From: Geodermatophilus aquaeductus
GTDB taxonomy: Bacteria > Actinomycetota > Actinomycetes > Mycobacteriales > Geodermatophilaceae
Length of the DNA: 64,000 nucleotides
Direction of reading: 5' to 3'
Assembly: GCF_900182545.1 (NCBI RefSeq)
Contig: NZ_FXTJ01000006.1
Location: 1-64,000, forward strand
Part shown: piece by piece, positions 1-64,000 of the stretch
Layout of the letters: each line of letters opens with the position of its first letter
Numbering within the stretch: position 1 is the stretch's first letter
Position numbers and translations under genes: made by a program
The notes under the pieces: model-generated
What the model was told of the DNA's origin: nothing
Database searches by the model: none
What the model saw: only the letters and a program-made list of their open reading frames with translations

Positions 1-99
1 GCGCTGGCCCGGACCGTCGGCGGCGTCACCGACGTCCGCGTGCTCCTCGCCGGGGACGAGGTGCCGGACGGCGCCGAACCGGTCCGCCCGCTGCCGTAG
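1..99 (+). CDS. C-terminal end of a gene cut by the window edge
   Basis: The first 32 codons read openly in frame 1 and end with TAG at 97-99. The visible tail contains a short beta-like stretch (TDVRVLLAGDEVPDG) and ends in PVRPLP. That is too little to name a family; a loose resemblance to the end of GerMN-type lipoprotein domains is only a guess. It converges on the P-type ATPase gene, whose stop lies 57 bases further on. No clear terminator hairpin is visible in that gap. Confidence 0.5.
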   Translation, partial: ALARTVGGVTDVRVLLAGDEVPDGAEPVRPLP

Positions 100-156
100 C
101 GGGTCCTGCACGACCGCCCGCACGGTCCCCACCCCACGGGTCACGGCGACCGGCGC

Positions 157-3012
157 TCACTGTTCGCCCACCGCCGGACCGGGGACGGACACGTCGCGGG
201 AGGACACGGGCTGCCGCGGCACCGGGAGCGCCGGTCGCGACCGCCGGACCGCCGGGGGCTGCTCGGTCGGTCGCCGGCGACGCGCCTCGGTCTCCCGGAT
301 GACGAGCTTGCCCAGCTCCCAGACGACCAGCAGCACGAGGGCGGGCACCAGCGCCCACCCGAACTGGGCCAGCGTGATGGGCGTCGTGTCCAGCAGCCGG
401 TTGAAGACGTCCATCTGGGTCACCAGCACCGCGAGGACGAACTCGCCCAGCAGCGTCCAGTTGAGCTGCTTGCTGTCGAACGTCGCGGTGGTCAGCACCG
501 TCTGCGTCTCGCTCCGGCACTCCAGGGCGCCCACGACCAGGCACAGCGCGAACGACGTGAACGCCACCGACCGGGCGACCTCGAGCCCGCCGAAGTGCGT
601 CGTCCCGAGCCAGATGAGCAGGAGCAGCCCGACGGTGATCACCGTGCCGGTGAGCGCCACGGTGGCGATCAGCCGCGGGGTCAGCAGCGTGTCGCCCCGG
701 GGGCGCGGACGGGCCTCCATCAGACCCGGTGTCTCGCGGTCGAAGCCGAGCGCCAGCCCGAACGCGGCGTTGACGAAGAAGTGGATCCACAGCACCTGCG
801 CCGGCGTGAACGGCTCCCCGGCGGCGATGTTGAACAGGCTGGCACCGAGGAAGGTGAGCACGAAGACGACGAGCAGGACGAGGACGAAGCGGATGTACTT
901 CGTCAGGTTGTCGTAGATCTTCCGGCCCTGCTCGACCGCGAACACGATCGTGGCGAAGTCGTCGTCGGACAGGATCATCCGGCCGGCGTTCTTGGCCACG
1001 TCGGTCCCGCTGCCCATCGCGATGCCGATGTCGGCGGCCTTGATCGCCGGGGCGTCGTTGACGCCGTCGCCGGTCATCGCGACGACGTCGCCTCTCTTCT
1101 TCAGCGTGTCGACCAGCAGCACCTTGTGCTCGGGTGCGACCCGGCCGACGACACCGATGCGCTCGATCCGGAACAGCCGCTCGTCCTCCGGCAGGGCGGC
1201 GAAGTCCTCGCCGAGGACCGCCTCACCCGGGATGCCCAGCTGCTCGGCGACGGCCGCGCCGGTGACCACGTCGTCACCGGTGATCATGCGCACCCGGATG
1301 TGCGCGGCCTGGGCGCGCTCGACGGCCCGCTTGGCCTCTGCCCGTGGCGGGTCGACCATCCCGACCAGGCTGGTCAGCTCGAGGTCGGTGACGTACGCGG
1401 CGAGGTCGCCGGCCGGGTCGAAGCCGGCCGGGTCGAGGTCGCGGAACGCCGCAGCCATGACCCGCCGCCCGGCCCGCCCCATGCGCTCGACGTGCGCGTC
1501 GGCCCGTTCCTGCGCCGCCCGGTCCCAGGGCACCGGCCCGGTCGGGGACAGTGCGCTGGCCGCGCGCGCCATGACCGCCGGCGCCGCGCCCTTGACGAAG
1601 CACCGCACGACCGGCCGCCCGTCCGGTGCGGTGGTCGCGTGGAACGTCGCCATCAGCTTGATCGTCGGGTCGAACGGCAGGGTGGCCAGCCGGGGCAGCC
1701 GCTCGCGGGTGGCGTCGACGTCGAGGCCGGCCTTGTGGGCCAGCACGAGCAGGGCGCCCTCGGTGGGGTCGCCGACGACGCGGCCGTCGACGAGCTCCGC
1801 GTCGTTGGCGACGACGTAGGCCAGGATCGCCGCCTCGATCGACGGCGAGGCCCCCGCGGCGTGGTGGACGTGTCCCTCGAGCTCGTAGCCGCTGCCGGAG
1901 ACGGTGTAGCGGTCACCGGCGTCCACCACCTCGACGACCGTCATCTGGTTCATCGTGAGCGTGCCGGTCTTGTCCGAGTTGATCGCGGACGTGAAGCCGA
2001 GCGTCTCGACGGACGGCAGCTCCTTGACGATCGCGTTGCGCTTCGCCAGGTCCACCCCGCCGAGCGACAGGATCATCTGGGTCACCGTCGGCAGCGCCTC
2101 GGGGACGGCGGCGATGGCCAGGGTCACGGCACTGACGAACAGGACGTCCCAGGCCTCACCACGGGTGCGGCCGAGGGCGAACATCACGACCATCGTCAGC
2201 CCGGCCGCGGCCGCGATCCACAGGGTGAGCCGGTCGAGCTCGGCGGTGAGCGGCGTCTTCTCCCTGCCCCCGGCCGAGAGCATGGCCGAGATCTTCCCGA
2301 GCTCGGTGCCGGCACCCGTGGCGGTCACGATCACGGTGCCGCTGCCGTGCGTCACCGGCGTGTTCATGAAGGCCATGTCGCTCTGGTCGCCCGGGCCGAG
2401 CCCGGATCCCGCGAGGGCCGAGGTGTCCTTGCCGGCGGGCACGCTCTCGCCGGTGAGCGCCGACTCGTCGATCTGCAGCGAGCTGGCCGCGACGATGCGG
2501 CCGTCGGCCGGCACCTGGTCGCCGGCGGCGAGCAGCACGACGTCGCCGACGACGAGCTGGTCGGCGGGGATCTCGGCGGTGTCGCCGTCGCGGCGGACCC
2601 GCGCCGTGGCCACGAGCATCGACCTGAGCGCGTTCATCGCGCTCTCCGCCTTGCCCTCCTGGCGCAGGCCGATGACCGCGTTCAGGACGGTGAGCACCAG
2701 GAGGAGGACGGCGGTGCCCCACTCGGCGATGAGCAGGGACACCACCGCGGCGGCCACCAGGATGACCTGCATGTAGCTGCGGTACTGCTCGAGGAAGCGC
2801 AGCCACCCCGGCCGCGGCTTCTCCTCGGGGAGCGCGTTCGGGCCGTCCGCGGCCAGCCGCTGCGCGGCCGCGGCCGCGCTGAGCCCGACGTCGGGGTCGA
2901 CCCCGAGGGCCCGGGCGACGTCGGCAGGCGACCGGGCGTACCAGGCGCCGTCGCCGGTTCCGTCCGCACGGTGGGCGCCCCCCGTGTGCACCGTTCCCCC
3001 TGGCGTGGCCAT
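157..3012 (-). CDS. cation-transporting P-type ATPase (P2-type, Ca/Mg/Na-like)
   Basis: A 951-residue membrane pump expected to move a cation at the cost of ATP. It has an N-terminal cation-ATPase domain, the actuator motif TGES, the phosphorylation motif DKTGTLT and the hinge motif MTGDGVNDAPA, followed by a C-terminal group of transmembrane helices. The membrane-binding motif reads PEALP where SERCA/PMR pumps usually have PEGLP. The residue two before the phosphorylated Asp is Asn-Ser (NSDKTGT) where many relatives have Cys-Ser. The cytoplasmic domains are complete, so it looks functional. The ion cannot be settled from sequence alone; the overall layout favours the P2A/P2B classes. The start is ATG at 3012, only 4 bases after the stop of the PPK2 gene, so the two are probably co-transcribed. 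Confidence 0.9.
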   Translation of the reverse strand: MATPGGTVHTGGAHRADGTGDGAWYARSPADVARALGVDPDVGLSAAAAAQRLAADGPNALPEEKPRPGWLRFLEQYRSYMQVILVAAAVVSLLIAEWGTAVLLLVLTVLNAVIGLRQEGKAESAMNALRSMLVATARVRRDGDTAEIPADQLVVGDVVLLAAGDQVPADGRIVAASSLQIDESALTGESVPAGKDTSALAGSGLGPGDQSDMAFMNTPVTHGSGTVIVTATGAGTELGKISAMLSAGGREKTPLTAELDRLTLWIAAAAGLTMVVMFALGRTRGEAWDVLFVSAVTLAIAAVPEALPTVTQMILSLGGVDLAKRNAIVKELPSVETLGFTSAINSDKTGTLTMNQMTVVEVVDAGDRYTVSGSGYELEGHVHHAAGASPSIEAAILAYVVANDAELVDGRVVGDPTEGALLVLAHKAGLDVDATRERLPRLATLPFDPTIKLMATFHATTAPDGRPVVRCFVKGAAPAVMARAASALSPTGPVPWDRAAQERADAHVERMGRAGRRVMAAAFRDLDPAGFDPAGDLAAYVTDLELTSLVGMVDPPRAEAKRAVERAQAAHIRVRMITGDDVVTGAAVAEQLGIPGEAVLGEDFAALPEDERLFRIERIGVVGRVAPEHKVLLVDTLKKRGDVVAMTGDGVNDAPAIKAADIGIAMGSGTDVAKNAGRMILSDDDFATIVFAVEQGRKIYDNLTKYIRFVLVLLVVFVLTFLGASLFNIAAGEPFTPAQVLWIHFFVNAAFGLALGFDRETPGLMEARPRPRGDTLLTPRLIATVALTGTVITVGLLLLIWLGTTHFGGLEVARSVAFTSFALCLVVGALECRSETQTVLTTATFDSKQLNWTLLGEFVLAVLVTQMDVFNRLLDTTPITLAQFGWALVPALVLLVVWELGKLVIRETEARRRRPTEQPPAVRRSRPALPVPRQPVSSRDVSVPGPAVGEQ

Positions 3013-3016
3013 CGCG

Positions 3017-4036
3017 CTACGTCCGGGGCTTCGTCGTGGCGCGGGCCGCCCGGCTGCGGGCGTGCCGATGCCCGTGGCCGTCGTGCCCGTGGCCGTCGTG
3101 CGCCGCCGCCCAGGGGTCGGGAGCGGCCCCCTCCGGGGCCTCTGCCACGAGGTCGCGCCCCGCCTCGGCGAGGTCGCGCCGGGCGTCGGGACCGACGACC
3201 GGGAAGTGCGGATCGATCTCGATCAATGCGTGCGCCAGCACCGCCCCAGCGCAGATGCGGGCGAACCACTTGCGGTCGGCCGGGACGACGTACCAGGGGG
3301 CGCGCTCCGTGCTGGTCGCCGACAGCATCCGCGAGAAGGCGTCCTGGTAGTCGTCCCAGCGTCGCCGCTCGCGCACGTCGGCGGCGGAGAACTTCCAGTT
3401 CCGCTCCGGGACGTCGATGCGCTTGAGGAAGCGGGTCCGCTGCTCCTCCTTCGACAGGTTCAGGAAGAGCTTGACCACCACGATCCCGTTGTCGACGAGG
3501 TAGCGCTCCCAGTCGTTGATCTCCCGGTACCGGCGGTCCCAGATGCCGCCGTCCGCTTCCGGCAGCCGCTGCCGCGCCAGGACCTCGGGGTGGACCCGCA
3601 CGACGAGGACCTCCTCGTAGTGCGACCGGTTGAAGATGCCGATCTCGCCTCGCGCCGGCAGGCGGCGGGCGTAGCGCCACAGGTAGTCGTGGTCGAGCTC
3701 GCCCGCCGACGGGACCTTGAAGCTGCTGACGCGCACCCCCTGCGGGTTCACCCCGCTCATGACGTGGCGGATCGTGCCGTCCTTGCCACCCGCGTCCAGG
3801 GACTGCAGGCAGACGAGCACACCGTGCGTGCCGGCGGCGGCGAGCCGGGTCTGGTACTCCGCCAGGAGGGCGATGCCGGATCGCAGGAGCTCCCGGCCGT
3901 CCTTCTTCCGCAGCATGTCGGAGCGGTAGCCGGGGTCGAAGTCCTCGCCCAGGTGGACGGTGGCCCCCGGCCGGACCCGGAGCGGCTCGATGAACCTCTG
4001 GATGCGCTGCCTGCGCTCATCGGTCACCTCGGACAC
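3017..4036 (-). CDS. PPK2-family polyphosphate kinase
   Basis: A cytoplasmic enzyme of the PPK2 family, which transfers phosphate between polyphosphate and nucleotides. The P-loop-like motif AGGKDGT lies near residues 82-88, and the family motif FNRSHYEEV follows about 75 residues later. The C-terminal tail is rich in His and Gly (HDGHGHDGHGHRH), encoded by a short imperfect DNA repeat near 3070-3105; this could bind metal and is not part of the usual fold. I chose the GTG at 4036 because AGGAGG lies 8 bases before it; a GTG at 4072 would add 12 residues. The ATPase gene follows 4 bases downstream. PPK2 subclass (ADP or NMP acceptor) is not decided here. Confidence 0.88.
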   Translation of the reverse strand: MSEVTDERRQRIQRFIEPLRVRPGATVHLGEDFDPGYRSDMLRKKDGRELLRSGIALLAEYQTRLAAAGTHGVLVCLQSLDAGGKDGTIRHVMSGVNPQGVRVSSFKVPSAGELDHDYLWRYARRLPARGEIGIFNRSHYEEVLVVRVHPEVLARQRLPEADGGIWDRRYREINDWERYLVDNGIVVVKLFLNLSKEEQRTRFLKRIDVPERNWKFSAADVRERRRWDDYQDAFSRMLSATSTERAPWYVVPADRKWFARICAGAVLAHALIEIDPHFPVVGPDARRDLAEAGRDLVAEAPEGAAPDPWAAAHDGHGHDGHGHRHARSRAARATTKPRT

Positions 4037-4146
4037 GGCGACCACCTCCTGCCACGTCGGCACGGTCCCCACGAGACTGGTCCGGCCCGGCTCCGCCGAC
4101 CTCGTCCGAAGCAGGTGAAGACGGTGGCAGGCGAGGGCGCCGGACC

Positions 4147-4740
4147 TCAGCCTCCCGTCGTGCTCGCCGGTGCATCGGCCGGCGCGGTGCGCGGCTGCGG
4201 GACCGCCGCCTCCTGCTCGGCCCGGCGCAGGTCCGCCGCGAGCTGGTCGGCACCCATCTCGGTGGCCCGGGAGATCCTCCGGTCGGCGGCCTTGACGCTG
4301 GCGACGACCTGGTCGGCGAGGTTGGTGGCGTAGACCGCGATCAGTCCTGCCTGGCCGGCGTCGAGGGTGTCCCCGAGCTCCTTGAGGTCCCCGCGCGACA
4401 TGCCGCCGGTGACGTGCCCGGTCACCCCGCCGATGGCCGCACCGGCGCCACCGGCGGCGATGATCCCGATGCCGACCGGCGGGAACAGGGTCGCGACGAC
4501 GCCGACGGCCAGGCCCCAGCCGAGCCCGACGGCCGCGCCGTGGCGTGTCGGCTGCTCGTGCTTGCGCACGATCCGGACCTTGCCGTGCTCGTCCTTGGCG
4601 ATGACAGCCGCGTCGAAGTCGTCGGAGCTCTTGACCTCGCGGTAGAGCTGCTTGATCGCCTCGTAGTCGGCCGCGGCGGCATCGAGGTCGTCGTATGCGG
4701 CAGCGATCACGTACAGGGTGTCCACGTCGTGCTGGGCCAT
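4147..4740 (-). CDS. DUF1269-type membrane-associated protein
   Basis: A 197-residue protein of unknown function. It starts with a soluble alpha/beta region carrying YEAIKQLY and [12 protein letters not shown] Gly/Ala-rich hydrophobic hairpin follows at about residues 65-115, then an amphipathic helix and an Ala/Pro-rich tail. This is the layout of the DUF1269 family, often found near stress genes. The start is ATG at 4740, preceded by GAGAGG. It lies alone between the PPK2 gene and the MEDS/ATPase gene, all on the minus strand. The molecular role is not known. Confidence 0.75.
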
Positions 4741-4835
4741 GGCGGACCTCTCAGCGCTCGGCTTCCGGGGCTCCCACTGTCGAGGGGGAGTCCCCCGGGC
4801 GCCTCACCCACGGAGGGCGAAGGCGGGCGACGCCG

Positions 4836-5852
4836 TCAGGTCCAGGCGGTGGACAGCCGCACGCTCACGCCGTGCTCGTCGCGGCGGATGGCGACGTGGT
4901 CGCACAGCTGGCGGGCCAGCCACAGGCCCATCCCGCCGTGGGACAGGTCCGCGCCGTGGGCCGGCCCGTACCCGGCGAAGGGGTCGTCCCAGCCCCGTCC
5001 GGAGTCGCGCACGGTGCAGACCAGGCGCCCCGGCGCGGTCCACAGCCGCAGCCCGGCCGGCGGCGCCCCGTGCCGGACGGCGTTGGAGGCCATCTCGTCG
5101 ACGGCCATGAGGAAGTCCTCCAGCACGTCGCGGGGGCCGTCGACGGTCTCCAGCAGCGCACGGACGGCGTGCCGCAGGCCGGTGTAGTCGGCGATGGCGT
5201 CATCCGCGAGCGCGGGCGGGGTCGCCTCGAGCGGCTCGTCGGGGACCGGGAGGGTGCGCAGGTAGGTGGCGGGGTCGACGTAGTCGCGGTTGGCCGTCCA
5301 CCCGTCCGCGGTGACCAGGCCCGGGTGGGTGTGCCGCGCGGTGGCCAGCAGCGGCTCGGGGAGGGTGGCGCTGAACACGCACAGCCCCCACAGCGGGAAG
5401 GGGGCGAAGGCGGCGTTGATGACCGACTCGTAGGCCTGCCACTCGCGCCAGTCGGCGACGGTGGCCCCGAAGTCCACCTCGCCGACCGCGCGCACCCGGC
5501 GACCCGGCGCGGCGTGCTCGGCGGCGAACCGGCGGAACGCGGTGACGGCGGTGGGCGTCCGGGAGCGGTAGAGGTCGTGCCGCTCGACCACGAACACCCG
5601 CGGGTCCTCGCCGACGGCCTCGCGCAGCGGCCCGGCGGTCTCGGGGCCGGTGGCGATGACCGCGGCGTCCCCGGCGGCCAGGCCCTCGAGCAGCCACGGC
5701 GCGGCGACCTCGGCGACCTGCTCGGGGGTGTCGTAGACCAGCGCGTCGTGCGCGGTGTCGCTGCCGGGACCGGCACCGGGGCCGACGACGGGGACGGCGG
5801 CCACCGCGGCACCGTGGTCCGACTGCAACGTGGGGTCTCCCGAGATGGTCAC
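4836..5852 (-). CDS. MEDS-domain sensor with RsbW/SpoIIAB-like ATPase domain
   Basis: A 338-residue cytoplasmic signalling protein. Residues about 35-210 match the MEDS (DcmR sensory) type domain, with the expected start HDALVYDT and the central [19 protein letters not shown]. Residues about 220-338 form a GHKL ATPase of the anti-sigma-factor/RsbW kind: the N box is [14 protein letters not shown], the G1 box [10 protein letters not shown] and the G2 box [11 protein letters not shown]. Proteins of this design usually act as serine kinases or switches in sigma-factor partner-switching networks. The window also holds an RsbU-type phosphatase (44510-45841) and a STAS protein (26653-27114), so a shared network is plausible but not shown. 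The start is GTG at 5852, divergent from dtd. Confidence 0.82.
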
Positions 5853-5969
5853 CGGTACACCGGCGCCCGGGCGGCCGGCGACACCACGGTAACTCCGGAA
5901 CGGGAGCGCTCGATGAGCACCCGGTACCCGGACGCCGGGCGGCCCGGCCGCACTCCGCAGGATGGGCCG

Positions 5970-6401
5970 GTGCGCGCGGTGGTGAGCAGGGTGACCTCGG
6001 CCTCGGTGACCGTGGACGGCGCCGTCGTCGGGGAGATCGGCGCGGGCCTGCTCGCGCTGGTCGGCGTCGGCCGGGACGACGACGCCGGGCGCGCCCGGGC
6101 GCTCGCGGGGAAGATCCACGGGCTGCGGGTGTTCCCCACCGAGGACGGCGCCCGCTCGGTGGGCGACCTGGGCCTGCCGGTGCTCGTGGTGAGCCAGTTC
6201 ACACTGCTGGCCGACACGCGGAAGGGCCGGCGCCCCTCCTGGGACGCCGCCGCACCCGGGGAGGTCGCCGAACCGCTGGTCAGCGCCGTCGTCGAGGATC
6301 TGCGGCGGCGAGGCAGCACGGTGGCCACGGGGGTGTTCGGGGCGCGCATGCTGGTGTCGTCGGTCAACGAGGGACCGATGACCTTGCTGCTGGAGGTCTG
6401 A
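5970..6401 (+). CDS. dtd: D-aminoacyl-tRNA deacylase
   Basis: This enzyme hydrolyses D-amino acids wrongly attached to tRNA and recycles the tRNA. Both family signatures are present: [17 protein letters not shown] and, at the C-terminus, [11 protein letters not shown] (the NxGPxT motif). Starting at the GTG at 5970 gives 143 residues, close to the usual length of about 145, and the usual N-terminus ([16 protein letters not shown]). An upstream in-frame ATG at 5913 would add 19 residues not typical of the family. The gene runs toward the sigma factor gene, with 242 bases between them. Confidence 0.93.
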
Positions 6402-6473
6402 GCGGACGGCGAGCCGGGTACGTGGGGTGACCGAACACACCACCTGTGCGTTCCCTGTGAACCCCGGTCGTGT

Positions 6474-6501
6474 GGAACACCTGGCCCCGTCGGGACCGTT
6501 G
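6474..6501 (+). promoter_or_regulatory. possible ECF-type promoter of the sigma factor gene
   Basis: GGAAC at 6474-6478 and GTTG starting at 6498 are separated by 19 bases. This matches the GGAA(T/C)-N18-19-GTT pattern used by extracytoplasmic-function sigma factors of the SigE/SigH type. In mycobacteria sigB is transcribed from such promoters, which makes the position upstream of a group 2 sigma gene suggestive. The motif is short, so chance occurrence is possible. Confidence 0.4.
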
Positions 6502-6643
6502 TACGGGGCGTAACACAACGGACCACAACGGACGAACCGCGGGGCACCGCCCGGACAGCGGAGCCCCACCCCAGACGCGGGTGTCCCACCGGCTACGAGG
6601 CCGGTGCATGCATCCGAACTCCAGGCAAGGACGAAGACATCCC

Positions 6644-7627
6644 GTGACGCTCCTCCAGTCTTCCCCCAGTGACGCTCTCGAGGTCCGCTCGCCGCGACGC
6701 GAGCCGGACACCAGTGGCCTGGTGTCGACCGACCTGGTGCGCGTGTACCTCAACACGATCGGCAAGACCGCCCTGCTGACCGCCGAGCAGGAGGTGGAGC
6801 TGGCCAAGCGCATCGAGGCCGGTCTCTACGCCGAGCGGCTGCTCACCGAGCGCCAGCTCACCCCGGCCCTGCAGCGCGACTACAAGGCGCTGGCCGTCGA
6901 CGGCAAGGCCGCCAAGCGGCACCTGCTCGAGGCCAACCTGCGCCTCGTCGTCTCGGTGGCCAAGCGCTACACCGGCCACGGCATGACGTTCCTGGACCTC
7001 ATCCAGGAGGGCAACGTCGGCCTCATCCGCGCGGTCGAGAAGTTCGACTACACCAAGGGCTTCAAGTTCTCGACCTACGCGACGTGGTGGATCCGCCAGG
7101 CGATCACCCGCGCGATGGCCGACTCCGGCCGCACCATCCGGCTGCCCGTGCACCTGGCCGAGCAGGTCAACAAGGTCGTGCGGACCCGCCGGCGGGTGCA
7201 CCAGGAGCTCGAGCGAGAGCCCACCGCCGAGGAGCTCGGTCTCGAGCTCGACATGACGCCCGAGCGGGTCACCGAGCTGCTCGAGTACAGCCGCGACCTG
7301 GTCAGCCTCGACCAGACCGTCGGCGCCGACGAGGAGTCCCGCCTCGGCGACTTCATCGAGGACGCCGACGCCGCGGTCGCCGAGGACGCCGTCGCCTTCC
7401 AGATGATGAAGGGCGACGTCCGCACCGTCCTCTCCACGCTGGAGGAGCGCGAGCGCGACGTGGTCGTGCTCCGCTTCGGCCTCGACGGCGGCCAGCCCCG
7501 CACGCTCGAGCAGATCGGCAAGCAGTTCGGTCTCTCCCGCGAGCGGGTGCGCCAGATCGAGCGCGAGACGATGGCCAAGCTGCGCGACCCGCAGCGCGCC
7601 GACGCCCTGCGCGACTACCTGGGCTAG
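6644..7627 (+). CDS. group 2 (SigB-like) sigma-70 factor
   Basis: A 327-residue RNA polymerase sigma factor. It has region 1.2 ([18 protein letters not shown]), the non-essential-like insert, region 2 with [18 protein letters not shown] and [18 protein letters not shown], regions 3.0-3.1, and region 4.2 ending in [18 protein letters not shown]. There is no long acidic N-terminal extension, so it is not the large primary sigma factor but a SigB/HrdA-type one. I chose the GTG at 6644 because AAGGACG lies about 12 bases before it; ATG 6608 would add 12 residues. A strong palindromic terminator follows 10 bases after the stop. The upstream 242 bases hold a candidate ECF promoter, consistent with stress control. 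Confidence 0.9.
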
Positions 7628-7637
7628 CAGCCAGCAC

Positions 7638-7675
7638 CCGAGAGCCGGTTCCCCGTACGGGGAGCCGGCTCTCGG
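7638..7675 (+). terminator. strong hairpin terminator after the sigma factor gene
   Basis: Arms CCGAGAGCCGG and CCGGCTCTCGG enclose a second perfect stem (CCCCG/CGGGG). The stem is almost fully paired and sits 10 bases after the TAG of the sigma gene. There is no U-tract, as is usual in GC-rich actinomycetes. Confidence 0.8.
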
Positions 7676-7710
7676 CATTGACAGGGCCGTCCGGCCGGGC
7701 CAGGCTCGTA

Positions 7711-7728
7711 CTCAACCAAACGGTTGAG
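7711..7728 (+). promoter_or_regulatory. perfect inverted repeat, probable repressor operator
   Basis: CTCAACC and GGTTGAG face each other around AAAC, ending 9 bases before the ATG of the next gene. Such CAACC/GGTTG palindromes are common targets of ArsR- or TetR-type repressors in actinomycetes. No such regulator lies next to it in this window, so the partner is unknown. Confidence 0.55.
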
Positions 7729-7737
7729 GAGATCGCG

Positions 7738-8301
7738 ATGACGACGACCCAGCGGACGACGGCGCAGCGGTGGCGGCACCTGGCCGACGAGTTCGGACGG
7801 CGGGTCGACGGCGTCCCCGCCGGCCGGTGGGACGACCCGGCACCGTGCGAGGGCTGGGTGGCGCGCGATGTCGTCCGGCACGTCGTGGAGTGGATGCCCC
7901 CGCTCTACCTGGGCGCCGTCGGCCTGGAGGTGCCCGAGATCCCCTCGGTCGACGACGACCCGGCCGGTGCCTGGCGGGCCGCCGACGCCGCGATCACCGC
8001 TCTGCTCGACGACCCCGTCCTCGCCGCGAGCCCCACGAGCACCCGCGCCGGGGACATGACGCTGGAGGCGCTGGTCGCGATGACCGGCCTCATGGACCTG
8101 CTGGTGCACGCGTGGGACCTCGCCCGCGCCACCGGCCAGGACGAGGACGTCGACGCCGAGGAGGCGTCGGCCTTCCTCGCCGGGATCGAGCCCTGGGACG
8201 CCGCGCTGCGCAGCAGCGGACACTACGGCCCGCGGGTCCCCGTCCCCGACGACGCCGACGGCATGACCAGGCTGCTGGCCTTCACCGGCCGCCGTCCCTG
8301 A
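7738..8301 (+). CDS. TIGR03086-type / maleylpyruvate isomerase-fold metal-binding protein
   Basis: A 187-residue protein with the DinB-like four-helix fold of the mycothiol-dependent maleylpyruvate isomerase N-terminal family. The typical metal-ligand contexts are visible: PCEGWVARDVVRHVVEW early (His) and LLVHAWDLARATG late (His). Many paralogues of this family exist in actinomycetes and most have no known substrate, so no reaction is assigned. The start is ATG at 7738, just after a perfect inverted repeat that probably serves as an operator. The next gene follows on the same strand after 73 bases. Confidence 0.8.
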   Translation: MTTTQRTTAQRWRHLADEFGRRVDGVPAGRWDDPAPCEGWVARDVVRHVVEWMPPLYLGAVGLEVPEIPSVDDDPAGAWRAADAAITALLDDPVLAASPTSTRAGDMTLEALVAMTGLMDLLVHAWDLARATGQDEDVDAEEASAFLAGIEPWDAALRSSGHYGPRVPVPDDADGMTRLLAFTGRRP

Positions 8302-8374
8302 CCCGGACCGCCCGCCCGCGATGAGTTCCGGTGCCGGCGGCGGTCACCCCGTCGTCGACACCGAGGAGGGAACC

Positions 8375-9019
8375 GTGGGTCAGCTGCTGAGGGTCCAGAA
8401 CTTCACCGTCTCCAGCGACGGGTACGGCGCGGGCGAGGGCCAGAGCCTGGAGCGCCCGTTCGGGCACGCCGACCCCCGGGAGCTGATGTCCTGGGCCCTC
8501 GCCACCGCGGGCTTCCCCGGCCGCACCGAGCCGGGCGGCAGCCGCGGTCTCGACGACCTCCTGATCCGCGACTTCGCGCACGGCATCGGCGCCGAGATCA
8601 TGGGCCGGAACAAGTTCTCGCCCTCCCGCGGCCCCTGGGAGGACCTCGAGTGGCAGGGCTGGTGGGGCGACGAGCCGCCGTTCCACACGCCCGTCTTCGT
8701 GATGACCCACCACGTGCGGCCCGCGTTCACGCTGTCGGACACGACGTTCCACTTCGTCGACGCCGACCCCGCCACGGTGCTGGAGCGGGCCCGCGCGGCG
8801 GCCGGCGGCGCCGACGTCCGGCTCGGGGGCGGCGCCACGGTGATCCGGCAGTTCCTCGACGCCGACCTGGTCGACACGCTGCACGTCGCCGTCGCCCCGC
8901 TCGAGCTGGGCGCCGGCTCCCGGCTGTGGACGTCCCCCGACGAGCTGCTCGACCGCTTCCACCGCGACGTCGTCCCGAGCCCGAGCGGCGTCACCCACCA
9001 CCTCTTCTGGCGGCGGTGA
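8375..9019 (+). CDS. dihydrofolate reductase-family (RibD C-terminal) protein
   Basis: A 214-residue NADPH-dependent-reductase-like protein. Family features seen are NFTVSSDGYGAG near the N-terminus, IMGRNKFS (the nucleotide-binding turn), PVFVMTHH in the middle, the loop RLGGGATVIRQFLDADLVDTLHVAVAPL, and a C-terminal HHLFWRR. This is the RibD C-terminal / DHFR-like family often annotated as deaminase-reductase, with unknown substrate. The GTG at 8375 has GAGGAGGG just before it; a GTG or ATG further up would add an atypical 18 residues. It converges on the acetyltransferase gene, whose stop is 10 bases away. Confidence 0.85.
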   Translation: MGQLLRVQNFTVSSDGYGAGEGQSLERPFGHADPRELMSWALATAGFPGRTEPGGSRGLDDLLIRDFAHGIGAEIMGRNKFSPSRGPWEDLEWQGWWGDEPPFHTPVFVMTHHVRPAFTLSDTTFHFVDADPATVLERARAAAGGADVRLGGGATVIRQFLDADLVDTLHVAVAPLELGAGSRLWTSPDELLDRFHRDVVPSPSGVTHHLFWRR

Positions 9020-9028
9020 GCCGGGCGC

Positions 9029-11734
9029 TCAGTCGCGCATGCGGCGGGGGCCGGGCTCCACGCGGGCGGTGGGCGGACCCACCCGCACCGTGCCGCCGGC
9101 GACGACCAGGGACCGCCCGCCGTGCCACGGGTCGGCCGGCCCCACGATGACCGGCGACAGGGTCAGCCCGAGCACCTCGGGCAGGTCGTCGGCCAGCCGC
9201 GCCACGCGCAGCAGCAGGTCCTCCAGCGCCGCGACGTCGACCCGCTCGGCCCCGCGCCACCCGTCCAGCAGCGGCCACGCCCGCGGCGCGCGCACCAGCT
9301 CGGCGGCGTCGAGGTCGGTGAGCGGCAGGGTGCGGTAGGCGCGGTCGCCGAGCAGCTCGGTGGCCACTCCCCCGACGCCGAAGCTGACCAGCGCGCCGAA
9401 CGAGGGGTCGTCGACGACCTCCACCACGGTGGCCACGCCCGGCGCGGCCATCTCCTGCACGATCACCGGGTCGCCGGCCGGGATGGCGGCGAACGCGGCG
9501 CGGACGGCGGCGGCGTCGGGCAGGTCGAGCCGCACGCCGCCGAGGTCGGTGCGGTGCCGCAGCCACGGCGCCGTGGACTTCAGCACCACCGGGTAGCCGA
9601 CCGCGTCGGCCGCGGCGACGGCCTCGTCGGCGGTGGTCGCCGTCCGCGTGCCGAGCAGCGGCACCCCGTAGGCGGCCAGCAGCTCGAGGATCTCGTCGTC
9701 GGTGAGCGGGCGGCCGCCGGGCGACTCCGCCATCGCGCCGAGCACCACCGACCGGGCGCGGGCGGCGTCGACGTCGGGCAGCTCGGGCACCGTGCCCATC
9801 GGCCGCCGGCGCCACCGGGCGTACTCGGTGACCCGCGCCAGCGCGATCACCGCCCGCTCCGGGGACGAGTAGGACGGCACCGAGCCGCGGGCGGGCATGC
9901 CGGCGTCGTCGGGGACCGTGAGCTCCGGCGGGATGCCCTCGGCGGAGAGGAACGTCGCCACCACGGGCTTGGCCGAGCCGCCGGCCACCTCGCGCAGCAC
10001 TCGCCCGAACTCGCCCGGCGGCGTGCGCACCAGCGGCGGCAGGAACACCGCGACGACGGAGTCGACGCCGTCGTCCTCCACGGCGGCCTGCAGCGCGGCG
10101 CGGAAGGCCTCCGGACTGCCGTTGGTGCCGATGTCGACCGGCGCCGCGTGCGCGAGGGCCAGCCCCTGGTCGAGGACGGCGTCGGCGACGAGGACCCCCA
10201 TCGCCGTCGAGTTGCCGACGACGGCGACCCGGTCGCCGGCGGGCAGCGGCTGGTGGGCCAGGAGCAGGCCGACCTCGAAGAGCTGGGCGACGGTCTCCAC
10301 GCGGATGACCCCCGCCGAGGCGAACAGCGCCGCCACCGACTGCTCGGGCACCGCCACCGACGTGCCGGCCAGGCCCGGGGTGAGCCCGCCGTGCCGGCCG
10401 CTCTTCACCGCGACCACCGGTTTGGTGCGGGCCACGGTGCGGGCCAGCCGGGCGAACTTGCGCGGGTTGCCGAAGCTCTCCAGGTGCAGCAGCACGACCT
10501 CGGTGCCGGGGTCGGTGGCCCAGTACTGCAGCAGGTCGTTGCCGCTGACGTCGGCGCGGTTGCCGGCCGAGACGAAGCTGGACAGGCCGATGTTGCGGCT
10601 GCGCGCCCGCTCCAGCAGCGCGACGCCGAGGGCGCCGGACTGGGCGAAGAAGCCGACCCGCCCGCGCGCCGGCACCCGCGGGGCGAGGCTGGCGTCCAGG
10701 CGGATGGCCGGGTCGGTGTTGACGATGCCCAGGCAGTTGGGGCCGACGACCCGCATGCCCGAGGCGCGGGCGGAGGCCACCAGCTGCCGCTCCGCCTCGC
10801 GGCCGGCCGGGCCGGTCTCGCCGAAGCCGCCGGAGATGACCACCAGGCCGCGGACCCGCTTGCGCCGGCAGGCCTCGACCACGCCCGCGACCTCGTCGGC
10901 GGGCACCGCGACCACCGCCAGGTCGACGTCGTCGGGGATGGCCTCGATCGAGGCGTAGGCGGGGACGCCGCGGACGTGCCGGACGCCGGGGTTGACCGGG
11001 TACACCGGCCCCTCGAAGCCGTAGTCGAGCAGGTTGCGCAACACGAGGTTGCCGATCTTGGTCTCGTCGTTGCTGGCGCCGACCACCGCGACCGACCGCG
11101 GCGTGAGCAGGCGGGCGATGGAGCGGGACTCGCTGCGCTGCTCCCGCTCGTAGGCCACCGCGAGCGAGGTCTCGGTGGGCGCGATCGGGAAGGTCAGGTG
11201 GACCACGCCCTCCTCGTAGGAGCGCGTGGCCTGGTAGCCGGCGTCGAGGAAGACCCGCACCATCCGGGCGTTCTGGGTGAGCACCTCGGCGACGAAGTTG
11301 GTGATCCCGCGCTCGCGGGCCGCGGCGGCCAGGTGCTCGAGCAGCACCGAGCCCAGGCCCCGCCCCTGGTGGGCGTCCTCGACGAGGAAGGCGACCTCGG
11401 CGTCGCTGGTGCCGGGATAGCGGTCGTAGCGGCCGACGCCGATCAACTGGTCCCCGAGCAGCAGCACGAAGGCCACGCGGTCGGTGTGGTCGACGTGGGT
11501 GAACCGGTACAGGTCCCGGTCCGAGAGCCGCTTCATCGGCCCGAAGAACCGGTAGTAGCGGGTCTGGTCGGAGCTGCGCTCCATCAGCCCGGTCAGCCCC
11601 TCGGCGTCCTCGGGACAGATCGGGCGCAGGTGCACGGTGCCGCCGTCGGCGGCGACGATGTCGGCCTGCCAGTGCGCGGGGGGCTGCGGCGCCTCCTCGT
11701 CCGGGGGCGCCGCGGTGGTCTGCTGCTCAGTCAC
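9029..11734 (-). CDS. protein acetyltransferase fused to ADP-forming acyl-CoA synthetase (PatA type)
   Basis: A 901-residue fusion. Residues about 30-190 form a GNAT acetyltransferase with the acetyl-CoA loop EDAHQGRGLGSVLL. Residues about 210-640 hold the CoA-binding and succinyl-CoA-ligase-like domains (SVAVVGAS, VVGPNCLGIVN, FFAQSGALGVALLERA), and residues about 680-900 an ATP-grasp-like domain (GYPVVLKSTAP). Enzymes of this order (GNAT first) are the actinobacterial kind of Pat lysine acetyltransferases, which control acyl-CoA synthetases; the ligase part is usually non-catalytic and senses acetyl-CoA. The GTG start at 11734 overlaps the end of the acuC-type deacetylase gene by 8 bases, so writer and eraser are translated from one message. 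Confidence 0.88.
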   Translation of the reverse strand: MTEQQTTAAPPDEEAPQPPAHWQADIVAADGGTVHLRPICPEDAEGLTGLMERSSDQTRYYRFFGPMKRLSDRDLYRFTHVDHTDRVAFVLLLGDQLIGVGRYDRYPGTSDAEVAFLVEDAHQGRGLGSVLLEHLAAAARERGITNFVAEVLTQNARMVRVFLDAGYQATRSYEEGVVHLTFPIAPTETSLAVAYEREQRSESRSIARLLTPRSVAVVGASNDETKIGNLVLRNLLDYGFEGPVYPVNPGVRHVRGVPAYASIEAIPDDVDLAVVAVPADEVAGVVEACRRKRVRGLVVISGGFGETGPAGREAERQLVASARASGMRVVGPNCLGIVNTDPAIRLDASLAPRVPARGRVGFFAQSGALGVALLERARSRNIGLSSFVSAGNRADVSGNDLLQYWATDPGTEVVLLHLESFGNPRKFARLARTVARTKPVVAVKSGRHGGLTPGLAGTSVAVPEQSVAALFASAGVIRVETVAQLFEVGLLLAHQPLPAGDRVAVVGNSTAMGVLVADAVLDQGLALAHAAPVDIGTNGSPEAFRAALQAAVEDDGVDSVVAVFLPPLVRTPPGEFGRVLREVAGGSAKPVVATFLSAEGIPPELTVPDDAGMPARGSVPSYSSPERAVIALARVTEYARWRRRPMGTVPELPDVDAARARSVVLGAMAESPGGRPLTDDEILELLAAYGVPLLGTRTATTADEAVAAADAVGYPVVLKSTAPWLRHRTDLGGVRLDLPDAAAVRAAFAAIPAGDPVIVQEMAAPGVATVVEVVDDPSFGALVSFGVGGVATELLGDRAYRTLPLTDLDAAELVRAPRAWPLLDGWRGAERVDVAALEDLLLRVARLADDLPEVLGLTLSPVIVGPADPWHGGRSLVVAGGTVRVGPPTARVEPGPRRMRD

Positions 11735-12908
11735 GGGGGTCGTCCGGGTCCAGACCGAAGTAGGGGAAGGACGCCTTGCGGGTGCGCGACACCGCCCGGT
11801 CCACGCGGGACTCGGTGTAGGGATCCCACGCCGAGAAGCCGGTGTAGCCGCCCTCGGTCATGTGCGTGGGCGGCCGGGCCTTCAGTCCCCGGGCGACGAC
11901 GTCGTCGCGCCACGACTGCGGGATCGCCGTCACCGGGTCCAGCCGCTCGCCGGACGCCTCGGCGAGCAGGTGCGTCCAGGCCCGCGGCACGCAGCGCACC
12001 AGCCCGTACCCGCCGCCGCCGAGGGCGATCCACCGGCCGTCGCAGACCTCGTGCGCGAGGTCGTGCACCGCGCGGTAGCTGGCCCGCTGCCCGTCGACGG
12101 TGAGCGCGAGGTCGGCGAGCGGGTCCTCGTGGTGGGCGTCGCAGCCGCACTGGGTGACCAGGATCTGCGGGGCGAAGGCACGCACCACGCTGGGGACGAC
12201 CGCGGTGAAGGCGCGCAGCCAGCCGGAGTCGTCGGTGCCGTTCGGCAGCGCGAGGTTGACCGCGCTGCCCAGCGCCTTCTCCGGGTGACCGGTCTCCTCG
12301 GGGAAGCCGGTGCCGGGGAACAGCGTGAGCGGGGTCTGGTGGACGCTCACGGTGAGCACCCGCGGGTCGTCGTAGAAGGCCGCCTGGACGCCGTCGCCGT
12401 GGTGGACGTCGAGGTCGACGTAGGCGATCCGCTCGTAGCCCTGGCCCAGCAGCCAGGCGATGGCGACCGCGGCGTCGTTGAACACGCAGAAGCCCGAGGC
12501 GCGGTCGCGCATGGCGTGGTGCAGGCCGCCGGAGATGTTGACCGCGTGCTGCGCGCGGCCGGTGTGCACCAGTTCGGCGGCGAGCAGGCTGCCGCCGGTG
12601 ATGAGCGCGGCCGCGTCGTACATGCCCTCGAACACCGGGTTGTCGGCGGTGCCCAGCCCGTACGCCTCGTCCGGGTGCGTCGGCGCCCGCCGCACCGCCT
12701 CGAGGTAGGCGGGGTCGTGCACGAGGGTGAGCAGGTCCTCACCGGCCGGTGTCGGGCGGACCACCTCGACCCGGCTCGGCGCGAGCACGCCCAGGCCGTC
12801 GGCCAGGCGCATGGTGAGGTCCAGCCGCACCGGGTGCAGCGGGTGCTCGCCGCCCATCGTGTAGCCGAGCAGCGCCTCGTCCCAGACCACGGCCACCGAG
12901 TCGCTCAC
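11727..12908 (-). CDS. acuC: AcuC-type class I/II deacetylase
   Basis: A 393-residue zinc deacetylase of the histone deacetylase superfamily. Visible motifs include the catalytic NISGGLHHAM (tandem His), the metal-site YVDLDVHHGDGV, the VSVHQ strand, QCGCDAHHEDPLADL, and the C-terminal LGGGGYG. AcuC in Bacillus removes acetyl groups from acetyl-CoA synthetase placed there by a GNAT. Here the next gene, overlapping by 8 bases, encodes a GNAT fused to an acyl-CoA synthetase, so the pair looks like a reversible acetylation module. The start is GTG at 12908 with GGGGAGGG upstream; longer openings to 13007 are arginine-rich shadow sequence. Confidence 0.9.
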   Translation of the reverse strand: MSDSVAVVWDEALLGYTMGGEHPLHPVRLDLTMRLADGLGVLAPSRVEVVRPTPAGEDLLTLVHDPAYLEAVRRAPTHPDEAYGLGTADNPVFEGMYDAAALITGGSLLAAELVHTGRAQHAVNISGGLHHAMRDRASGFCVFNDAAVAIAWLLGQGYERIAYVDLDVHHGDGVQAAFYDDPRVLTVSVHQTPLTLFPGTGFPEETGHPEKALGSAVNLALPNGTDDSGWLRAFTAVVPSVVRAFAPQILVTQCGCDAHHEDPLADLALTVDGQRASYRAVHDLAHEVCDGRWIALGGGGYGLVRCVPRAWTHLLAEASGERLDPVTAIPQSWRDDVVARGLKARPPTHMTEGGYTGFSAWDPYTESRVDRAVSRTRKASFPYFGLDPDDPRD

Positions 12909-13087
12909 GAGCCCTCCCCTGTCGCCGTCGCCGCGGAGCCCCCGACGCGCCCTCGTCCGGACGCTACCGCCGCGCCCCACCGGGCGCCGCGCCCGCGGAC
13001 CCGGCACCTGCCCGGCGGGCCCCCTGCGCGGAACCCGGTCCGGTCGCCCGCGCGCCGTAGGATCGACGGCGACACGGAGGAGTGCCA

Positions 13088-13795
13088 GTGAACGACCTCA
13101 TCGACACGACCGAGATGTACCTCCGCACGATCTTCGAACTGGAGGAGGAGGGCATCGTCCCGCTGCGGGCGCGCATCGCCGAGCGGCTGCACCAGAGCGG
13201 CCCGACGGTGAGCCAGACCGTGGCGCGCATGGAGCGCGACGGCCTGCTGACCGTCGAGGGCGACCGCCACCTGCAGCTGTCGGAGACCGGGCGGGAGCTC
13301 GCCACGGCCGTCATGCGCAAGCACCGGCTGGCCGAGTGCCTGCTCGTGGACGTCATCGGCCTCGACTACGCCGACGTCCACGAGGAGGCCTGCCGCTGGG
13401 AGCACGTGATGAGCGAGGCGGTGGAGCGCAAGCTGCTGTCCCTGCTCGGCAACCCCACGGTCTCGCCCTTCGGCAACCCCATCCCGGGCCTCGACGCGCT
13501 CGGCGGGGAGACCTCGGCGGTCCTCGACGCGCTGACCCTGCTGTCCACCACGGCGACCGCCGAGGGCCGGCGGGTGACCGTCCGGCGGATCAGCGAGCAG
13601 CTGCAGGAGGACGCCGCGCTGCTGCGCGCGCTCGCCGACCAGGGGATCCGCCCCGGCGCCACGATGGTCGCGCAGTCGGTGAACGGCACCGTCACCCTCG
13701 ACGGGCACCCGGTCCCGCCGGGCGTGGCCCAGCACCTGTTCGTCTCGGCGCTGGACGAGGACCTCACCCCGGTCGAGGCCGCCGCCCAGCTCTGA
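13088..13795 (+). CDS. ideR: iron-dependent transcriptional regulator IdeR (DtxR family)
   Basis: A 235-residue DNA-binding metalloregulator that represses iron uptake genes when bound to Fe(II). The N-terminal winged helix reads LIDTTEMYLRTIFELEEE, then ARIAERL and SGPTVSQTVARMERDGLL. The metal-binding and dimer region has MRKHRLAECLLVDVIGL and EEACRWEHVMSE, including the Cys, Glu and His ligands. A C-terminal SH3-like domain is present, which separates IdeR/DtxR from the shorter MntR. GTG at 13088 has GGAGG about 8 bases upstream; another GTG at 13082 is possible. TAGGAT at 13058-13063 could be the -10 element. A palindromic repeat begins 3 bases after the stop. Confidence 0.94.
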   Translation: MNDLIDTTEMYLRTIFELEEEGIVPLRARIAERLHQSGPTVSQTVARMERDGLLTVEGDRHLQLSETGRELATAVMRKHRLAECLLVDVIGLDYADVHEEACRWEHVMSEAVERKLLSLLGNPTVSPFGNPIPGLDALGGETSAVLDALTLLSTTATAEGRRVTVRRISEQLQEDAALLRALADQGIRPGATMVAQSVNGTVTLDGHPVPPGVAQHLFVSALDEDLTPVEAAAQL

Positions 13796-13797
13796 CG

Positions 13798-13856
13798 AAG
13801 GACCCCGCCGCCCCCCACGCCTCGCAGGCTCGGCGCGGGACCCTGCTGCGGGGCCG
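13798..13856 (+). repeat. dispersed palindromic element, copy A (59 bp)
   Basis: Begins AAGGACCCCGC and ends GCGGGGCCG, which pair as an outer stem. The inner part carries CCTCGCAGGCTCGGCGCGGG. The same design recurs at 24377-24433, 60028-60084 and (minus orientation) 60135-60192. Here it lies between ideR and the S9 peptidase gene and may also act as a terminator. Confidence 0.75.
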
Positions 13857-13964
13857 TTCCAGCACGTCACCCGGCCCGGCGCCCGGTCCACCGCTCCGGC
13901 GGAGGACCGGGCGCTGCTCGTTACGGTGGGCGGCACCGTCCCGTCCCCGTCGCGAGGAGCCCCG

Positions 13965-16058
13965 GTGAGCCAGCCCGACGCCGTGTCCGACAGCCGGCCC
14001 GAGACCGCTCCCGACCCCGATCCGGCGCACCCGTTCGCGCGGCTGGCCGACTTCGTCGCGATCCCGCGGGTGAGCGGTCTCGCGCTGGCCCCCGACGGCC
14101 GGCTCGCCGTCTCGGTGCAGACCCTCGACGCCGACCGGAAGAAGTGGGTCTCGGCGCTGTGGGACGTCGACCCGGAGGGGCAGCGCCCGCCGCGCCGCCT
14201 GACCCGCAGCGCGCCCGGCGAGTCCGCGCCGGCCTTCGCCCCCGACGGCACGCTGCTGTTCGTCTCCGCCCGCCCCGACCCGGGCGCCGGCAAGGACGGC
14301 GACGACCCGAAGGCCGCGCTGTGGGCACTGCCGCCCGGCGGCGGCGAGGCGCGGCCGGTGGTCACCCGCCCCGGCGGCGTGGGCGGGTTCGCCGTGGCCG
14401 CCGACAGCGGCGACGTGGTCGTCGCCGCCCCGGCCATGCCCGGCGCCGCCGACGCCGCCGAGGAGGAGCAGCGCCGGAAGGCCCGCAGTGACGCCGGGGT
14501 GTCGGCGGTCCTGCACGAGGCCTATCCGGTCCGCCACTGGGACGCCGACCTCGGACCCGCGGCGCCGCACCTGTTCTGGGCCGGCGCCCTGCCCGCCGAG
14601 GACCCCGCCGGGGAGCGGCCCGAGCCGGTGCAGCTGCGCGACCTGACGCCCGACGCCGTCCCGCCCACCGGCGCCGGGGAGTCGGCCGTCCTCTCTCCCG
14701 ACGGCCGGCTGCTGCTGCGCGAGGAGTCCGTCCCCGACGGCCCGGCCGGCCGCCGCGAGCGGCTCGTCCTGGTCGAGACGGCGACCGGCGAGAGCCGGGT
14801 GCTGGTCGACGACCCGCTCGCCGAGCTGCACTCCGCCGCCTTCTCCCCCGACGGCACCGCGGTGGTGTGCGTGCGCGAGACGCTCACCACCTACGCCGAG
14901 CCCCCGGACTACACCCTCCTGCTGGTCGACGTGGCCTCCGCCGAGACGCGCGAGCTCACCGCCGGGTTCGACCGCTGGCCCAGCGCCCCGCAGTTCAGCG
15001 CCGAGGGCGACGCCGTGTACTTCCTGGCCGACGAGGACGGCCGGCACGCGCTGTTCCGCGTGGAGCTCTCCGGCGGCGACCCGGTCCGGCTGACCACCGA
15101 CGGCGCCTACAGCGACCTGCAGGTGGCCCGCGACGGCAGCGCCCTGTTCGCCCTGCGCTCGGCCTACGACGAGCCACCGGCGCCGGTGCGCCTGGACCCG
15201 CGCGCGACCGGCCAGAACCCCGCCCCGCTGCCGTCCCCGGGCGCCCTCGGGCCGCTGCCGGGCACGCTGCACGAGGTGCGCGCGACCGCCGCCGACGGCG
15301 CGGAGGTGCAGTCCTGGCTGGTCCTCCCCGAGGGCACCTCCGCCGACGCGCCGGCGCCGCTGCTGCTGTGGATCCACGGCGGGCCGCTGATGAGCTGGAA
15401 CTCCTGGTCGTGGCGCTGGTGCCCGTGGGTGCTGGCGGCCCGCGGCTACGCCGTCCTGCTGCCCAACCCGGCGCTGTCGCAGGGCTTCGGCCAGGACTTC
15501 GTCCGCCGGGGCTGGGGCGAGTGGGGCGGCGCGCCCTACACCGACCTCATGACCGCCGTCGACGCCGCGCTCGAGCGGCCCGACGTCGACGCGGAGCGCA
15601 CCGCGGCGATGGGCGGCTCGTTCGGCGGCTACATGGCCAACTGGGTGGCCACCCAGACCGACCGCTTCCGGGCGATCGTCACGCACGCGAGCCTGTGGGA
15701 CCTCGACTCGTTCGTGGGCACCACCGACGCCGCCTACTACTGGGAGAAGGAGTGGGGCGACCCGCTGGCCACCCCCAAGCGCTACGAGCAGAACTCCCCG
15801 CACCGGTTCGCCGACGCCATCCGCACGCCGATGCTGGTGATCCACGGCGACAAGGACTACCGCGTGCCGATCGGCGAGGCGCTGCGGCTCTGGTACGACC
15901 TGCAGAAGCGCGGCGTCCCCTCGAGGTTCCTGTACTTCCCGGACGAGAACCACTGGGTGCTCACCCCCGGCAACGCGACGGTCTGGTACGAGACGGTGAT
16001 CGCGTTCCTCGCCGAGCACGTCCTCGGGGAGGAGTGGCAGCGGCCCGAACTGGTCTGA
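13965..16058 (+). CDS. S9-family serine peptidase (acylaminoacyl-peptidase / prolyl oligopeptidase type)
   Basis: A 697-residue cytoplasmic peptidase. The first 430 residues form a beta-propeller with repeated SPDG/APDG strands. The last 260 are an alpha/beta hydrolase: IHGGP is the oxyanion region, GGSFGGYM carries the nucleophilic Ser, HGDKDYRVP the acid Asp, and ENHWV the catalytic His. The triad and length match S9C acylaminoacyl peptidases and dipeptidyl-peptidase-like enzymes, which trim peptides. The GTG at 13965 is preceded by GAGGAG, and TACGGT at 13922-13927 is a likely -10 element. It converges on the DUF4192 gene with only 3 bases between the stops. Confidence 0.9.
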   Translation: MSQPDAVSDSRPETAPDPDPAHPFARLADFVAIPRVSGLALAPDGRLAVSVQTLDADRKKWVSALWDVDPEGQRPPRRLTRSAPGESAPAFAPDGTLLFVSARPDPGAGKDGDDPKAALWALPPGGGEARPVVTRPGGVGGFAVAADSGDVVVAAPAMPGAADAAEEEQRRKARSDAGVSAVLHEAYPVRHWDADLGPAAPHLFWAGALPAEDPAGERPEPVQLRDLTPDAVPPTGAGESAVLSPDGRLLLREESVPDGPAGRRERLVLVETATGESRVLVDDPLAELHSAAFSPDGTAVVCVRETLTTYAEPPDYTLLLVDVASAETRELTAGFDRWPSAPQFSAEGDAVYFLADEDGRHALFRVELSGGDPVRLTTDGAYSDLQVARDGSALFALRSAYDEPPAPVRLDPRATGQNPAPLPSPGALGPLPGTLHEVRATAADGAEVQSWLVLPEGTSADAPAPLLLWIHGGPLMSWNSWSWRWCPWVLAARGYAVLLPNPALSQGFGQDFVRRGWGEWGGAPYTDLMTAVDAALERPDVDAERTAAMGGSFGGYMANWVATQTDRFRAIVTHASLWDLDSFVGTTDAAYYWEKEWGDPLATPKRYEQNSPHRFADAIRTPMLVIHGDKDYRVPIGEALRLWYDLQKRGVPSRFLYFPDENHWVLTPGNATVWYETVIAFLAEHVLGEEWQRPELV

Positions 16059-16061
16059 AGC

Positions 16062-17168
16062 TCATCCGGCGGCGTCCTGCTCGAGCGTGCGGCCGATGAG
16101 CGCGCGCAGCGCCGACGGCGGGAGGCAGGCGGCCAGGCCGTCGGCCAGCAGCCGCGGCAGGGTGGCGCCGGGGTCGGCAGCCAGCGCACGGTCCAGCGCC
16201 ACGTTGGCCATCGCGCCGTCGCCGCGCAGCCAGGCGCTGACCGCGAGCAGGGTGGCCGGCGGACCGTCCAGGGGCACCGGCGCGCGGCGGGTGCACTCGG
16301 TCCAGAGCACCTCGGCGGCCGCGGCGTCCTCGCCCAGCGCCAGGGCGAGCGCGCGGTCGCGCACCTCGATCAGGGTCAGCCCCCACAGCACCCGGGCCAC
16401 CCGGGCGTCGGCCAGCCGGGTGGCCGCGGTGGCCGGACCCGGCCGGCAGTCGGCCACGGCCGCGGCGATCGCGGCCCCGGCCTCCGCGGCGACCGCGGCG
16501 GGCCCGAGCGACCGGAGGCGGGCGGCGTGCTCCCGTCCGGCGGACACGCAGGCGGCCGCCATCGCCGCCGCGCCCGGGCCGTCGCCGGACGGCGTGATCC
16601 GCGCGACCAGCGCGTCCCGGCCGGGGGCGAGCACCGCCCCGCCGGCCACGGCCGCGGCGGCCAGCGGGCTGGCCCCGCCGGGCAGCGGCGTCCCCGCGCC
16701 GGGCTCGCAGCACGGGTACGGGCAGTCGTAGTCCCACCAGCGGCCCGACCGCACGAGCAGCGCCTCGCGCACCGGCACGTCCCGGGCGTCGAGCGCGAGC
16801 ACGACCTCGTGCACGAGGTCCCGGTGCGGCAGCTCGGGCGCCGGCGGGAACGGGCCGACGCCGGGCAGCACCGCGAGGCCCGCCGCGTCGGGGGCCATGA
16901 CGTCAGGTGCATCGGAGACGACGGCCAGCAGGACGGCCTCGGGCTCGTCGGTGGCCACCTTGGCGGCGAGCGTGTGCGCCAGCGACCGCGCCGCGGCGGG
17001 CGGGGGCAGGTCGGCACGCACCGTGAGGCCGACGCGGCTGCCGCCGGTTCCGCGGAGGCTGACCAGCACGACGGACTCGGCCGGGTGGAAACCGAGCAGG
17101 AGCGGCAGGGCGGCGGCGACCTCGCCGGTGTCGCCGAGCCGGATGACGGGGATCGGGGAGTCGTCCAC
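16062..17168 (-). CDS. DUF4192 protein
   Basis: A 368-residue protein of the actinobacterial DUF4192 family, of unknown function. The family start is clear: VIRLGDTGEVAAALPLLLGFHPAESVVLVSL. Further on are a Trp/Tyr/Cys cluster (GRWWDYDCPYPCC) at about 140-155 and a long Ala-rich helical C-terminal half. No catalytic motif is evident, and no signal peptide or membrane helix is seen. The GTG start at 17168 gives the N-terminus usual for the family. It stands alone between convergent and divergent neighbours. Confidence 0.8.
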   Translation of the reverse strand: MDDSPIPVIRLGDTGEVAAALPLLLGFHPAESVVLVSLRGTGGSRVGLTVRADLPPPAAARSLAHTLAAKVATDEPEAVLLAVVSDAPDVMAPDAAGLAVLPGVGPFPPAPELPHRDLVHEVVLALDARDVPVREALLVRSGRWWDYDCPYPCCEPGAGTPLPGGASPLAAAAVAGGAVLAPGRDALVARITPSGDGPGAAAMAAACVSAGREHAARLRSLGPAAVAAEAGAAIAAAVADCRPGPATAATRLADARVARVLWGLTLIEVRDRALALALGEDAAAAEVLWTECTRRAPVPLDGPPATLLAVSAWLRGDGAMANVALDRALAADPGATLPRLLADGLAACLPPSALRALIGRTLEQDAAG

Positions 17169-17263
17169 CCGGCCGACCCTGGGGCCGGACGAGGTTCCAT
17201 CACGGCGTCCGCGGCCACCTGTGGACCCGGCGGCTCCTGTGGATGCTCCGGACGGGACTGTCG

Positions 17264-18025
17264 CTAGTCGAGGACGTCGGCCTGGGTGTCGTAGGCCTGC
17301 TCGAGCAGGTCGGCGAACGCCGTCGGGTCCAGCTGCCCGCCGGAGGCGTCGGTGCGGAGCAGGACCACCACCCGCTCACCGTCCTGCACGACCCCGATGA
17401 GCGCCGGCACGGTCACCTGCTGGCCGTCGGGGCCGGTCACCGTCGTCGTGAAGGTCAGACCGGCCGAGCCGTCGCCGAGGTCGGGGACGCCGATCTCCTC
17501 CAGGCTGACGGTCGCGGTGCCGATCTGCGGGGAGCTGACCTGCACCTCCGAGCAGCCGTCGAGCCGGTCGCCGAAGCCGTCGAGCGCGTCCTCGGCGGGG
17601 CCGCCGGAGGCCAGTGCCTGCACCGTGGTCGTCGTCCCGGCGACGGCGACCTGCGCGGCGACGTCGTCGTACTCGTCGAACGACGGCTGGGTGCCCTGCA
17701 CGGCCGCCTGGCACTCCGGCGGCGTGACCTGCAGGTCGGCGGCGGAACCGCCGGCGACCGCCGCCCCCTGCGCGAGCTGCGCCTCGGTCACCGGGGTCAC
17801 CTGCGCGCCGGCCCCGAACGCCTCCGCGGGCAGCAGGCCGGGCGTCAGGTCCGTCCCCGACGACGGCGACCGAGAGGCCGAGGACGACGACTCGGACGAC
17901 GACTCGGACGACGAGGACGCCGGCGAGGCCGTGCCCTCGACGTCGTCGCCACCGCAGGCGGCGAGCAGCGGGACGGCGAGCAGGCCCGCGGCGACGGCGA
18001 GGACGGGGCGACGGCGGATGATCAC
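17264..18025 (-). CDS. secreted lipoprotein of unknown function
   Basis: A 253-residue protein with a lipoprotein signal: basic MIIRRR, a hydrophobic run, and the lipobox LLAAC with Cys at about residue 24. A Ser/Glu-rich low-complexity linker follows (about residues 38-55; the DNA there is a run of GACGACTCG-like repeats). The globular part has two Cys residues (PPECQA and LDGCSEV) that may form a disulfide, and a final beta-rich region. The shape resembles mycobacterial-type sensor or LpqN-like lipoproteins, but I do not recognise a specific family. It probably starts at the first base or bases of its mRNA, as TAGCGT lies 6 bases before the GTG. Confidence 0.75.
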   Translation of the reverse strand: MIIRRRPVLAVAAGLLAVPLLAACGGDDVEGTASPASSSSESSSESSSSASRSPSSGTDLTPGLLPAEAFGAGAQVTPVTEAQLAQGAAVAGGSAADLQVTPPECQAAVQGTQPSFDEYDDVAAQVAVAGTTTTVQALASGGPAEDALDGFGDRLDGCSEVQVSSPQIGTATVSLEEIGVPDLGDGSAGLTFTTTVTGPDGQQVTVPALIGVVQDGERVVVLLRTDASGGQLDPTAFADLLEQAYDTQADVLD

Positions 18026-18031
18026 GCCCGG

Positions 18032-18037
18032 ACGCTA
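18032..18037 (-). promoter_or_regulatory. -10 element of a leaderless gene (lipoprotein)
   Basis: TAGCGT on the minus strand ends 6 bases before the GTG start at 18025. In actinomycetes a TANNNT box about 7 bases before the start codon marks a leaderless transcript. Confidence 0.55.
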
Positions 18038-18078
18038 GCCAGGGCGGGACGAGGGCGCAGGCCGGCCGCCCGATCGGG

Positions 18079-18372
18079 TCAGAGCTCGTACTGGACGGCA
18101 CTCCGGGCGGCCAGGAACGGGCGGACGTGCTCGGCGATGACCTCGAGGTGCACCGGGTCGGTGGCGTAGCGGCGGAAGGTCTCGGCGTCGGGGAAGTCGG
18201 CGACCAGGACGGTGTGCGCGTTGCCCTCGACCAGGCCCGCGTCGGGCGCGACGGTGAACGCCAGCGAGCCGGGCACCTGCTCGGGCAGCCGCCGCAGCGC
18301 CGCGACGGTCTGCGCGCGGCGGGCGTCGTCGGCGGCGTCGGACCAGGTGAAGTGCACGACGTGTCGGATCAC
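18079..18372 (-). CDS. Dabb-family (stress-responsive alpha/beta barrel) protein
   Basis: A 97-residue ferredoxin-fold protein. The pattern IRHVVHFTW at the start, AALRRLPEQVPG in the middle, VLVADFPDAETFRRYATDPVH and EHVRPFL near the end are typical of the Dabb (stress-responsive A/B barrel) family. These act as dimers in varied small-molecule chemistry, and no substrate can be assigned. The GTG at 18372 gives the usual family start. It lies 54 bases from, and divergent to, the GT4 gene. Confidence 0.82.
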   Translation of the reverse strand: MIRHVVHFTWSDAADDARRAQTVAALRRLPEQVPGSLAFTVAPDAGLVEGNAHTVLVADFPDAETFRRYATDPVHLEVIAEHVRPFLAARSAVQYEL

Positions 18373-18412
18373 GCCCGCCACCCTGTCAGGCGGGCGGACC
18401 GGGCGGGGTCGG

Positions 18413-18418
18413 TAGGGT
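18413..18418 (+). promoter_or_regulatory. -10 element of the leaderless GT4 operon
   Basis: TAGGGT ends 7 bases before the ATG at 18426, with no ribosome binding site between. This is the arrangement of a leaderless actinobacterial promoter and would drive the five-gene operon that follows. Confidence 0.55.
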
Positions 18419-18425
18419 CCGGCGC

Positions 18426-19679
18426 ATGGGACGACGGCTGCGGATCGCACTGCTGTCGTACCGGAGCAAGCCGCACGGCGGCGGGCAGGGCGTGTACGTG
18501 CGGGCGCTGTCGCGGGAGCTGACCGCGCTCGGCCACTCCGTCGAGGTGTTCAGCGGCCAGCCCTATCCCGAGCTCGACGACGGCGTCCCGCTCACCCGGG
18601 TGCCCAGCCTCGACCTCTACCGCGAGCCCGATCCGTTCCGCACGCCGCGGCCCTCGGAGTTCCGCGACTGGATCGACGTCGCCGAGTGGGCCGCGATGTG
18701 CACCGCCGGCTTCCCCGAACCGCTCACCTTCACGCTGCGCGCCGCCCGCCTGCTGCTCCCCCGCGCGGCCGAGTTCGACGTCGTGCACGACAACCAGTCC
18801 CTCGGCTACGGGCTGCTGCGGCTGCTGCGCGCCGGCGTCCCGACCGTGGCCACCGTGCACCACCCGGTCGCCATCGACCGGCAGCTGGAGATCGCCGCGG
18901 CACCCACGCTGCGCCGCCGGCTGACCCTGCACCGCTGGTACGGCTTCACCGCCATGCAGGCCCGGGTCGCCCCCCGCCTCGACGCCGTCACCACCGTGTC
19001 GGAGAACTCCCGGCGCGACATCGAGACGCACCTGCGCGTCCCCGCCTCCGGCGTCGAGGTCATCCCGGTGGGCATCGACCCCGGCGTCTTCACGCCGCCG
19101 CCGGCCGGACAGCCGCGCGACGCCGACTCGATCGTCGTCACCACCAGCGCCGACGTCCCGCTCAAGGGCCTGGTGCACCTGCTGGAGGCGGTCGCCAAGC
19201 TGCGCACCGAGCGGCCGGTGCGGCTCACGGTCGTCGGCACCGCGCGGCCCGGTGGGCCGGCGGAGTCGGCGCTGGACCGCCTCGGCCTGCGCGACGCCGT
19301 CCGCTTCACCGGCCCGCTGCCCGAGGCCGACCTGGTGCGGCTGCTGCAGACGGCGACCGTGGCGGCCATCCCGTCGCTGTACGAGGGCTTCTCGCTGCCC
19401 GCGGTCGAGGCGATGGCCTGCGGGACGCCGCTGGTGACCACCGACGCCGGCGCGCTGCCCGAGGTGGTCGGCACCCAGGCCGGCCTGCGGGTGCGGGCCG
19501 GTGACGTCGACGAGCTGACCGCGGCGCTCAAGCTGGTGCTCGAGAAGCCCTCGCTGCAGGAGCAGCTGGGCCGGGCCGGGCGCCGCCGGGTGCTGGCCTC
19601 CTACACGTGGCGCTCGACGGCCGAGCGCACGGCCGCCTGGTACGCCGAGGTGCTGGAACGGAAGGGCGCTGCGTGCTGA
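18426..19679 (+). CDS. GT4-family glycosyltransferase
   Basis: A 417-residue GT-B fold transferase using a nucleotide sugar. The N-terminal acceptor domain has SKPHGGGQGVYVRALSREL. The donor domain carries TVSENSRRDI, IPVGIDPGVF, and the GT4 signature SLYEGFSLPAVEAMACGTPLV with the E-x7-E pair. It is the first gene of a chain with overlapping or nearly overlapping joints: methyltransferase (7-base overlap), alpha/alpha-toroid protein, and two GT2 proteins. The grouping suggests assembly or decoration of a glycolipid or cell-surface glycan. The acceptor and sugar are unknown. Confidence 0.9.
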   Translation: MGRRLRIALLSYRSKPHGGGQGVYVRALSRELTALGHSVEVFSGQPYPELDDGVPLTRVPSLDLYREPDPFRTPRPSEFRDWIDVAEWAAMCTAGFPEPLTFTLRAARLLLPRAAEFDVVHDNQSLGYGLLRLLRAGVPTVATVHHPVAIDRQLEIAAAPTLRRRLTLHRWYGFTAMQARVAPRLDAVTTVSENSRRDIETHLRVPASGVEVIPVGIDPGVFTPPPAGQPRDADSIVVTTSADVPLKGLVHLLEAVAKLRTERPVRLTVVGTARPGGPAESALDRLGLRDAVRFTGPLPEADLVRLLQTATVAAIPSLYEGFSLPAVEAMACGTPLVTTDAGALPEVVGTQAGLRVRAGDVDELTAALKLVLEKPSLQEQLGRAGRRRVLASYTWRSTAERTAAWYAEVLERKGAAC

Positions 19680-20434
19680 CCGTCGACTACGACCTGCTCG
19701 ACCTGCGCCCCGGCATGACCGTGCTGGACCTCGGCTGCGGCGAGGGCCGGCACGCCTTCGAGGCCTACCGCCGCGGCGCGCACGTGGTCGCCGTCGACTG
19801 GGGCGTGTCCGAGGTGGAGACGACGAAGCGGTGGCTGGGCGCGATCGCCGAGGCCGGCGAGGCCCCGGCCGGTGCCCGCTTCGAGGTGCTGCGCGGCGAC
19901 CTGCGGCACCTGCCCTTCCCCGACGCCAGCGTCGACCGGGTCATCGCCTCCGAGGTGCTCGAGCACATCCCCGACGACGTTCCCGCGATGGCCGAGATCG
20001 CGCGGGTGCTCAAGCCCGGCGGGAAGGCCGTCGTCACGGTGCCGCGGTACGGCCCCGAGCGGATCTGCTGGGCGCTGTCGGACGCCTACCACGCCAACGA
20101 GGGCGGGCACATCCGCATCTACCGCGGCGACGTACTGCGCACCCGGTTGTCGGTCGCCGGCCTGGTGCCCGGGCGGCAGCACCACGCCCACGCGCTGCAC
20201 GCGCCGTTCTGGTGGCTCAAGTGCGCCGTCGGGGTGGACCGCGACACCGCCGTCGTCCGCGCCTACCACCGGCTGCTGGTCTGGGACCTGACGAAGCGGC
20301 CGCTGCTCACGCGGGCGGCCGAGAGGGTGCTGGACCCGCTGTTCGGCAAGAGCCTCGTCGTCTACGCGGACAAGCCGGCCGTCCCGCAGGCGGCGGCCGC
20401 CCCGGAGCGGGAGAAGACCGCTGCCGCGCGCTGA
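19673..20434 (+). CDS. class I SAM-dependent methyltransferase
   Basis: A 253-residue methyltransferase with motif I VLDLGCGEGRHAFEA, an acidic strand-2 end (VVAVDWG), motif II (VDRVIASEVLEHIPDD) and motif III (LKPGGKAVVTVP). The EHIPDD and later Trp/Tyr-rich segment (PFWWLKCAVG) fit the UbiE/type 11 group. The GTG start at 19673 overlaps the GT4 stop by 7 bases, indicating coupled translation. The substrate is probably the product of the neighbouring sugar transferases, an inference from context only. Confidence 0.87.
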   Translation: MLTVDYDLLDLRPGMTVLDLGCGEGRHAFEAYRRGAHVVAVDWGVSEVETTKRWLGAIAEAGEAPAGARFEVLRGDLRHLPFPDASVDRVIASEVLEHIPDDVPAMAEIARVLKPGGKAVVTVPRYGPERICWALSDAYHANEGGHIRIYRGDVLRTRLSVAGLVPGRQHHAHALHAPFWWLKCAVGVDRDTAVVRAYHRLLVWDLTKRPLLTRAAERVLDPLFGKSLVVYADKPAVPQAAAAPEREKTAAAR

Positions 20435-20471
20435 GCTGCCCGAGCTGCCCGGCGTCCTCGACGGGGCGGCC

Positions 20472-21506
20472 GTGCGGCGGACGGTCGCGGCCATCGCCGC
20501 CGAGCAGGGCGCCGACGGGTCGCTGCCGTGGTTCCGCGGCGGGCAGCTCGACCCGTGGGACTCGATCGAGGCGGCCATGGCCCTCGACGTCGGCGGGGAG
20601 CACGGGCGGGCGGCGGCGGCCTACCGCTGGCTGGCCGCCCGGCAGCGCGCCGACGGCTCCTGGGCCGCCGAGTACCGCGACGGCGCCGAGACCCAGCCGG
20701 CCGTCGAGAGCAACCACGCCGGCTACCTCGCCGTCGGCGCGTGGCACACCTGGCTGGCCAGCGGGGACGAGCGGCTGGTCACCGAGCTGTGGCCGGCGGT
20801 GCGCCGCGGCCTGGACCTCGTCGTGGACATGCAGCTGGACTCGGGTGCGGTCAGCTGGGCGCTGCGGCCCGACGGGACGCCGGACGACACCGCGCTGCTC
20901 ACCGGCAACGCCAGCCTGTTCCAGGCGCTTCGCTGCGGCATCGCGCTGGCCGGGCTGGCCGGGCAGACGCAGCCGGACTGGGAGCTGGCCGTCACCGGCC
21001 TCGGGACGGCGCTGCGGAGCGATCCCGACGCCTTCGCCGACCGGTCGCGCTGGTCGATGGACTGGTACTACCCGGTGCTCGCCGGTGCGGTCACCGGTGA
21101 CGCCGCCCGCGCCCGCCTCGGCGCCGACTGGGACCGCTTCGTCGTCCCCGGGCTCGGGGCGCGGTGCGTCGCCGACCGCCCCTGGGTGACCGGCGCGGAG
21201 ACCTGCGAGCTGGCGCTGGCGCTCGTCGTGGCGGGGCAGCGCGACGCCGCGGTGGAGCAGGTGGCGGCGATGCAGCACCTGCGCCACGACGACGGCTCGT
21301 ACTGGACGGGGTTCGTCTATCCCGACGACGCCCGCTGGCCGGTGGAGCGGACCACCTGGACGGCGGCCGCGGTCGTGCTCGCCGCCGACGCCCTCTCCGG
21401 CGCGACGCCGGCCTCCGGGCTGTTCGCCGACCCCTCGGCGCTGCCCGCACCCGGGACCGCCGACACCGGTTCGCTGCCGCCGATCACGGGCAGGGTCCAG
21501 GGGTGA
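20472..21506 (+). CDS. alpha/alpha-toroid protein annotated in relatives as prenyltransferase
   Basis: A protein of about 344 residues made of repeated helical hairpins with QGADGSLPWF, QRADGSWAAEY and HDDGSYWTGF motifs, as in (alpha/alpha)6 toroid folds such as prenyltransferase beta-subunits and six-hairpin glycosidases. The repeats of DGS/DGSW are the clearest sign. Relatives in similar clusters are called prenyltransferase without evidence of prenyl transfer, so a glycan-processing role is equally possible. The first standard start is GTG 20472, yet the frame is open upstream to a CTG at 20421 that would add LPELPGVLDG, a stretch relatives seem to have. Translation may therefore begin at a non-standard CTG. 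The stop overlaps the GT2 start (GTGA). Confidence 0.72.
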   Translation: MRRTVAAIAAEQGADGSLPWFRGGQLDPWDSIEAAMALDVGGEHGRAAAAYRWLAARQRADGSWAAEYRDGAETQPAVESNHAGYLAVGAWHTWLASGDERLVTELWPAVRRGLDLVVDMQLDSGAVSWALRPDGTPDDTALLTGNASLFQALRCGIALAGLAGQTQPDWELAVTGLGTALRSDPDAFADRSRWSMDWYYPVLAGAVTGDAARARLGADWDRFVVPGLGARCVADRPWVTGAETCELALALVVAGQRDAAVEQVAAMQHLRHDDGSYWTGFVYPDDARWPVERTTWTAAAVVLAADALSGATPASGLFADPSALPAPGTADTGSLPPITGRVQG

Positions 21507-22390
21507 CCAGCACCACCGCCCAGCCCACGACCTCCCGACCACCCACCGCCGACGGCGTCACCGTCGTGGTGATGAGCCGCGACCGGCGCCAGGACCTGCT
21601 GGCCACGCTGCCCCGGCACGAGGCGCCCGTCGTGCTGGTGGACAACGGCTCGACCGACGGCACCGTCGAGGCCGTCCGGGCCGCGCTGCCGCAGGTGACG
21701 GTCCTGCCGCTCGCGGAGAACGTCGGCGCCCGCGCCCGCACGATCGGCGCCGGGCACGCCGGCACCGAGTTCGTCGCGTTCGCCGACGACGACTCCTGGT
21801 GGGCGCCCGGTGACCTCGCCCGCGCGGCGGCGGTCATGCGCGCCCACCCGCGCCTGGCGGTGCTCAACGCGCGCGTGCTCGTCGGCCCCGAGGAGCGGCT
21901 CGACCCGCTGTGCGCGGAGCTGGCCACCAGCCCGCTCGGCACGCCGCCGCACCTGCCCGGCCCGCGGCTGCTCGGCTTCATCGGCTGCGCGGCGATGGTG
22001 CGCACCGAGGCGTTCCTCGCCGTCGGCGGGTTCGACCCGGTGGTGCGCTTCCCCGGCGAGGAGGAGCGGCTGTCCCTCGACCTCGCCGCCACCGGGTGGG
22101 ACATCGCCTACGTCGACTCGGTGACCGTGCACCACCACCCCTCCCCTCGCCGGCACGACCCCGCGACCCGGCGCACGGCGATCTGGCGGTCGCGGTTGCT
22201 CACCGCGGTCATGCGGCTGCCCGCGGGCGACGTCGTCCGCACGGTCACCGCGGCGCTGCGGGCGGGCGGGGCGGAGCGCCGCGGGCTGTGGGGGGCACTG
22301 CCGGACCTGCCCGCCGCGCTGCGCCTCCGGCGGCGGCTGCCCGCGCACGTGCTGGCCGACCTGCGGCTGCTCGCCGGGGACGCCCGGTGA
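21503..22390 (+). CDS. GT2-family glycosyltransferase
   Basis: A 295-residue GT-A fold transferase. It has VVMSRDRRQDLL, VLVDNGSTDGT for nucleotide binding, the metal-binding FADDDSWW (DxD-like), GCAAMVRTEAFLAVGGFD, and a late GEEERLSLDLAATGW. The C-terminus is basic and helical without a clear membrane helix. It shares about the same layout with the next gene; the two are tandem paralogues. The start is GTG at 21503, overlapping the previous stop as GTGA. It probably transfers a sugar in the same pathway as the GT4 gene upstream. Confidence 0.88.
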   Translation: MTSTTAQPTTSRPPTADGVTVVVMSRDRRQDLLATLPRHEAPVVLVDNGSTDGTVEAVRAALPQVTVLPLAENVGARARTIGAGHAGTEFVAFADDDSWWAPGDLARAAAVMRAHPRLAVLNARVLVGPEERLDPLCAELATSPLGTPPHLPGPRLLGFIGCAAMVRTEAFLAVGGFDPVVRFPGEEERLSLDLAATGWDIAYVDSVTVHHHPSPRRHDPATRRTAIWRSRLLTAVMRLPAGDVVRTVTAALRAGGAERRGLWGALPDLPAALRLRRRLPAHVLADLRLLAGDAR

Positions 22391-23322
22391 CCGCGACCGA
22401 GGCCACCCCGCAGGCGACCGGGACGGGGCCGGACCCGCGGGTCGCCGTCGTCGTCATCACCCACCAGCGGCGCGACGAGGTGCTGGTGGCGCTCGCCCGG
22501 CTGCTGGAGCTGCCCGAGCGGCCGCACGTGGTGGTGGTCGACAACGGGTCCACCGACGGCACCGCGGAGGCCGTCCGCGAGCGCTTCCCCGCGGCGGAGC
22601 TGGTGGCCAGCCCGGAGAACCTGGGCGCGATCGGCCGCAACGTGGGGATCGGCCGGCTGTCGACGCCGTACGTGGCCTTCTGCGACGACGACACGTGGTG
22701 GGAGCCGGGGTCGCTGCGCACCGCGGCCGACGTCCTCGACGCGCACCCGCGGCTGGCCGTGGTGACCGCGCGGATCCTCGTCGAACCGGGTGGCCGCGAG
22801 GACCCGATCGTGCCGGAGCTGCGCGACTCCCCCGTCCCCGGCGCGGACTGGCTGCCCGGGCCGGCGCTGGGCTCGTTCCTCGCCGGCGCGAGCGTGGTCC
22901 GCCGCGAGGCGTTCCTCGAGGTCGGCGGCTTCAGCGAGCGGCTGTGGCTGGGCGGCGAGGAGGAGCTCATGGCCGGCGACCTCGCCGCCGCCGGCTGGGA
23001 GCTGTGCTACCTGCCCGCGCTCACCGTGCACCACCAGGCGTCGAAGGCCCGCGACTCGCACCGCCGCCGGCGCGACGGCATCCGCAACACCCTCTGGACG
23101 ACGTGGCTGCGGCGGCCGCTGCGCCCCGCGCTGCGCCGCACGCTGCACCTGCTGACCACGCTGCCGCGCGACCGGGTCACCGCGCAGGGGCTGTGGGCCG
23201 CCGTCCGCGGGATCCCGTGGGTGGTGCGCGAGCGGCGGGTGCTCCCCGCCTCCGCCGAGGCGCGATTCGCCGCGCTCGACGCCGTTCAGCGCCGCTCCAC
23301 AGCCCGCCGCTACGTCAGCTGA
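22387..23322 (+). CDS. GT2-family glycosyltransferase, paralogue of the previous gene
   Basis: A 311-residue GT-A transferase. The motifs line up with the upstream paralogue: VVITHQRRDEVL, VVVDNGSTDGT, FCDDDTWWEPGS, SVVRREAFLEVGGF, GGEEELMAGDLAAAGWE and a His pair (TVHHQASK). It starts at GTG 22387 in a GTGA overlap with the previous stop, so the tandem pair most likely arose by duplication and is co-translated. It ends the operon; two palindromic repeats lie in the 123 bases that separate it from the convergent DksA-type gene. Confidence 0.88.
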   Translation: MTATEATPQATGTGPDPRVAVVVITHQRRDEVLVALARLLELPERPHVVVVDNGSTDGTAEAVRERFPAAELVASPENLGAIGRNVGIGRLSTPYVAFCDDDTWWEPGSLRTAADVLDAHPRLAVVTARILVEPGGREDPIVPELRDSPVPGADWLPGPALGSFLAGASVVRREAFLEVGGFSERLWLGGEEELMAGDLAAAGWELCYLPALTVHHQASKARDSHRRRRDGIRNTLWTTWLRRPLRPALRRTLHLLTTLPRDRVTAQGLWAAVRGIPWVVRERRVLPASAEARFAALDAVQRRSTARRYVS

Positions 23323-23334
23323 GGGCGCGCCCGT

Positions 23335-23383
23335 TGTCGACCTGGTGCGGTCTCGGCGTCGTCGAGACGATGCCAGGTCGACA
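23335..23383 (+). repeat. nested palindrome between convergent genes
   Basis: Outer arms TGTCGACCTGG and CCAGGTCGACA (11 bp, perfect) enclose inner arms GTCTCG and CGAGAC with a 7-base loop. It lies after the GT2 operon and before the convergent DksA-type gene, so it could end transcription from either side. The nested design matches other palindromes in this window. Confidence 0.7.
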
Positions 23384-23410
23384 TCCGGCGCGCTCGCTCC
23401 CTGGAGGAGC

Positions 23411-23435
23411 GGCGGAAATGGCCATTTCTGCCGCC
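23411..23435 (+). repeat. short AT-centred palindrome, intergenic copy
   Basis: GGCGGAAATGG and CCATTTCTGCC form a near-perfect palindrome around GGCC. Almost the same sequence occurs at the 5' ends of cydDC (36065-36087) and eutC (47512-47537). Its AT-richer core stands out in this GC-rich sequence. Confidence 0.75.
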
Positions 23436-23445
23436 CCGCGCCGGG

Positions 23446-26649
<3,204 letters not shown>

Positions 26650-26652
26650 CGG

Positions 26653-27114
26653 TCAGGCGCTGCGGCCGTCGGGCCCGTCGGGGCGCCGCGACTGCGCGCC
26701 GGACGTCGGGGCGCCGCCGGCGTCGGCCGGGCCGGCCCCCTCCTCCACGACCTCGAAGCGTCGCCAGAGTCCGGTGAGCTGCAGCGGGCGCGCGACGGCG
26801 GCCGGCGGGTCGACCAGCGCGACGGTCACCGCCCGCGGCGAGGTCATGCGCTGCAGCTGCACCAGCACGGCCATGCCGGCGGAGTTCATGTAGGACACCC
26901 CGCCCAGGTGCAGCTCCACCCGGGACAGCGTGGCGACCGAGAGCATCTGGTCGGTGACGGCGCGGACGAGCGGCCGGCGCGCGGCCTCGGTCAGCTCGCC
27001 GCGGACGGTGATCGTGCTGACGTCGCCGTCGAGGGTGGCCACCACCTCGGGCTCGTGGTCGTGCTGCCCGGTGTCGGGGTCGGCCGGTCCACCGGTCTCT
27101 CGGTGCTCGTCCAT
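26653..27114 (-). CDS. STAS-domain anti-sigma factor antagonist-like protein
   Basis: A STAS-domain protein of about 153 residues. The core runs from VVATLDGDVSTITVRGELTE to GLWRRFEVVEEG and includes the strand VELHLGGVSYMNSAGMAVLVQL. The phosphorylatable Ser of antagonists such as SpoIIAA/RsbV is expected in the segment YMNSAGM, and Ser is present. Flanking N- and C-terminal tails are Asp/Pro-rich and disordered-looking. Start choice is uncertain: ATG 27114 (used here), ATG 27147 or GTG 27171. It is divergent from hsp20, with a candidate stress-sigma promoter between them. A role in a partner-switching stress system is likely but not shown. Confidence 0.78.
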   Translation of the reverse strand: MDEHRETGGPADPDTGQHDHEPEVVATLDGDVSTITVRGELTEAARRPLVRAVTDQMLSVATLSRVELHLGGVSYMNSAGMAVLVQLQRMTSPRAVTVALVDPPAAVARPLQLTGLWRRFEVVEEGAGPADAGGAPTSGAQSRRPDGPDGRSA

Positions 27115-27178
27115 GCCCGGGGACTGCCCGCGTTGCCACCCGTCCATGCGCGAGCCGGAACAACTCCGCACAAGGGAT

Positions 27179-27206
27179 GTTTACACCGGTGCGCGACCGA
27201 GGTAAT
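27179..27206 (+). promoter_or_regulatory. possible SigB/SigF-type stress promoter of hsp20
   Basis: GTTTAC at 27179-27184 and AGGTAAT at 27200-27206 match the GTTT-N15-17-GGGTA pattern of actinobacterial SigB/SigF promoters, with 17 bases between GTTT and AGGTAA. Transcription would start near 27212, about 65 bases before the Hsp20 start. Confidence 0.5.
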
Positions 27207-27277
27207 CTCCAGTTGCCACTAGAGGTTCATCCTCGGGCAGCGAACACGCACCGGATCTCCCAGGAGGTTCACCAGCC

Positions 27278-27778
27278 ATGATGCTGACCGCTTACGACCC
27301 GTTCGCCGCCACGTCCGCCGCCTTGCGCGCGCTGGACCAGCTCACCGGCCGCACCGGCACCGCCCGCCCGCTGTCGGGCATGCCGATGGACGCCTACCGC
27401 GTCGGCGACAAGTTCGTGGCCCACTTCGACCTGCCGGGCGTCGACCCGGGGTCGATCGACCTGTCGGTCGAGGGCACGACGCTCACCGTCACGGCCGAGC
27501 GCTCGGTCCCGCAGCTCGAGGGTGTGGAGTGGGCCGTCGCCGAGCGTCCCTACGGCGCCTACACCCGCCAGCTGGTGCTCGGTCGCAGTCTCGACACCGA
27601 CCGGCTGGAGGCGAGCTACCACGACGGCGTGCTCACCGTGAGCATCCCCGTGGCGGAGAAGGCCCGCGCCCGCAAGATCACCGTGACCCGCGCCGACGTG
27701 CCGGCCGCGGTGGAGAGCCGGACCATCGAGGGCGAGTCGTCGTCCGCCCAGGGCGGGAAGAAGGCCGTCGAGAGCTGA
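27278..27778 (+). CDS. Hsp20/alpha-crystallin small heat shock protein
   Basis: A 166-residue ATP-independent chaperone. The alpha-crystallin domain spans about residues 38-135, from MDAYRVGDKFVAHFDLPGVDP through GTTLTVTAER to the family signature YHDGVLTVSIPVAEKA. The C-terminal IxI-like segment (KITVTRADVPAAV) is followed by a charged tail. ATG 27278 has AGGAGG 10 bases upstream; the next codon is also ATG. It is followed by a strong hairpin and then a MerR regulator gene, an arrangement seen for heat-shock genes under HspR-like control. Confidence 0.92.
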   Translation: MMLTAYDPFAATSAALRALDQLTGRTGTARPLSGMPMDAYRVGDKFVAHFDLPGVDPGSIDLSVEGTTLTVTAERSVPQLEGVEWAVAERPYGAYTRQLVLGRSLDTDRLEASYHDGVLTVSIPVAEKARARKITVTRADVPAAVESRTIEGESSSAQGGKKAVES

Positions 27779-27801
27779 CCGGCGAGCTGATCGGCGACCG
27801 C

Positions 27802-27836
27802 GCGCGGGGCCGGGCCCGGGTGGCCCGGCCCCGCGC
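27802..27836 (+). terminator. long perfect hairpin after hsp20
   Basis: GCGCGGGGCCGGGCC and GGCCCGGCCCCGCGC, 15 bp each and perfectly complementary, surround a 5-base loop. It begins 23 bases after the hsp20 stop and ends 36 bases before the MerR gene, so it could limit read-through between the two. Confidence 0.75.
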
Positions 27837-27872
27837 CGCATCTGCATCCCGTCCCGGCGAGGAGGAGGTCCC

Positions 27873-28244
27873 GTGACGACCGACGGCGCCCACGAGCCGG
27901 CCGACGCCGTCCGGCGACTCGACGACCCGGACTTCCCCGCGCTGACCATGAGCCAGGCCGCCGCCCTGCTGGGCGTGCAGGCCGCCTTCCTCCGCAGCCT
28001 CGACGGCTCCGGCGTCCTCCAGCCGCACCGCTCCCCCGGCGGCCACCGCCGCTACTCGCGTCACCAGCTGGTGCTCGCCGCCCGCCTGCGCGGCCTGCTC
28101 GACGAGGGGCACACGCTCGCCTCCGCCGAGGTGATCCTCGGCCTGCAGGACGAGCTCGCCGACGCCCGCGCCACCACCGCGCGGCTGCGCGACGCCGTCG
28201 ACCGGCTCCGCGCCGGGCAGGACAGCGACCTCGGCCCTGAGTGA
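27873..28244 (+). CDS. MerR-family (HspR-like) transcriptional regulator
   Basis: A 123-residue regulator with the MerR winged helix near the N-terminus: LTMSQAAALLGVQAAFLRSLDGSGVLQPHRSPGGHRRYSRHQL. A short coiled-coil-like C-terminal helix (EVILGLQDELADARATTARLRDAVDRL) serves for dimerisation. There are no effector-binding Cys. Such short MerR proteins next to hsp20 or dnaK are typically HspR-type repressors of heat-shock genes, a likely role here. GTG 27873 has GGAGGAGG upstream. Its stop lies 1 base from the CsoR operator, so the copper operon begins immediately after. Confidence 0.82.
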   Translation: MTTDGAHEPADAVRRLDDPDFPALTMSQAAALLGVQAAFLRSLDGSGVLQPHRSPGGHRRYSRHQLVLAARLRGLLDEGHTLASAEVILGLQDELADARATTARLRDAVDRLRAGQDSDLGPE

Positions 28245-28263
28245 CACCCCTGGGGGGTAGGGG
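28244..28263 (+). promoter_or_regulatory. probable CsoR operator
   Basis: ACCCC and GGGGT form an inverted repeat around a G-rich core (CCCCTGGGG) directly upstream of the csoR -10 box. CsoR proteins bind G-tract palindromes of this type and release them when Cu(I) binds. The site overlaps the promoter, so binding would block transcription. Confidence 0.7.
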
Positions 28264-28269
28264 TACAGT
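28264..28269 (+). promoter_or_regulatory. -10 element of leaderless csoR operon
   Basis: TACAGT lies 7 bases before the GTG at 28277 and directly abuts the CsoR-type palindrome. No ribosome binding site is present, which supports a leaderless mRNA. Confidence 0.6.
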
Positions 28270-28276
28270 CAGTTGC

Positions 28277-28588
28277 GTGACCGATCCCGAGAACGCTCCC
28301 GGCCACGTCCACGGCTATCTGCACCGCAAGGACGACCACCTCAAGCGGCTGCGCCGCATCGAGGGTCAGGCCCGCGGGCTGCAGCGCATGGTCGAGGACG
28401 AGAAGTACTGCATCGACATCCTCACCCAGGTCTCGGCGATGACGTCCGCCCTGCAGTCGGTCGCGCTGAGCCTGCTCGAGGAGCACCTGTCGCACTGCGT
28501 CGCCGAGGCCGTCGCCACCGGCGGCCCGGAGGCCGACGCGAAGGTCCGCGAGGCCTCCGCCGCGATCGCCCGGCTCGTCCGTTCCTGA
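28277..28588 (+). CDS. csoR: copper-sensing transcriptional repressor CsoR
   Basis: A 103-residue all-helical repressor that leaves DNA when Cu(I) binds. The three copper ligands of the family are present: Cys in DEKYCIDI, and His and Cys in LLEEHLSHCVAEA. The N-terminal DNA-contact region HVHGYLHRKDDHLKRLRRIEGQARGL is typical and also His-rich. I chose the GTG at 28277, giving MTDPEN, since TACAGT sits at leaderless spacing before it; the longer frame runs through the operator. The downstream genes (CopZ chaperone, secreted His protein, CopA ATPase) are its expected targets and form one operon. Confidence 0.93.
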   Translation: MTDPENAPGHVHGYLHRKDDHLKRLRRIEGQARGLQRMVEDEKYCIDILTQVSAMTSALQSVALSLLEEHLSHCVAEAVATGGPEADAKVREASAAIARLVRS

Positions 28589-28613
28589 CCCGCACCCGTT
28601 CCGGAGGACCCCC

Positions 28614-28823
28614 ATGAGCACCGCCACCTACACCGTCACCGGCATGACCTGCTCGCACTGCGTCACCGCGGTCACCGAGGAGGTCAGCGGCCTGCCCGGC
28701 GTCACCGACGTCCGGGTCGACCTGCCCAGCGGCGGCGTGACCGTCACCAGCGACGCCCCCCTCGACGACGACGCCGTGCGCGCCGCCGTCGAGGAGGCCG
28801 GCTACGAGGTCGCCGGCCGCTGA
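28614..28823 (+). CDS. copZ: CopZ-type copper chaperone
   Basis: A 69-residue heavy-metal-associated domain protein. The metal motif is GMTCSHCV (CxxC) near residues 10-17, and the ferredoxin-like fold continues with VSGLPGVTDVRVDLPSGGVTVTSD and the end helix VRAAVEEAGYEV. It carries Cu(I) to CopA in the cytoplasm. The start ATG 28614 follows GGAGGACCCCC. It lies 25 bases after csoR and 26 before the secreted protein gene. Confidence 0.93.
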   Translation: MSTATYTVTGMTCSHCVTAVTEEVSGLPGVTDVRVDLPSGGVTVTSDAPLDDDAVRAAVEEAGYEVAGR

Positions 28824-28849
28824 CGCGGCCGGTTCCGAGGGAGGACGCC

Positions 28850-29730
28850 GTGCGCACCGCCACCCGGGTCGCCGCCACGCTCGTGGGCGCCGCCGCCGTC
28901 CTCGGCGCGGGCTGGGGCGCCGGCGCGCTCGCCGGCCCGGTCGGGGAGCCGCCGGCACCGGCGATGGCCGACCACGCCGACGAGGAGCAGGACCACGGCG
29001 ACGACGGCGGTCACGAGGCGGCGGCGGTCCCCGACCTGCCCGCGGGGCTCGCCGTCTCCGCCGAGGGGCACACCCTCGACCTCGCCGACGACGCGCTGCC
29101 CGCCGGCGCCGCCGTCCCGCTGTCCTTCCGCGTGCTGGGCCCCGACGGCTCCCCGGTGACCGCCTACGACACCGTGCACGAGCAGGACCTGCACCTGGTC
29201 GTCGTCCGGCGTGACCTCACCGGCTACCAGCACGTGCACCCGACCCTCGCGCCCGACGGCACCTGGACGACGACGGTGGCGCTGGAGCCCGGCTCGTGGC
29301 GGGTGCTGGCCGACAGCACGCCCACCGACCTCGGCTCCGGCCTCGTGCTCGGCGCCGACCTCGCCGTCGGCGGCGCGTGGGAGCCGGTCCCGCCGCCCGC
29401 GCCGTCGGCGAGCGCCGAGGTCGACGGCTACACGGTCGCCCTCGACGGCGACCTGGTGGCCGGCGAGGAGTCCGAAGTGGTCGTCACCGTGACCCGCGAC
29501 GGCGTCCCGGTGACGGACCTGCAGCCCTACCTCGGCGCCCGCGGCCACCTGGTCGCGCTGCGTGCCGGGGACCTCGGCTACCTGCACGTGCACCCGACCG
29601 GCGGCTCCGGCGCGGAGGTCCGGTTCGCCGTGCGGGTGCCCGCGGCCGGTGACCACCGCCTGTTCCTCGACTTCCGCCACGGCGACGTCGTCCGCACGGC
29701 CGCCTTCTCCCTGACCGCCCGGAGCGCCCC

Positions 29731-29734
<4 letters not shown>
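28850..29734 (+). CDS. secreted protein with duplicated HVHP motifs in the copper operon
   Basis: A 294-residue exported protein of no named family that I recognise. Residues 1-30 look like a signal peptide or anchor ([24 protein letters not shown]). A His/Asp/Glu-rich stretch follows ([18 protein letters not shown]), then two similar beta-rich domains, at about residues 65-185 and 190-290. Each contains the same motif: [17 protein letters not shown] in the first, and [10 protein letters not shown] in the second, following an [14 protein letters not shown] strand. The paired HVHP motifs and acidic His region suggest periplasm-side copper binding. Start GTG 28850 follows GGGAGGA. Its stop overlaps the copA start (GTGA), so it is part of the copper operon. 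Confidence 0.75.
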
Positions 29735-31968
<2,234 letters not shown>

Positions 31969-32014
31969 GCACTTCCGCGGAGATGCACCGCGCACCTCCG
32001 CGGAGATGCACCGT
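31969..32014 (+). repeat. tandem 23-bp repeat between copA and the M56 peptidase gene
   Basis: Two adjacent 23-bp units starting GCAC and sharing TCCGCGGAGATGCACCG, with two mismatches. They fill the whole space between the convergent copA and peptidase stops. Each unit contains the palindrome CCGCGG. Confidence 0.75.
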
Positions 32015-32943
32015 CAGAGGGCCGGGGCCAGGAGCAGGACGGTCGGGACCAGCAGGAGCAGCCCGGCGGTGAGCAGGGCGGCGGCCCGGGCGGGCGCGGG
32101 CAGCGGCGCGGGCGGGTCGAGCAGCCGGAGGACCCGGACGCCGACCGCGCTGCCGCCCACCGCCAGCGCGCCGTCGGGCACGCCACCGCTAGCTCCCCCG
32201 GCGGCGACGACGATCGCCTGCGCCAGCGTGCGCCGCGGGTCGGGCACGGCCAGCGAGGCCAGCGCGCGGTCGTCGGCGCGCATCTCCACCAGCTCGCGCA
32301 CCGCGGCGTGCGCCCGGCCGGCCGCGGGCAGCACCGGCAGCGCCGCCTCCCACGCCACGAACGGCAGCAGGTAGAGGTGGTGGTGCTCGGCCAGGTGCGC
32401 CCGCTCGTGCGCCACGACGGCGGCCAGCTGCCCGTCGTCGAGCTCGGCGACCATGCCCGAGGACAGCACCAGCAGCGGGCGCGCGCCGGGGATGCAGAAC
32501 GCCACCGGCGCGGGGTGCTCGAGCAGGCGGGCGTCCGGAGCGGCGGCCGAGGGCTGGACGACGAGCTCGAGCAGCTCCCGGTGCCGGCGGCGGGTGCGGG
32601 CGGTGCGCACCCACGACAGCGCCAGCACGCCGAGCAGCTCGGCGGCGAGGACGGCGGCCAGCGTCAGCGTGACCCAGTGGTCGCCGCGGACGGGATCGCG
32701 GGCCGGGTGCCCGGTGAGCACCGCCCAGCCGGCCTCGGGCAGCGAGTGGCCCCACGGCGCCAGCCCGTGCACCAGCAGCGCGCCGATGATCGACAGACCG
32801 CCGGCCAGCCCGATGGCCTGCCAGCAGACCAGCGCGACGAGCGGGTCGCGCCGCGGCCAGCGGGCACGGCCGAGCAGCGCCGGCACCGGCCAGGCGAGCA
32901 GCGCCGCGAGGACCGCGAGCGCCGCGGCGGTCGCGGGCAGCAC
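32014..32943 (-). CDS. M56-family (BlaR1/MecR1-like) membrane metallopeptidase
   Basis: A 309-residue membrane protease. It has about four transmembrane helices (near residues 1-18, 38-62, 88-110 and 285-305) and the zinc motif HERAH in VVAHERAHLAEHHH, with the further ligand region ELVEMRADDRAL. M56 peptidases next to BlaI repressors cleave their partner after a signal. There is no C-terminal beta-lactam-sensing domain, so the signal is not a beta-lactam. GTG 32943 overlaps the end of blaI by a few bases at 32945-32947, so the two are translated together. It probably inactivates the adjacent BlaI repressor. Confidence 0.87.
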   Translation of the reverse strand: MLPATAAALAVLAALLAWPVPALLGRARWPRRDPLVALVCWQAIGLAGGLSIIGALLVHGLAPWGHSLPEAGWAVLTGHPARDPVRGDHWVTLTLAAVLAAELLGVLALSWVRTARTRRRHRELLELVVQPSAAAPDARLLEHPAPVAFCIPGARPLLVLSSGMVAELDDGQLAAVVAHERAHLAEHHHLYLLPFVAWEAALPVLPAAGRAHAAVRELVEMRADDRALASLAVPDPRRTLAQAIVVAAGGASGGVPDGALAVGGSAVGVRVLRLLDPPAPLPAPARAAALLTAGLLLLVPTVLLLAPAL

Positions 32944-32944
32944 G

Positions 32945-33310
32945 TCAGCGGGCGCGGGCGTCCGGCGCGCTCCCCTCCAGCAGCTGCCGCAGGAGGCGGG
33001 CCTCCTCCGGGTCGACGCCGCCGACGAACCGGGCGAGCACCGCCTGCCGGTCGCCGGCCTGGCCGAGGACCTCGTGCATGAGCTCGGCGGCGTGCTCGGC
33101 GCGGCTGGCGCGCGGGCGGAACCGGCGCGGGCGGGCGTCGTCGTGCTCGACGAAGCCCTTGCCCTCCAGCCGGGACAGCACGGTGTGCACGGTGGTCAGC
33201 GCGAGGTCGCGGTCGGCCAGGGCGTCGCGCAGCTCGGTGGCGGCCACCGGCCCGTCGGCTCCCCACAGCACGTCCATGACGGTGCGCTCCAGGTCTCCCA
33301 GCGACGCCAC
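32945..33310 (-). CDS. BlaI/MecI-family transcriptional repressor
   Basis: A 121-residue winged-helix repressor. The family pattern is clear: LGDLERTVMDVLWGADGPVAATELRDAL, then LTTVHTVLSRLEGKGFVEH and a C-terminal dimer helix with FVGGVDPEEARLLRQLL. Partner peptidases cut such repressors in that C-terminal helix. GTG or ATG start at 33310 with AGGAGG upstream. A perfect inverted repeat (GTTCTAC/GTAGAAC) lies 19 bases upstream of its start, and two more sites sit before cydA, so it likely controls itself and the cytochrome bd operon. In M. tuberculosis a BlaI homologue controls genes of ATP synthesis and detoxification, a useful parallel. Confidence 0.87.
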   Translation of the reverse strand: MASLGDLERTVMDVLWGADGPVAATELRDALADRDLALTTVHTVLSRLEGKGFVEHDDARPRRFRPRASRAEHAAELMHEVLGQAGDRQAVLARFVGGVDPEEARLLRQLLEGSAPDARAR

Positions 33311-33328
33311 GGTTCCTCCTGCCGATCG

Positions 33329-33347
33329 GTTCTACCCAGCGTAGAAC
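33329..33347 (+). promoter_or_regulatory. BlaI-type operator 1 (upstream of blaI)
   Basis: GTTCTAC and GTAGAAC form a perfect 7-bp inverted repeat around 5 bases. It lies 19 bases before the blaI start, within its promoter region. The TAC-N5-GTA core matches the style of BlaI/MecI operators. Confidence 0.72.
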
Positions 33348-33396
33348 GACCACCGCCGGGAGCGCACGGACCCTGTCGCACACGTCACCCCGACCC

Positions 33397-33415
33397 GTTC
33401 TACGAGACGTAGAGG
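33397..33415 (+). promoter_or_regulatory. BlaI-type operator 2 (upstream of cydA)
   Basis: GTTCTAC and GTAGAGG around GAGAC. Same spacing as site 1, two mismatches in the outer part of the right arm. Its centre is 23 bases from that of site 3, about two helical turns. Confidence 0.68.
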
Positions 33416-33419
33416 AGTC

Positions 33420-33438
33420 GTTCTACGAGGCGTAGAAA
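33420..33438 (+). promoter_or_regulatory. BlaI-type operator 3 (upstream of cydA)
   Basis: GTTCTAC and GTAGAAA around GAGGC; only the outermost base of the right arm departs from the perfect palindrome. It lies 43 bases before the cydA start, so a bound dimer would sit over or just after the promoter. Confidence 0.7.
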
Positions 33439-33481
33439 GGAGTCGTCGGCCGGTCGCGCCGGCAGGTGAGGAGCAGGTGCC

Positions 33482-35038
33482 GTGGACGTCCTGGACATCG
33501 CCCGCTGGCAGTTCGGCATCACGACCGTCTACCACTTCCTGATGGTCCCGCTGACCATCGGCCTGGGGATCCTGGTCGCCGTGATGCACACCCAGTGGGT
33601 GCGCACCGGCAAGCCCGAGTACCTGCGGATGACCCGCTTCTGGGGCCGGGTCTACCTGGTCAACTTCGTGCTCGGCGTGGCCACCGGCCTGGTACAGGAG
33701 TTCCAGTTCGGCCTGGCGTGGAGCGAGTACTCGCGCTTCGTCGGCGACGTCTTCGGCTCGCTGCTGGCGATGGAGGCGCTGCTCGCCTTCTTCCTGGAGT
33801 CGACCTTCCTCGGCCTGTGGATCTTCGGCTGGGGCCGGATCCCGAAGAAGCTGCACCTGGCCGCGCTGTGGGCCGCGGTCATCGGCTCGATCGTCAGCGC
33901 GTACTTCATCATCGCGGCCAACTCCTGGATGCAGCACCCGGTCGGCGTCACCGTCGGCGACGACGGCCGCCCGCAGCAGGTCGACTTCCTCGCCGTCCTG
34001 ACCAACAACACGGCCCTGGCCGCCTTCAGCCACGCGATCGTCGCGGCGCTCATGGTCGCCGGCGCCCTGCTGGTCGGCATCGGCCTCTACCAGCTCCGGA
34101 AGCGGAAGCTGGCCGGGCGGCCGGACACCGACGTCGACCACACGGTGTGGCGCCGCTCGGTCCGGCTCGGCGGGTTCGTCTCGCTGGCCGCGTTCGTGCT
34201 CGTCGCCGTCACCGGGGACTGGCAGGGCAAGCTCATGTACCAGCAGCAGCCGCTGAAGATGAGCTCGGCCGAGGCGCTCTGCGAGACCGAGGCGCCGGCG
34301 CCGTTCTCCATCTTCGCCTGGGGCAAGCTCGGCTCCAACGAGTGCGACGAGGTGCACAGCTACACCGTCCCGGGCCTGCTCTCCTTCCTCGCCCACAGCG
34401 ACTTCTCGACCGCCGTCCCCGGCGTCAACGAGCTGCAGGAGGAGTACTCCGAGGTCTACGGCGCCACCTACCCCGACGACCCGTCCTTCGGCGACCGCGC
34501 CGGCCAGCCGATCGACTACACGCCGGTGCTGGCGGTGACCTACTGGAGCTTCCGGCTCATGATCGGCATGGGCGCGGTCTCGGCCGGGGTCGCGGCCTAC
34601 GCGCTCTGGTCGACCCGGCGGGGCCGGGTGCCGACGTCGCGGATCGGCGTCTACGGGTCGCTGCTCGCCGTCGGCGCGCCGTTCGTGGCCAACGCGACCG
34701 GGTGGGTGTTCACCGAGATGGGCCGCCAGCCCTTCGTCGTCTACCCCAACCCCGACGTCCCGGTCGGCGAGCAGGTGTACTTCTTCACCGCCCAGGCCGT
34801 CTCCCCCGGCGTCACCGCCGCCGAGGTGTGGACCTCGCTGATCAGCCTCGGCCTGCTCTACGGCGCGCTGGCGGTGGTGGAGCTGTTCCTGCTCGTCCGG
34901 CTGGTCCGCCGCGGCGTCACCACCGGCGACACCTCGCCGACCCCGCCGGCGGTGGGCGGCTCGCGCCGGGACGACGACGAGGACCCGCGTCCCGGCGACG
35001 ACCGGGCCGACGACGACGTCCTCTCCTTCGCGTACTAG
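33482..35038 (+). CDS. cydA: cytochrome bd ubiquinol/menaquinol oxidase subunit I
   Basis: A 518-residue membrane subunit that oxidises quinol and carries hemes b558, b595 and d. The N-terminal heme-ligand His lies in TTVYHFLMVPLTIGLG (His18), and early helices with the conserved MEALLAFFLESTFLGLW and the Q-loop region (GDWQGKLMYQQQPLKM) are present. The GREPxx-type later helix reads NATGWVFTEMGRQPF. The Q loop looks short, as in actinobacteria. GTG 33482 is preceded by GAGGAGCAGG. cydB follows after 12 bases and cydDC after that, a full operon for a high-affinity oxidase used under low oxygen or stress. Confidence 0.95.
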   Translation: MDVLDIARWQFGITTVYHFLMVPLTIGLGILVAVMHTQWVRTGKPEYLRMTRFWGRVYLVNFVLGVATGLVQEFQFGLAWSEYSRFVGDVFGSLLAMEALLAFFLESTFLGLWIFGWGRIPKKLHLAALWAAVIGSIVSAYFIIAANSWMQHPVGVTVGDDGRPQQVDFLAVLTNNTALAAFSHAIVAALMVAGALLVGIGLYQLRKRKLAGRPDTDVDHTVWRRSVRLGGFVSLAAFVLVAVTGDWQGKLMYQQQPLKMSSAEALCETEAPAPFSIFAWGKLGSNECDEVHSYTVPGLLSFLAHSDFSTAVPGVNELQEEYSEVYGATYPDDPSFGDRAGQPIDYTPVLAVTYWSFRLMIGMGAVSAGVAAYALWSTRRGRVPTSRIGVYGSLLAVGAPFVANATGWVFTEMGRQPFVVYPNPDVPVGEQVYFFTAQAVSPGVTAAEVWTSLISLGLLYGALAVVELFLLVRLVRRGVTTGDTSPTPPAVGGSRRDDDEDPRPGDDRADDDVLSFAY

Positions 35039-35050
35039 GAGCTCATCCCC

Positions 35051-36061
35051 ATGGACCTGCAGACCCTGTGGTTCGCCGCCGTCGCGGTGCTGTGGACCGG
35101 CTTCCTGCTGCTGGAGGGCTTCGACTTCGGCGTCGCGGCGCTGCTGCCGGTGCTCGGCCGGCAGCGGGCCGACCGGCACCTCATGCTCCGCACCATCGGC
35201 CCGGTGTGGGACGGCAACGAGGTCTGGCTGATCACCGCCGCCGGCGCGGTGTTCGCCGCCTTCCCCGGCTGGTACGCCACCTGGCTTCCGGCGCTGTACC
35301 TGCCCTTCGTGCTGGTGCTGCTCGGCCTGATCGTGCGGGCGGTCGCCTTCGAGTGGCGGCACAGCTCGCACGACCCGCGCTGGGACGCCACCTGGACCCG
35401 CGTCATCACCGGCGGCTCGCTGGTGGCGGCGGCCGGCGTCGGCGCGGCGCTGGGCGCGACCACGCTCGGCCTGCCGATCGACGGCGACGGCACCCGGGTC
35501 GGGGGCGCGTTCGCCGGCCTGGGCTGGGCCTCGGTGCTCGGCGCGGCCGCGGTGCTCGGCTTCTCGCTGGTGCACGGCGCGCTGTTCCTGGCCCTGAAGA
35601 CCGACGGCCCGCTGCGGCTGCGGGCGCGGGCGTTCGCGCTGCGCTGGTCGCCGGTGGCCGCGCTGCCGCTGCTGGCGTGGGCCGGCCTGGTGCAGCTGCG
35701 CTCGGGCACGGCGGTCACCGCGGTGCTGTGGCTGGTGGCCGCGCTCGCCGTCGTCGTCACCTGGACCCGGGTGCGGCTGGACCGCGAGGGCCAGGCCTTC
35801 GCCGGCTGGGCCACCGTGCTGCTCGCCTCGGCGGCCACGCTGTTCGGCTCGGCGTTCCCGGTGGTCGTCCCCTCGACGATCGACCCGGCCTTCGACGTCA
35901 CGATCGCGCAGGCCTCGGTCAGCGACTACACGCTCACCGTCATGACCTGGGTGGCCGCCGTCGGCCTGCCGGTCGTGCTCGCCTACCAGGCCTGGACCTA
36001 CTGGGTGTTCCGCCGCCGGCTCACCGCCGAGCCCGAGCACGAGACCCGAGTGGCGGCGTGA
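35051..36061 (+). CDS. cydB: cytochrome bd oxidase subunit II
   Basis: A 336-residue partner subunit with eight or nine membrane helices. Family features include the N-terminal LQTLWFAAVAVLWTGFLLLEGFDFGVAALLP, the GPVWDGNEVWLI motif, and FPGWYATW. It stabilises the heme d site. The ATG 35051 has AGGAG upstream. The stop TGA overlaps the GTG start of cydDC (GTGA), indicating coupled translation. Confidence 0.95.
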   Translation: MDLQTLWFAAVAVLWTGFLLLEGFDFGVAALLPVLGRQRADRHLMLRTIGPVWDGNEVWLITAAGAVFAAFPGWYATWLPALYLPFVLVLLGLIVRAVAFEWRHSSHDPRWDATWTRVITGGSLVAAAGVGAALGATTLGLPIDGDGTRVGGAFAGLGWASVLGAAAVLGFSLVHGALFLALKTDGPLRLRARAFALRWSPVAALPLLAWAGLVQLRSGTAVTAVLWLVAALAVVVTWTRVRLDREGQAFAGWATVLLASAATLFGSAFPVVVPSTIDPAFDVTIAQASVSDYTLTVMTWVAAVGLPVVLAYQAWTYWVFRRRLTAEPEHETRVAA

Positions 36062-39000
36062 CGACAGACATGGCCATTTCTGCCGCCCCCGGCCGGGGGC
36101 CGCTGGCGCCGCTGGCCGGGGTGCCGGGCGTGCCCGGGGCGCTGGCCCGGGCCGCGGCCGCGGCGCTGGGGTCGACGGCGGGGCTGGTGCTGCTCGCCGC
36201 CGGCCTCGCGCACGCCGTCGCGCGGGCGGCGGGCACGGCCGACGGCGAGGTGCTGGCCCCGCTCGCGCTCGCCGCCGCCGGTGCCGGGCTCCGCGCACTC
36301 GCCGGCACCCTCGGCGAGCGGGCCGCCGCCCGCGACGCCCGTCGTGCCGAGGACGGGCTGCGCCGCGCCCTGCTCGGCCGGCTCGCCGCCTCCCCCGCCG
36401 CCGTCGCCGCGGCGGGCGGCCCGGCACCGGCCGCGGTGCTGGCCACCACCCGCCTGGCCGACCTCGCGCCCGCGCTGGCCACCTACCTGCCGGCGCTGGC
36501 GCAGACGCTCGTCGTCCCGCCGGTGCTGCTCGTGGTGCTGGCCGCCACCGACCTGCTGTCGACCGGCCTCGTGGCGGTCACACTGCCGCTGGTGCCGCTC
36601 TTCCTGGCGCTGGTCGGCCTCGCCACCCGCGACGGCACCACCGGCGCCGCCCGCGCGCTGGACCGGCTGGCCGCGCACGTCGCCGAGCTGGTCCGCGGCC
36701 TGCCCGTGCTGGTCGGCCTCGGCCGCGCCGCCGACCAGGTCGCCGCGCTCGCCGAGCTCGGCGAGGCCACCCGCCGCCGCACGCTGGCCACCCTGCGGCT
36801 GGCGTTCCTCTCCGCGCTGGTGCTCGAGCTGATCGCCACGCTGTCCGTGGCGCTGGTCGCGGTCACCGTCGGCCTGCGGCTGGTCCACGGCGAGCTCGAC
36901 CTCGCCGTCGGGCTCACCGCGCTGCTGCTCGCGCCCGAGGCCTTCGCCCCGCTGCGCGCGCTGGGCACCGCCCACCACGCCGGCGAGGCCGCCACCCTCG
37001 CCGCCGCCGAGGCACGCGCCGTGCTCGCCGCGCCGGTGCCCGTCCCCGCCCCGGCCGGGGACGACGACGACCCGCGCGGTGCCGACGTCGCCGTCCGCGG
37101 CCTCACCGTGCGCCACCCCGGCCGCACGCTGCCCGCGCTGCCCCCGACCGACCTGGCGCTGCGCCCCGGCGAGTTCGTCGCGCTGCGCGGTGCCAGCGGC
37201 TCGGGCAAGTCGACGCTGCTGGCGGCCTTGACCGGCGCGCTCGGCCCGGCCGCCGAGGTCGACGGCACCGTCACCGGCGTGCCCGCCGGCGCGGTCGCGC
37301 TCGTGCCGCAGCACCCGCGGACGACGGCGCCCACGGTGGCCGACGAGCTGCGCCGGCACGCCGCGGCCTCGCGCGGGGTGGACGCCGTCGTGGCCGAGGC
37401 GTTCGTCGTCGAGGCGCTGCAGCGGGTCGGCGCCGAGGAGCTGGCCGGGCGCGACTGCACCACGCTGTCCCCCGGCGAGCTGCAGCGCGTTGCGGTGGCG
37501 CGGGCGCTGGTGCGCGTGCGCCGCGGCGCCCGGCTGCTGCTGCTCGACGAGCCGACCGCCCACCTCGACGGCGTCTCGGCCGCCCGGGTCGCCGCCGTGC
37601 TGGCCTCGCTGCGCGGCACGGTCACGGTCCTGCTGGTCACCCACGACCCGGCCCTGGCGGCGCTCGCCGACCGCACGGTCGACCTGACCGCACCCGCCCT
37701 TCCCGCACCGACTCCTGCGATCTCGTGGCCATCGGCGGCCGATCGCCCCGAGATCGCAGGTCTCGACGTCCCGGCCGCGCCTCCGGCGACCACCCCCACC
37801 GCGACGGCGGTCGGGCTCGGCTGGCCGCGCCGCGCCCTGGTCCGCCCGGTCGCGGCCGGCACCGCGTCGGCCGGCGCGGGCGTCGCGCTCACCGCGGTCA
37901 GCGGCTGGCTGATCGTCCGGGCCGCCGAGATGCCGCCGATCCTCACGCTGATGGTCGCCATCGTCGGCGTGCGCGCCTTCGGCCTCGGCCGGGCGGCGCT
38001 GCGCTGGGTCGAGCGGCTCGCCGCGCACGACGCCGCCCTGCGCACGGCCGCCGACCTGCGGGTGCGCGTCTGGCGGGCGCTGGCCGCGCAGGGCGTGGCC
38101 GCCGACCGGACGCCGGGCGGCGCGCTGGCCCGCGTGGTGGGCGACGTCGGCCTGGTGCAGGACCTCTCGGTGCGCGTGGTGCCGCCCGCCGCGGTCGCGG
38201 CCACGGTCCCGGCGCTGACCCTCGCCGCGCTGGCGCTGCTCTCCCCCGCCGCCGCCGGTGCCGCCGCAGCCGTCCTCGCGGTCACCGTGGCGCTCGTGCT
38301 GCTCGCGCACCGCCGGGTCGACGCCGGCGCCGCGCGCGCCGAGGGGTCGCTGCGGGTGTCCGCGCTGCGCGACGTCACCACGGCCCTCGACGGCGCCGCC
38401 GACCTGCGCGCCCACGGCCTGGCCGCGGCCACCGCCACGGACCTCGCCGACGTCGCCGACCGCCGCTCCGCCGTCGCCACCACCGGTGCACGGGCCGGCG
38501 CGCTCGGCACCGGCCTCGTCGTGCTCGGCACCGGCCTGGCCGCCGTGGCCGCCACCGCGGTCGGCGCCGCCACCGGCCTGGGCGGCCCGGAGGTCGCGGT
38601 GCTCGGCCTCGCGCCGCTCGCGCTGGCCGAGCCGCTGGGCGGCCTGGTCTCCGCGCTGCAGCGCCGCGGCGCCCTGGCCGACGCCCGCGCCCGCCTCGGC
38701 GCCGTCCTCACCGCCCCGGTGCCCGCCGACCCGGCCGACCCGCTCCCCGCCCCGGCGGCCGTCCGCGACCTCGCCGTCACCGACGTGACCGCCGGCTGGC
38801 CCGGCGGCCCCGACGTGCTGCGCGGCCTGGACGCGCAGGCGGGCGCCGACGGCGGCTGGCTGGTCGTGCGCGGCCCGTCCGGCGCCGGCAAGTCGACGTT
38901 CCTCGCCCTGCTGCTGGCCGCCCTCCGCCCGCGGGCCGGCCGCTACCTGCTCGGCGGCACCGACACCGCCCGGACCACCGGCGAGGCGGTCCGGTCGCGC

Positions 39001-39447
39001 ACCGCGTGGCTGCCGCAGGACGCGCACGTGTTCGCCTCCACCATCCGCGCGAACCTGGCGCTGGCCGCGCCGCGCGGCGAGCTGGCCGGGCCCGACGGCG
39101 AGGCGCGGATGACCTCGGCGCTCACCGCCGCCGGGCTCGGCCCGCTGCTGGCCGGGCTGCCCGAGGGCCTGGACACCCCCGTCGGCGCCGGCGGCACCGC
39201 GCTGTCCGGCGGTGAGCGGCGGCGGCTGGCCGCGGCCCGCGCGCTCCTGGCCGACCGCGACGTCGTCCTGCTCGACGAGCCGACCGCGCACCTCGACCCG
39301 CCGACCGCCGCCGCGCTGGTTCGCGACCTGCGCGCCGCGCTGGCCGGCCGGGTGGTCGTGTGCGTGACCCACGACGACGCCCTCGAGCAGCCCGGCGACA
39401 CCGTCGTCCGGCTCGGGACGCGGGCCGGGGCGCTGAGCACCACCTGA
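36058..39447 (+). CDS. cydDC: fused CydD-CydC ABC exporter required for cytochrome bd assembly
   Basis: A 1129-residue single-chain version of the heterodimeric ABC transporter that exports thiols (glutathione/cysteine type in E. coli) for cytochrome bd assembly. The CydD half has membrane helices, Walker A GASGSGKST near residue 378 and signature LSPGELQRVAVARAL. The CydC half starts near residue 580, with Walker A GPSGAGKST near residue 940 and signature LSGGERRRLAAARAL. Fused CydDC is known in actinomycetes. The GTG 36058 overlaps the cydB stop; an internal ATG at 36070 begins MAISAA within a palindromic repeat. The linker between the halves is encoded by a nested palindrome (37714-37760). 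It converges on the response regulator gene, 7 bases away. Confidence 0.92.
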   Translation: MTTDMAISAAPGRGPLAPLAGVPGVPGALARAAAAALGSTAGLVLLAAGLAHAVARAAGTADGEVLAPLALAAAGAGLRALAGTLGERAAARDARRAEDGLRRALLGRLAASPAAVAAAGGPAPAAVLATTRLADLAPALATYLPALAQTLVVPPVLLVVLAATDLLSTGLVAVTLPLVPLFLALVGLATRDGTTGAARALDRLAAHVAELVRGLPVLVGLGRAADQVAALAELGEATRRRTLATLRLAFLSALVLELIATLSVALVAVTVGLRLVHGELDLAVGLTALLLAPEAFAPLRALGTAHHAGEAATLAAAEARAVLAAPVPVPAPAGDDDDPRGADVAVRGLTVRHPGRTLPALPPTDLALRPGEFVALRGASGSGKSTLLAALTGALGPAAEVDGTVTGVPAGAVALVPQHPRTTAPTVADELRRHAAASRGVDAVVAEAFVVEALQRVGAEELAGRDCTTLSPGELQRVAVARALVRVRRGARLLLLDEPTAHLDGVSAARVAAVLASLRGTVTVLLVTHDPALAALADRTVDLTAPALPAPTPAISWPSAADRPEIAGLDVPAAPPATTPTATAVGLGWPRRALVRPVAAGTASAGAGVALTAVSGWLIVRAAEMPPILTLMVAIVGVRAFGLGRAALRWVERLAAHDAALRTAADLRVRVWRALAAQGVAADRTPGGALARVVGDVGLVQDLSVRVVPPAAVAATVPALTLAALALLSPAAAGAAAAVLAVTVALVLLAHRRVDAGAARAEGSLRVSALRDVTTALDGAADLRAHGLAAATATDLADVADRRSAVATTGARAGALGTGLVVLGTGLAAVAATAVGAATGLGGPEVAVLGLAPLALAEPLGGLVSALQRRGALADARARLGAVLTAPVPADPADPLPAPAAVRDLAVTDVTAGWPGGPDVLRGLDAQAGADGGWLVVRGPSGAGKSTFLALLLAALRPRAGRYLLGGTDTARTTGEAVRSRTAWLPQDAHVFASTIRANLALAAPRGELAGPDGEARMTSALTAAGLGPLLAGLPEGLDTPVGAGGTALSGGERRRLAAARALLADRDVVLLDEPTAHLDPPTAAALVRDLRAALAGRVVVCVTHDDALEQPGDTVVRLGTRAGALSTT
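36065..36087 (+). repeat. short AT-centred palindrome at the 5' end of cydDC
   Basis: CAGACATGGCCATTTCTG with one mismatch, followed by CCGCC. The ATG in its centre is codon 5 of cydDC, and the right half encodes Ala-Ile-Ser-Ala-Ala. The same codons in the same frame occur in eutC. Confidence 0.75.
37714..37760 (+). repeat. nested palindrome encoding the CydD-CydC linker
   Basis: Outer arms CCTGCGATCTCG and CGAGATCGCAGG are perfectly complementary (12 bp). An inner pair ATCGGC/GCCGAT lies at the centre. The 47 bp are read in frame as part of the proline-rich joint between the two ABC halves (residues about 553-568). Confidence 0.8.
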
Positions 39448-39454
39448 CGGAGCG

Positions 39455-40105
39455 CTACCTGACGAAGCCCGACCGGTAGGCCAGCACCACGGCCTGCGTG
39501 CGGTCGCGGACGCCGGTCTTGGCCAGCACCGACGCCACGTGGCTGCGCACCGTCTCGACCCCGAGCACCAGCGCGGCGGCGATCTCGGCGTTGCTGAGCC
39601 CGTCGGCCATCAGCCGCAGCACCTCGCCCTCCCGCGCGGTCAGCCGCGCCAGCTCCGGCACCCCCGCCGGGCCGGCCGACCGCACGTGCCGCCGGGCCAG
39701 CTCGCGCACCGCGTCGGGGAACAGCAGCGACTCCCCGCGGGCCACGGTCCGGATGCCGTGCAGCACCTCCTCCGGCGACGCGCGCTTGAGCAGGAAGCCG
39801 TCGGCGCCGGCGGCGAGGGCGTCGACGACGTGGTCGTCGTTGGCGAACGTGGTGAGGACCAGCACGCGCGCGGCGGAGCCGGCCCGCACCAGCGCCCGGG
39901 TCGCCGCGATGCCGTCGACGCCGGGCATCCGCACGTCCATGAGGACGACGTGCGGTGCGGTGCGCCCGACGAGGTCGAGCACCTCCGACCCGTCGCCGGC
40001 CTGCCCGACCACCTCGAGGTCCGGCTCCGTGCCGATGACCGCGGCCAGGCCGGAGCGGATGAGCGGCTCGTCGTCGACCAGCGCGACGCGCACGGTCCCG
40101 CTCAC
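39455..40105 (-). CDS. NarL/FixJ-family response regulator
   Basis: A 216-residue two-component regulator. The receiver domain has VALVDDEPLIRSGL (acidic pair), the phosphorylated Asp in VVLMDVRMPGVDG, Thr in VLVLTTFANDD and Lys in FLLKRASPE. The LuxR-type helix-turn-helix has LTAREGEVLRLMADGLSNAEIAAAL and VRSHVASVLAKTGVRDRTQAV. GTG 40105 overlaps the kinase stop (GTGA). It pairs with the kinase upstream. Targets are unknown; it converges on cydDC rather than sharing a promoter with it. Confidence 0.92.
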   Translation of the reverse strand: MSGTVRVALVDDEPLIRSGLAAVIGTEPDLEVVGQAGDGSEVLDLVGRTAPHVVLMDVRMPGVDGIAATRALVRAGSAARVLVLTTFANDDHVVDALAAGADGFLLKRASPEEVLHGIRTVARGESLLFPDAVRELARRHVRSAGPAGVPELARLTAREGEVLRLMADGLSNAEIAAALVLGVETVRSHVASVLAKTGVRDRTQAVVLAYRSGFVR

Positions 40106-41343
40106 CGGGCGTGCACCGGCAGCCGCACGGCCAGCACCCACCGGCCGTCGTCGCCCGGCCCGGCGTCGACGTCCCCGCGCAGGTCGCGCACCCGCTCCCG
40201 CAGGCCGCGCAGGCCGCGACCGCCGCCGGAGGCCCCGGGCACGGTGCCGGGAGCGTCGTCGGCCAGGCGGATCCGCAGGTCGCCGCCGGCCGCCAGCTCC
40301 AGCCGGCAGGCCGCGTCGGGGGCGTGCCGCAGCGCGTTGGTCAGGCCCTCCTGCACGATCCGGTAGGCCTCCCGCGACACCACCGCCGGCAGCGCGTCGA
40401 CCCGGCCGGTCACCGACACCTCCACGCGGGCGCCGGCGTCGCGGGCGGCGCCGACCAGCGCGTCGAGGTCGCGCAGGTCCGGCGCCGGCCCGGTGTCGGA
40501 CGGGCCGCCGGAGTCCTCCCGCAGCAGGCCGAGCACGTGGTCGAGGTCGACCAGCGCGCGGCGGGCGGCGTCCTCGGTGGCCCGCAGGGCCGTCTCCGCC
40601 GCCGCGGGGTCGCGGGTCAGCAGGCGGCGGGCGGCGCCGGCCTGCACGGTGACCAGGCTCAGCGAGTGGCCGACGCTGTCGTGCAGCTCGCGGGCCAGCC
40701 GGTCGCGCCCGGCCAGCAGCGTCACCGACGCCTCGGCCGCGGCCAGCCGCTCGGCCGTGGACCCGGCCAGCAGCCGCGGCGCCAGGACGGCCAGGCCGCG
40801 GCCGAGCAGGTCGCCGCCCGCCACGACGGCGACGGCGAGGAGGACGCCCAGCGCCAGCCGCACGCCCCAGCCGCCGGGGACCGTCGCACCGCCGAACAGC
40901 CCGCCCGCGTCCGGCGTCGCGGCCAGCAGCACGGCCGTGGGCAGCCCGACGACGAGCAGGGCGCCGGCCACTCCCCCGGCCAGCACGTGCAGCACGAGCA
41001 GCAGGCCGGTGCGCGCCCGCTGCGCCGGCGTCGTCGACGGGCCGACCCGCTCCTCCGCGCGGCCGGTGAGCAGCGCCCCGACCGCGGCGCCCTCGACCGA
41101 GCGCGTCTCGGCGAGGGCGCCGACGGCCGCGAGGGGTGCGGTCACGACGACGGCGGCGAGCGGGACCGCGAGCACCAGCGGCAGCCCCGAGGTGCGCAGC
41201 AGCTCGACCGGCCAGGCCAGCACGACGCCGACCGCGAGGGCGAACGCGCCGCCCAGGAGCAGGTACACCCAGCGGTGCAGCTCCCGACGGAGCACCGGCG
41301 ACGTCGAGGCGGCGCGCACCACGGCGCCATCCTGGCAGGTCAT
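40102..41343 (-). CDS. membrane histidine kinase (HisKA_3 / NarX-DesK type)
   Basis: A sensor kinase of about 413 residues. The N-terminal half has about five hydrophobic segments and no evident extracytoplasmic sensor domain, so it may sense within the membrane. The phospho-acceptor helix is RLARELHDSVGHSLSLVTVQAG (His in ELHDSVGH). The ATPase part has YRIVQEGLTNALRHA (N box), DDAPGTVPGASGG and GLRGLRERV. Start is uncertain: ATG 41343 (used) or GTG 41322. It lies 22 bases downstream of a membrane protein gene and overlaps the response regulator gene, so all three form an operon. Confidence 0.88.
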   Translation of the reverse strand: MTCQDGAVVRAASTSPVLRRELHRWVYLLLGGAFALAVGVVLAWPVELLRTSGLPLVLAVPLAAVVVTAPLAAVGALAETRSVEGAAVGALLTGRAEERVGPSTTPAQRARTGLLLVLHVLAGGVAGALLVVGLPTAVLLAATPDAGGLFGGATVPGGWGVRLALGVLLAVAVVAGGDLLGRGLAVLAPRLLAGSTAERLAAAEASVTLLAGRDRLARELHDSVGHSLSLVTVQAGAARRLLTRDPAAAETALRATEDAARRALVDLDHVLGLLREDSGGPSDTGPAPDLRDLDALVGAARDAGARVEVSVTGRVDALPAVVSREAYRIVQEGLTNALRHAPDAACRLELAAGGDLRIRLADDAPGTVPGASGGGRGLRGLRERVRDLRGDVDAGPGDDGRWVLAVRLPVHAR

Positions 41344-41365
41344 GGCGGTCACGAGCGGATGGCGG

Positions 41366-42535
41366 TCACGGGCGGCCGCACACGGCGCACGCACCCCGGC
41401 GGCGCAGCGCGTAGGCGGTGACCGCGGCCGCGAGCGCGAGTCCCCACGGCAGCGTCGGGAAGATCACGAGGAACGCCGCCTCGAACCAGTCGCCGGAGGC
41501 CAGCCCCGCGACGCCGATCGCGACCATCCCGGGGCTGGCCGCCAGCAGGACGACGGCCACCAGCCCGCCGGCGACCACGGGCACCCGCACCGGCACCGGC
41601 CGGCCGCGCAGCACCGGCACCCACGACGGCCAGATCTCGCCCCACGGCCGGATCAGCCCGATGGTGAGCACCGCACCTCCGAGCGCCGCGACGCCGAGGG
41701 AGAGCCCGAACAGCCGCAGCGCGAGGTCGGACCCGTCGGGCAGCCCCACCGGCCACGGCGTCAGCCACGTCATGCGCAGCAGGCCATACGGCAGCGGGCC
41801 GGCGGCGGCCACGAGCGTGGCGACCCGTCCCCAGCGGGCGGCCGCCTCGGGCCGGGTCCAGGCGGCGCCGGGACGGCCGCAGGACGCGCAGGCACCGCGG
41901 GCGGCCCGCAGGACCAGCACGCCGAGGGCGGCGAACAGGACGGCGCCGGCGATGAGCAGCGCGAGGTGCCCGCGGGAGGGCAGCTCGCGGGCCAGCGGCT
42001 CCCGCAGCTCCCCGGCGAGGCGGGCGATCGTGCCGGGCCGCAGCACCCCGCTGACCAGCCCCGCACCGACGACGAGGGCGACGGCGCCCAGCCACGGCCG
42101 CGCCCTCCGGCTGCGCACCGCCCCGACGGTGAAGACGACGAGGAACGCGGCCGGCGCGACGACCGCGCACAGGTAGCCGAGCAGCACCAGCGCCCGCATG
42201 TCGGCGGCGAGCACGCCGAGGCCGGCGGCCACCACCAACGCCGCGACGGCGGTCCCGGTGGACGGGCGGCGGAGGGCGGCCGCCGCCGTCGCCGCGAGCC
42301 CGACGGCGGCCAGGGCCAGCACCAGCCAGGCGGTGGTCGTGGGCGGCAGCACGGTCAGCAGTCCCGAGCCGCCGTTCTCCTCGCTCCCCTCCAGGCCGGG
42401 CCGGCTACCGGGGTCGAGCAGCCACCACGCGGCGAGCCCGAGGTGCAGGGCGCTCCAGGCGGCCGCGGTCCCGAGGACCGTGCGGGGCAGCGCCGCCCGT
42501 CCGGTCCGGATGGGTGGGGACGCGGCGAGGGACAC
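41366..42535 (-). CDS. polytopic membrane protein with two CxxC knuckles
   Basis: A 389-residue membrane protein with about ten hydrophobic helices that I do not recognise as a named family. Two short cysteine motifs stand out, CASCGRP at about residue 215 between helices, and CAVCGRP at the very C-terminus; each is CxxCGRP, as in half of a zinc ribbon. Together they could make one zinc site on the cytoplasmic face, an inference. GTG 42535 gives VSLAASPP. It lies upstream of the kinase gene in the same operon and may provide the signal or target of the two-component system. Confidence 0.7.
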   Translation of the reverse strand: MSLAASPPIRTGRAALPRTVLGTAAAWSALHLGLAAWWLLDPGSRPGLEGSEENGGSGLLTVLPPTTTAWLVLALAAVGLAATAAAALRRPSTGTAVAALVVAAGLGVLAADMRALVLLGYLCAVVAPAAFLVVFTVGAVRSRRARPWLGAVALVVGAGLVSGVLRPGTIARLAGELREPLARELPSRGHLALLIAGAVLFAALGVLVLRAARGACASCGRPGAAWTRPEAAARWGRVATLVAAAGPLPYGLLRMTWLTPWPVGLPDGSDLALRLFGLSLGVAALGGAVLTIGLIRPWGEIWPSWVPVLRGRPVPVRVPVVAGGLVAVVLLAASPGMVAIGVAGLASGDWFEAAFLVIFPTLPWGLALAAAVTAYALRRRGACAVCGRP

Positions 42536-42612
42536 GGTGGGCCTCCGGAGTGCTGCCCGGGCGGCTCCCGGGCGGACGCCGTCCAGCCTGGGAGCGCGGG
42601 CGCCCGGACAGC

Positions 42613-42628
42613 TCCCCCGCGCGGGGGA
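42613..42628 (+). terminator. 16-bp perfect palindrome between two minus-strand genes
   Basis: TCCCCCGCGCGGGGGA is fully self-complementary. It lies about 25 bases after the stop of the 107-residue protein gene and 78 bases before the membrane protein gene. A second weaker GC hairpin overlaps 42633-42652. It probably ends the upstream gene. Confidence 0.55.
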
Positions 42629-42653
42629 ACCCGCTCCGCCGCGCGGGGGGAGT

Positions 42654-42977
42654 TCAGGCGGCCGTCGCGGCGAGCGGGTGGGCCCGGGCACCGGGCGGGA
42701 CCCGGCGCACCTCGAAGCCGGGGCTGCGCGGCAGCTGCGGGTCGACGACCAGCGGCACCCCGGCCGGCTCGCCGAGCAGGCGGTGCGCGGTCCCGTCCCA
42801 GCCGAGCTGCGCGCAGAGGCGGTCGGCCAGCTCCGGGCGGACGCGGACCTCGCGGGGCGGAGCGGCGCCGGGCTCCCAGGCGACGGCGAGGAGGTCCCTC
42901 GCGAGGGACGTCAGCGGGCGGTGGGCGACGGCGCTGGTGGTCGCGGTGGCGGTGCGGTCGATCGCGAGAGTGGACAT
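42654..42977 (-). CDS. small hypothetical protein
   Basis: A 107-residue protein with no family I recognise. A strong ribosome binding site (AGGAGG, 7 bases before ATG 42977) supports that it is real. The N-terminal third is Ala/Thr-rich (TLAIDRTATATTSAVAH). The rest is mixed, with ELADRLCAQLGWDG and VPLVVDPQLPRSPGFEVRRVPPGARAHPL. It has one Cys and no membrane helix. The last part looks like a short beta domain. It stands alone between a palindrome and the next minus-strand gene 73 bases upstream. Confidence 0.65.
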   Translation of the reverse strand: MSTLAIDRTATATTSAVAHRPLTSLARDLLAVAWEPGAAPPREVRVRPELADRLCAQLGWDGTAHRLLGEPAGVPLVVDPQLPRSPGFEVRRVPPGARAHPLAATAA

Positions 42978-43049
42978 GTCCGGCCTCCTGGGCGGATCCC
43001 CCGTGCTCTGCGCCCTGTCTACCGCCGGGGTACGACAGTCCCGGCCGGG

Positions 43050-43694
43050 TCAGTCCCCGGCCGCGGGGACGTCGACCGGCACCTCCGGGCCGAGCGTGGC
43101 GCCCTGCAAGAGCCGCAGGTCGTCGCCGGACCAGAAGCTGCCGGGGTCGTACCAGTTGCGCGGCCGGTCGGCCGGGAGCAGGCCCATCGCGGTGTACGTG
43201 GCCGCCACCAGCTCCGCGCAGAACACCGTCTCGGCCGCGGTGCCGCGCCGCAGCCGCCCGGTGAGCCAGCCGCGCACCAGCCCGCGGGTGGTCGGGAAGG
43301 GCCGGCCGTCGAACCGGGCGACGGTGCGCAGGACGGCGTCCTCCATCGCCGGCGTTACCCCGCCGTCGTCGGCGGGGCCGACCAGCTGGCGCAGCCACGC
43401 GCGCTGCCCGTAGCGCTGCCGCCAGGTGACGACGGCGTCGCGCAGGTCGTGCAGCTGGACGCCGCGCTGGTGCTCGCCGGTCCAGGCGTCGGGCAGCGAG
43501 CGGCCCAGCTCGGCGTGCCACAGCAGCGGCGGGAGGTCCTCGAGGACGACGGCCATGCCCACGTGGTTGACCGGCGCGTTGGTCACCGCCCGGATCGCGC
43601 GGTCGGCGAGCGAGGCGCCGCGGAACACCCAGACGTCGCCGGTGCGGGTCAGCTCGACCGCCTCGTCCAGCGGGAGGGTGCGCGGCGGGATCAC
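43050..43694 (-). CDS. permuted papain-like (YiiX/NlpC-P60-type) hydrolase-like protein
   Basis: A 214-residue protein. The N-terminal part LTRTGDVWVFRGASLADRAIRAVTNAPVNHVGMAVVLED places a candidate His (NHVGM), and a later AAETVFCAELVAATYTAMGLLP places a candidate catalytic Cys (FCAELV). This order (His before Cys) is that of permuted papain-fold YiiX/orthopox G6R-like enzymes. The middle is Arg/Trp-rich. No signal peptide is seen. The GTG 43694 start gives the family-like N-terminus; longer openings to 43778 overlap the divergent gene. The substrate is unknown. Confidence 0.7.
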   Translation of the reverse strand: MIPPRTLPLDEAVELTRTGDVWVFRGASLADRAIRAVTNAPVNHVGMAVVLEDLPPLLWHAELGRSLPDAWTGEHQRGVQLHDLRDAVVTWRQRYGQRAWLRQLVGPADDGGVTPAMEDAVLRTVARFDGRPFPTTRGLVRGWLTGRLRRGTAAETVFCAELVAATYTAMGLLPADRPRNWYDPGSFWSGDDLRLLQGATLGPEVPVDVPAAGD

Positions 43695-43699
43695 GCGGC

Positions 43700-43705
43700 T
43701 ACGGT
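43700..43705 (+). promoter_or_regulatory. -10 element of a leaderless small gene
   Basis: TACGGT lies 8 bases before the GTG at 43714. The divergent gene starts at 43694, so the two promoters share about 20 bases. Confidence 0.5.
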
Positions 43706-43713
43706 AGGCGACC

Positions 43714-43959
43714 GTGCGGGTACCGGAGCGGGTGTGGAAGCTGCTCGGCCTGGCCGGGCTGGCCGGCGTCGCGGCCACCGGGGCGGTGCTGGTCCGCGGC
43801 GAGCGGCAGCGGCGCGCCTACACGCCCGACGACGTCCGTGCCCGGCTGCACGAGCGGCACGTCGCCGCCACGGCCGCCGTCCCGGAGCCCGCAGCCGGGG
43901 ACGAGCCGCCCGGCCCGGTGCGGCGGGACCTCCGGTCGCGGCTGCGCCGTCGCCGCTGA
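43714..43959 (+). CDS. small membrane-anchored hypothetical protein
   Basis: An 81-residue protein with one N-terminal hydrophobic helix (LLGLAGLAGVAATGAVLV) and a basic C-terminal cytoplasmic tail ending in DLRSRLRRRR. It looks like a small single-pass protein of unknown function. GTG 43714 lies at leaderless spacing from TACGGT. It precedes a SnoaL-like gene whose upstream 106 bases are duplicated further on. Confidence 0.6.
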   Translation: MRVPERVWKLLGLAGLAGVAATGAVLVRGERQRRAYTPDDVRARLHERHVAATAAVPEPAAGDEPPGPVRRDLRSRLRRRR

Positions 43960-43986
43960 CGCGGGACACCTCGGCGGGGACGGACG

Positions 43987-44092
43987 GCGACCGCCACACC
44001 GGGCCGCGCACGGCGTCCTCCCCCGCTGCGGACGCCGGGTCGACACTGCTCGCGCCGTCCACGGGGGATCCGTCCTCGGGAGGGAGCGCACG
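43987..44092 (+). repeat. duplicated leader region, copy 1 (upstream of SnoaL-like gene 1)
   Basis: About 105 bases that recur with clear similarity at 45872-45975. Shared blocks are CCGCCACACCGGGCCGCG, GGGTCGACACTG and CGCGCCGTCCACGGGG. Both end at the start codon of a SnoaL-like gene, so promoter and gene were copied together. Confidence 0.8.
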
Positions 44093-44485
44093 ATGTCCGA
44101 GCACCCCAACGTGATGCGCATGCGCGAGGGTTACGAGGCCTTCGGCAAGGGCGACCTCGACCGCCTCCGGGACCTGTGGCGCCCGGACATCCGCTGGCAC
44201 GAGCCGGGGGGCAACCAGCTCAGCGGCCACTACACCGGCACCGACGAGGTCTTCGACCTCTTCCGCCGCCTGTTCGAGCTCACCGAGGGCAGCTTCCGGG
44301 CAGAGGTCCGGGCCACCTTCGCCGACGACACCGACGGCGTCGCGGTCGTCCGGCTCACCGCCCACCGCGGCGACCGCGACATCGACGTGGTCGCCGCCCA
44401 CCTGTTCCGCTACGAGGACGGCCTCGTCGCCGAGTTCTGGGAGGCGCACACCGACCAGCCGGCGGTGGACGCGTTCTACGCCTGA
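44093..44485 (+). CDS. SnoaL-like (NTF2-fold) protein 1
   Basis: A 130-residue alpha+beta barrel protein. It has REGYEAFGKGDLDRLRDLWRPDIRWHEPG at the start (the IRWHEPG motif is shared by all three paralogues), then SGHYTGTDEVFDLFRRLFELTEGSF and VAAHLFRYEDGLVAEFWEAHTD. This is the SnoaL/ketosteroid-isomerase-like fold, which holds small molecules. No catalytic assignment is possible. The start is ATG 44093 with GGGAGGG upstream. It precedes the PP2C phosphatase gene, and two paralogues follow that gene. Confidence 0.82.
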   Translation: MSEHPNVMRMREGYEAFGKGDLDRLRDLWRPDIRWHEPGGNQLSGHYTGTDEVFDLFRRLFELTEGSFRAEVRATFADDTDGVAVVRLTAHRGDRDIDVVAAHLFRYEDGLVAEFWEAHTDQPAVDAFYA

Positions 44486-44509
44486 CCGGTCGCGTTCCCC
44501 GCCGGGCGT

Positions 44510-45841
44510 TTGAGCGGCGGGGAACGCGCCCATGGCACGGACGTGCCGACCGACCCCGGGGGCCACGCGCGCCCCGGCTTCCACGACGTCACCGGACGGT
44601 GCCCGCCGGACGAGAGCGTCGGTGAGTGGCTGCTGGGCACGCTGCTCGACCGGGCGCACCTCGTCCCGCCGCGCCTGGTGGGCCCGCTGGCCGCGCAGCA
44701 GCTGCGCGCGGCGGGAGCCGACGAGGTCGCGATCCACCTGCAGGACCTCGACCAGGTCGTCCTGAGGCCGATGGAGGGCCCCGGGCTGGTCGGCGGGTCC
44801 GTGCCGATCTCCGGCAGCGCGGTGGGCCGGGCGTTCGCCACCGACACCCTGCAGGAGGTGCTCCTGACCGACGGGCGGATCTGCCTGCACGTGCCCATGC
44901 TCGACGGCTCCGACCGCGTCGGGGTGCTGTCGTTCGTGCTCTCCGGCGTCGACGAGCACGACCGCCGGCTGGCCCATCGGGTGGCCGCCCTGGTCGCCGA
45001 CCTGGTGGTCACCAAGGACGAGTACACCGACACCATCGCGCGCGTCCGCACGGCGCGACCGCTGGGCCTGGCCGCCCAGCTGCAGCGGCAGAGCCTCCGG
45101 CCCCTGTCCATGACCACGCCCGACGTCGACCTGTCCGGAATCCTGGAGCCGGCCTACGAGGTCGGCGGCGACGTCTTCGACTACTCCCTCGACGAGCACG
45201 TCCTGTCGGTCGCCCTGTTCGACGCCATGGGCCACGGGCTGCAGGCGGCCACCATGTCCACGGTGGTGCTCGCCGCCTACCGGCACGGCCGGCTCCGGAA
45301 CCGTCCACTGGCCGGCCTGTACGGCGAGATGGACCGGGTGGTCGCCGGGTCCTTCCCCGGCCGGTTCGCCACCGGCCAGATCGGCCGGCTCGACACCGAG
45401 ACCGGGGAGCTCAGCTGGGTCAACGCCGGCCACCCGCCGGCACTGTGGGTGCGCGAGGGCCGGGTCCTCGGCGAGCTGACCGGTCCGGTCACCCGGCCGA
45501 TCGGCTTCGGCGGCGCCGCTCCGCACGTGCACACGGTGCGGCTCGAGCCCGGGGACCGGCTGCTGTTCTTCACCGACGGCGTCGTCGAGGAGCGGCTGGA
45601 GGGCGGCGAGCAGTTCGGCGAGGGGCGGTTGCGGCAACTGCTGGAGGAGACCACCCGCGAGGGACTGCCCGCGGCGGAGTCGGTGCGCCGGCTCTCCCAC
45701 GCGCTGATGGCCGCGCGCGCGGGACGGACCAGCGACGACGCCTCCCTGCTGCTCCTGGAGTGGAAGGCCCCGCCGCGCGAGGACGAGCTCGACCCGGACA
45801 TCCCCGAGGCGCTCCCCCCGACCGAGGAGGGCATCCGGTAG
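44510..45841 (+). CDS. RsbU/SpoIIE-type PP2C phosphatase with GAF-like domain
   Basis: A 443-residue protein phosphatase. Residues about 35-165 form a GAF-like sensory region, followed by a linker helix with LAAQLQRQSLRP. The SpoIIE-type PP2C domain has VGGDVFDYSL (metal Asp), FDAMGHGLQAATMS, WVNAGHPPALWV, LLFFTDGVVEER and a final DDASLLLLEW. Such enzymes dephosphorylate STAS anti-anti-sigma proteins, as in Bacillus RsbU. A STAS protein gene lies at 26653-27114. The start is uncertain (TTG 44510 or GTG 44543). The gene sits among three SnoaL-like paralogues, an unusual association. Confidence 0.86.
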   Translation: MSGGERAHGTDVPTDPGGHARPGFHDVTGRCPPDESVGEWLLGTLLDRAHLVPPRLVGPLAAQQLRAAGADEVAIHLQDLDQVVLRPMEGPGLVGGSVPISGSAVGRAFATDTLQEVLLTDGRICLHVPMLDGSDRVGVLSFVLSGVDEHDRRLAHRVAALVADLVVTKDEYTDTIARVRTARPLGLAAQLQRQSLRPLSMTTPDVDLSGILEPAYEVGGDVFDYSLDEHVLSVALFDAMGHGLQAATMSTVVLAAYRHGRLRNRPLAGLYGEMDRVVAGSFPGRFATGQIGRLDTETGELSWVNAGHPPALWVREGRVLGELTGPVTRPIGFGGAAPHVHTVRLEPGDRLLFFTDGVVEERLEGGEQFGEGRLRQLLEETTREGLPAAESVRRLSHALMAARAGRTSDDASLLLLEWKAPPREDELDPDIPEALPPTEEGIR

Positions 45842-45871
45842 CGACTGCGCGGTCCCCCGGGCCGACGGAGC

Positions 45872-45975
45872 GCCACCGCCACACCGGGCCGCGCACGGAC
45901 TCCCGCCGCCGCTCCCCCGCCGGGTCGACACTGGCCGCGCCGTCCACGGGGATCCCGACCCGGGAGGAGCACACC
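45872..45975 (+). repeat. duplicated leader region, copy 2 (upstream of SnoaL-like gene 2)
   Basis: Counterpart of 43987-44092, ending just before the GTG at 45976. The copies differ by scattered substitutions and small gaps, so the duplication is not recent. Confidence 0.8.
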
Positions 45976-46368
45976 GTGTCCGATCACCCCAACCTCGGCC
46001 GGATGCGCGAGGGCTACGACGCCTTCGGCAAGGGCGACCTCGCCACCCTGACCGAGTTGATGCACGAGGACATCCGCTGGCACGAGCCCGGCGACGGCCC
46101 GCTGTCGGGGACCTACGAGGGCCCGCAGGCCGTCTTCGGGATGTTCGGCCGCAGCATGGAGCTGACCGAGAACAGCCTCCGGGTCGAGCCGGTCCAGCTG
46201 TGCGCCGACGACGAGCACGGCACCGCCCTGGTCCGGTTCACCGCCCACCGAGGCGACCGGCACCTCGACACCCTCGTCGCGCAGGTCTACCGCTTCCGGG
46301 ACGGCCGGGTGGCCGAGTTCTGGAACGCACCCACCGAGCCCGAGGCCCTGCAGGCGTTCCTCGCCTGA
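45976..46368 (+). CDS. SnoaL-like (NTF2-fold) protein 2
   Basis: A 130-residue paralogue of the protein at 44093. The N-terminus MSDHPNLGRMREGYDAFGK lines up with MSEHPNVMRMREGYEAFGK of the first copy, and the IRWHEPG motif is kept. The central FGMFGRSMELTENSLRVEPV has drifted. It starts at GTG 45976 after GGGAGGAG. The gene and its leader are a duplicate of the 44 kb copy, inserted after the PP2C gene. Function is unknown; the shared HEPG pocket suggests a related ligand. Confidence 0.82.
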   Translation: MSDHPNLGRMREGYDAFGKGDLATLTELMHEDIRWHEPGDGPLSGTYEGPQAVFGMFGRSMELTENSLRVEPVQLCADDEHGTALVRFTAHRGDRHLDTLVAQVYRFRDGRVAEFWNAPTEPEALQAFLA

Positions 46369-46394
46369 ACCCCGTCCACCCGAAGGAGGCGGAC

Positions 46395-46793
46395 ATGACC
46401 GGCACCGGCCACCCCCACGTCCAGCTGCTGCGCGAGGCGTACGACGCCTTCGCCAAGGGGGACTTCCCCGCGCTGGACGCGGCGTTCGCCGAGGACGCCC
46501 GCTGGCACGAGCCCGGGCACAACCAGATCTCGGGTACCCACGACGGGCGGGCGGCCGTCTACGACCTGTTCCGGCGGGTCTTCGAGATCACCGAGGGCAG
46601 CTTCCGGGCCGACCCGCAGGTGGTCTTCGCCGACGACGCCCACGGCATGGCGCTCGTGCAGCTCTCCGGGTCACGGGGCGTGCGCCCGCTGGAGGTCATG
46701 AGCGCCCAGATCGTGCGCTTCGCCGGCGGTCGCATCGCCGAGGCCTGGAACGCCCACACCGACCAGGACACGATCGACGAGCTCTTCGCCTGA
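46395..46793 (+). CDS. SnoaL-like (NTF2-fold) protein 3
   Basis: A 132-residue third paralogue, with LLREAYDAFAKGDFPALDAAFAEDARWHEPG, SGTHDGRAAVYDLFRRVFEITEGSF and a final AEAWNAHTDQDTIDELFA. It is closer to copy 1 than to copy 2 in the FDLFRRLFELTEGSF region. It follows copy 2 after 26 bases with AAGGAGG upstream of ATG 46395, and lacks the duplicated leader, so it is probably co-transcribed with copy 2. It converges on eutC with 3 bases between stops. Confidence 0.82.
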   Translation: MTGTGHPHVQLLREAYDAFAKGDFPALDAAFAEDARWHEPGHNQISGTHDGRAAVYDLFRRVFEITEGSFRADPQVVFADDAHGMALVQLSGSRGVRPLEVMSAQIVRFAGGRIAEAWNAHTDQDTIDELFA

Positions 46794-46796
46794 GCG

Positions 46797-47555
46797 TCAG
46801 CCGGCCGGCAGCGCCGGGCCCTCGTCCTTGAGCGCCACGCCCGAGGCGCCGAGCTCGCGGGCGGCGCCCAGCAGCGTGGCGACGGTGTCGGCGGCCTGCG
46901 CGTAGGACAGCCCGTGCGGCGGGCGGACGTTGGACACGCAGTTGCGCTCGGAGTCCACCCGCCCCGGCCGCGGGTCCCAGGTGAGGTAGACGCCGAGGGA
47001 GTCCGCCGACGACAGGCCCGGCCGCTCGCCGATCAGCACCACCACGGCGCGGACGCCCAGGGCGGCGCCGATCGCGTCGCCGAGCGCCACCCGCGCCTGC
47101 GTGGCGACCACCAGCGGCGCCACCGACCAGCCGGGCAGCCGCTCGATCAGCGCGGCCGCGAGCCCGGGACCGTGCGCGTGCACCGCCCGCGGCGAGAGCC
47201 CGTCGGCCAGCACGACGGCGAGGTCGGCGCCGGTGTCGGGCAGCGTCGTCCCCTCGGCGAGCTGCCGTCCGAGGTCGGGGCGCTGCAGGTAGGTGGCGCG
47301 GTCGGGCGCGGCGGAGGCGACGACCAGCACCTCGCCGTCGAGGTCGGCGCGCAGCCGGTCGACGTCGAGCGGCGAGTGGACGGCGTCGCGGGCGGCGGCG
47401 TGCGCGGCGCGGAACTCCAGCTCGCGGGCCGTGGGCAGCGCGTCCCCGGCCCGCCCGAGCGCCACCCGCGCCCGCGTGGCCGACCGCAGCACCGCCCACG
47501 GGTCGTCCCCAGCGGCAGAAATGGCCATCTCTGCCGCGTCGTCGGGGGCGGTCAC
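46797..47555 (-). CDS. eutC: ethanolamine ammonia-lyase small subunit
   Basis: A 252-residue subunit of the coenzyme B12-dependent enzyme that splits ethanolamine into acetaldehyde and ammonia. Family features include VVVLIGERPGLSSADSLGVYLTWDPRPG, SERNCVSNVRPPHGLSYAQAA and the core TARELEFRAAHAAARDAVH. The start GTG 47555 overlaps the eutB stop (GTGA). Residues 10-15 (MAISAA) are encoded by a short palindrome (47512-47537) also found at the cydDC start; translation could instead begin at ATG 47528. Last gene of the ethanolamine operon. Confidence 0.93.
   Translation of the reverse strand: MTAPDDAAEMAISAAGDDPWAVLRSATRARVALGRAGDALPTARELEFRAAHAAARDAVHSPLDVDRLRADLDGEVLVVASAAPDRATYLQRPDLGRQLAEGTTLPDTGADLAVVLADGLSPRAVHAHGPGLAAALIERLPGWSVAPLVVATQARVALGDAIGAALGVRAVVVLIGERPGLSSADSLGVYLTWDPRPGRVDSERNCVSNVRPPHGLSYAQAADTVATLLGAARELGASGVALKDEGPALPAG
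47512..47537 (-). repeat. short AT-centred palindrome within eutC
   Basis: GCGGCAGA and TCTGCCGC flank AATGGCCATC, palindromic except for one pair. Read in the eutC frame it gives Ala-Glu-Met-Ala-Ile-Ser-Ala-Ala, the same as in cydDC. Confidence 0.75.
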
Positions 47556-48967
47556 GACCGCGCCGCCGCGAGGAGGGCCTTCGCCGCGGGCGCGTCGGCG
47601 GAGACCTCGCGCACCCGGCCGTCGTCGCCGAGCAGGTCCATCCGGGCCAGCCACGCCTCGAACTCCGGCGCCGGTCGCAGGCCGAGCACCGAGCGGGTGG
47701 TGAGGACGTCGGAGAACGACAGCGACTGGTAGTGCAGCATCACGTCGTCCGACCCCGGGACGGCGATGACGAACGAGCAGCCCGCCGCGCCGAGCAGCAG
47801 CATGAGCGAGTCGGTGTCGTCGCCGTCGACCTCCGCGTGGTTGGTGTAGCAGACGTCCACGCCCATGGGCAGGCCGAGCAGCTTGCCGCAGAAGTGGTCC
47901 TCCAGCCCGGCGCGCAGCACCTGCTTGCCGTCGTAGAGGTACTCCGGCCCGATGAACCCGACGACGGTGTTGACCAGCAGCGGCTCGAAGTGCCGGGCCA
48001 CCCCGTAGGCGCGCGCCTCGAGCGTCTGCTGGTCCACCGGCCGGCCGCCGATGCCGAGGTGCGCGCCGGCCGACAGCGCCGACCCCTGCCCGGTCTCGAA
48101 GTACGTCACGTTGTCGCCGACCGTGCCGCGGCCCAGCGCCAGCGCCCCCGCGCGGGCCTCGGCGAGCAGGTCGAGGGTGACGCCGAAGCCGCGGTTGCCC
48201 TCCTGGGTGCCGGCCACCGACTGGAAGACGAGGTCCACCGGGGCGCCCTGCTCCAGCGCCCGCAGCGTCGTCGTCACGTGGGCGAGCACGCACGACTGCG
48301 TGGGGATCTCGTACCGGCTGATGACGGCGTCGAGGAGCTCGAGCAGCGCCACCGTGCGCACCGGGGAGTCGGTGGCCGGGTTGATGCCGATGACGGCGTC
48401 GCCGGACCCGTGCAGCAGGCCGTCGAGGATCGAGGCGGTGACGCCGACCGGGTCGTCGGTGGGGTGGTTGGGCTGCAGCCGCGAGGCCAGCGTCCCGGGC
48501 AGGCCGAGCGTGCTGCGCAGCCCGGTCACCACCCGCGTCCGCCGGCCGACGGCGACCAGGTCGGCGTTGCGCATGAGCTTCGACGTCGCCGCGACCATCT
48601 CCGGCGTCAGCCCCGGCGCCAGCGCGCTGATCGACGCCTCGTCGCCGGCCGCCGCCCACGCCAGCAGCCGGTCGCGGAACTCCCCCACCGTCAGCGAGGC
48701 GACCGGCGCGAAGGCGGCCGCGTCGTGGGTGTCGAGCACCAGCCGGGTGACGTCGTCCTCGTCGTAGCCGACCACCTGCTCGTCGAGGAAGGTGGCCAGC
48801 GGCAGGTCGGCGAGCACCGTCTGGGCGGCGACCCGCTCGGCGGCGGACTCCGCGGCGCACCCGGCGAGGACGTCACCGGAGCGCAGCGGCGTCGCCCTCG
48901 CCATGAGTTCCACGAGCGTCGGGAACTCGTAGGTGTGGCCCCCGAGCGTCGTGCGGCGGACGGTCAT
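47552..48967 (-). CDS. eutB: ethanolamine ammonia-lyase large subunit
   Basis: A 471-residue catalytic TIM-barrel subunit. Family stretches include VVGYDEDDVTRLVLDTHD, DAVIGINPATDSPV, SVAGTQEGNRGFGVTLDLL, VTYFETGQGSALSAGAHLG and VDVCYTNHAEVDGDDTDSL, which covers the active-site and B12-binding residues. ATG 48967 overlaps the upstream acylase stop (ATGA), and the stop overlaps eutC. There are no carboxysome-like shell genes nearby, so ethanolamine is broken down in the open cytoplasm. Acetaldehyde handling must be encoded elsewhere. Confidence 0.95.
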   Translation of the reverse strand: MTVRRTTLGGHTYEFPTLVELMARATPLRSGDVLAGCAAESAAERVAAQTVLADLPLATFLDEQVVGYDEDDVTRLVLDTHDAAAFAPVASLTVGEFRDRLLAWAAAGDEASISALAPGLTPEMVAATSKLMRNADLVAVGRRTRVVTGLRSTLGLPGTLASRLQPNHPTDDPVGVTASILDGLLHGSGDAVIGINPATDSPVRTVALLELLDAVISRYEIPTQSCVLAHVTTTLRALEQGAPVDLVFQSVAGTQEGNRGFGVTLDLLAEARAGALALGRGTVGDNVTYFETGQGSALSAGAHLGIGGRPVDQQTLEARAYGVARHFEPLLVNTVVGFIGPEYLYDGKQVLRAGLEDHFCGKLLGLPMGVDVCYTNHAEVDGDDTDSLMLLLGAAGCSFVIAVPGSDDVMLHYQSLSFSDVLTTRSVLGLRPAPEFEAWLARMDLLGDDGRVREVSADAPAAKALLAAARS

Positions 48968-51285
48968 GGTGCATCCTCCCGCGTTGCCCGCAGACGGATC
49001 CGGATGCCGAGGTGGGCCTCCACCGCCTCCCGGCTGTAGACGAGCGGGAAACTCCCGCCCGCCGCCCACGGCTCGAACAGGTCCGCGTAGTGGGGCGAGC
49101 GTGGGTCCCCGGACTGCCCGGGCGCGTTGATCGCCCGGCTGCTGTCCCACTCCCCGACGTCGAGCACCATGCGGAAGGTCGACCCCATCGTCTGCCGGAA
49201 GTCCGGACCGTAGCCGGTCATCCCGACCGTGTCACCGCTGCCGGCCCGCGGCACCGGCCCCACCTGGACCCACTCCGCGGGCACGCCGTCGGCCGCGGCC
49301 AGCGCGGTGTTCACCAGCCGGGTGTGGTGCAACCGGCCCCACGACCATCCCGAGCGGTCGGGGCCCAGCAGCCCCTCGATCTCCTCCAGTGCCGGGCGCA
49401 GGGTCGCGTCGACTCCCGCGGTGAGCCGGTCGCCGTCGTCCCCGTACGCGGCGAGCATCCGCAGGTCACCCCGGAGGTCGGAGTCCATGGACTCGTCCCG
49501 CAGCACCGTCCGCCGGGCGGTCGCGCGGTCCTCGACCCCCTCGCGGTCGAGCAGCTCCTCGAGCAGCCACGGCCGCAGGTGCCGGCGCAGCCACACCTCG
49601 AACACCAGCGCCTCGAACGAGCCGGCCGACTCCTCGCCGTCCCAGGACCGCAGCCGGTCCAGCACGTCGCGGTCGCGCACCTTCCCGCCGTCGACCGGCG
49701 CGAGAGCGGCGCAGACCCGCAGGGCGTGCACGCTGACCGCGTCCCACTGCATGCGCAGGCTCGCCTCGACACTCACCGCGTCGTCGCGCGCCAGCCACTC
49801 CGCGAGCCGCTCGTAGCGCGCCGGGGAGTACCAGTCGTGGGTGATCGCCAGCGCCGGGTCGTGGCCGGCGGGCAGGTTCTCCTGGTTGGCGGTGGCGAAC
49901 CAGCCGGCGTCGGGGTTGCGGACGCCGGGCAGCTCCTCGGCCAGCGCGAACCCGTCCCACTCGTAGCGGCCGTCGCCGGGCACCGGCAGCGATCCGTCCC
50001 AGCCGACCCGCCGCGGCACGAGTGCGCACGCCTGCCAGCCGATGTCGCCGTCGACGGTGGCGTAGACCTGGTTGACCCCCGGCGCGCCCCAGCGCGACAG
50101 CGCCTCGACGAAGCCGTCCGCGTCGGCCGCGGTCTGGTACTCGACGCTGGCGAGGTAGGGCGACATCCCCGGCTGCAGCCACACCGCCCGCACCGCGACG
50201 GCGAAGCCGCGCTCCGGGTCGGTGTGCACGACCGGCCCGTGCCGCGTGTACACGAGCTCGACGTCGACCGGGTCGGAACCGGCGACGGCGATGCGGTCGG
50301 TCTCGCGGGTGAACGCCTCCCACCCGTCGCCGTAGCGGTACCGGCCGGGGTCGGCGGGGTCGAGCTCGTAGACGTAGAGGTCCTCGGAGTCGGCCGGCCA
50401 GATCGTCAGCCCGAACGCGACGGTGCCGTTGTGGCCGATGGAGATGCCCGGCAGCCCCGGCTCGCCCGCGCCGATGACGCTCATGCCCGGGGCGTCGAGG
50501 TGGGCGAGGTAGCGCAGCGAGGGCAGTCCGACCGCGCGGTGCGGGTCGTTGGCCAGCAGCGGCCGGCCGGTCGCCGTCCGGGAGCCCGACACCACCCAGT
50601 TGTTGCTGCCGGCCGACGCGTGCTGCCACTCCCCCGGTGCCGGTCGGCCGCTGAGGTCGACCGGGGAGAAGGCCAGGCGGTAGACCCGCAGCACCTCGTC
50701 CGCGAGCACCCCGAGGTCGGTGCCGTCGGGGAGCACGAGCGGGTCGGCGGGCTCCCGGGCGTGCCGGACCTCCTCCACCTCCCGGCCGGCGTCGCGCAGG
50801 GTCAGCGCCCGGGCCAGCTCCTGCTCGACGTTGTAGAAGAGGCCGTGGGTGCGGAACCGGACGACGTCCTCCGGGTCCCACTCCGCCGGGAGGTACCCGT
50901 GGACCCGGAACTCCGGCGGCAGGTGCTCGGGGTGGTCGAGCACCCAGCGGACGTAGGCGTTCACCCCGCGGGTGAAGGCCGCGACCACCGCCCGCGTCGC
51001 GGTGCCGTAGGCCAGCCACTCGGCGCGCATGTCGCCGCGGTAGCGGAGCAGCCGGTTGGCCCGGTCCTGCTCGACGAAGGCCTCGCCGAGGACCTCGCTG
51101 AGCAGCCCGTTGCCCCGGCGGCGCCACAGGTCGATCTGCCAGAGCCGGTCGCGGGCGGCGTTGAACCCCTGCGCGAGGTGGACGTCGTCGCGCGAGCCGG
51201 CGTAGAGGTGCGGGACGCCCCAGACGTCGACGAGGATCTCGACGTCCTCGCGCAGACCCTCGACGACGAACTCCTGCTCGGCCAC
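48964..51285 (-). CDS. penicillin-acylase-family Ntn hydrolase
   Basis: A 773-residue amidase precursor that matures by self-cleavage. The alpha part has HLYAGSRDDVHLAQGFNAARDRLWQIDLWRR. The expected N-terminal nucleophile Ser of the beta chain lies in AGSNNWVVSGSRT (Ser about 227), followed by LLANDPH and the later VYATVDGDIGW. There is no signal peptide, unlike many penicillin acylases, so it acts in the cytoplasm. It sits between an ethanolamine permease and eutBC with ATGA overlap to eutB. A likely role is to release ethanolamine from an N-acyl-ethanolamine or related amide, an inference from context. Start GTG 51285 with AGGAG upstream. Confidence 0.88.
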   Translation of the reverse strand: MAEQEFVVEGLREDVEILVDVWGVPHLYAGSRDDVHLAQGFNAARDRLWQIDLWRRRGNGLLSEVLGEAFVEQDRANRLLRYRGDMRAEWLAYGTATRAVVAAFTRGVNAYVRWVLDHPEHLPPEFRVHGYLPAEWDPEDVVRFRTHGLFYNVEQELARALTLRDAGREVEEVRHAREPADPLVLPDGTDLGVLADEVLRVYRLAFSPVDLSGRPAPGEWQHASAGSNNWVVSGSRTATGRPLLANDPHRAVGLPSLRYLAHLDAPGMSVIGAGEPGLPGISIGHNGTVAFGLTIWPADSEDLYVYELDPADPGRYRYGDGWEAFTRETDRIAVAGSDPVDVELVYTRHGPVVHTDPERGFAVAVRAVWLQPGMSPYLASVEYQTAADADGFVEALSRWGAPGVNQVYATVDGDIGWQACALVPRRVGWDGSLPVPGDGRYEWDGFALAEELPGVRNPDAGWFATANQENLPAGHDPALAITHDWYSPARYERLAEWLARDDAVSVEASLRMQWDAVSVHALRVCAALAPVDGGKVRDRDVLDRLRSWDGEESAGSFEALVFEVWLRRHLRPWLLEELLDREGVEDRATARRTVLRDESMDSDLRGDLRMLAAYGDDGDRLTAGVDATLRPALEEIEGLLGPDRSGWSWGRLHHTRLVNTALAAADGVPAEWVQVGPVPRAGSGDTVGMTGYGPDFRQTMGSTFRMVLDVGEWDSSRAINAPGQSGDPRSPHYADLFEPWAAGGSFPLVYSREAVEAHLGIRIRLRATREDAP

Positions 51286-51325
51286 GGGGACTCCTCTGCG
51301 TCGGGTCGGGCGCGCGTGCGCCGTC

Positions 51326-52792
51326 TCAGCGGACGTCGTCCTCGGCGGCGGCGAGCAGTTCGAACTCCTCCTCCGGCGCGGAGGCCACGAGGTGGTGGCG
51401 GCTGTAGAGGGCGAACCAGGCGAGGAAGACGACGTAGGCCGCGAGCGTCCACAGCGCGGCGGTGACGTCGACGAGGAAGGTGGCCACGACCGCGGCCGCG
51501 GCGAGGACCAGGGCGATCCCGGTGGTCGCGGTCCCGCCCGGGGTCCGGTACGGGCGCGGCAGGTCGGGCTCGCGGCGGCGCAGCACGATGTGGCTGACCA
51601 TCATCAGCACGTAGGACACCGTCGCCCCGAAGACGGCCATGTTGAGCAGCATCGCGCCCTGGCCGGTCAGCGAGAGCGCGAAGCCGATCGCGCCGGGGAC
51701 GAGCAGCGCGAGCACCGGCGCCTTGCGGGCGTTGGTCACCGACAGGGCGCGCGGCAGGTAGCCGGCGCGGGAGAGCGCGAAGGTCTGCCGGGAGTAGGCG
51801 TAGATGATCGAGAAGAAGCTGGCCACCAGCCCGAACAGGCCGGCGTAGTTGACCACCCGGGTCAGGCCGTCGGAGACGCCGGCGCCGGCCAGCGCGTCGA
51901 CCGGGGGGTTGCCCGACTCGGCGATGGCCGCGGACCCGGCCGCGCCGGGGGTGAACACGAGCATGAGGACGGCGAGGACGACGAGCACGCCCATCGCCGC
52001 GACGATCCCGCGCGGCATCGACCGGGCCGGGTCGCGGGCCTCCTCGGCGGCCAGCGGCACGCTCTCCACGGCGAGGAAGAACCAGATCGCGAACGGGAAC
52101 GCCGCCCAGACCCCGATCAGCCCGTAGGGCAGGAACGACGACGCGCCGGCGGCGTCGGTGGGCGCGATGTCGAGCAGGTTCCCGGAGTCGAACTGCGGAA
52201 CGGCGCCGACGAGGAAGACCACCAGGCCGGCCACGGCGACCACGGTGACGGCGAACATCGCCTTGAGCGCCTCGCCGACGCCCATGAGGTGGATGCCGAT
52301 GAACAGCGCGTACACCGCGAGGTAGACCCACCAGCCGTCGGTGATGCCGAACAGCCCGAGGGACTCCACGTACGCGCCGATGAACGTGGCGATCGCGGCC
52401 GGCGCGATGGCGTACTCGATGAGGACGGCGACGCCGGTGGCGTAGCCGCCCCACGGGCCGAGCGCGCGCCGGGCGAAGGTGTAGCCGCCGCCCGCGGTCG
52501 GCAGCGCGGAGCCGAGCTCGGCCAGCCCGAACACCATCGCCGTGTACATGACCGCCATGAGGACGGTGGCGATGAGCAGGCCGCCGAAGCCCCCCTCGGC
52601 CAGGCCGAAGTTCCACCCCGCGTAGTCACCGGAGATGACCGCGGAGACGCCGAGGCCGGCGAGCAGCAGCCAGCCCGCCGTCCCGGTGCGCAGCCGGCGC
52701 TTCTCGAGGTACCCCTCCGCGGCCCGCTCGGCCTCCACGCCTGCGTGGGCCGAGCGGGTCGGTGTGGAACGGGCGGTCGGGTCGGCGGTCAC
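51326..52792 (-). CDS. ethanolamine permease (APC superfamily)
   Basis: A 488-residue transporter with about twelve membrane helices. It has the family-specific VISGDYAGWNFGLAEGGFGGLL near residue 55, close to the pattern of eat/EutP ethanolamine permeases, and the general APC pattern ELGSALPTAGGGYTFARRALG. The final cytoplasmic tail is acidic. It is the first gene of the operon permease-acylase-eutB-eutC, which strongly supports ethanolamine or an N-acyl derivative as the substrate. GTG 52792 follows CCGGAGGC. Confidence 0.9.
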   Translation of the reverse strand: MTADPTARSTPTRSAHAGVEAERAAEGYLEKRRLRTGTAGWLLLAGLGVSAVISGDYAGWNFGLAEGGFGGLLIATVLMAVMYTAMVFGLAELGSALPTAGGGYTFARRALGPWGGYATGVAVLIEYAIAPAAIATFIGAYVESLGLFGITDGWWVYLAVYALFIGIHLMGVGEALKAMFAVTVVAVAGLVVFLVGAVPQFDSGNLLDIAPTDAAGASSFLPYGLIGVWAAFPFAIWFFLAVESVPLAAEEARDPARSMPRGIVAAMGVLVVLAVLMLVFTPGAAGSAAIAESGNPPVDALAGAGVSDGLTRVVNYAGLFGLVASFFSIIYAYSRQTFALSRAGYLPRALSVTNARKAPVLALLVPGAIGFALSLTGQGAMLLNMAVFGATVSYVLMMVSHIVLRRREPDLPRPYRTPGGTATTGIALVLAAAAVVATFLVDVTAALWTLAAYVVFLAWFALYSRHHLVASAPEEEFELLAAAEDDVR

Positions 52793-52901
52793 GGGCGCCT
52801 CCGGGGTCGGCCCGCCGACGGCGGGAGGGCCAGCCTGGTCCCGTGCCGCGCCGCAGGTCAACGGCCTGCACCAGCGGCAACGGCCCGTTCACACCGCCGA
52901 C

Positions 52902-53783
52902 TCAGGGGATGCCGTGCCAGCGCCCCTTCTCGGCGTTCCCGGCCGGCCTCGACTCGAAGACGTTGCCCTCGGTGGGCGGCGTCCGCTGGTCGTCGGCGAG
53001 GGCGAACACCCGCAGCAGCGGCCCGACCAGGGCGTCGTACACCGCCGGGAACAGCCGGAAGCCGAGGATGACGACCGGGTTGGCGAAGCCGGACTGGACC
53101 AGCCGCCGCGGCCGGTCCAGGCGCGCGACGACCGAGCGGGCCACCCGCTCCGGCGAGTAGATCGGGATCGGCGGGCGGCCCTTGAGGCCGATGTAGCTGC
53201 CGGCCTGCGAGTAGATCGGGGTGTTCACGCCGCCGGGCGCGACCGCCGAGACGTGGATGCCCGGCACGTCGCGGGTCTCCTGCTGCAGCACCCGGATCAG
53301 GCCGAGCTGGCCCCACTTGGCGGTGATGTAGCTGCCCATCAGCGGGGTGGTCACCGAGGCCAGCAGGGAGCTCACGATCACCAGGTGGCCCTCGCCCTGG
53401 CGGCGGAACTGCGGCAGGACCACGCGGGCGAGGTTGGCCGTGCCGTGCAGCGCGGTGTCGACCACCCGCTCGAACACCTCCCTGGGCACCTCCTCGATGC
53501 GCCCGTAGGCGACCACCTGCGCGGCGTGCACGACGACGTCCAGGCTGCCGAAGCGCTGCACGGTCCCCTCGACGGCGGTGCGCAGCGCGTCCTCGTCGAG
53601 CACGTCGGCCGGGCAGACGACGACGTCGGCCGCGCCCTCCGCCCGGACCTCGGCGGCGGTCGCCTCCAGGGCCTCGCGGCCGCGCGCGAGCAGCACGAGG
53701 ACCGCCCCGCGCTGGGCGAACAGGCGGGCGGTGGCGCGGCCGATGCCGCTGGAGGCACCGGTGATGAGCACGGTCTGCGGCAT
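52902..53783 (-). CDS. short-chain dehydrogenase/reductase
   Basis: A 293-residue Rossmann-fold oxidoreductase. It has the cofactor motif TGASSGIGRATA, the NNAG-like HAAQ segment (VVVHAAQVVAYGR), and the active site: Ser in VSSLLASV and Tyr-x3-Lys in SYITAKWG. A C-terminal extension of about 50 residues (FANPVVILGFRLFPAVYDALVGPLLRVFAL) is hydrophobic, like the SDR7-type DHRS7-related group. The substrate is unknown. ATG 53783 follows GAGGAGACC. It is separated by 109 bases from the permease gene start. Confidence 0.87.
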   Translation of the reverse strand: MPQTVLITGASSGIGRATARLFAQRGAVLVLLARGREALEATAAEVRAEGAADVVVCPADVLDEDALRTAVEGTVQRFGSLDVVVHAAQVVAYGRIEEVPREVFERVVDTALHGTANLARVVLPQFRRQGEGHLVIVSSLLASVTTPLMGSYITAKWGQLGLIRVLQQETRDVPGIHVSAVAPGGVNTPIYSQAGSYIGLKGRPPIPIYSPERVARSVVARLDRPRRLVQSGFANPVVILGFRLFPAVYDALVGPLLRVFALADDQRTPPTEGNVFESRPAGNAEKGRWHGIP

Positions 53784-53821
53784 GCGGGGAGGTCTCCTCG
53801 GTCTCGGGGGTCGCTCCCCGG

Positions 53822-54217
53822 CTACCCCGGTCGGTTGCCCGCCATGCGATCGAGGACACCCAGCAGCCAGCCCGGCCCGCGCACGTCGGTCCCCGCGGGC
53901 AGCCGGGCGCGCAGTCCGCGGTCGGCGGTCACCGCGAGCACCGCCCGGCCGGCGGCGGCGAGGGCGGCCGCCTCGGCGGCCAGGGCGTCGTCGCCGCTGC
54001 GAGGGGCGCGCACCAGCCGGACGCCGTCGGGGGCCGGCACGTCGCGCGCCGCACCCTCGACGACGACCACGACCTCGTCGACCTCGGGCACGTCGTCGCC
54101 CTCGAGCGGCGCGGCCAGGCGGTGCAGCAGCCGGGTGGTGGCCCCGGCGCGGTCGCGCCACCAGCCGTCCGGGCGGGCGCCCACGACGTTGGCGGCGTCG
54201 ACGAGCAGGACGGTCAC
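53822..54217 (-). CDS. NYN/PIN-like small protein
   Basis: A 131-residue alpha/beta protein. The first strand VTVLLVDAANVVG with the Asp-Ala-Ala-Asn motif, the acidic VDEVVVVVEGAARDV and the last LAVTADRGLRARL match the NYN/PIN-like ribonuclease fold, in which such Asp residues bind Mg. It may be an RNase or a catalytically weak relative. GTG 54217 follows GGAGGACAC. It stands alone, 83 bases from a divergent membrane protein gene. Confidence 0.75.
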   Translation of the reverse strand: MTVLLVDAANVVGARPDGWWRDRAGATTRLLHRLAAPLEGDDVPEVDEVVVVVEGAARDVPAPDGVRLVRAPRSGDDALAAEAAALAAAGRAVLAVTADRGLRARLPAGTDVRGPGWLLGVLDRMAGNRPG

Positions 54218-54301
54218 GTGTCCTCCTCCCGGGTGACCCGGCCATGGTCGCGCGGCGGGTGGGTACCGCCGTGACCAGCACTCCAGCGACGAGGAGGTCC
54301 C

Positions 54302-54928
54302 ATGGCGAGCAGCGACCGTACCCAGCACGACCCCGGCGTGACCGCGACGACGGAGGGCTCGCACGTCACCCGCGGCCGCGACCGCGACGCCGTCTCGGCC
54401 CAGCGCGCCCGCTTCGGCGGGATCAAGTGGGGAGCCGCGTTCTTCGGGTGGCTGTCGGCCAACGGGCTGGCGGTCCTCCTGGTCGCGCTGGTCTCGGCGG
54501 CCGGGGTCGGCCTCGGGCTGGCCCAGGGCGTCGACACCGTCGGGGAGGCCACGGACCAGGCCGCCGGCATCGGGCTCGGCGGCGCGATCGCCGTGCTGGT
54601 CGTGCTGTTCCTCGCCTACCTCGCCGGCGGCTACGTGGCCGGGCGGATGGCGCGTTTCGACGGCGTCCGGCAGGGCCTGGCGGTCTGGCTGGTCGGCCTG
54701 CTCGTCGTCGTCCTGCTGGCGCTGGCGGGCACCGTGCTCGGCGCGCAGTACAACGTCCTCCGGCAGCTGGACCTGCCGCGCATCCCGGTCGACGAGGGCA
54801 CCGCGACCACCGCCGGGATCATCACGCTGGCCGCGATCCTGGTGGCCACACTGGTCGGCGCCCTGCTCGGCGGCAAGCTCGGCACCCGGTACCACCGCAG
54901 GGTCGACCGCGCCGGCTTCGGCGTCTGA
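54302..54928 (+). CDS. four-helix membrane protein of unknown function
   Basis: A 208-residue integral membrane protein with an acidic/basic N-terminal cytoplasmic segment (about residues 1-40) and about four helices (KWGAAFFGWLSANGLAVLLVAL, IGGAIAVLVVLFLAYLAGGYVAG, GLAVWLVGLLVVVLLALAG, AAILVATLVGALLGGKLG). The Gly-rich GGYVAGRMAR and LLGGKLG motifs resemble the TIGR04086/YrzE-like group. It follows a strong AGGAGG and precedes a perfect hairpin terminator. No partners are evident. Confidence 0.72.
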   Translation: MASSDRTQHDPGVTATTEGSHVTRGRDRDAVSAQRARFGGIKWGAAFFGWLSANGLAVLLVALVSAAGVGLGLAQGVDTVGEATDQAAGIGLGGAIAVLVVLFLAYLAGGYVAGRMARFDGVRQGLAVWLVGLLVVVLLALAGTVLGAQYNVLRQLDLPRIPVDEGTATTAGIITLAAILVATLVGALLGGKLGTRYHRRVDRAGFGV

Positions 54929-54934
54929 GCACCT

Positions 54935-54965
54935 GGTGGGGCCCCGTGGCGGACGGGGCCCCACC
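54935..54965 (+). terminator. perfect hairpin terminator
   Basis: GGTGGGGCCCCGT and ACGGGGCCCCACC, 13 bp, around 5 bases. It begins 7 bases after the stop of the membrane protein gene and ends before the leaderless DUF2277 promoter. Confidence 0.8.
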
Positions 54966-54980
54966 GTCGTCCCCCGGCCC

Positions 54981-54986
54981 TACGCT
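54981..54986 (+). promoter_or_regulatory. -10 element of the leaderless DUF2277 gene
   Basis: TACGCT ends 7 bases before ATG 54994, right after a terminator, so it is very likely a true leaderless promoter. Confidence 0.6.
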
Positions 54987-54993
54987 GCCGCCC

Positions 54994-55263
54994 ATGTGCC
55001 GGAACATCCGCCCGCTGTCGAACTTCGAGCCGCCGGCGACCGAGGACGAGGTCCAGGCCGCGGCGCTGCAGTACGTCCGCAAGATCAGCGGCGCCACGCA
55101 CCCGTCGCGGGCCAACGCCGAGGCCTTCGACCGCGCCGTCGCCGAGGTGGCCGCCGCCTCCGCCCGGCTGCTCGACGCGCTCGTCACGACGGCACCGCCG
55201 AAGGACCGCGCCGTCGAGGCGGAGAAGGCGAAGGCCCGGTCGGCGCTGCGCTTCGCCCGCTGA
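54994..55263 (+). CDS. DUF2277 protein
   Basis: An 89-residue protein with the conserved start CRNIRPLSNFEPPATEDEVQAAALQYVRKISG and the PSRANAEAFDRAV helix of DUF2277. The family is widespread in actinobacteria and proteobacteria; its function is unknown. The single Cys at position 2 of the mature form is conserved. ATG 54994 lacks a ribosome binding site and sits at leaderless distance from TACGCT. Confidence 0.85.
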   Translation: MCRNIRPLSNFEPPATEDEVQAAALQYVRKISGATHPSRANAEAFDRAVAEVAAASARLLDALVTTAPPKDRAVEAEKAKARSALRFAR

Positions 55264-55365
55264 CGGCGGCCCGTTGCGCGCGATCCACTTGCCGTCGGTG
55301 GGCATGGCGGGGGATCCAGCGGGTAGGGGGCGGACTCCCGTCCACTTCCCCCAGGAGAGTCCCCG

Positions 55366-55911
55366 ATGGCCCGCAACACCGTGTCCCGCGCCCTGCACGA
55401 CCTCGGCCTGTCCGCCTGGTTCGGCGGCACGCTCGCCAACGCCGTCGCCCTGAACCCCGCCGCCGGCGAGGCCGGCAAGGACACCGGCAAGGTCGCCAAC
55501 GTCGGCTGGAACCGGTGGACGCCGGTCAACGCCGTGGCGATCGGCGCCCACCTCGTGGGCAGCGTCGGCCAGCTCATCGGCAACCGCGGCCGGGTCGCCC
55601 AGCAGGAGGGCGTGGCGGGCATGTCCGCGCTCAAGACGCTGCTCACCGCCGCCGCGCTCGGCGTCACCGCCTACAGCCGCTCGCTGGGTCAGGTCGTCAA
55701 CGGCACCGGCAGCGGCGCGGCCAACCCCTCGTCGCGGTCGGGCACGAAGCCCACCAAGCGCACCAAGGCCGAGATCGCCGCCGCCCAGGAGCAGCTCGAC
55801 TCGCTGCAGTGGGTCATCCCGGCCCTGACCGGCGCGCTCGTCGTCGTCAGCTCCTACGCCGGTGAGCAGCAGCGGGCCAGCGAGGTCATCAAGGGCGTCT
55901 CCCGTCGCTGA
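55366..55911 (+). CDS. hypothetical membrane-associated protein
   Basis: A 181-residue protein. Amphipathic and hydrophobic segments lie at about 9-28, 50-72, 87-105 and 150-165, with a basic Ser/Lys/Thr-rich cytoplasmic loop (SSRSGTKPTKRTKAEIAAA). I do not recognise a family beyond similarity of style to small actinobacterial membrane proteins. ATG 55366 follows AGGAGAG. The next gene starts 41 bases after its stop on the same strand. Confidence 0.65.
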   Translation: MARNTVSRALHDLGLSAWFGGTLANAVALNPAAGEAGKDTGKVANVGWNRWTPVNAVAIGAHLVGSVGQLIGNRGRVAQQEGVAGMSALKTLLTAAALGVTAYSRSLGQVVNGTGSGAANPSSRSGTKPTKRTKAEIAAAQEQLDSLQWVIPALTGALVVVSSYAGEQQRASEVIKGVSRR

Positions 55912-55951
55912 GCTCCCCGCACCGCCCGCACCGAGCTCCCCTGGGGGAACC

Positions 55952-56449
55952 GTGTCCCGCACCGACACCCGCAGTACGACGTTCACCGGCAACACGGTGT
56001 GCGACCAGCACGCCGGCGCTCCCGGAGGCGCCACCCGGTGTCCCGACTGCACGGACGGGCTCGGGAAGCCGGCACCGGTCGAGCCCGGTTCGTGGCGCGA
56101 CCGCATCCGGCAGAACCCGCCCCTGCACCTGGCGTACCGGGTCGGCGTCTTCGTCGTCGGACTGCTGTTCGTGGTGCTCGGCGTGGCCCTCACGGTGCTG
56201 CCGGGGCCGCTCACCATCCCGCCGGTCCTGGTCGGGCTGTGGGTCTGGTCCACGGAGTTCGGGTGGGCGCGGCGGTTCTTCGCCGCCTTCCGCCGCAAGG
56301 CGGTCGCCGCCTGGCGGCACGCGAAGCAGCACCCGGTCAGCTCGCTGGCGATCACCGTGGGCGGGCTCGCGGCCGCCGGGCTGGCGTTCTGGGCGGTCGG
56401 CCACTTCCAGCTGGTCGACCGCGCGACCGCCGCACTCGGCCTCGGCTGA
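55952..56449 (+). CDS. PGPGW-type transmembrane protein
   Basis: A 165-residue membrane protein. A cytoplasmic N-terminus with two CxxC-like Cys (VCDQHA and RCPDCTDG) precedes the helix YRVGVFVVGLLFVVLGVALTVLPGPLTIPPVLVGLWVWSTEFGWARRFF, which has the PGPL(T) and W residues of the putative transmembrane PGPGW family. A third helix ends the protein. The Cys and His residues near the N-terminus could bind zinc. GTG 55952 follows GGGGGAAC. Function is unknown. Confidence 0.78.
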   Translation: MSRTDTRSTTFTGNTVCDQHAGAPGGATRCPDCTDGLGKPAPVEPGSWRDRIRQNPPLHLAYRVGVFVVGLLFVVLGVALTVLPGPLTIPPVLVGLWVWSTEFGWARRFFAAFRRKAVAAWRHAKQHPVSSLAITVGGLAAAGLAFWAVGHFQLVDRATAALGLG

Positions 56450-56522
56450 GGCCCGGCAGATCGGCACTCCCCCGGCCGCCGTCCGCACCCGCGGACGGCG
56501 GCCGGCGCGCGTCCGGGGCCGG

Positions 56523-57725
56523 GTGCCGGGGAGACTGGCAGCCGTGGCCGGACCGCGTGCGCTGGCCGCGCGGCTGGTGCGGCGCGGGCGCGCCCCCGGT
56601 CTGCGCACCGCCAAGACGGTGCTCGCCGCGGTGGTGGCCTTCCAGATCGCCACCTGGCTGGACACCACCAGCTCGCCGATCCTCGCCCCGCTGACCGCGC
56701 TGCTGGTCGTGCAGCTCACGTTGTACGAGACCCTGGCCACCGGCTGGGAGCGCGTTGCCAGCGTCACCTCCGGCGTCCTCATCGCGGTGCTGTTCGCCTC
56801 GGTCGTCGGGCTCACCTGGTGGAGCCTCGGCCTCGTCGTGGGCATCTCGCTGGTGGTCGGCCGGCTGCTGCGGCTGGGACCGCACCTGGCCGAGGTGCCC
56901 ATCAGCGCGATGCTCGTGCTGGCCGTGGGCGGAGCCGAGAACGCGGCGCTGGGCCGCATCACCGAGACGCTGATCGGCGCCGGCGTCGGCGTCCTGGTGA
57001 ACCTGCTCGTCGCACCGCCGCTCTACGTGCAGCCGGCCAGCGAGGCGATCGCGGAGCTGGCCGAGCGCATGGCCGGCTACTGCGAGGACGTCGCGACCGC
57101 CCTGGGCGGCCCGTGGTCGCGCCGCGTCGCCGACTCCCTGCTGGAGCGCGCCCGCGGCCTGGGGACGGAGGTGGCCCGCGCCGACCGCCGCCTGGCCCGC
57201 ACCGAGGAGAGCGCCCGGCTCAACCCCCGCGGGCGGGTGGCCCGTGTTGCGCAGCCGCGGCTGCGCAACACGCTCAACGCCCTCGAGCGCGTCCACGTCA
57301 GCCTGCGCACCCTCACCCGCGTGCTGCTGGACCGCACCTACTTCCTGCCCGAGGACGACGCCGCCGCGGCGTGGTCGCGGCCGGCACGGGAGGCGCTGGC
57401 CGACGTGCTGCGCGCCGTCGCGAGGACCCTGCACGACGCCGGGGCGGTGGCCGCCGGCACCGCGCCGCCCTCCGACGTCGACGCCGACCGCCTGGGCGAA
57501 CTGCTCGAGCTGCGCGCCCGGCTCGCGGACGCCCTGCTGGTCGATCCCCGCACCGACCCCGCCGGCTGGTCGCAGCACGGCAGCCTGCTCGACGCGGTGG
57601 ACCTGCTGCGCGTGGAGCTGGGCACCGCGCTGCACCCGCCGTCGACGTCGTGGGCGCCGCCGCCGCTGGCCGGGGCGCAGCGGCGCGCACTGCGCCGGGC
57701 GGTGACCCGGCGTCGGCGCCGGTGA
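56523..57725 (+). CDS. FUSC/aromatic acid exporter-like membrane protein
   Basis: A 400-residue protein with six N-terminal membrane helices followed by a cytoplasmic helical domain. The first helix region LRTAKTVLAAVVAFQIATWL and PLTALLVVQLTLYETLATGWERVASVTSG are typical of the FUSC/ArAE family of aromatic-acid or fusaric-acid efflux proteins. The cytoplasmic part (about residues 175-400) is Arg/Ala-rich and predicted to be coiled. GTG 56523 is used; GTG 56543 is possible. It converges on the methionine aminopeptidase gene, whose stop is 6 bases from its own. Confidence 0.8.
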   Translation: MPGRLAAVAGPRALAARLVRRGRAPGLRTAKTVLAAVVAFQIATWLDTTSSPILAPLTALLVVQLTLYETLATGWERVASVTSGVLIAVLFASVVGLTWWSLGLVVGISLVVGRLLRLGPHLAEVPISAMLVLAVGGAENAALGRITETLIGAGVGVLVNLLVAPPLYVQPASEAIAELAERMAGYCEDVATALGGPWSRRVADSLLERARGLGTEVARADRRLARTEESARLNPRGRVARVAQPRLRNTLNALERVHVSLRTLTRVLLDRTYFLPEDDAAAAWSRPAREALADVLRAVARTLHDAGAVAAGTAPPSDVDADRLGELLELRARLADALLVDPRTDPAGWSQHGSLLDAVDLLRVELGTALHPPSTSWAPPPLAGAQRRALRRAVTRRRRR

Positions 57726-57731
57726 GCCGGC

Positions 57732-58514
57732 TCAGGCGGCGGTGAGGACGACCGGCCCGTCGTCGGTGACGGCCACGGTGTGCTCGACGTGCGCGGCCCG
57801 GCGGCCGTCGGCGGTCACCACCGCCCAGCCGTCCTTCTTGTGCCGGTAGCACCCGTCACCGGCCAGGAGCATCGGCTCGATCGCCAGGGTGCTGCCGGCG
57901 TGCAGGCGCACGCGGTCCAGCCCGGCCAGCGGCTGGTTGGGCACGAACGGCGGCTCGTGCATCGCGCGGCCGATGCCGTGCCCGCCGTGGTCGGGCAGGT
58001 GCGCGTAGCCGTACCGGCGGGCGACGGCGTCGACGGCGCGGGCGACGTCGAGCAGCGTCGCGCCCGGCACCGCGGCGGCGATGCCCGCGGCGAGCGCCTC
58101 CTCGGTCGCGGCGACCAGCCGGGCGTCGTCGGCGGAGGCGTGCTCCCCCACCAGCACCGAGAACGCGGCGTCGCCGTTCCATCCGTCGACGACCGCGCCG
58201 CAGTCGACGCTGAGCAGGTCACCGTCCTTGAGCCGCTGTCCGCTCGGCCGGCCGTGCACGACGACCTCGTTGGGCGACAGGCACAGGACGCCGTTGTAGG
58301 CCGTCGGCGCCCACGACGGCTTGTAGCCGAGGAACGACGACGTCGCGCCGGCCTCGTACATCGTCGTCTTGGCGAGGTCGTCGAGCTCGCGCAGCTTGAC
58401 CCCGGGGACCGCCGCCGCCCGCACCGCCGCGAGCGTCTGCGCCACCACGCGACCGGCGGCGCGCATGGCGTCGAGTTCGTCGGTGGTGCGCGGCGGGAGA
58501 ACGGTCAGGTCCAC
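57732..58514 (-). CDS. map: methionine aminopeptidase, type I
   Basis: A 260-residue pita-bread-fold metallopeptidase that removes the initiator Met. All five metal ligands are in recognisable motifs: SVDCGAVVDGWNGDAAFSV (two Asp), GGHGIGRAMHE (His), AIEPMLL (Glu) and HVEHTVAV (Glu). There is no N-terminal zinc-finger extension, so it is the short (type Ia) form. Many actinomycetes have more than one map gene. The start GTG 58514 is preceded at leaderless distance by TACCGT. It is divergent from a small gene at 58597. Confidence 0.92.
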   Translation of the reverse strand: MDLTVLPPRTTDELDAMRAAGRVVAQTLAAVRAAAVPGVKLRELDDLAKTTMYEAGATSSFLGYKPSWAPTAYNGVLCLSPNEVVVHGRPSGQRLKDGDLLSVDCGAVVDGWNGDAAFSVLVGEHASADDARLVAATEEALAAGIAAAVPGATLLDVARAVDAVARRYGYAHLPDHGGHGIGRAMHEPPFVPNQPLAGLDRVRLHAGSTLAIEPMLLAGDGCYRHKKDGWAVVTADGRRAAHVEHTVAVTDDGPVVLTAA

Positions 58515-58521
58515 GCCGTCG

Positions 58522-58527
58522 ACGGTA
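58522..58527 (-). promoter_or_regulatory. -10 element of the leaderless map gene
   Basis: TACCGT (minus strand) lies 7 bases before the GTG at 58514, with no ribosome binding site between. Confidence 0.5.
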
Positions 58528-58596
58528 CGAGACGCCCGGCGCCCCGGGGCGCCGTGGACTGGCCTCGCACAGGCCGGTGGTGCCACGGTGGCCGCC

Positions 58597-58854
58597 ATGG
58601 ACTTCCGCAGGGTCAGGCCCGGCCAGTGGCAGAGGGTGCGTCGCATCGAGATCGCCGAGCCCGGCGGCCTCCCGACGGCGCGCGAGGTGTACGAGGACTG
58701 CCACGTGCTCTTCGCCGACGGCTGGTGCTACCTCGAGGGTCCCGACGGCGCCGTCGACGTCTACCCGGCCGCCCGGGTGCGCATGGCGCACGACCTGCGC
58801 GAGGCCGACCAGCCCGACGAGGGCCCCGCGACGGCGCCCAGTCCGCTGATCTGA
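58597..58854 (+). CDS. small hypothetical protein
   Basis: An 85-residue soluble protein I do not recognise. The start MDFRRVRPGQWQRVRRIEIAE is basic; a beta-hairpin-like middle DCHVLFADGWCYLEGPDGAVDVYPAARV has a Cys and aromatic residues; the end is acidic (EADQPDEGPA). ATG 58597. Its stop TGA falls inside the first unit of a 17-bp tandem repeat. Confidence 0.6.
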   Translation: MDFRRVRPGQWQRVRRIEIAEPGGLPTAREVYEDCHVLFADGWCYLEGPDGAVDVYPAARVRMAHDLREADQPDEGPATAPSPLI

Positions 58855-58878
58855 CTCAGGTGCTGATCTGACTCAGGT
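58845..58878 (+). repeat. 17-bp perfect tandem repeat spanning two convergent stops
   Basis: GCTGATCTGACTCAGGT twice, head to tail, without mismatch. The TGA stop of the plus-strand gene is in unit 1, and the complement TCA stop of the minus-strand gene is in unit 2. The unit holds CTGACTCAG, which carries a stop on both strands. Confidence 0.85.
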
Positions 58879-59100
58879 GCCTGGCTCGCGCCGGACGTCG
58901 GCGGGGTCCGGCGTGCGGAAGACGGTCTCCGGACCGTCGGGCGCGGCCGGCGACCCCTCGGCCTGCTCCGGACGGTCGGGCTCCTCGCCGCCGACGCCGA
59001 AGCCCTCGGCCGGCGGCGGCGCGCCCGTACCGGGGTCCGCGGCGGCGATCTCGTCGTCCGGGCGGTAGCGGTTCGGGGTCATCGGCTCCCACATCGACAT
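58873..59100 (-). CDS. small acidic hypothetical protein
   Basis: A 75-residue protein with low complexity: Pro/Gly/Asp/Glu-rich (EIAAADPGTGAPPPAEGFGVGGEEPDRPEQAEG), probably disordered. ATG 59100 is preceded by GGGGGCG. A second ATG follows two codons later. The stop is in the second unit of a 17-bp tandem repeat. Function is unknown, and the small size keeps confidence moderate. Confidence 0.5.
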   Translation of the reverse strand: MSMWEPMTPNRYRPDDEIAAADPGTGAPPPAEGFGVGGEEPDRPEQAEGSPAAPDGPETVFRTPDPADVRREPGT

Positions 59101-59229
59101 GACACGCCCCCTACCCGGCGACGGGTGGCCCGCGGGTGATCACCGGGTGTCCGGCGGGTATACGACTTCCGAACGGCCGGGATCGTGCGACCCCGGGGGA
59201 AGCCGCGACCCGGAAGGAGCACCACGGAC

Positions 59230-59799
59230 ATGGCGACGACGGGCTCTGGAGAGCGGGCACGACACGGTGTGCGACCCACCCCGGAGCCCCGGGACGGCAG
59301 CGCGGACACCGACCGGCGCCGCGGGGCCGACGGCCGGGACGAGACGCACGCCGAGCGGATCGACCGGGAGCTCATGGAGCTGCTCAACGAGCTGCGGATC
59401 GCGCTGCCGGGCGTGCAGTTCCTCTTCGCGTTCCTGCTGGTCGTGCCGTTCCAGCAGGCGACGGAGCGGGCCACCGAGTTCCAGCGCGACGTCTACTTCG
59501 TGACCCTCGTGGCCGCCGTCGTGGCCACCGCCCTCCTCATCGCACCGGCCGCCCAGCACCGCGCGCTCTTCCGGCAGCACGACAAGGAGGAGCTGCTCCG
59601 GCGCAGCAACCGCCTGGCCTTCCTCGGCCTGTGCGTGCTGGCCGTGGCGATCGTGGCCGCGGTGGTCCTGGTGGTCGACTTCCTCTTCGCCCTCCCCCAG
59701 GCGCTCGTCACCGGCGGCCTCGTCGCGGCGCTGCTCGGCTGGCTGTGGATCGGCAGCCCGGCCCTGCAGCGCGCCCGCGGCTCCCGCACCGGGAACTGA
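59230..59799 (+). CDS. DUF6328-type four-helix membrane protein
   Basis: A 189-residue membrane protein. An acidic/basic N-terminal part with HAERIDRELMELLNELRIALPGVQFLFAFLLVVPFQQ is the conserved start of DUF6328. Four helices follow, the last with a WLWIGSPALQRARG end. ATG 59230 has GGAAGGAGC upstream, so the longer opening at 59185 is unlikely. It converges on the vsr remnant. Function is unknown. Confidence 0.78.
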   Translation: MATTGSGERARHGVRPTPEPRDGSADTDRRRGADGRDETHAERIDRELMELLNELRIALPGVQFLFAFLLVVPFQQATERATEFQRDVYFVTLVAAVVATALLIAPAAQHRALFRQHDKEELLRRSNRLAFLGLCVLAVAIVAAVVLVVDFLFALPQALVTGGLVAALLGWLWIGSPALQRARGSRTGN

Positions 59800-59817
59800 C
59801 GGCGGCCACGGGCCGGG

Positions 59818-60111
59818 TCAGCGGCCGAGGGCGGCGCAGATCGCGTCGACGACGTCGTCGGGGTCCTCGTGCTCCCAGAAGCGCAGCACCCGCCAGCCCA
59901 GCCCGGTGAGGATGGCGTCGGCCCGCCGGTCGCGCGCCGTGTTCCCCGCCAGCTTCGCCGCCCACCACGCCCGGTTGGCCTTCGGCAGGTGCCCGCAGGT
60001 GGGACAGCCGTGCCAGAAACACCCGGTAAGGACCCCGTCCCCCTCACCCCTCGCAGGCTCGGGGCGAGCCTCCGGACGGGGCCGACCAGCGACGTCCACC
60101 CGGTAGCGCAC
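59818..60111 (-). pseudogene. vsr: vsr (very short patch repair endonuclease) remnant rebuilt by a palindromic element
   Basis: 97 codons remain open. The C-terminal half is typical Vsr: GCFWHGCPTCGHLPKANRAWWAAKL and LGWRVLRFWEHEDPDD. The N-terminal part before it should carry a metal-binding/strand region such as DIVF...VAVFVDGCFWHGCP. Instead residues 10-28 (RPRPEAR to GDGVL) come from a 57-bp dispersed element (copy C). Before that, RYRVDVAG matches the usual Vsr YRVDVAP, but further upstream a second, inverted element (copy D, 60135-60192) replaces the normal helix. The catalytic Asp region is lost, so it is probably inactive as a Vsr nuclease. It could still be translated. Confidence 0.78.
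60028..60084 (+). repeat. dispersed palindromic element, copy C, inside the vsr remnant
   Basis: 57 bp, AAGGACCCCGTCC to GGACGGGGCCG. Nearly the same as copy B (24377-24433) and read in the same frame on the minus strand as 19 codons. Confidence 0.85.
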
Positions 60112-60134
60112 ACCGCGGGCGTGCAGCCGAGGCC

Positions 60135-60192
60135 GGCCACCGTGCAGGGGCCCGCCGCGAGCGTGCGAGCGGTGGGGGACACGGTGGTCCTT
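60135..60192 (-). repeat. dispersed palindromic element, copy D, inverted relative to copy C
   Basis: On the minus strand it runs AAGGACCACCGTG to CACGGTGGCC, with the central TCGCACGCTCGCGGCGGG. It is more diverged than copies A-C. With copy C it brackets 50 bases of vsr-derived sequence. Confidence 0.7.
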
Positions 60193-60338
60193 ACCGACGG
60201 CGGCGGTGCGCGACCCGGTCCCTGCACACGCGGCACGGTAGGCGCGGCCACCGACGTCGATGAGTCCCGGAACCCCGGCCGGTCTGTCCTGTCGGACCCG
60301 TGCGGCCCCGTGCGGGCGCTCGACTCAGGAGGCAGGGG

Positions 60339-61379
60339 GTGGGGCACGTGACGGCGCACGTCGGCGACGCGGCGCCGGCCGGTGGACAGGCGACCGGCGG
60401 AGACGGCGGGGTCCTGGCGATCGAGGCCGCGGGCCTGGTCAAGCGCTTCGGCGCCACGACCGCGGTGGACGGCGTCGACCTGCAGGTCCCCCGGGGCGGC
60501 GTGCACGGCTTGCTCGGCCCCGACGGCGCGGGCAAGACGACGACGATCCGGATGCTGGCCACCCTGCTGCCGCCCGACGGCGGGTCGGCGCGGGTCTTCG
60601 GCCACGACGTCGTCACCGACGCCGACGCCGTCCGCGCGCGGGTCAGCCTGACCGGCCAGTTCGCCTCCCTCGACGAGATGCTCAGCGGCGCGGAGAACCT
60701 GCTGCTGCTCACCCGGCTGCTGGGCTACTCGCGGGCCGCCGCGCGCCAGCGCACCGACCAGCTGCTCGCCGCCTTCGGCCTCACCGAGGCGGCCGGCAAG
60801 CAGGTGAGGAGCTACTCCGGCGGGATGCGGCGGCGCATCGACATCGCCGCCAGCATCGTCGTCCGGCCCGACCTGGTCTTCCTCGACGAGCCGACCACCG
60901 GCCTGGACCCCCGCAGCCGCAACCAGGTGTGGGACGTGATCCGCGCGCTCGTCCGCGGCGGGACGACGGTGCTGCTGACCACCCGGTACCTCGACGAGGC
61001 CGACCAGCTCGCCGACCGCATCTCCGTCATCGACGCCGGCCGGGTGATCACCGAGGGCACGCCCGGGCAGCTGAAGGCGTCGGTGGGCTCGGGCACGCTG
61101 CACGTGCGGGTGTCCGACCCGGACGACCGCGGCGCGGCCCGGGCGCTGCTCGAGCGCGTCCTGGCCGTCCCGGTCACCGAGGACGGCGACCCGGCGGCTC
61201 TCACCGCCGCCATGGCCGACGCCGCACCCGCGGCCCGGGCGCTCACCGCCCTGGAGACCGCCGGCATCCCGCTGGCGCAGTTCGCCCTCGGCCAGCCGAG
61301 CCTCGACGAGGTCGTCCTCGCCCTGACCGGCCGGCCCGCCGACAGCACCGGCACCCCCGACCCGGAGGACCCGCGATGA
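60339..61379 (+). CDS. DrrA-type ABC transporter ATP-binding protein
   Basis: A 346-residue ATPase of a drug-export-type ABC transporter. Walker A is [10 protein letters not shown], with Asp where most have Asn or Ser; Q-loop [10 protein letters not shown], signature [13 protein letters not shown], Walker [13 protein letters not shown] and switch His-like [13 protein letters not shown] follow. The C-terminal part resembles the DrrA extension. GTG 60339 has AGGAGG 6 bases upstream. The gene for its membrane partner starts in an ATGA overlap but is broken after about 36 codons, so this ATPase may have lost its transporter. Confidence 0.88.
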
Positions 61380-61507
61380 CCGTCCTGCAGACCGTCCCCG
61401 CGACGACCGCCCCGGACACCGACGCGGTCCTCGCCGCCCTCGGGTCGGCGGAGCGCCCGCGGCCGCAGGGCCCGCTCGCAGTGGACCGCTACCGCACCCG
61501 CACCTGA
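61376..61507 (+). pseudogene. truncated ABC-2 permease (DrrB-type) remnant
   Basis: The reading frame starts in an ATGA overlap with the DrrA gene and encodes 43 residues. The first 36 (TDAVLAALGSAERPRPQGPLA) match the N-terminal tail expected of DrrB permeases, then the frame ends as VDRYRTRT and stop, with no membrane helices. The next gene begins only 19 bases later, so the permease body has been deleted. Confidence 0.75.
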
Positions 61508-61514
61508 CGTCGGC

Positions 61515-61520
61515 TAGAAC
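61515..61520 (+). promoter_or_regulatory. -10-like element of a leaderless GNAT gene
   Basis: TAGAAC lies 6 bases before GTG 61527. Its last base is C rather than T, so it fits the TANNNT pattern only partly. Confidence 0.35.
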
Positions 61521-61526
61521 GGACGG

Positions 61527-61973
61527 GTGCCTGCCGACCAGCCGACCCTGCGCACCGCCCGCTTCGCCGAGCTCACCCCGTTCGAGGTCTACGCCCTGTG
61601 CCGGCTGCGGGTCGACGTCTTCGTGGTCGAGCAGGAGTGCCCGTATCCCGAGCTCGACGGCCGCGATCCCGAGCCGGGCACGCTGCACCTGTGGTTCGAG
61701 GAGGACGGCGAGGTCCTCGCCACCATCCGGGTCCTCGACGACGGCGCGACCCGCGCGATCGGGCGGGTGGCCACCGCCGCCCCCGCGCGCGGCCGCGGCC
61801 TGGCCGCCCGGCTGGTCGAGGAGGGGATCCGGCTCTGCGAGGGGCGGCCGATCACGCTCGGCGCCCAGGCGCACCTGCAGGGCTGGTACGAGCGCTTCGG
61901 CTTCCGGCTCAGCGGCCCGGGCTACGTCGAGGACGGCATCCCGCACGTGCCGATGCGCCGCGAGCCGGCCTGA
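61527..61973 (+). CDS. ElaA-type GNAT acetyltransferase
   Basis: A 148-residue N-acetyltransferase. The start FAELTPFEVYALCRLRVDVFVVEQECPYPELDGRD is the ElaA/GNAT signature (compare QxCPYxExDxxD). The acetyl-CoA-binding loop is in IGRVATAAPARGRGLAARLV, and a later GWYERFGFRLSGPGYVEDGIPH completes the fold. The substrate is unknown. It has no ribosome binding site and sits near a -10-like box. Confidence 0.88.
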   Translation: MPADQPTLRTARFAELTPFEVYALCRLRVDVFVVEQECPYPELDGRDPEPGTLHLWFEEDGEVLATIRVLDDGATRAIGRVATAAPARGRGLAARLVEEGIRLCEGRPITLGAQAHLQGWYERFGFRLSGPGYVEDGIPHVPMRREPA

Positions 61974-61991
61974 CGTCAGGCCACCTGCTCC

Positions 61992-62543
61992 TCAGGCCAT
62001 CGCCGCGGGGCCCAGGTCGGCAGCGCCGAACGCGGCGTCGAAGCGGTCGCACCAGATGACGACGCTGGTGAAGCCCGTGGCGTCGACGCCCTCGGGCACG
62101 ACGTAGTTCTGGTCGCCGACGTTGCCCTTGAGCGGACCCAGGTCGACGAACTCCTCGTCGAAGGCCGCCTCCTCGCCGGCGGCCGGGTTCTGCGAGAGGT
62201 AGACGTAGAGCGCCGGGCCGTTGGAGGTCTCGAACCCCTCGAGCCGCACGACGACCTGCCCGTCGGGCAGCCGGACCACCCGGGCGGTGCCCACGGTCTC
62301 GTGCTCGCGGGAGACGAACGTGCCACTGGCGAGGTCGACCGGGCCGGAGGGCGCCACGGTGATGACCGCTCCCCCGCCGTCGCCCACCGGGGTCTCCTCC
62401 GCGGCGGCCGAGGGCAGGCTCTCGTCGACCCGGTCGTCGTAGAACAGCTTCTGCGGCTGGAACCAGATGAGCGTGACGGCGGCCAGCGCCACCACCACGA
62501 CCGCCGCTGCCGACCAGATCCACGTCCTCCGTCGCGTCGCCAC
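61992..62543 (-). CDS. DM13-domain membrane-anchored protein
   Basis: A 183-residue exported protein. It has one N-terminal membrane helix (RTWIWSAAAVVVVALAAVTLIWF). The DM13 domain at about 65-175 has the typical order: ASGTFVSREHETVGTARVVRL, VVRLEGFETSNGPALYVYLS, DLGPLKGNVGDQNYVVPEGVD and SVVIWCDRFDAAFGAADL with the conserved Cys. DM13 domains are proposed to bind heme or act in redox reactions at the cell surface. The GTG 62543 is at leaderless distance from TATGGT. Confidence 0.88.
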   Translation of the reverse strand: MATRRRTWIWSAAAVVVVALAAVTLIWFQPQKLFYDDRVDESLPSAAAEETPVGDGGGAVITVAPSGPVDLASGTFVSREHETVGTARVVRLPDGQVVVRLEGFETSNGPALYVYLSQNPAAGEEAAFDEEFVDLGPLKGNVGDQNYVVPEGVDATGFTSVVIWCDRFDAAFGAADLGPAAMA

Positions 62544-62551
62544 GGCGGCGG

Positions 62552-62557
62552 ACCATA
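62552..62557 (-). promoter_or_regulatory. -10 element of the leaderless DM13 gene
   Basis: TATGGT (minus strand) lies 8 bases before the GTG at 62543. Confidence 0.5.
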
Positions 62558-62624
62558 GCCGCGGTGCCGCCGGCCGTGGGGTTTCCCGGGCGTGGGTGCT
62601 CCGGAGCCGGGTACCGCCCGCCGC

Positions 62625-63008
62625 ATGGCAGACGACGCGGTCCCCGGCGGGTTCGCCGGGCGGCTCGGGGTGACGGTCGAGGGCACCGGTGACGGCGAGG
62701 CGACGCTGGGGTTCGAGGTCCGCGGCGAGCACCTCAACCCGGCGGGAACCCTGCACGGCGGCGTCGTCGCCACCCTGGTCGACACCGTCATGGGGCAGGC
62801 CGTGCGCACGACCACCGGCGACGGCGAGGTGCCCGCGACCAGCCAGCTCACCGTGACCTACCTGCGCCCCGGGAAGCCGGGCCGGCTCGAGGTGCGCGGG
62901 CGGGTGCGGACCCGCGGGGAGCACCTGACCATCTGCGAGGCCGACGTCGAGCAGGAGGGCAGGGGCATCGCGCACGCCGTCGCGACCTTCGCCCTCCTCG
63001 ACCGCTAG
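62625..63008 (+). CDS. PaaI-type hotdog thioesterase
   Basis: A 127-residue acyl-CoA thioesterase. The hotdog-fold catalytic region is HLNPAGTLHGGVVATLVDTVMGQAV, with the HGG and Asp of the PaaI class. Then TSQLTVTYLRPGKPGRLEVRGRV and GIAHAVATFALLD follow. It hydrolyses a CoA thioester, acyl group unknown. ATG 62625. It ends before a perfect bidirectional terminator. Confidence 0.9.
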   Translation: MADDAVPGGFAGRLGVTVEGTGDGEATLGFEVRGEHLNPAGTLHGGVVATLVDTVMGQAVRTTTGDGEVPATSQLTVTYLRPGKPGRLEVRGRVRTRGEHLTICEADVEQEGRGIAHAVATFALLDR

Positions 63009-63020
63009 CCCCCGGAAGCA

Positions 63021-63055
63021 CGAGCGCCCCGCCGGTCGGACCGGCGGGGCGCTCG
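63021..63055. terminator. bidirectional hairpin terminator
   Basis: CGAGCGCCCCGCCGGTC pairs with its exact complement after a single G. The stem of 17 bp lies between the convergent thioesterase and Pro/Gly-rich protein genes, 13 and 15 bases from their stops. Confidence 0.85.
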
Positions 63056-63069
63056 AGGTGCGGAGCAGG

Positions 63070-63720
63070 TCAGCTGACCGGCTCGAGGCAGTACACGGTG
63101 CCGTCGCTGCCGATCTTCCCCTCGCGCCACAGGGCGTCGGTGGCCGAGGGGAACTCGCTGCAGGTGTCGGGGTCGGCGAAGTACTCGTCCTCCGTCAGCT
63201 TCTCGTCCTCGATGCCGACGACGCGGAGCTCGGCCTCGGAGTCGCCGCAGTCGACGATGTCGACGTCGGAGACCCCGGCGCGCTGCACGCAGTCACCGAC
63301 GTCGGGGGCGCCGAAGTCGACGAGCCGGAAGGCGGCGACGCCGCCGGCGATCGCGACCGCCGCGACGATGCTGCCGATCTTCCGGCCCTTCCCGGGCTTG
63401 CCCGCCGGTGCCGGGGCCGGACCACCGAAGGGGCCGGGCTGGCCCGGCTGGCCAGGACCGAACGGACCGGGCTGCACGTGGTGCTGGGGCTGGCCGAACG
63501 GCTGGGGCTGGCCGGGCTGCGGCTGACCCCAGGCGCCGGCCTGACCGCCCTGGGGCGAGGCGCCGGCCGGCGGCTGCCATGCGCCCGTGGGAGTGGCACC
63601 CGCGGGAGTGCCACCCGCGGGAGTCGCGCCGGGGTACGGCGCACCCTGCGGCGGGACGGACTGGCCGGGCTGCGGGCCCCCGGCGGGCGGCTGGGCGCCG
63701 GGCTGTCCCGGGTCGGTCAT
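63070..63720 (-). CDS. Pro/Gly/Gln-rich single-pass membrane protein with extracytoplasmic Cys domain
   Basis: A 216-residue protein. The first 105 residues are a low-complexity cytoplasmic region rich in Pro/Gly/Gln with short tandem repeats (AGGTPAGATPTG; GQPGQPGPFGGP), followed by a basic GKPGKGRK and one helix (IGSIVAAVAIAGGVAAFRLVDF). The last 80 residues lie outside and hold four Cys (GDCVQ, DCGDSEAEL, DTCSEF, YCLEPVS), probably two disulfides. This is the LppU/SCO3897-like design of actinomycetes. ATG 63720. Function is unknown. Confidence 0.8.
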   Translation of the reverse strand: MTDPGQPGAQPPAGGPQPGQSVPPQGAPYPGATPAGGTPAGATPTGAWQPPAGASPQGGQAGAWGQPQPGQPQPFGQPQHHVQPGPFGPGQPGQPGPFGGPAPAPAGKPGKGRKIGSIVAAVAIAGGVAAFRLVDFGAPDVGDCVQRAGVSDVDIVDCGDSEAELRVVGIEDEKLTEDEYFADPDTCSEFPSATDALWREGKIGSDGTVYCLEPVS

Positions 63721-63835
63721 GTCGGTGCTCCTCGGTGCTCCGACCGGCGCCAGGGCGGCATCCGGTCCGGCGGGCACCTTCACACACGACGTCCCCGCAG
63801 GTCAGGGCGACGCGCCGCGTCGTCCCCCGCGTGGG

Positions 63836-64000
63836 TCAGGTGGCGATCAGGACGGATCCGGGCTGCTCGACGACCACCGTGACGCCGGTGGCGTCGTCGT
63901 CGCCGCCCTCGTCGTCGTCCTCCGGGGCGCACTGGCTGACCAGCAGGATGATCGCGAAGACCAGGACGATGAGACCGACGAAGGTGCCGAGGAACAGCGC
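63836..64000 (-). CDS. C-terminal part of a small membrane protein, cut by the window edge
   Basis: 54 codons are visible, ending in TGA at 63836-63838. The sequence begins within a hydrophobic helix (FVGLIVLVFAIILLVSQC) and continues with an acidic stretch (APEDDDEGGDDDATG) and a short end (VTVVVEQPGSVLIAT). The Cys after the helix could be an anchor but lacks a clear lipobox. No family is recognised. Confidence 0.6.
   Translation of the reverse strand, partial: ALFLGTFVGLIVLVFAIILLVSQCAPEDDDEGGDDDATGVTVVVEQPGSVLIAT

Follow-up and report, generated by a model that had tools for sequence, protein, structure and literature searches.

We consider it somewhat probable that the short palindromes described here are mobile (REP/MITE-like) hairpins specific to the Geodermatophilaceae, lying against stop codons at the 3' ends of genes and serving most likely as bidirectional terminators or as hairpins at mRNA ends. 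What can be seen directly is a family of elements with a covarying hairpin, which abut stop codons, occupy orthologous sites that are filled in some genomes and empty in others, and nest in one another's loops. Such elements mark gene ends almost to the base and do so family-wide, and the filled and empty orthologues together constitute a natural experiment on the interplay of stop codons, hairpins and RNA polymerase.

A preliminary description of the window (the whole stretch of DNA that was analysed, 64,000 nucleotides in length) had reported four palindromic copies, here called A to D (Table 1), and all four were recovered, matching a covariance model of the element at 70.6–75.9 bits; for A, B and C the model core is 1 base shorter than the ends given previously. 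This model was trained on 36 full-length copies that fitted a single alignment (A, B and C among them), being those that remained of the matches to a first sequence pattern once truncated, partly overlapping or unrelated ones had been removed; in the genome to which the window belongs that pattern matches 48 times, with some overlaps, and its reversed form only once. Searching this genome (5.43 Mb) with the covariance model returned 90 copies at E<=0.01, D included, out of 150 scored candidates, 84 of the 90 scoring at least 54.1 bits and the remaining six at most 43.3 bits, while rescanning six 20-kb control stretches (L186–L191) returned none. That a palindromic family exists, as had been proposed, is borne out by these counts and by the covariation of its stems. 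Among 84 copies the commonest lengths are 58 (36 copies) and 56 (25 copies), 57 being rare (5 copies). A known Rfam RNA family can be ruled out, as Rfam 15 gave no match at the gathering threshold within the window and none at E<=1 across positions 59900–60300, where C and D lie.

Table 1 The four copies of the hairpin element in the window and the genes beside or around them.
Feature	Position	Strand	Remarks
Gene upstream of copy A	13088..13795	+	DtxR-like iron-dependent repressor; ends in TGA
Copy A	13798..13855 (58 bp)	+	Intergenic, 2 nt after TGA stop; ends from covariance model
Class I methyltransferase gene	23765..24451	-	Methyltransf_24 at residues 60-188; copy B forms predicted residues 7-25 of 228
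Copy B	24377..24432 (56 bp)	+	Inverted relative to both neighbouring genes; in-frame and open, within the predicted N-terminus of the downstream gene
YibE/F-like gene	24448..25623	-	TGA overlaps the start codon of the next gene (ATGA)
vsr relic ORF	59818..60111	-	Open upstream to 60324; only the second half matches Vsr
Copy C	60028..60083 (56 bp)	+	Read in frame (minus strand) in the vsr relic
Copy D	60135..60192 (58 bp)	-	Inverted relative to C, 51 bp apart; likewise open within the vsr relic

The element is GC-rich. From its first bases, AAGGA, it continues into an outer stem of some 8 pairs, the 5' side of which has a conserved bulged A; next come a stretch rich in C, an inner stem, a loop near CTCGCANGCTCG, an asymmetric bulge near ACCCT, and the second outer arm, which ends in GGCC. 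Evidence for the hairpin comes from an alignment of 90 distinct rows, in which 96.1% of cells are paired as against 80.7% after shuffling, although it must be remembered that this alignment was fitted to the covariance model and to that extent favours pairing. Changes on both sides are seen in 12 of the 15 stem pairs (8.0 in shuffles) and there are 177 doubly changed cells (40.8 in shuffles), while sliding the stem partners out of register lowers pairing to 37–57%; the number of further pair types, 23 against 20.9, is not significant, 87 of 500 shuffles being equally high. Folded singly, the four copies give weak z-scores (A, -0.27; B, -0.31; C, -1.07; D, -2.96), so that it is covariation that carries the case, and by that evidence the hairpin is maintained. 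A GTTCC..TCACC tail was considered as a universal part of the element and rejected, both halves being present in only 12 of the 90 copies in this genome and 12 of 235 copies in relatives. In a minority of copies (e.g. at window positions 13856–13872) there is a tail like GTTCCAGCACGTCACC, the CGTCA of which could pair with a stop-codon TGACG; this suggests a longer subfamily.

The position of the copies is very restricted. In this genome 75 of the 90 begin between -3 and +3 nt from an upstream stop codon, where random placement would give 0.34%, or 0.30 of 90, and in relatives 152 of 235 copies (in loci chosen for holding one) lie within 6 nt of a stop, 93 of them at exactly +2. The copies that are not stop-adjacent number 15 of 90 and 83 of 235 respectively, and among the latter 27 are clustered with another copy, 18 face a stop of the opposite strand no more than 25 nt beyond their other end, and neither holds for 38. 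Counting only genes above a score filter, the stops at element genes are TGA in 43 cases, TAG in 18 and TAA in 6, compared with 331, 64 and 7 at other genes (p 0.0015), a shift that arises partly because the junction itself makes the stop (T/AAGG, TG/AAGG or TAG/AAGG, the slash marking where the element begins). The possibility that an SD-like AAGG is a general mark of gene ends was rejected: behind element-free stops AAGG falls outside the top 12 4-mers in every class, the prominent ones being C-rich (e.g. CCCG, CCCC). At the 3' end of one orthologue of a gene from this genome (L081:862-2374, minus strand) TGAGGAAGG is followed by an unrelated large hairpin and no element, as if the hairpin behind AAGG had been swapped.

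As to function, the RNA hairpin would end or protect the transcript, terminating or capping it in both directions, as the hairpins that occupy the same slot at element-free gene ends presumably do. The neighbours of the copies speak for termination: 33 of the 90 lie between convergent genes and only 3 between divergent ones, as against 5 and 24 among 74 background intergenic regions of at least 60 nt (the other 45 being tandem); the remaining copies comprise 38 between tandem genes running in the element's direction, 6 opposite to two tandem neighbours, 9 overlapping a called gene and 1 at a contig end. Comparable structures exist at convergent ends that have no element, where 44 ends yielded 43 strong hairpins, 30 of the 43 starting 0–9 nt after the stop, as against 12 of 40 in a control consisting of one mononucleotide shuffle. 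Other findings count against termination, however. Element hairpins are not the stronger ones at convergent ends, the mean best energy being -38.6 kcal/mol with an element and -44.1 kcal/mol without, and where an element is present the best hairpin begins 0–9 nt from the stop at only 26 of 58 ends. The T-tract of a rho-independent terminator is absent 3' of the hairpins, with a mean of 1.19 T per 10 nt and at least 4 T in 10 nt in just 1 of the 90 copies. Furthermore, a terminator that follows a stop codon by several bp is described in E. coli as almost fully repressed by the ribosome (PMC4824070), which likewise tells against a terminator here. The first bases of the element would be covered by a ribosome standing at the stop, so that formation of the hairpin would have to await release unless RNA polymerase were ahead; stop-abutting hairpins thus bear on whether RNA polymerase outruns the ribosome in GC-rich actinobacteria.

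The same proximity to the ribosome might instead be the point of the element, in that a hairpin beside the stop could act as a REP-like translational brake, slowing the terminating ribosome and lowering expression without ending the transcript. REP elements less than 16 nt from the stop are reported to lower translation in E. coli (PMC12306157), while here 75 of 90 copies lie within 3 nt, and the conserved AAGGA and bulged A would be expected to lie under the terminating ribosome. Even so, we regard a brake as improbable: the hairpins found in the same slot at element-free ends suggest a general 3'-end role, and enrichment between convergent genes would be expected of terminators but not of a translational brake.

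An equally low probability is given to a purely selfish hairpin without any role for the host, which would lie behind stop codons simply because insertion does least harm there or because it prefers such targets. An element of this sort might well produce sites that are filled or empty, copies that nest or stand in tandem, a range from 0 to 240 exact-pattern copies per genome and the 12 family genomes (of 112) that have none. Least harm alone, however, would scatter copies through intergenic DNA rather than place them within 3 nt of a stop, and the pairing of the stems has been preserved by double changes, which also speaks against a selfish hairpin.

Mobility is suggested most directly by copies that lie within the apical loop of other copies. 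Among 112 Geodermatophilaceae genomes a nested pattern (host loop CTCG, 0–9 nt, then a new AAGGACC, in this orientation only) has 123 matches in 23 genomes, against 5 for the reversed control; the spacer is exactly 3 nt in 114 of the 123, most often GAG (38) or TAG (32). The right junction is variable, and in most of 30 loci inspected by eye the host loop is partly lost. Nesting is very unequally distributed, genus g1 having 108 nested against 2380 exact-pattern copies and genus g25 none against 1531 (p 4e-24), though these ratios are rough, nested and exact-pattern copies having been counted with different patterns. Genus g19 is another lineage with nesting. At L103:5212-5359 and L214:1501-1750 partial elements without the AAGGA end are repeated in tandem about every 48 bp. 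That one loop junction prevails suggests that a specific activity mobilises the element. Mobilisation by a RAYT/Y1 transposase was ruled out, no Y1 transposase being present in any of the 112 family genomes (5 of 14 genomes in a control set were positive), and the copies presumably move by means of some other activity supplied in trans; no clear target-site duplication was seen by eye in the filled/empty comparisons listed. One might go further and propose a non-Y1 mechanism with two precise targets, one being a gene's stop codon and the other the apical loop in copies of the element itself, given that the stop is often re-created from the first bases of the element and that loop insertion is nearly always 3 nt behind CTCG. 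This we think unlikely, but if true it would make the hairpin a mobile element able to recognise where genes end, perhaps via RNA or the ribosome, and to bring the end of a transcript along with it.

REP and BIME elements are characterised by a bulge, by clustering and by a link to RAYT (Y1) transposases (PF01797), and REP elements also by a 5' tetranucleotide of the GTAG/GGAG type. The present element resembles them in being short, repeated, palindromic and extragenic, with a common motif and many copies, but differs in that the Y1 transposase is absent from all 112 genomes; its conserved 5' end is AAGGA, and its nested copies are mostly preceded by GAG or TAG. In E. coli, REP elements are described as short dispersed extragenic palindromes that are transcribed and in some cases lie close after stops (PMC12306157); the same source gives a size of 14–40 nt, as against 56–58 here, and a proximity to the stop of 15 nt or less for about 11% of them (446/4,072), as against 3 nt or less for 75 of 90 here. 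A further parallel is SPRITE of Streptococcus pneumoniae, a dispersed repeat described as resembling a rho-independent terminator (PMC10969869). With RUP and BOX of the same species it is said there to cluster, these repeats inserting into one another as the present elements nest, although the nesting seen here has one prevailing junction and the hairpins no T-tract (a comparison made by description). As kinds, then, REP-like and SPRITE-like hairpins are already known (PMC12306157, PMC10969869), and what sets this family apart is how closely it abuts stop codons, the prevalence of one loop junction and the absence of Y1. No published description of the Geodermatophilaceae hairpin was found among the titles and abstract openings of the open-licence literature, and in the accessible part of one paper on the family (PMC9686282) the word “palindromic” is used only for CRISPR.

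An exact pattern, AAGGACCN{13,20}CTCGCNNGCTCG, matches 100 of the 112 Geodermatophilaceae genomes (0 to 240 matches each; control 0), and the 12 genomes with no match imply that the element is dispensable. Three genomes (G041, G057 and G069) have no exact-pattern copy, though their genus-mates have 50–100. Outside the family the pattern is at chance level: in a class-wide draw it occurred in 6 of 394 genomes and its reversed control in 8, two of the six belonging to the family, of which one is the present genome, and the other four having single matches unlike the element. By covariance model, with counts per genome that saturate near 136, all 25 genomes drawn from the genus (the present one included) were positive, as against none of 16 belonging to the order's other families. 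Among the matches listed, the carriers by name are Geodermatophilus, Blastococcus and Modestobacter. The element also occurs on a contig labelled Bacillus sp. AZ43 (L161; UNVERIFIED_ORG), together with an 87%-identical relative of a protein from the present genome; this looks like a Geodermatophilaceae record that has been mislabelled.

Orthologous sites are filled or empty among relatives, and the element comes and goes. Of 194 orthologous gene ends, 176 were visible in full on both sides, and an element was present in both genomes at 14 of these, in the present genome only at 11, in the relative only at 21 and in neither at 130 (p 1.3e-5); presence is inflated because sampling was centred on elements, and an inverted or decayed element is seen in some of the relatives scored as empty (L217, L077). 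In pairs with an element on both sides the arms frequently differ. For copy A, 26 orthologues read by eye (and unscored) include clear, decayed and empty sites.

Copy B lies at a junction that is well conserved, the YibE/F protein being matched in 25 of 26 genus genomes. Leaving out G020 and G022, there are 23 usable orthologues of the junction, in all of which the YibE/F and methyltransferase genes overlap as ATGA or GTGA, which places the gene start at the overlap and B at residues 7–25. Thus B is not intergenic, the predicted start codon having been wrong, but is by this comparison of orthologues an in-frame N-terminal insertion in a conserved methyltransferase gene (although translation may begin at an internal start downstream of B). 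The site is filled in 10 of the 23 orthologues, all in frame and in five length classes of 225–246 aa, two of them nested as judged by eye; the 13 without an element are shorter, at 205–219 aa (one of them, G013, possibly with a remnant). The site is occupied in G000 and G017 but not in the close relative G001. Copies that land on a stop/start overlap (ATGA) would survive only if the downstream frame were kept, and would then be translated; B may be such a case, offering a route by which a hairpin element could become protein.

Copies C and D present a different picture. The relic in which they sit matches the Vsr model TIGR00632 over positions 63–119 only, at 62.3 bits (below the cutoff of 97.85), its first half having no match to that family model; it also matches PDB 1vsr (E 1.3e-7), and among its relatives are annotated Vsr proteins on plasmids. 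Copy C reads as RPRPEARPEPARGEGDGVL and takes the place of GRPDFVV in E. coli Vsr, which we take to contain the catalytic Asp51, so that the gene is probably dead. D, though open in the frame of C, is read in the opposite direction, as KDHRVPHRSHARGGPLHGGR. In the close relatives G017 and G001 the orthologous place (430 nt compared by eye, 130–560 nt upstream of the orthologous neighbour gene) has neither an element nor vsr-like sequence.

From B and C the preliminary description had argued for a family like the palindromic elements of Rickettsia, inserted into genes, with selection keeping them open and in frame. The two are indeed read in the same frame, with the first base of the element at codon position 2 in both, inside open frames, but with C in a relic the argument from the same frame twice comes down to one tolerated insertion and one relic, and is thus left with B. 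Openness is no evidence of selection either, since in 66 of 84 copies none of the six frames contains a stop, as expected from GC-rich composition (about 71 of 84 shuffled copies are stop-free in each of three plus frames tested); open frames are a by-product of composition. A length divisible by 3 is found in only 8 of 84. The Rickettsia elements are described as about 150 bp long and nearly half in ORFs (PMC10969869), and B resembles them in being a palindromic element open in frame within a gene, whereas the present family is 56–58 bp, sits at stops in 75 of 90 cases and rarely codes. A Rickettsia-like family is accordingly very improbable and already largely refuted by the genome-wide counts, for all that B is in frame in every filled orthologue and that C and D are open. 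The gene finder used called none of B, C and D coding, B being corrected by the orthologue panel, and a two-sided coding test flagged 2 of 90 copies (C3:208576 and C4:215525) but missed B, C and D, so that it does not fix the number of other coding copies. In five further copies a frame that looks coding extends beyond the element; these could be N-terminal or mis-started.
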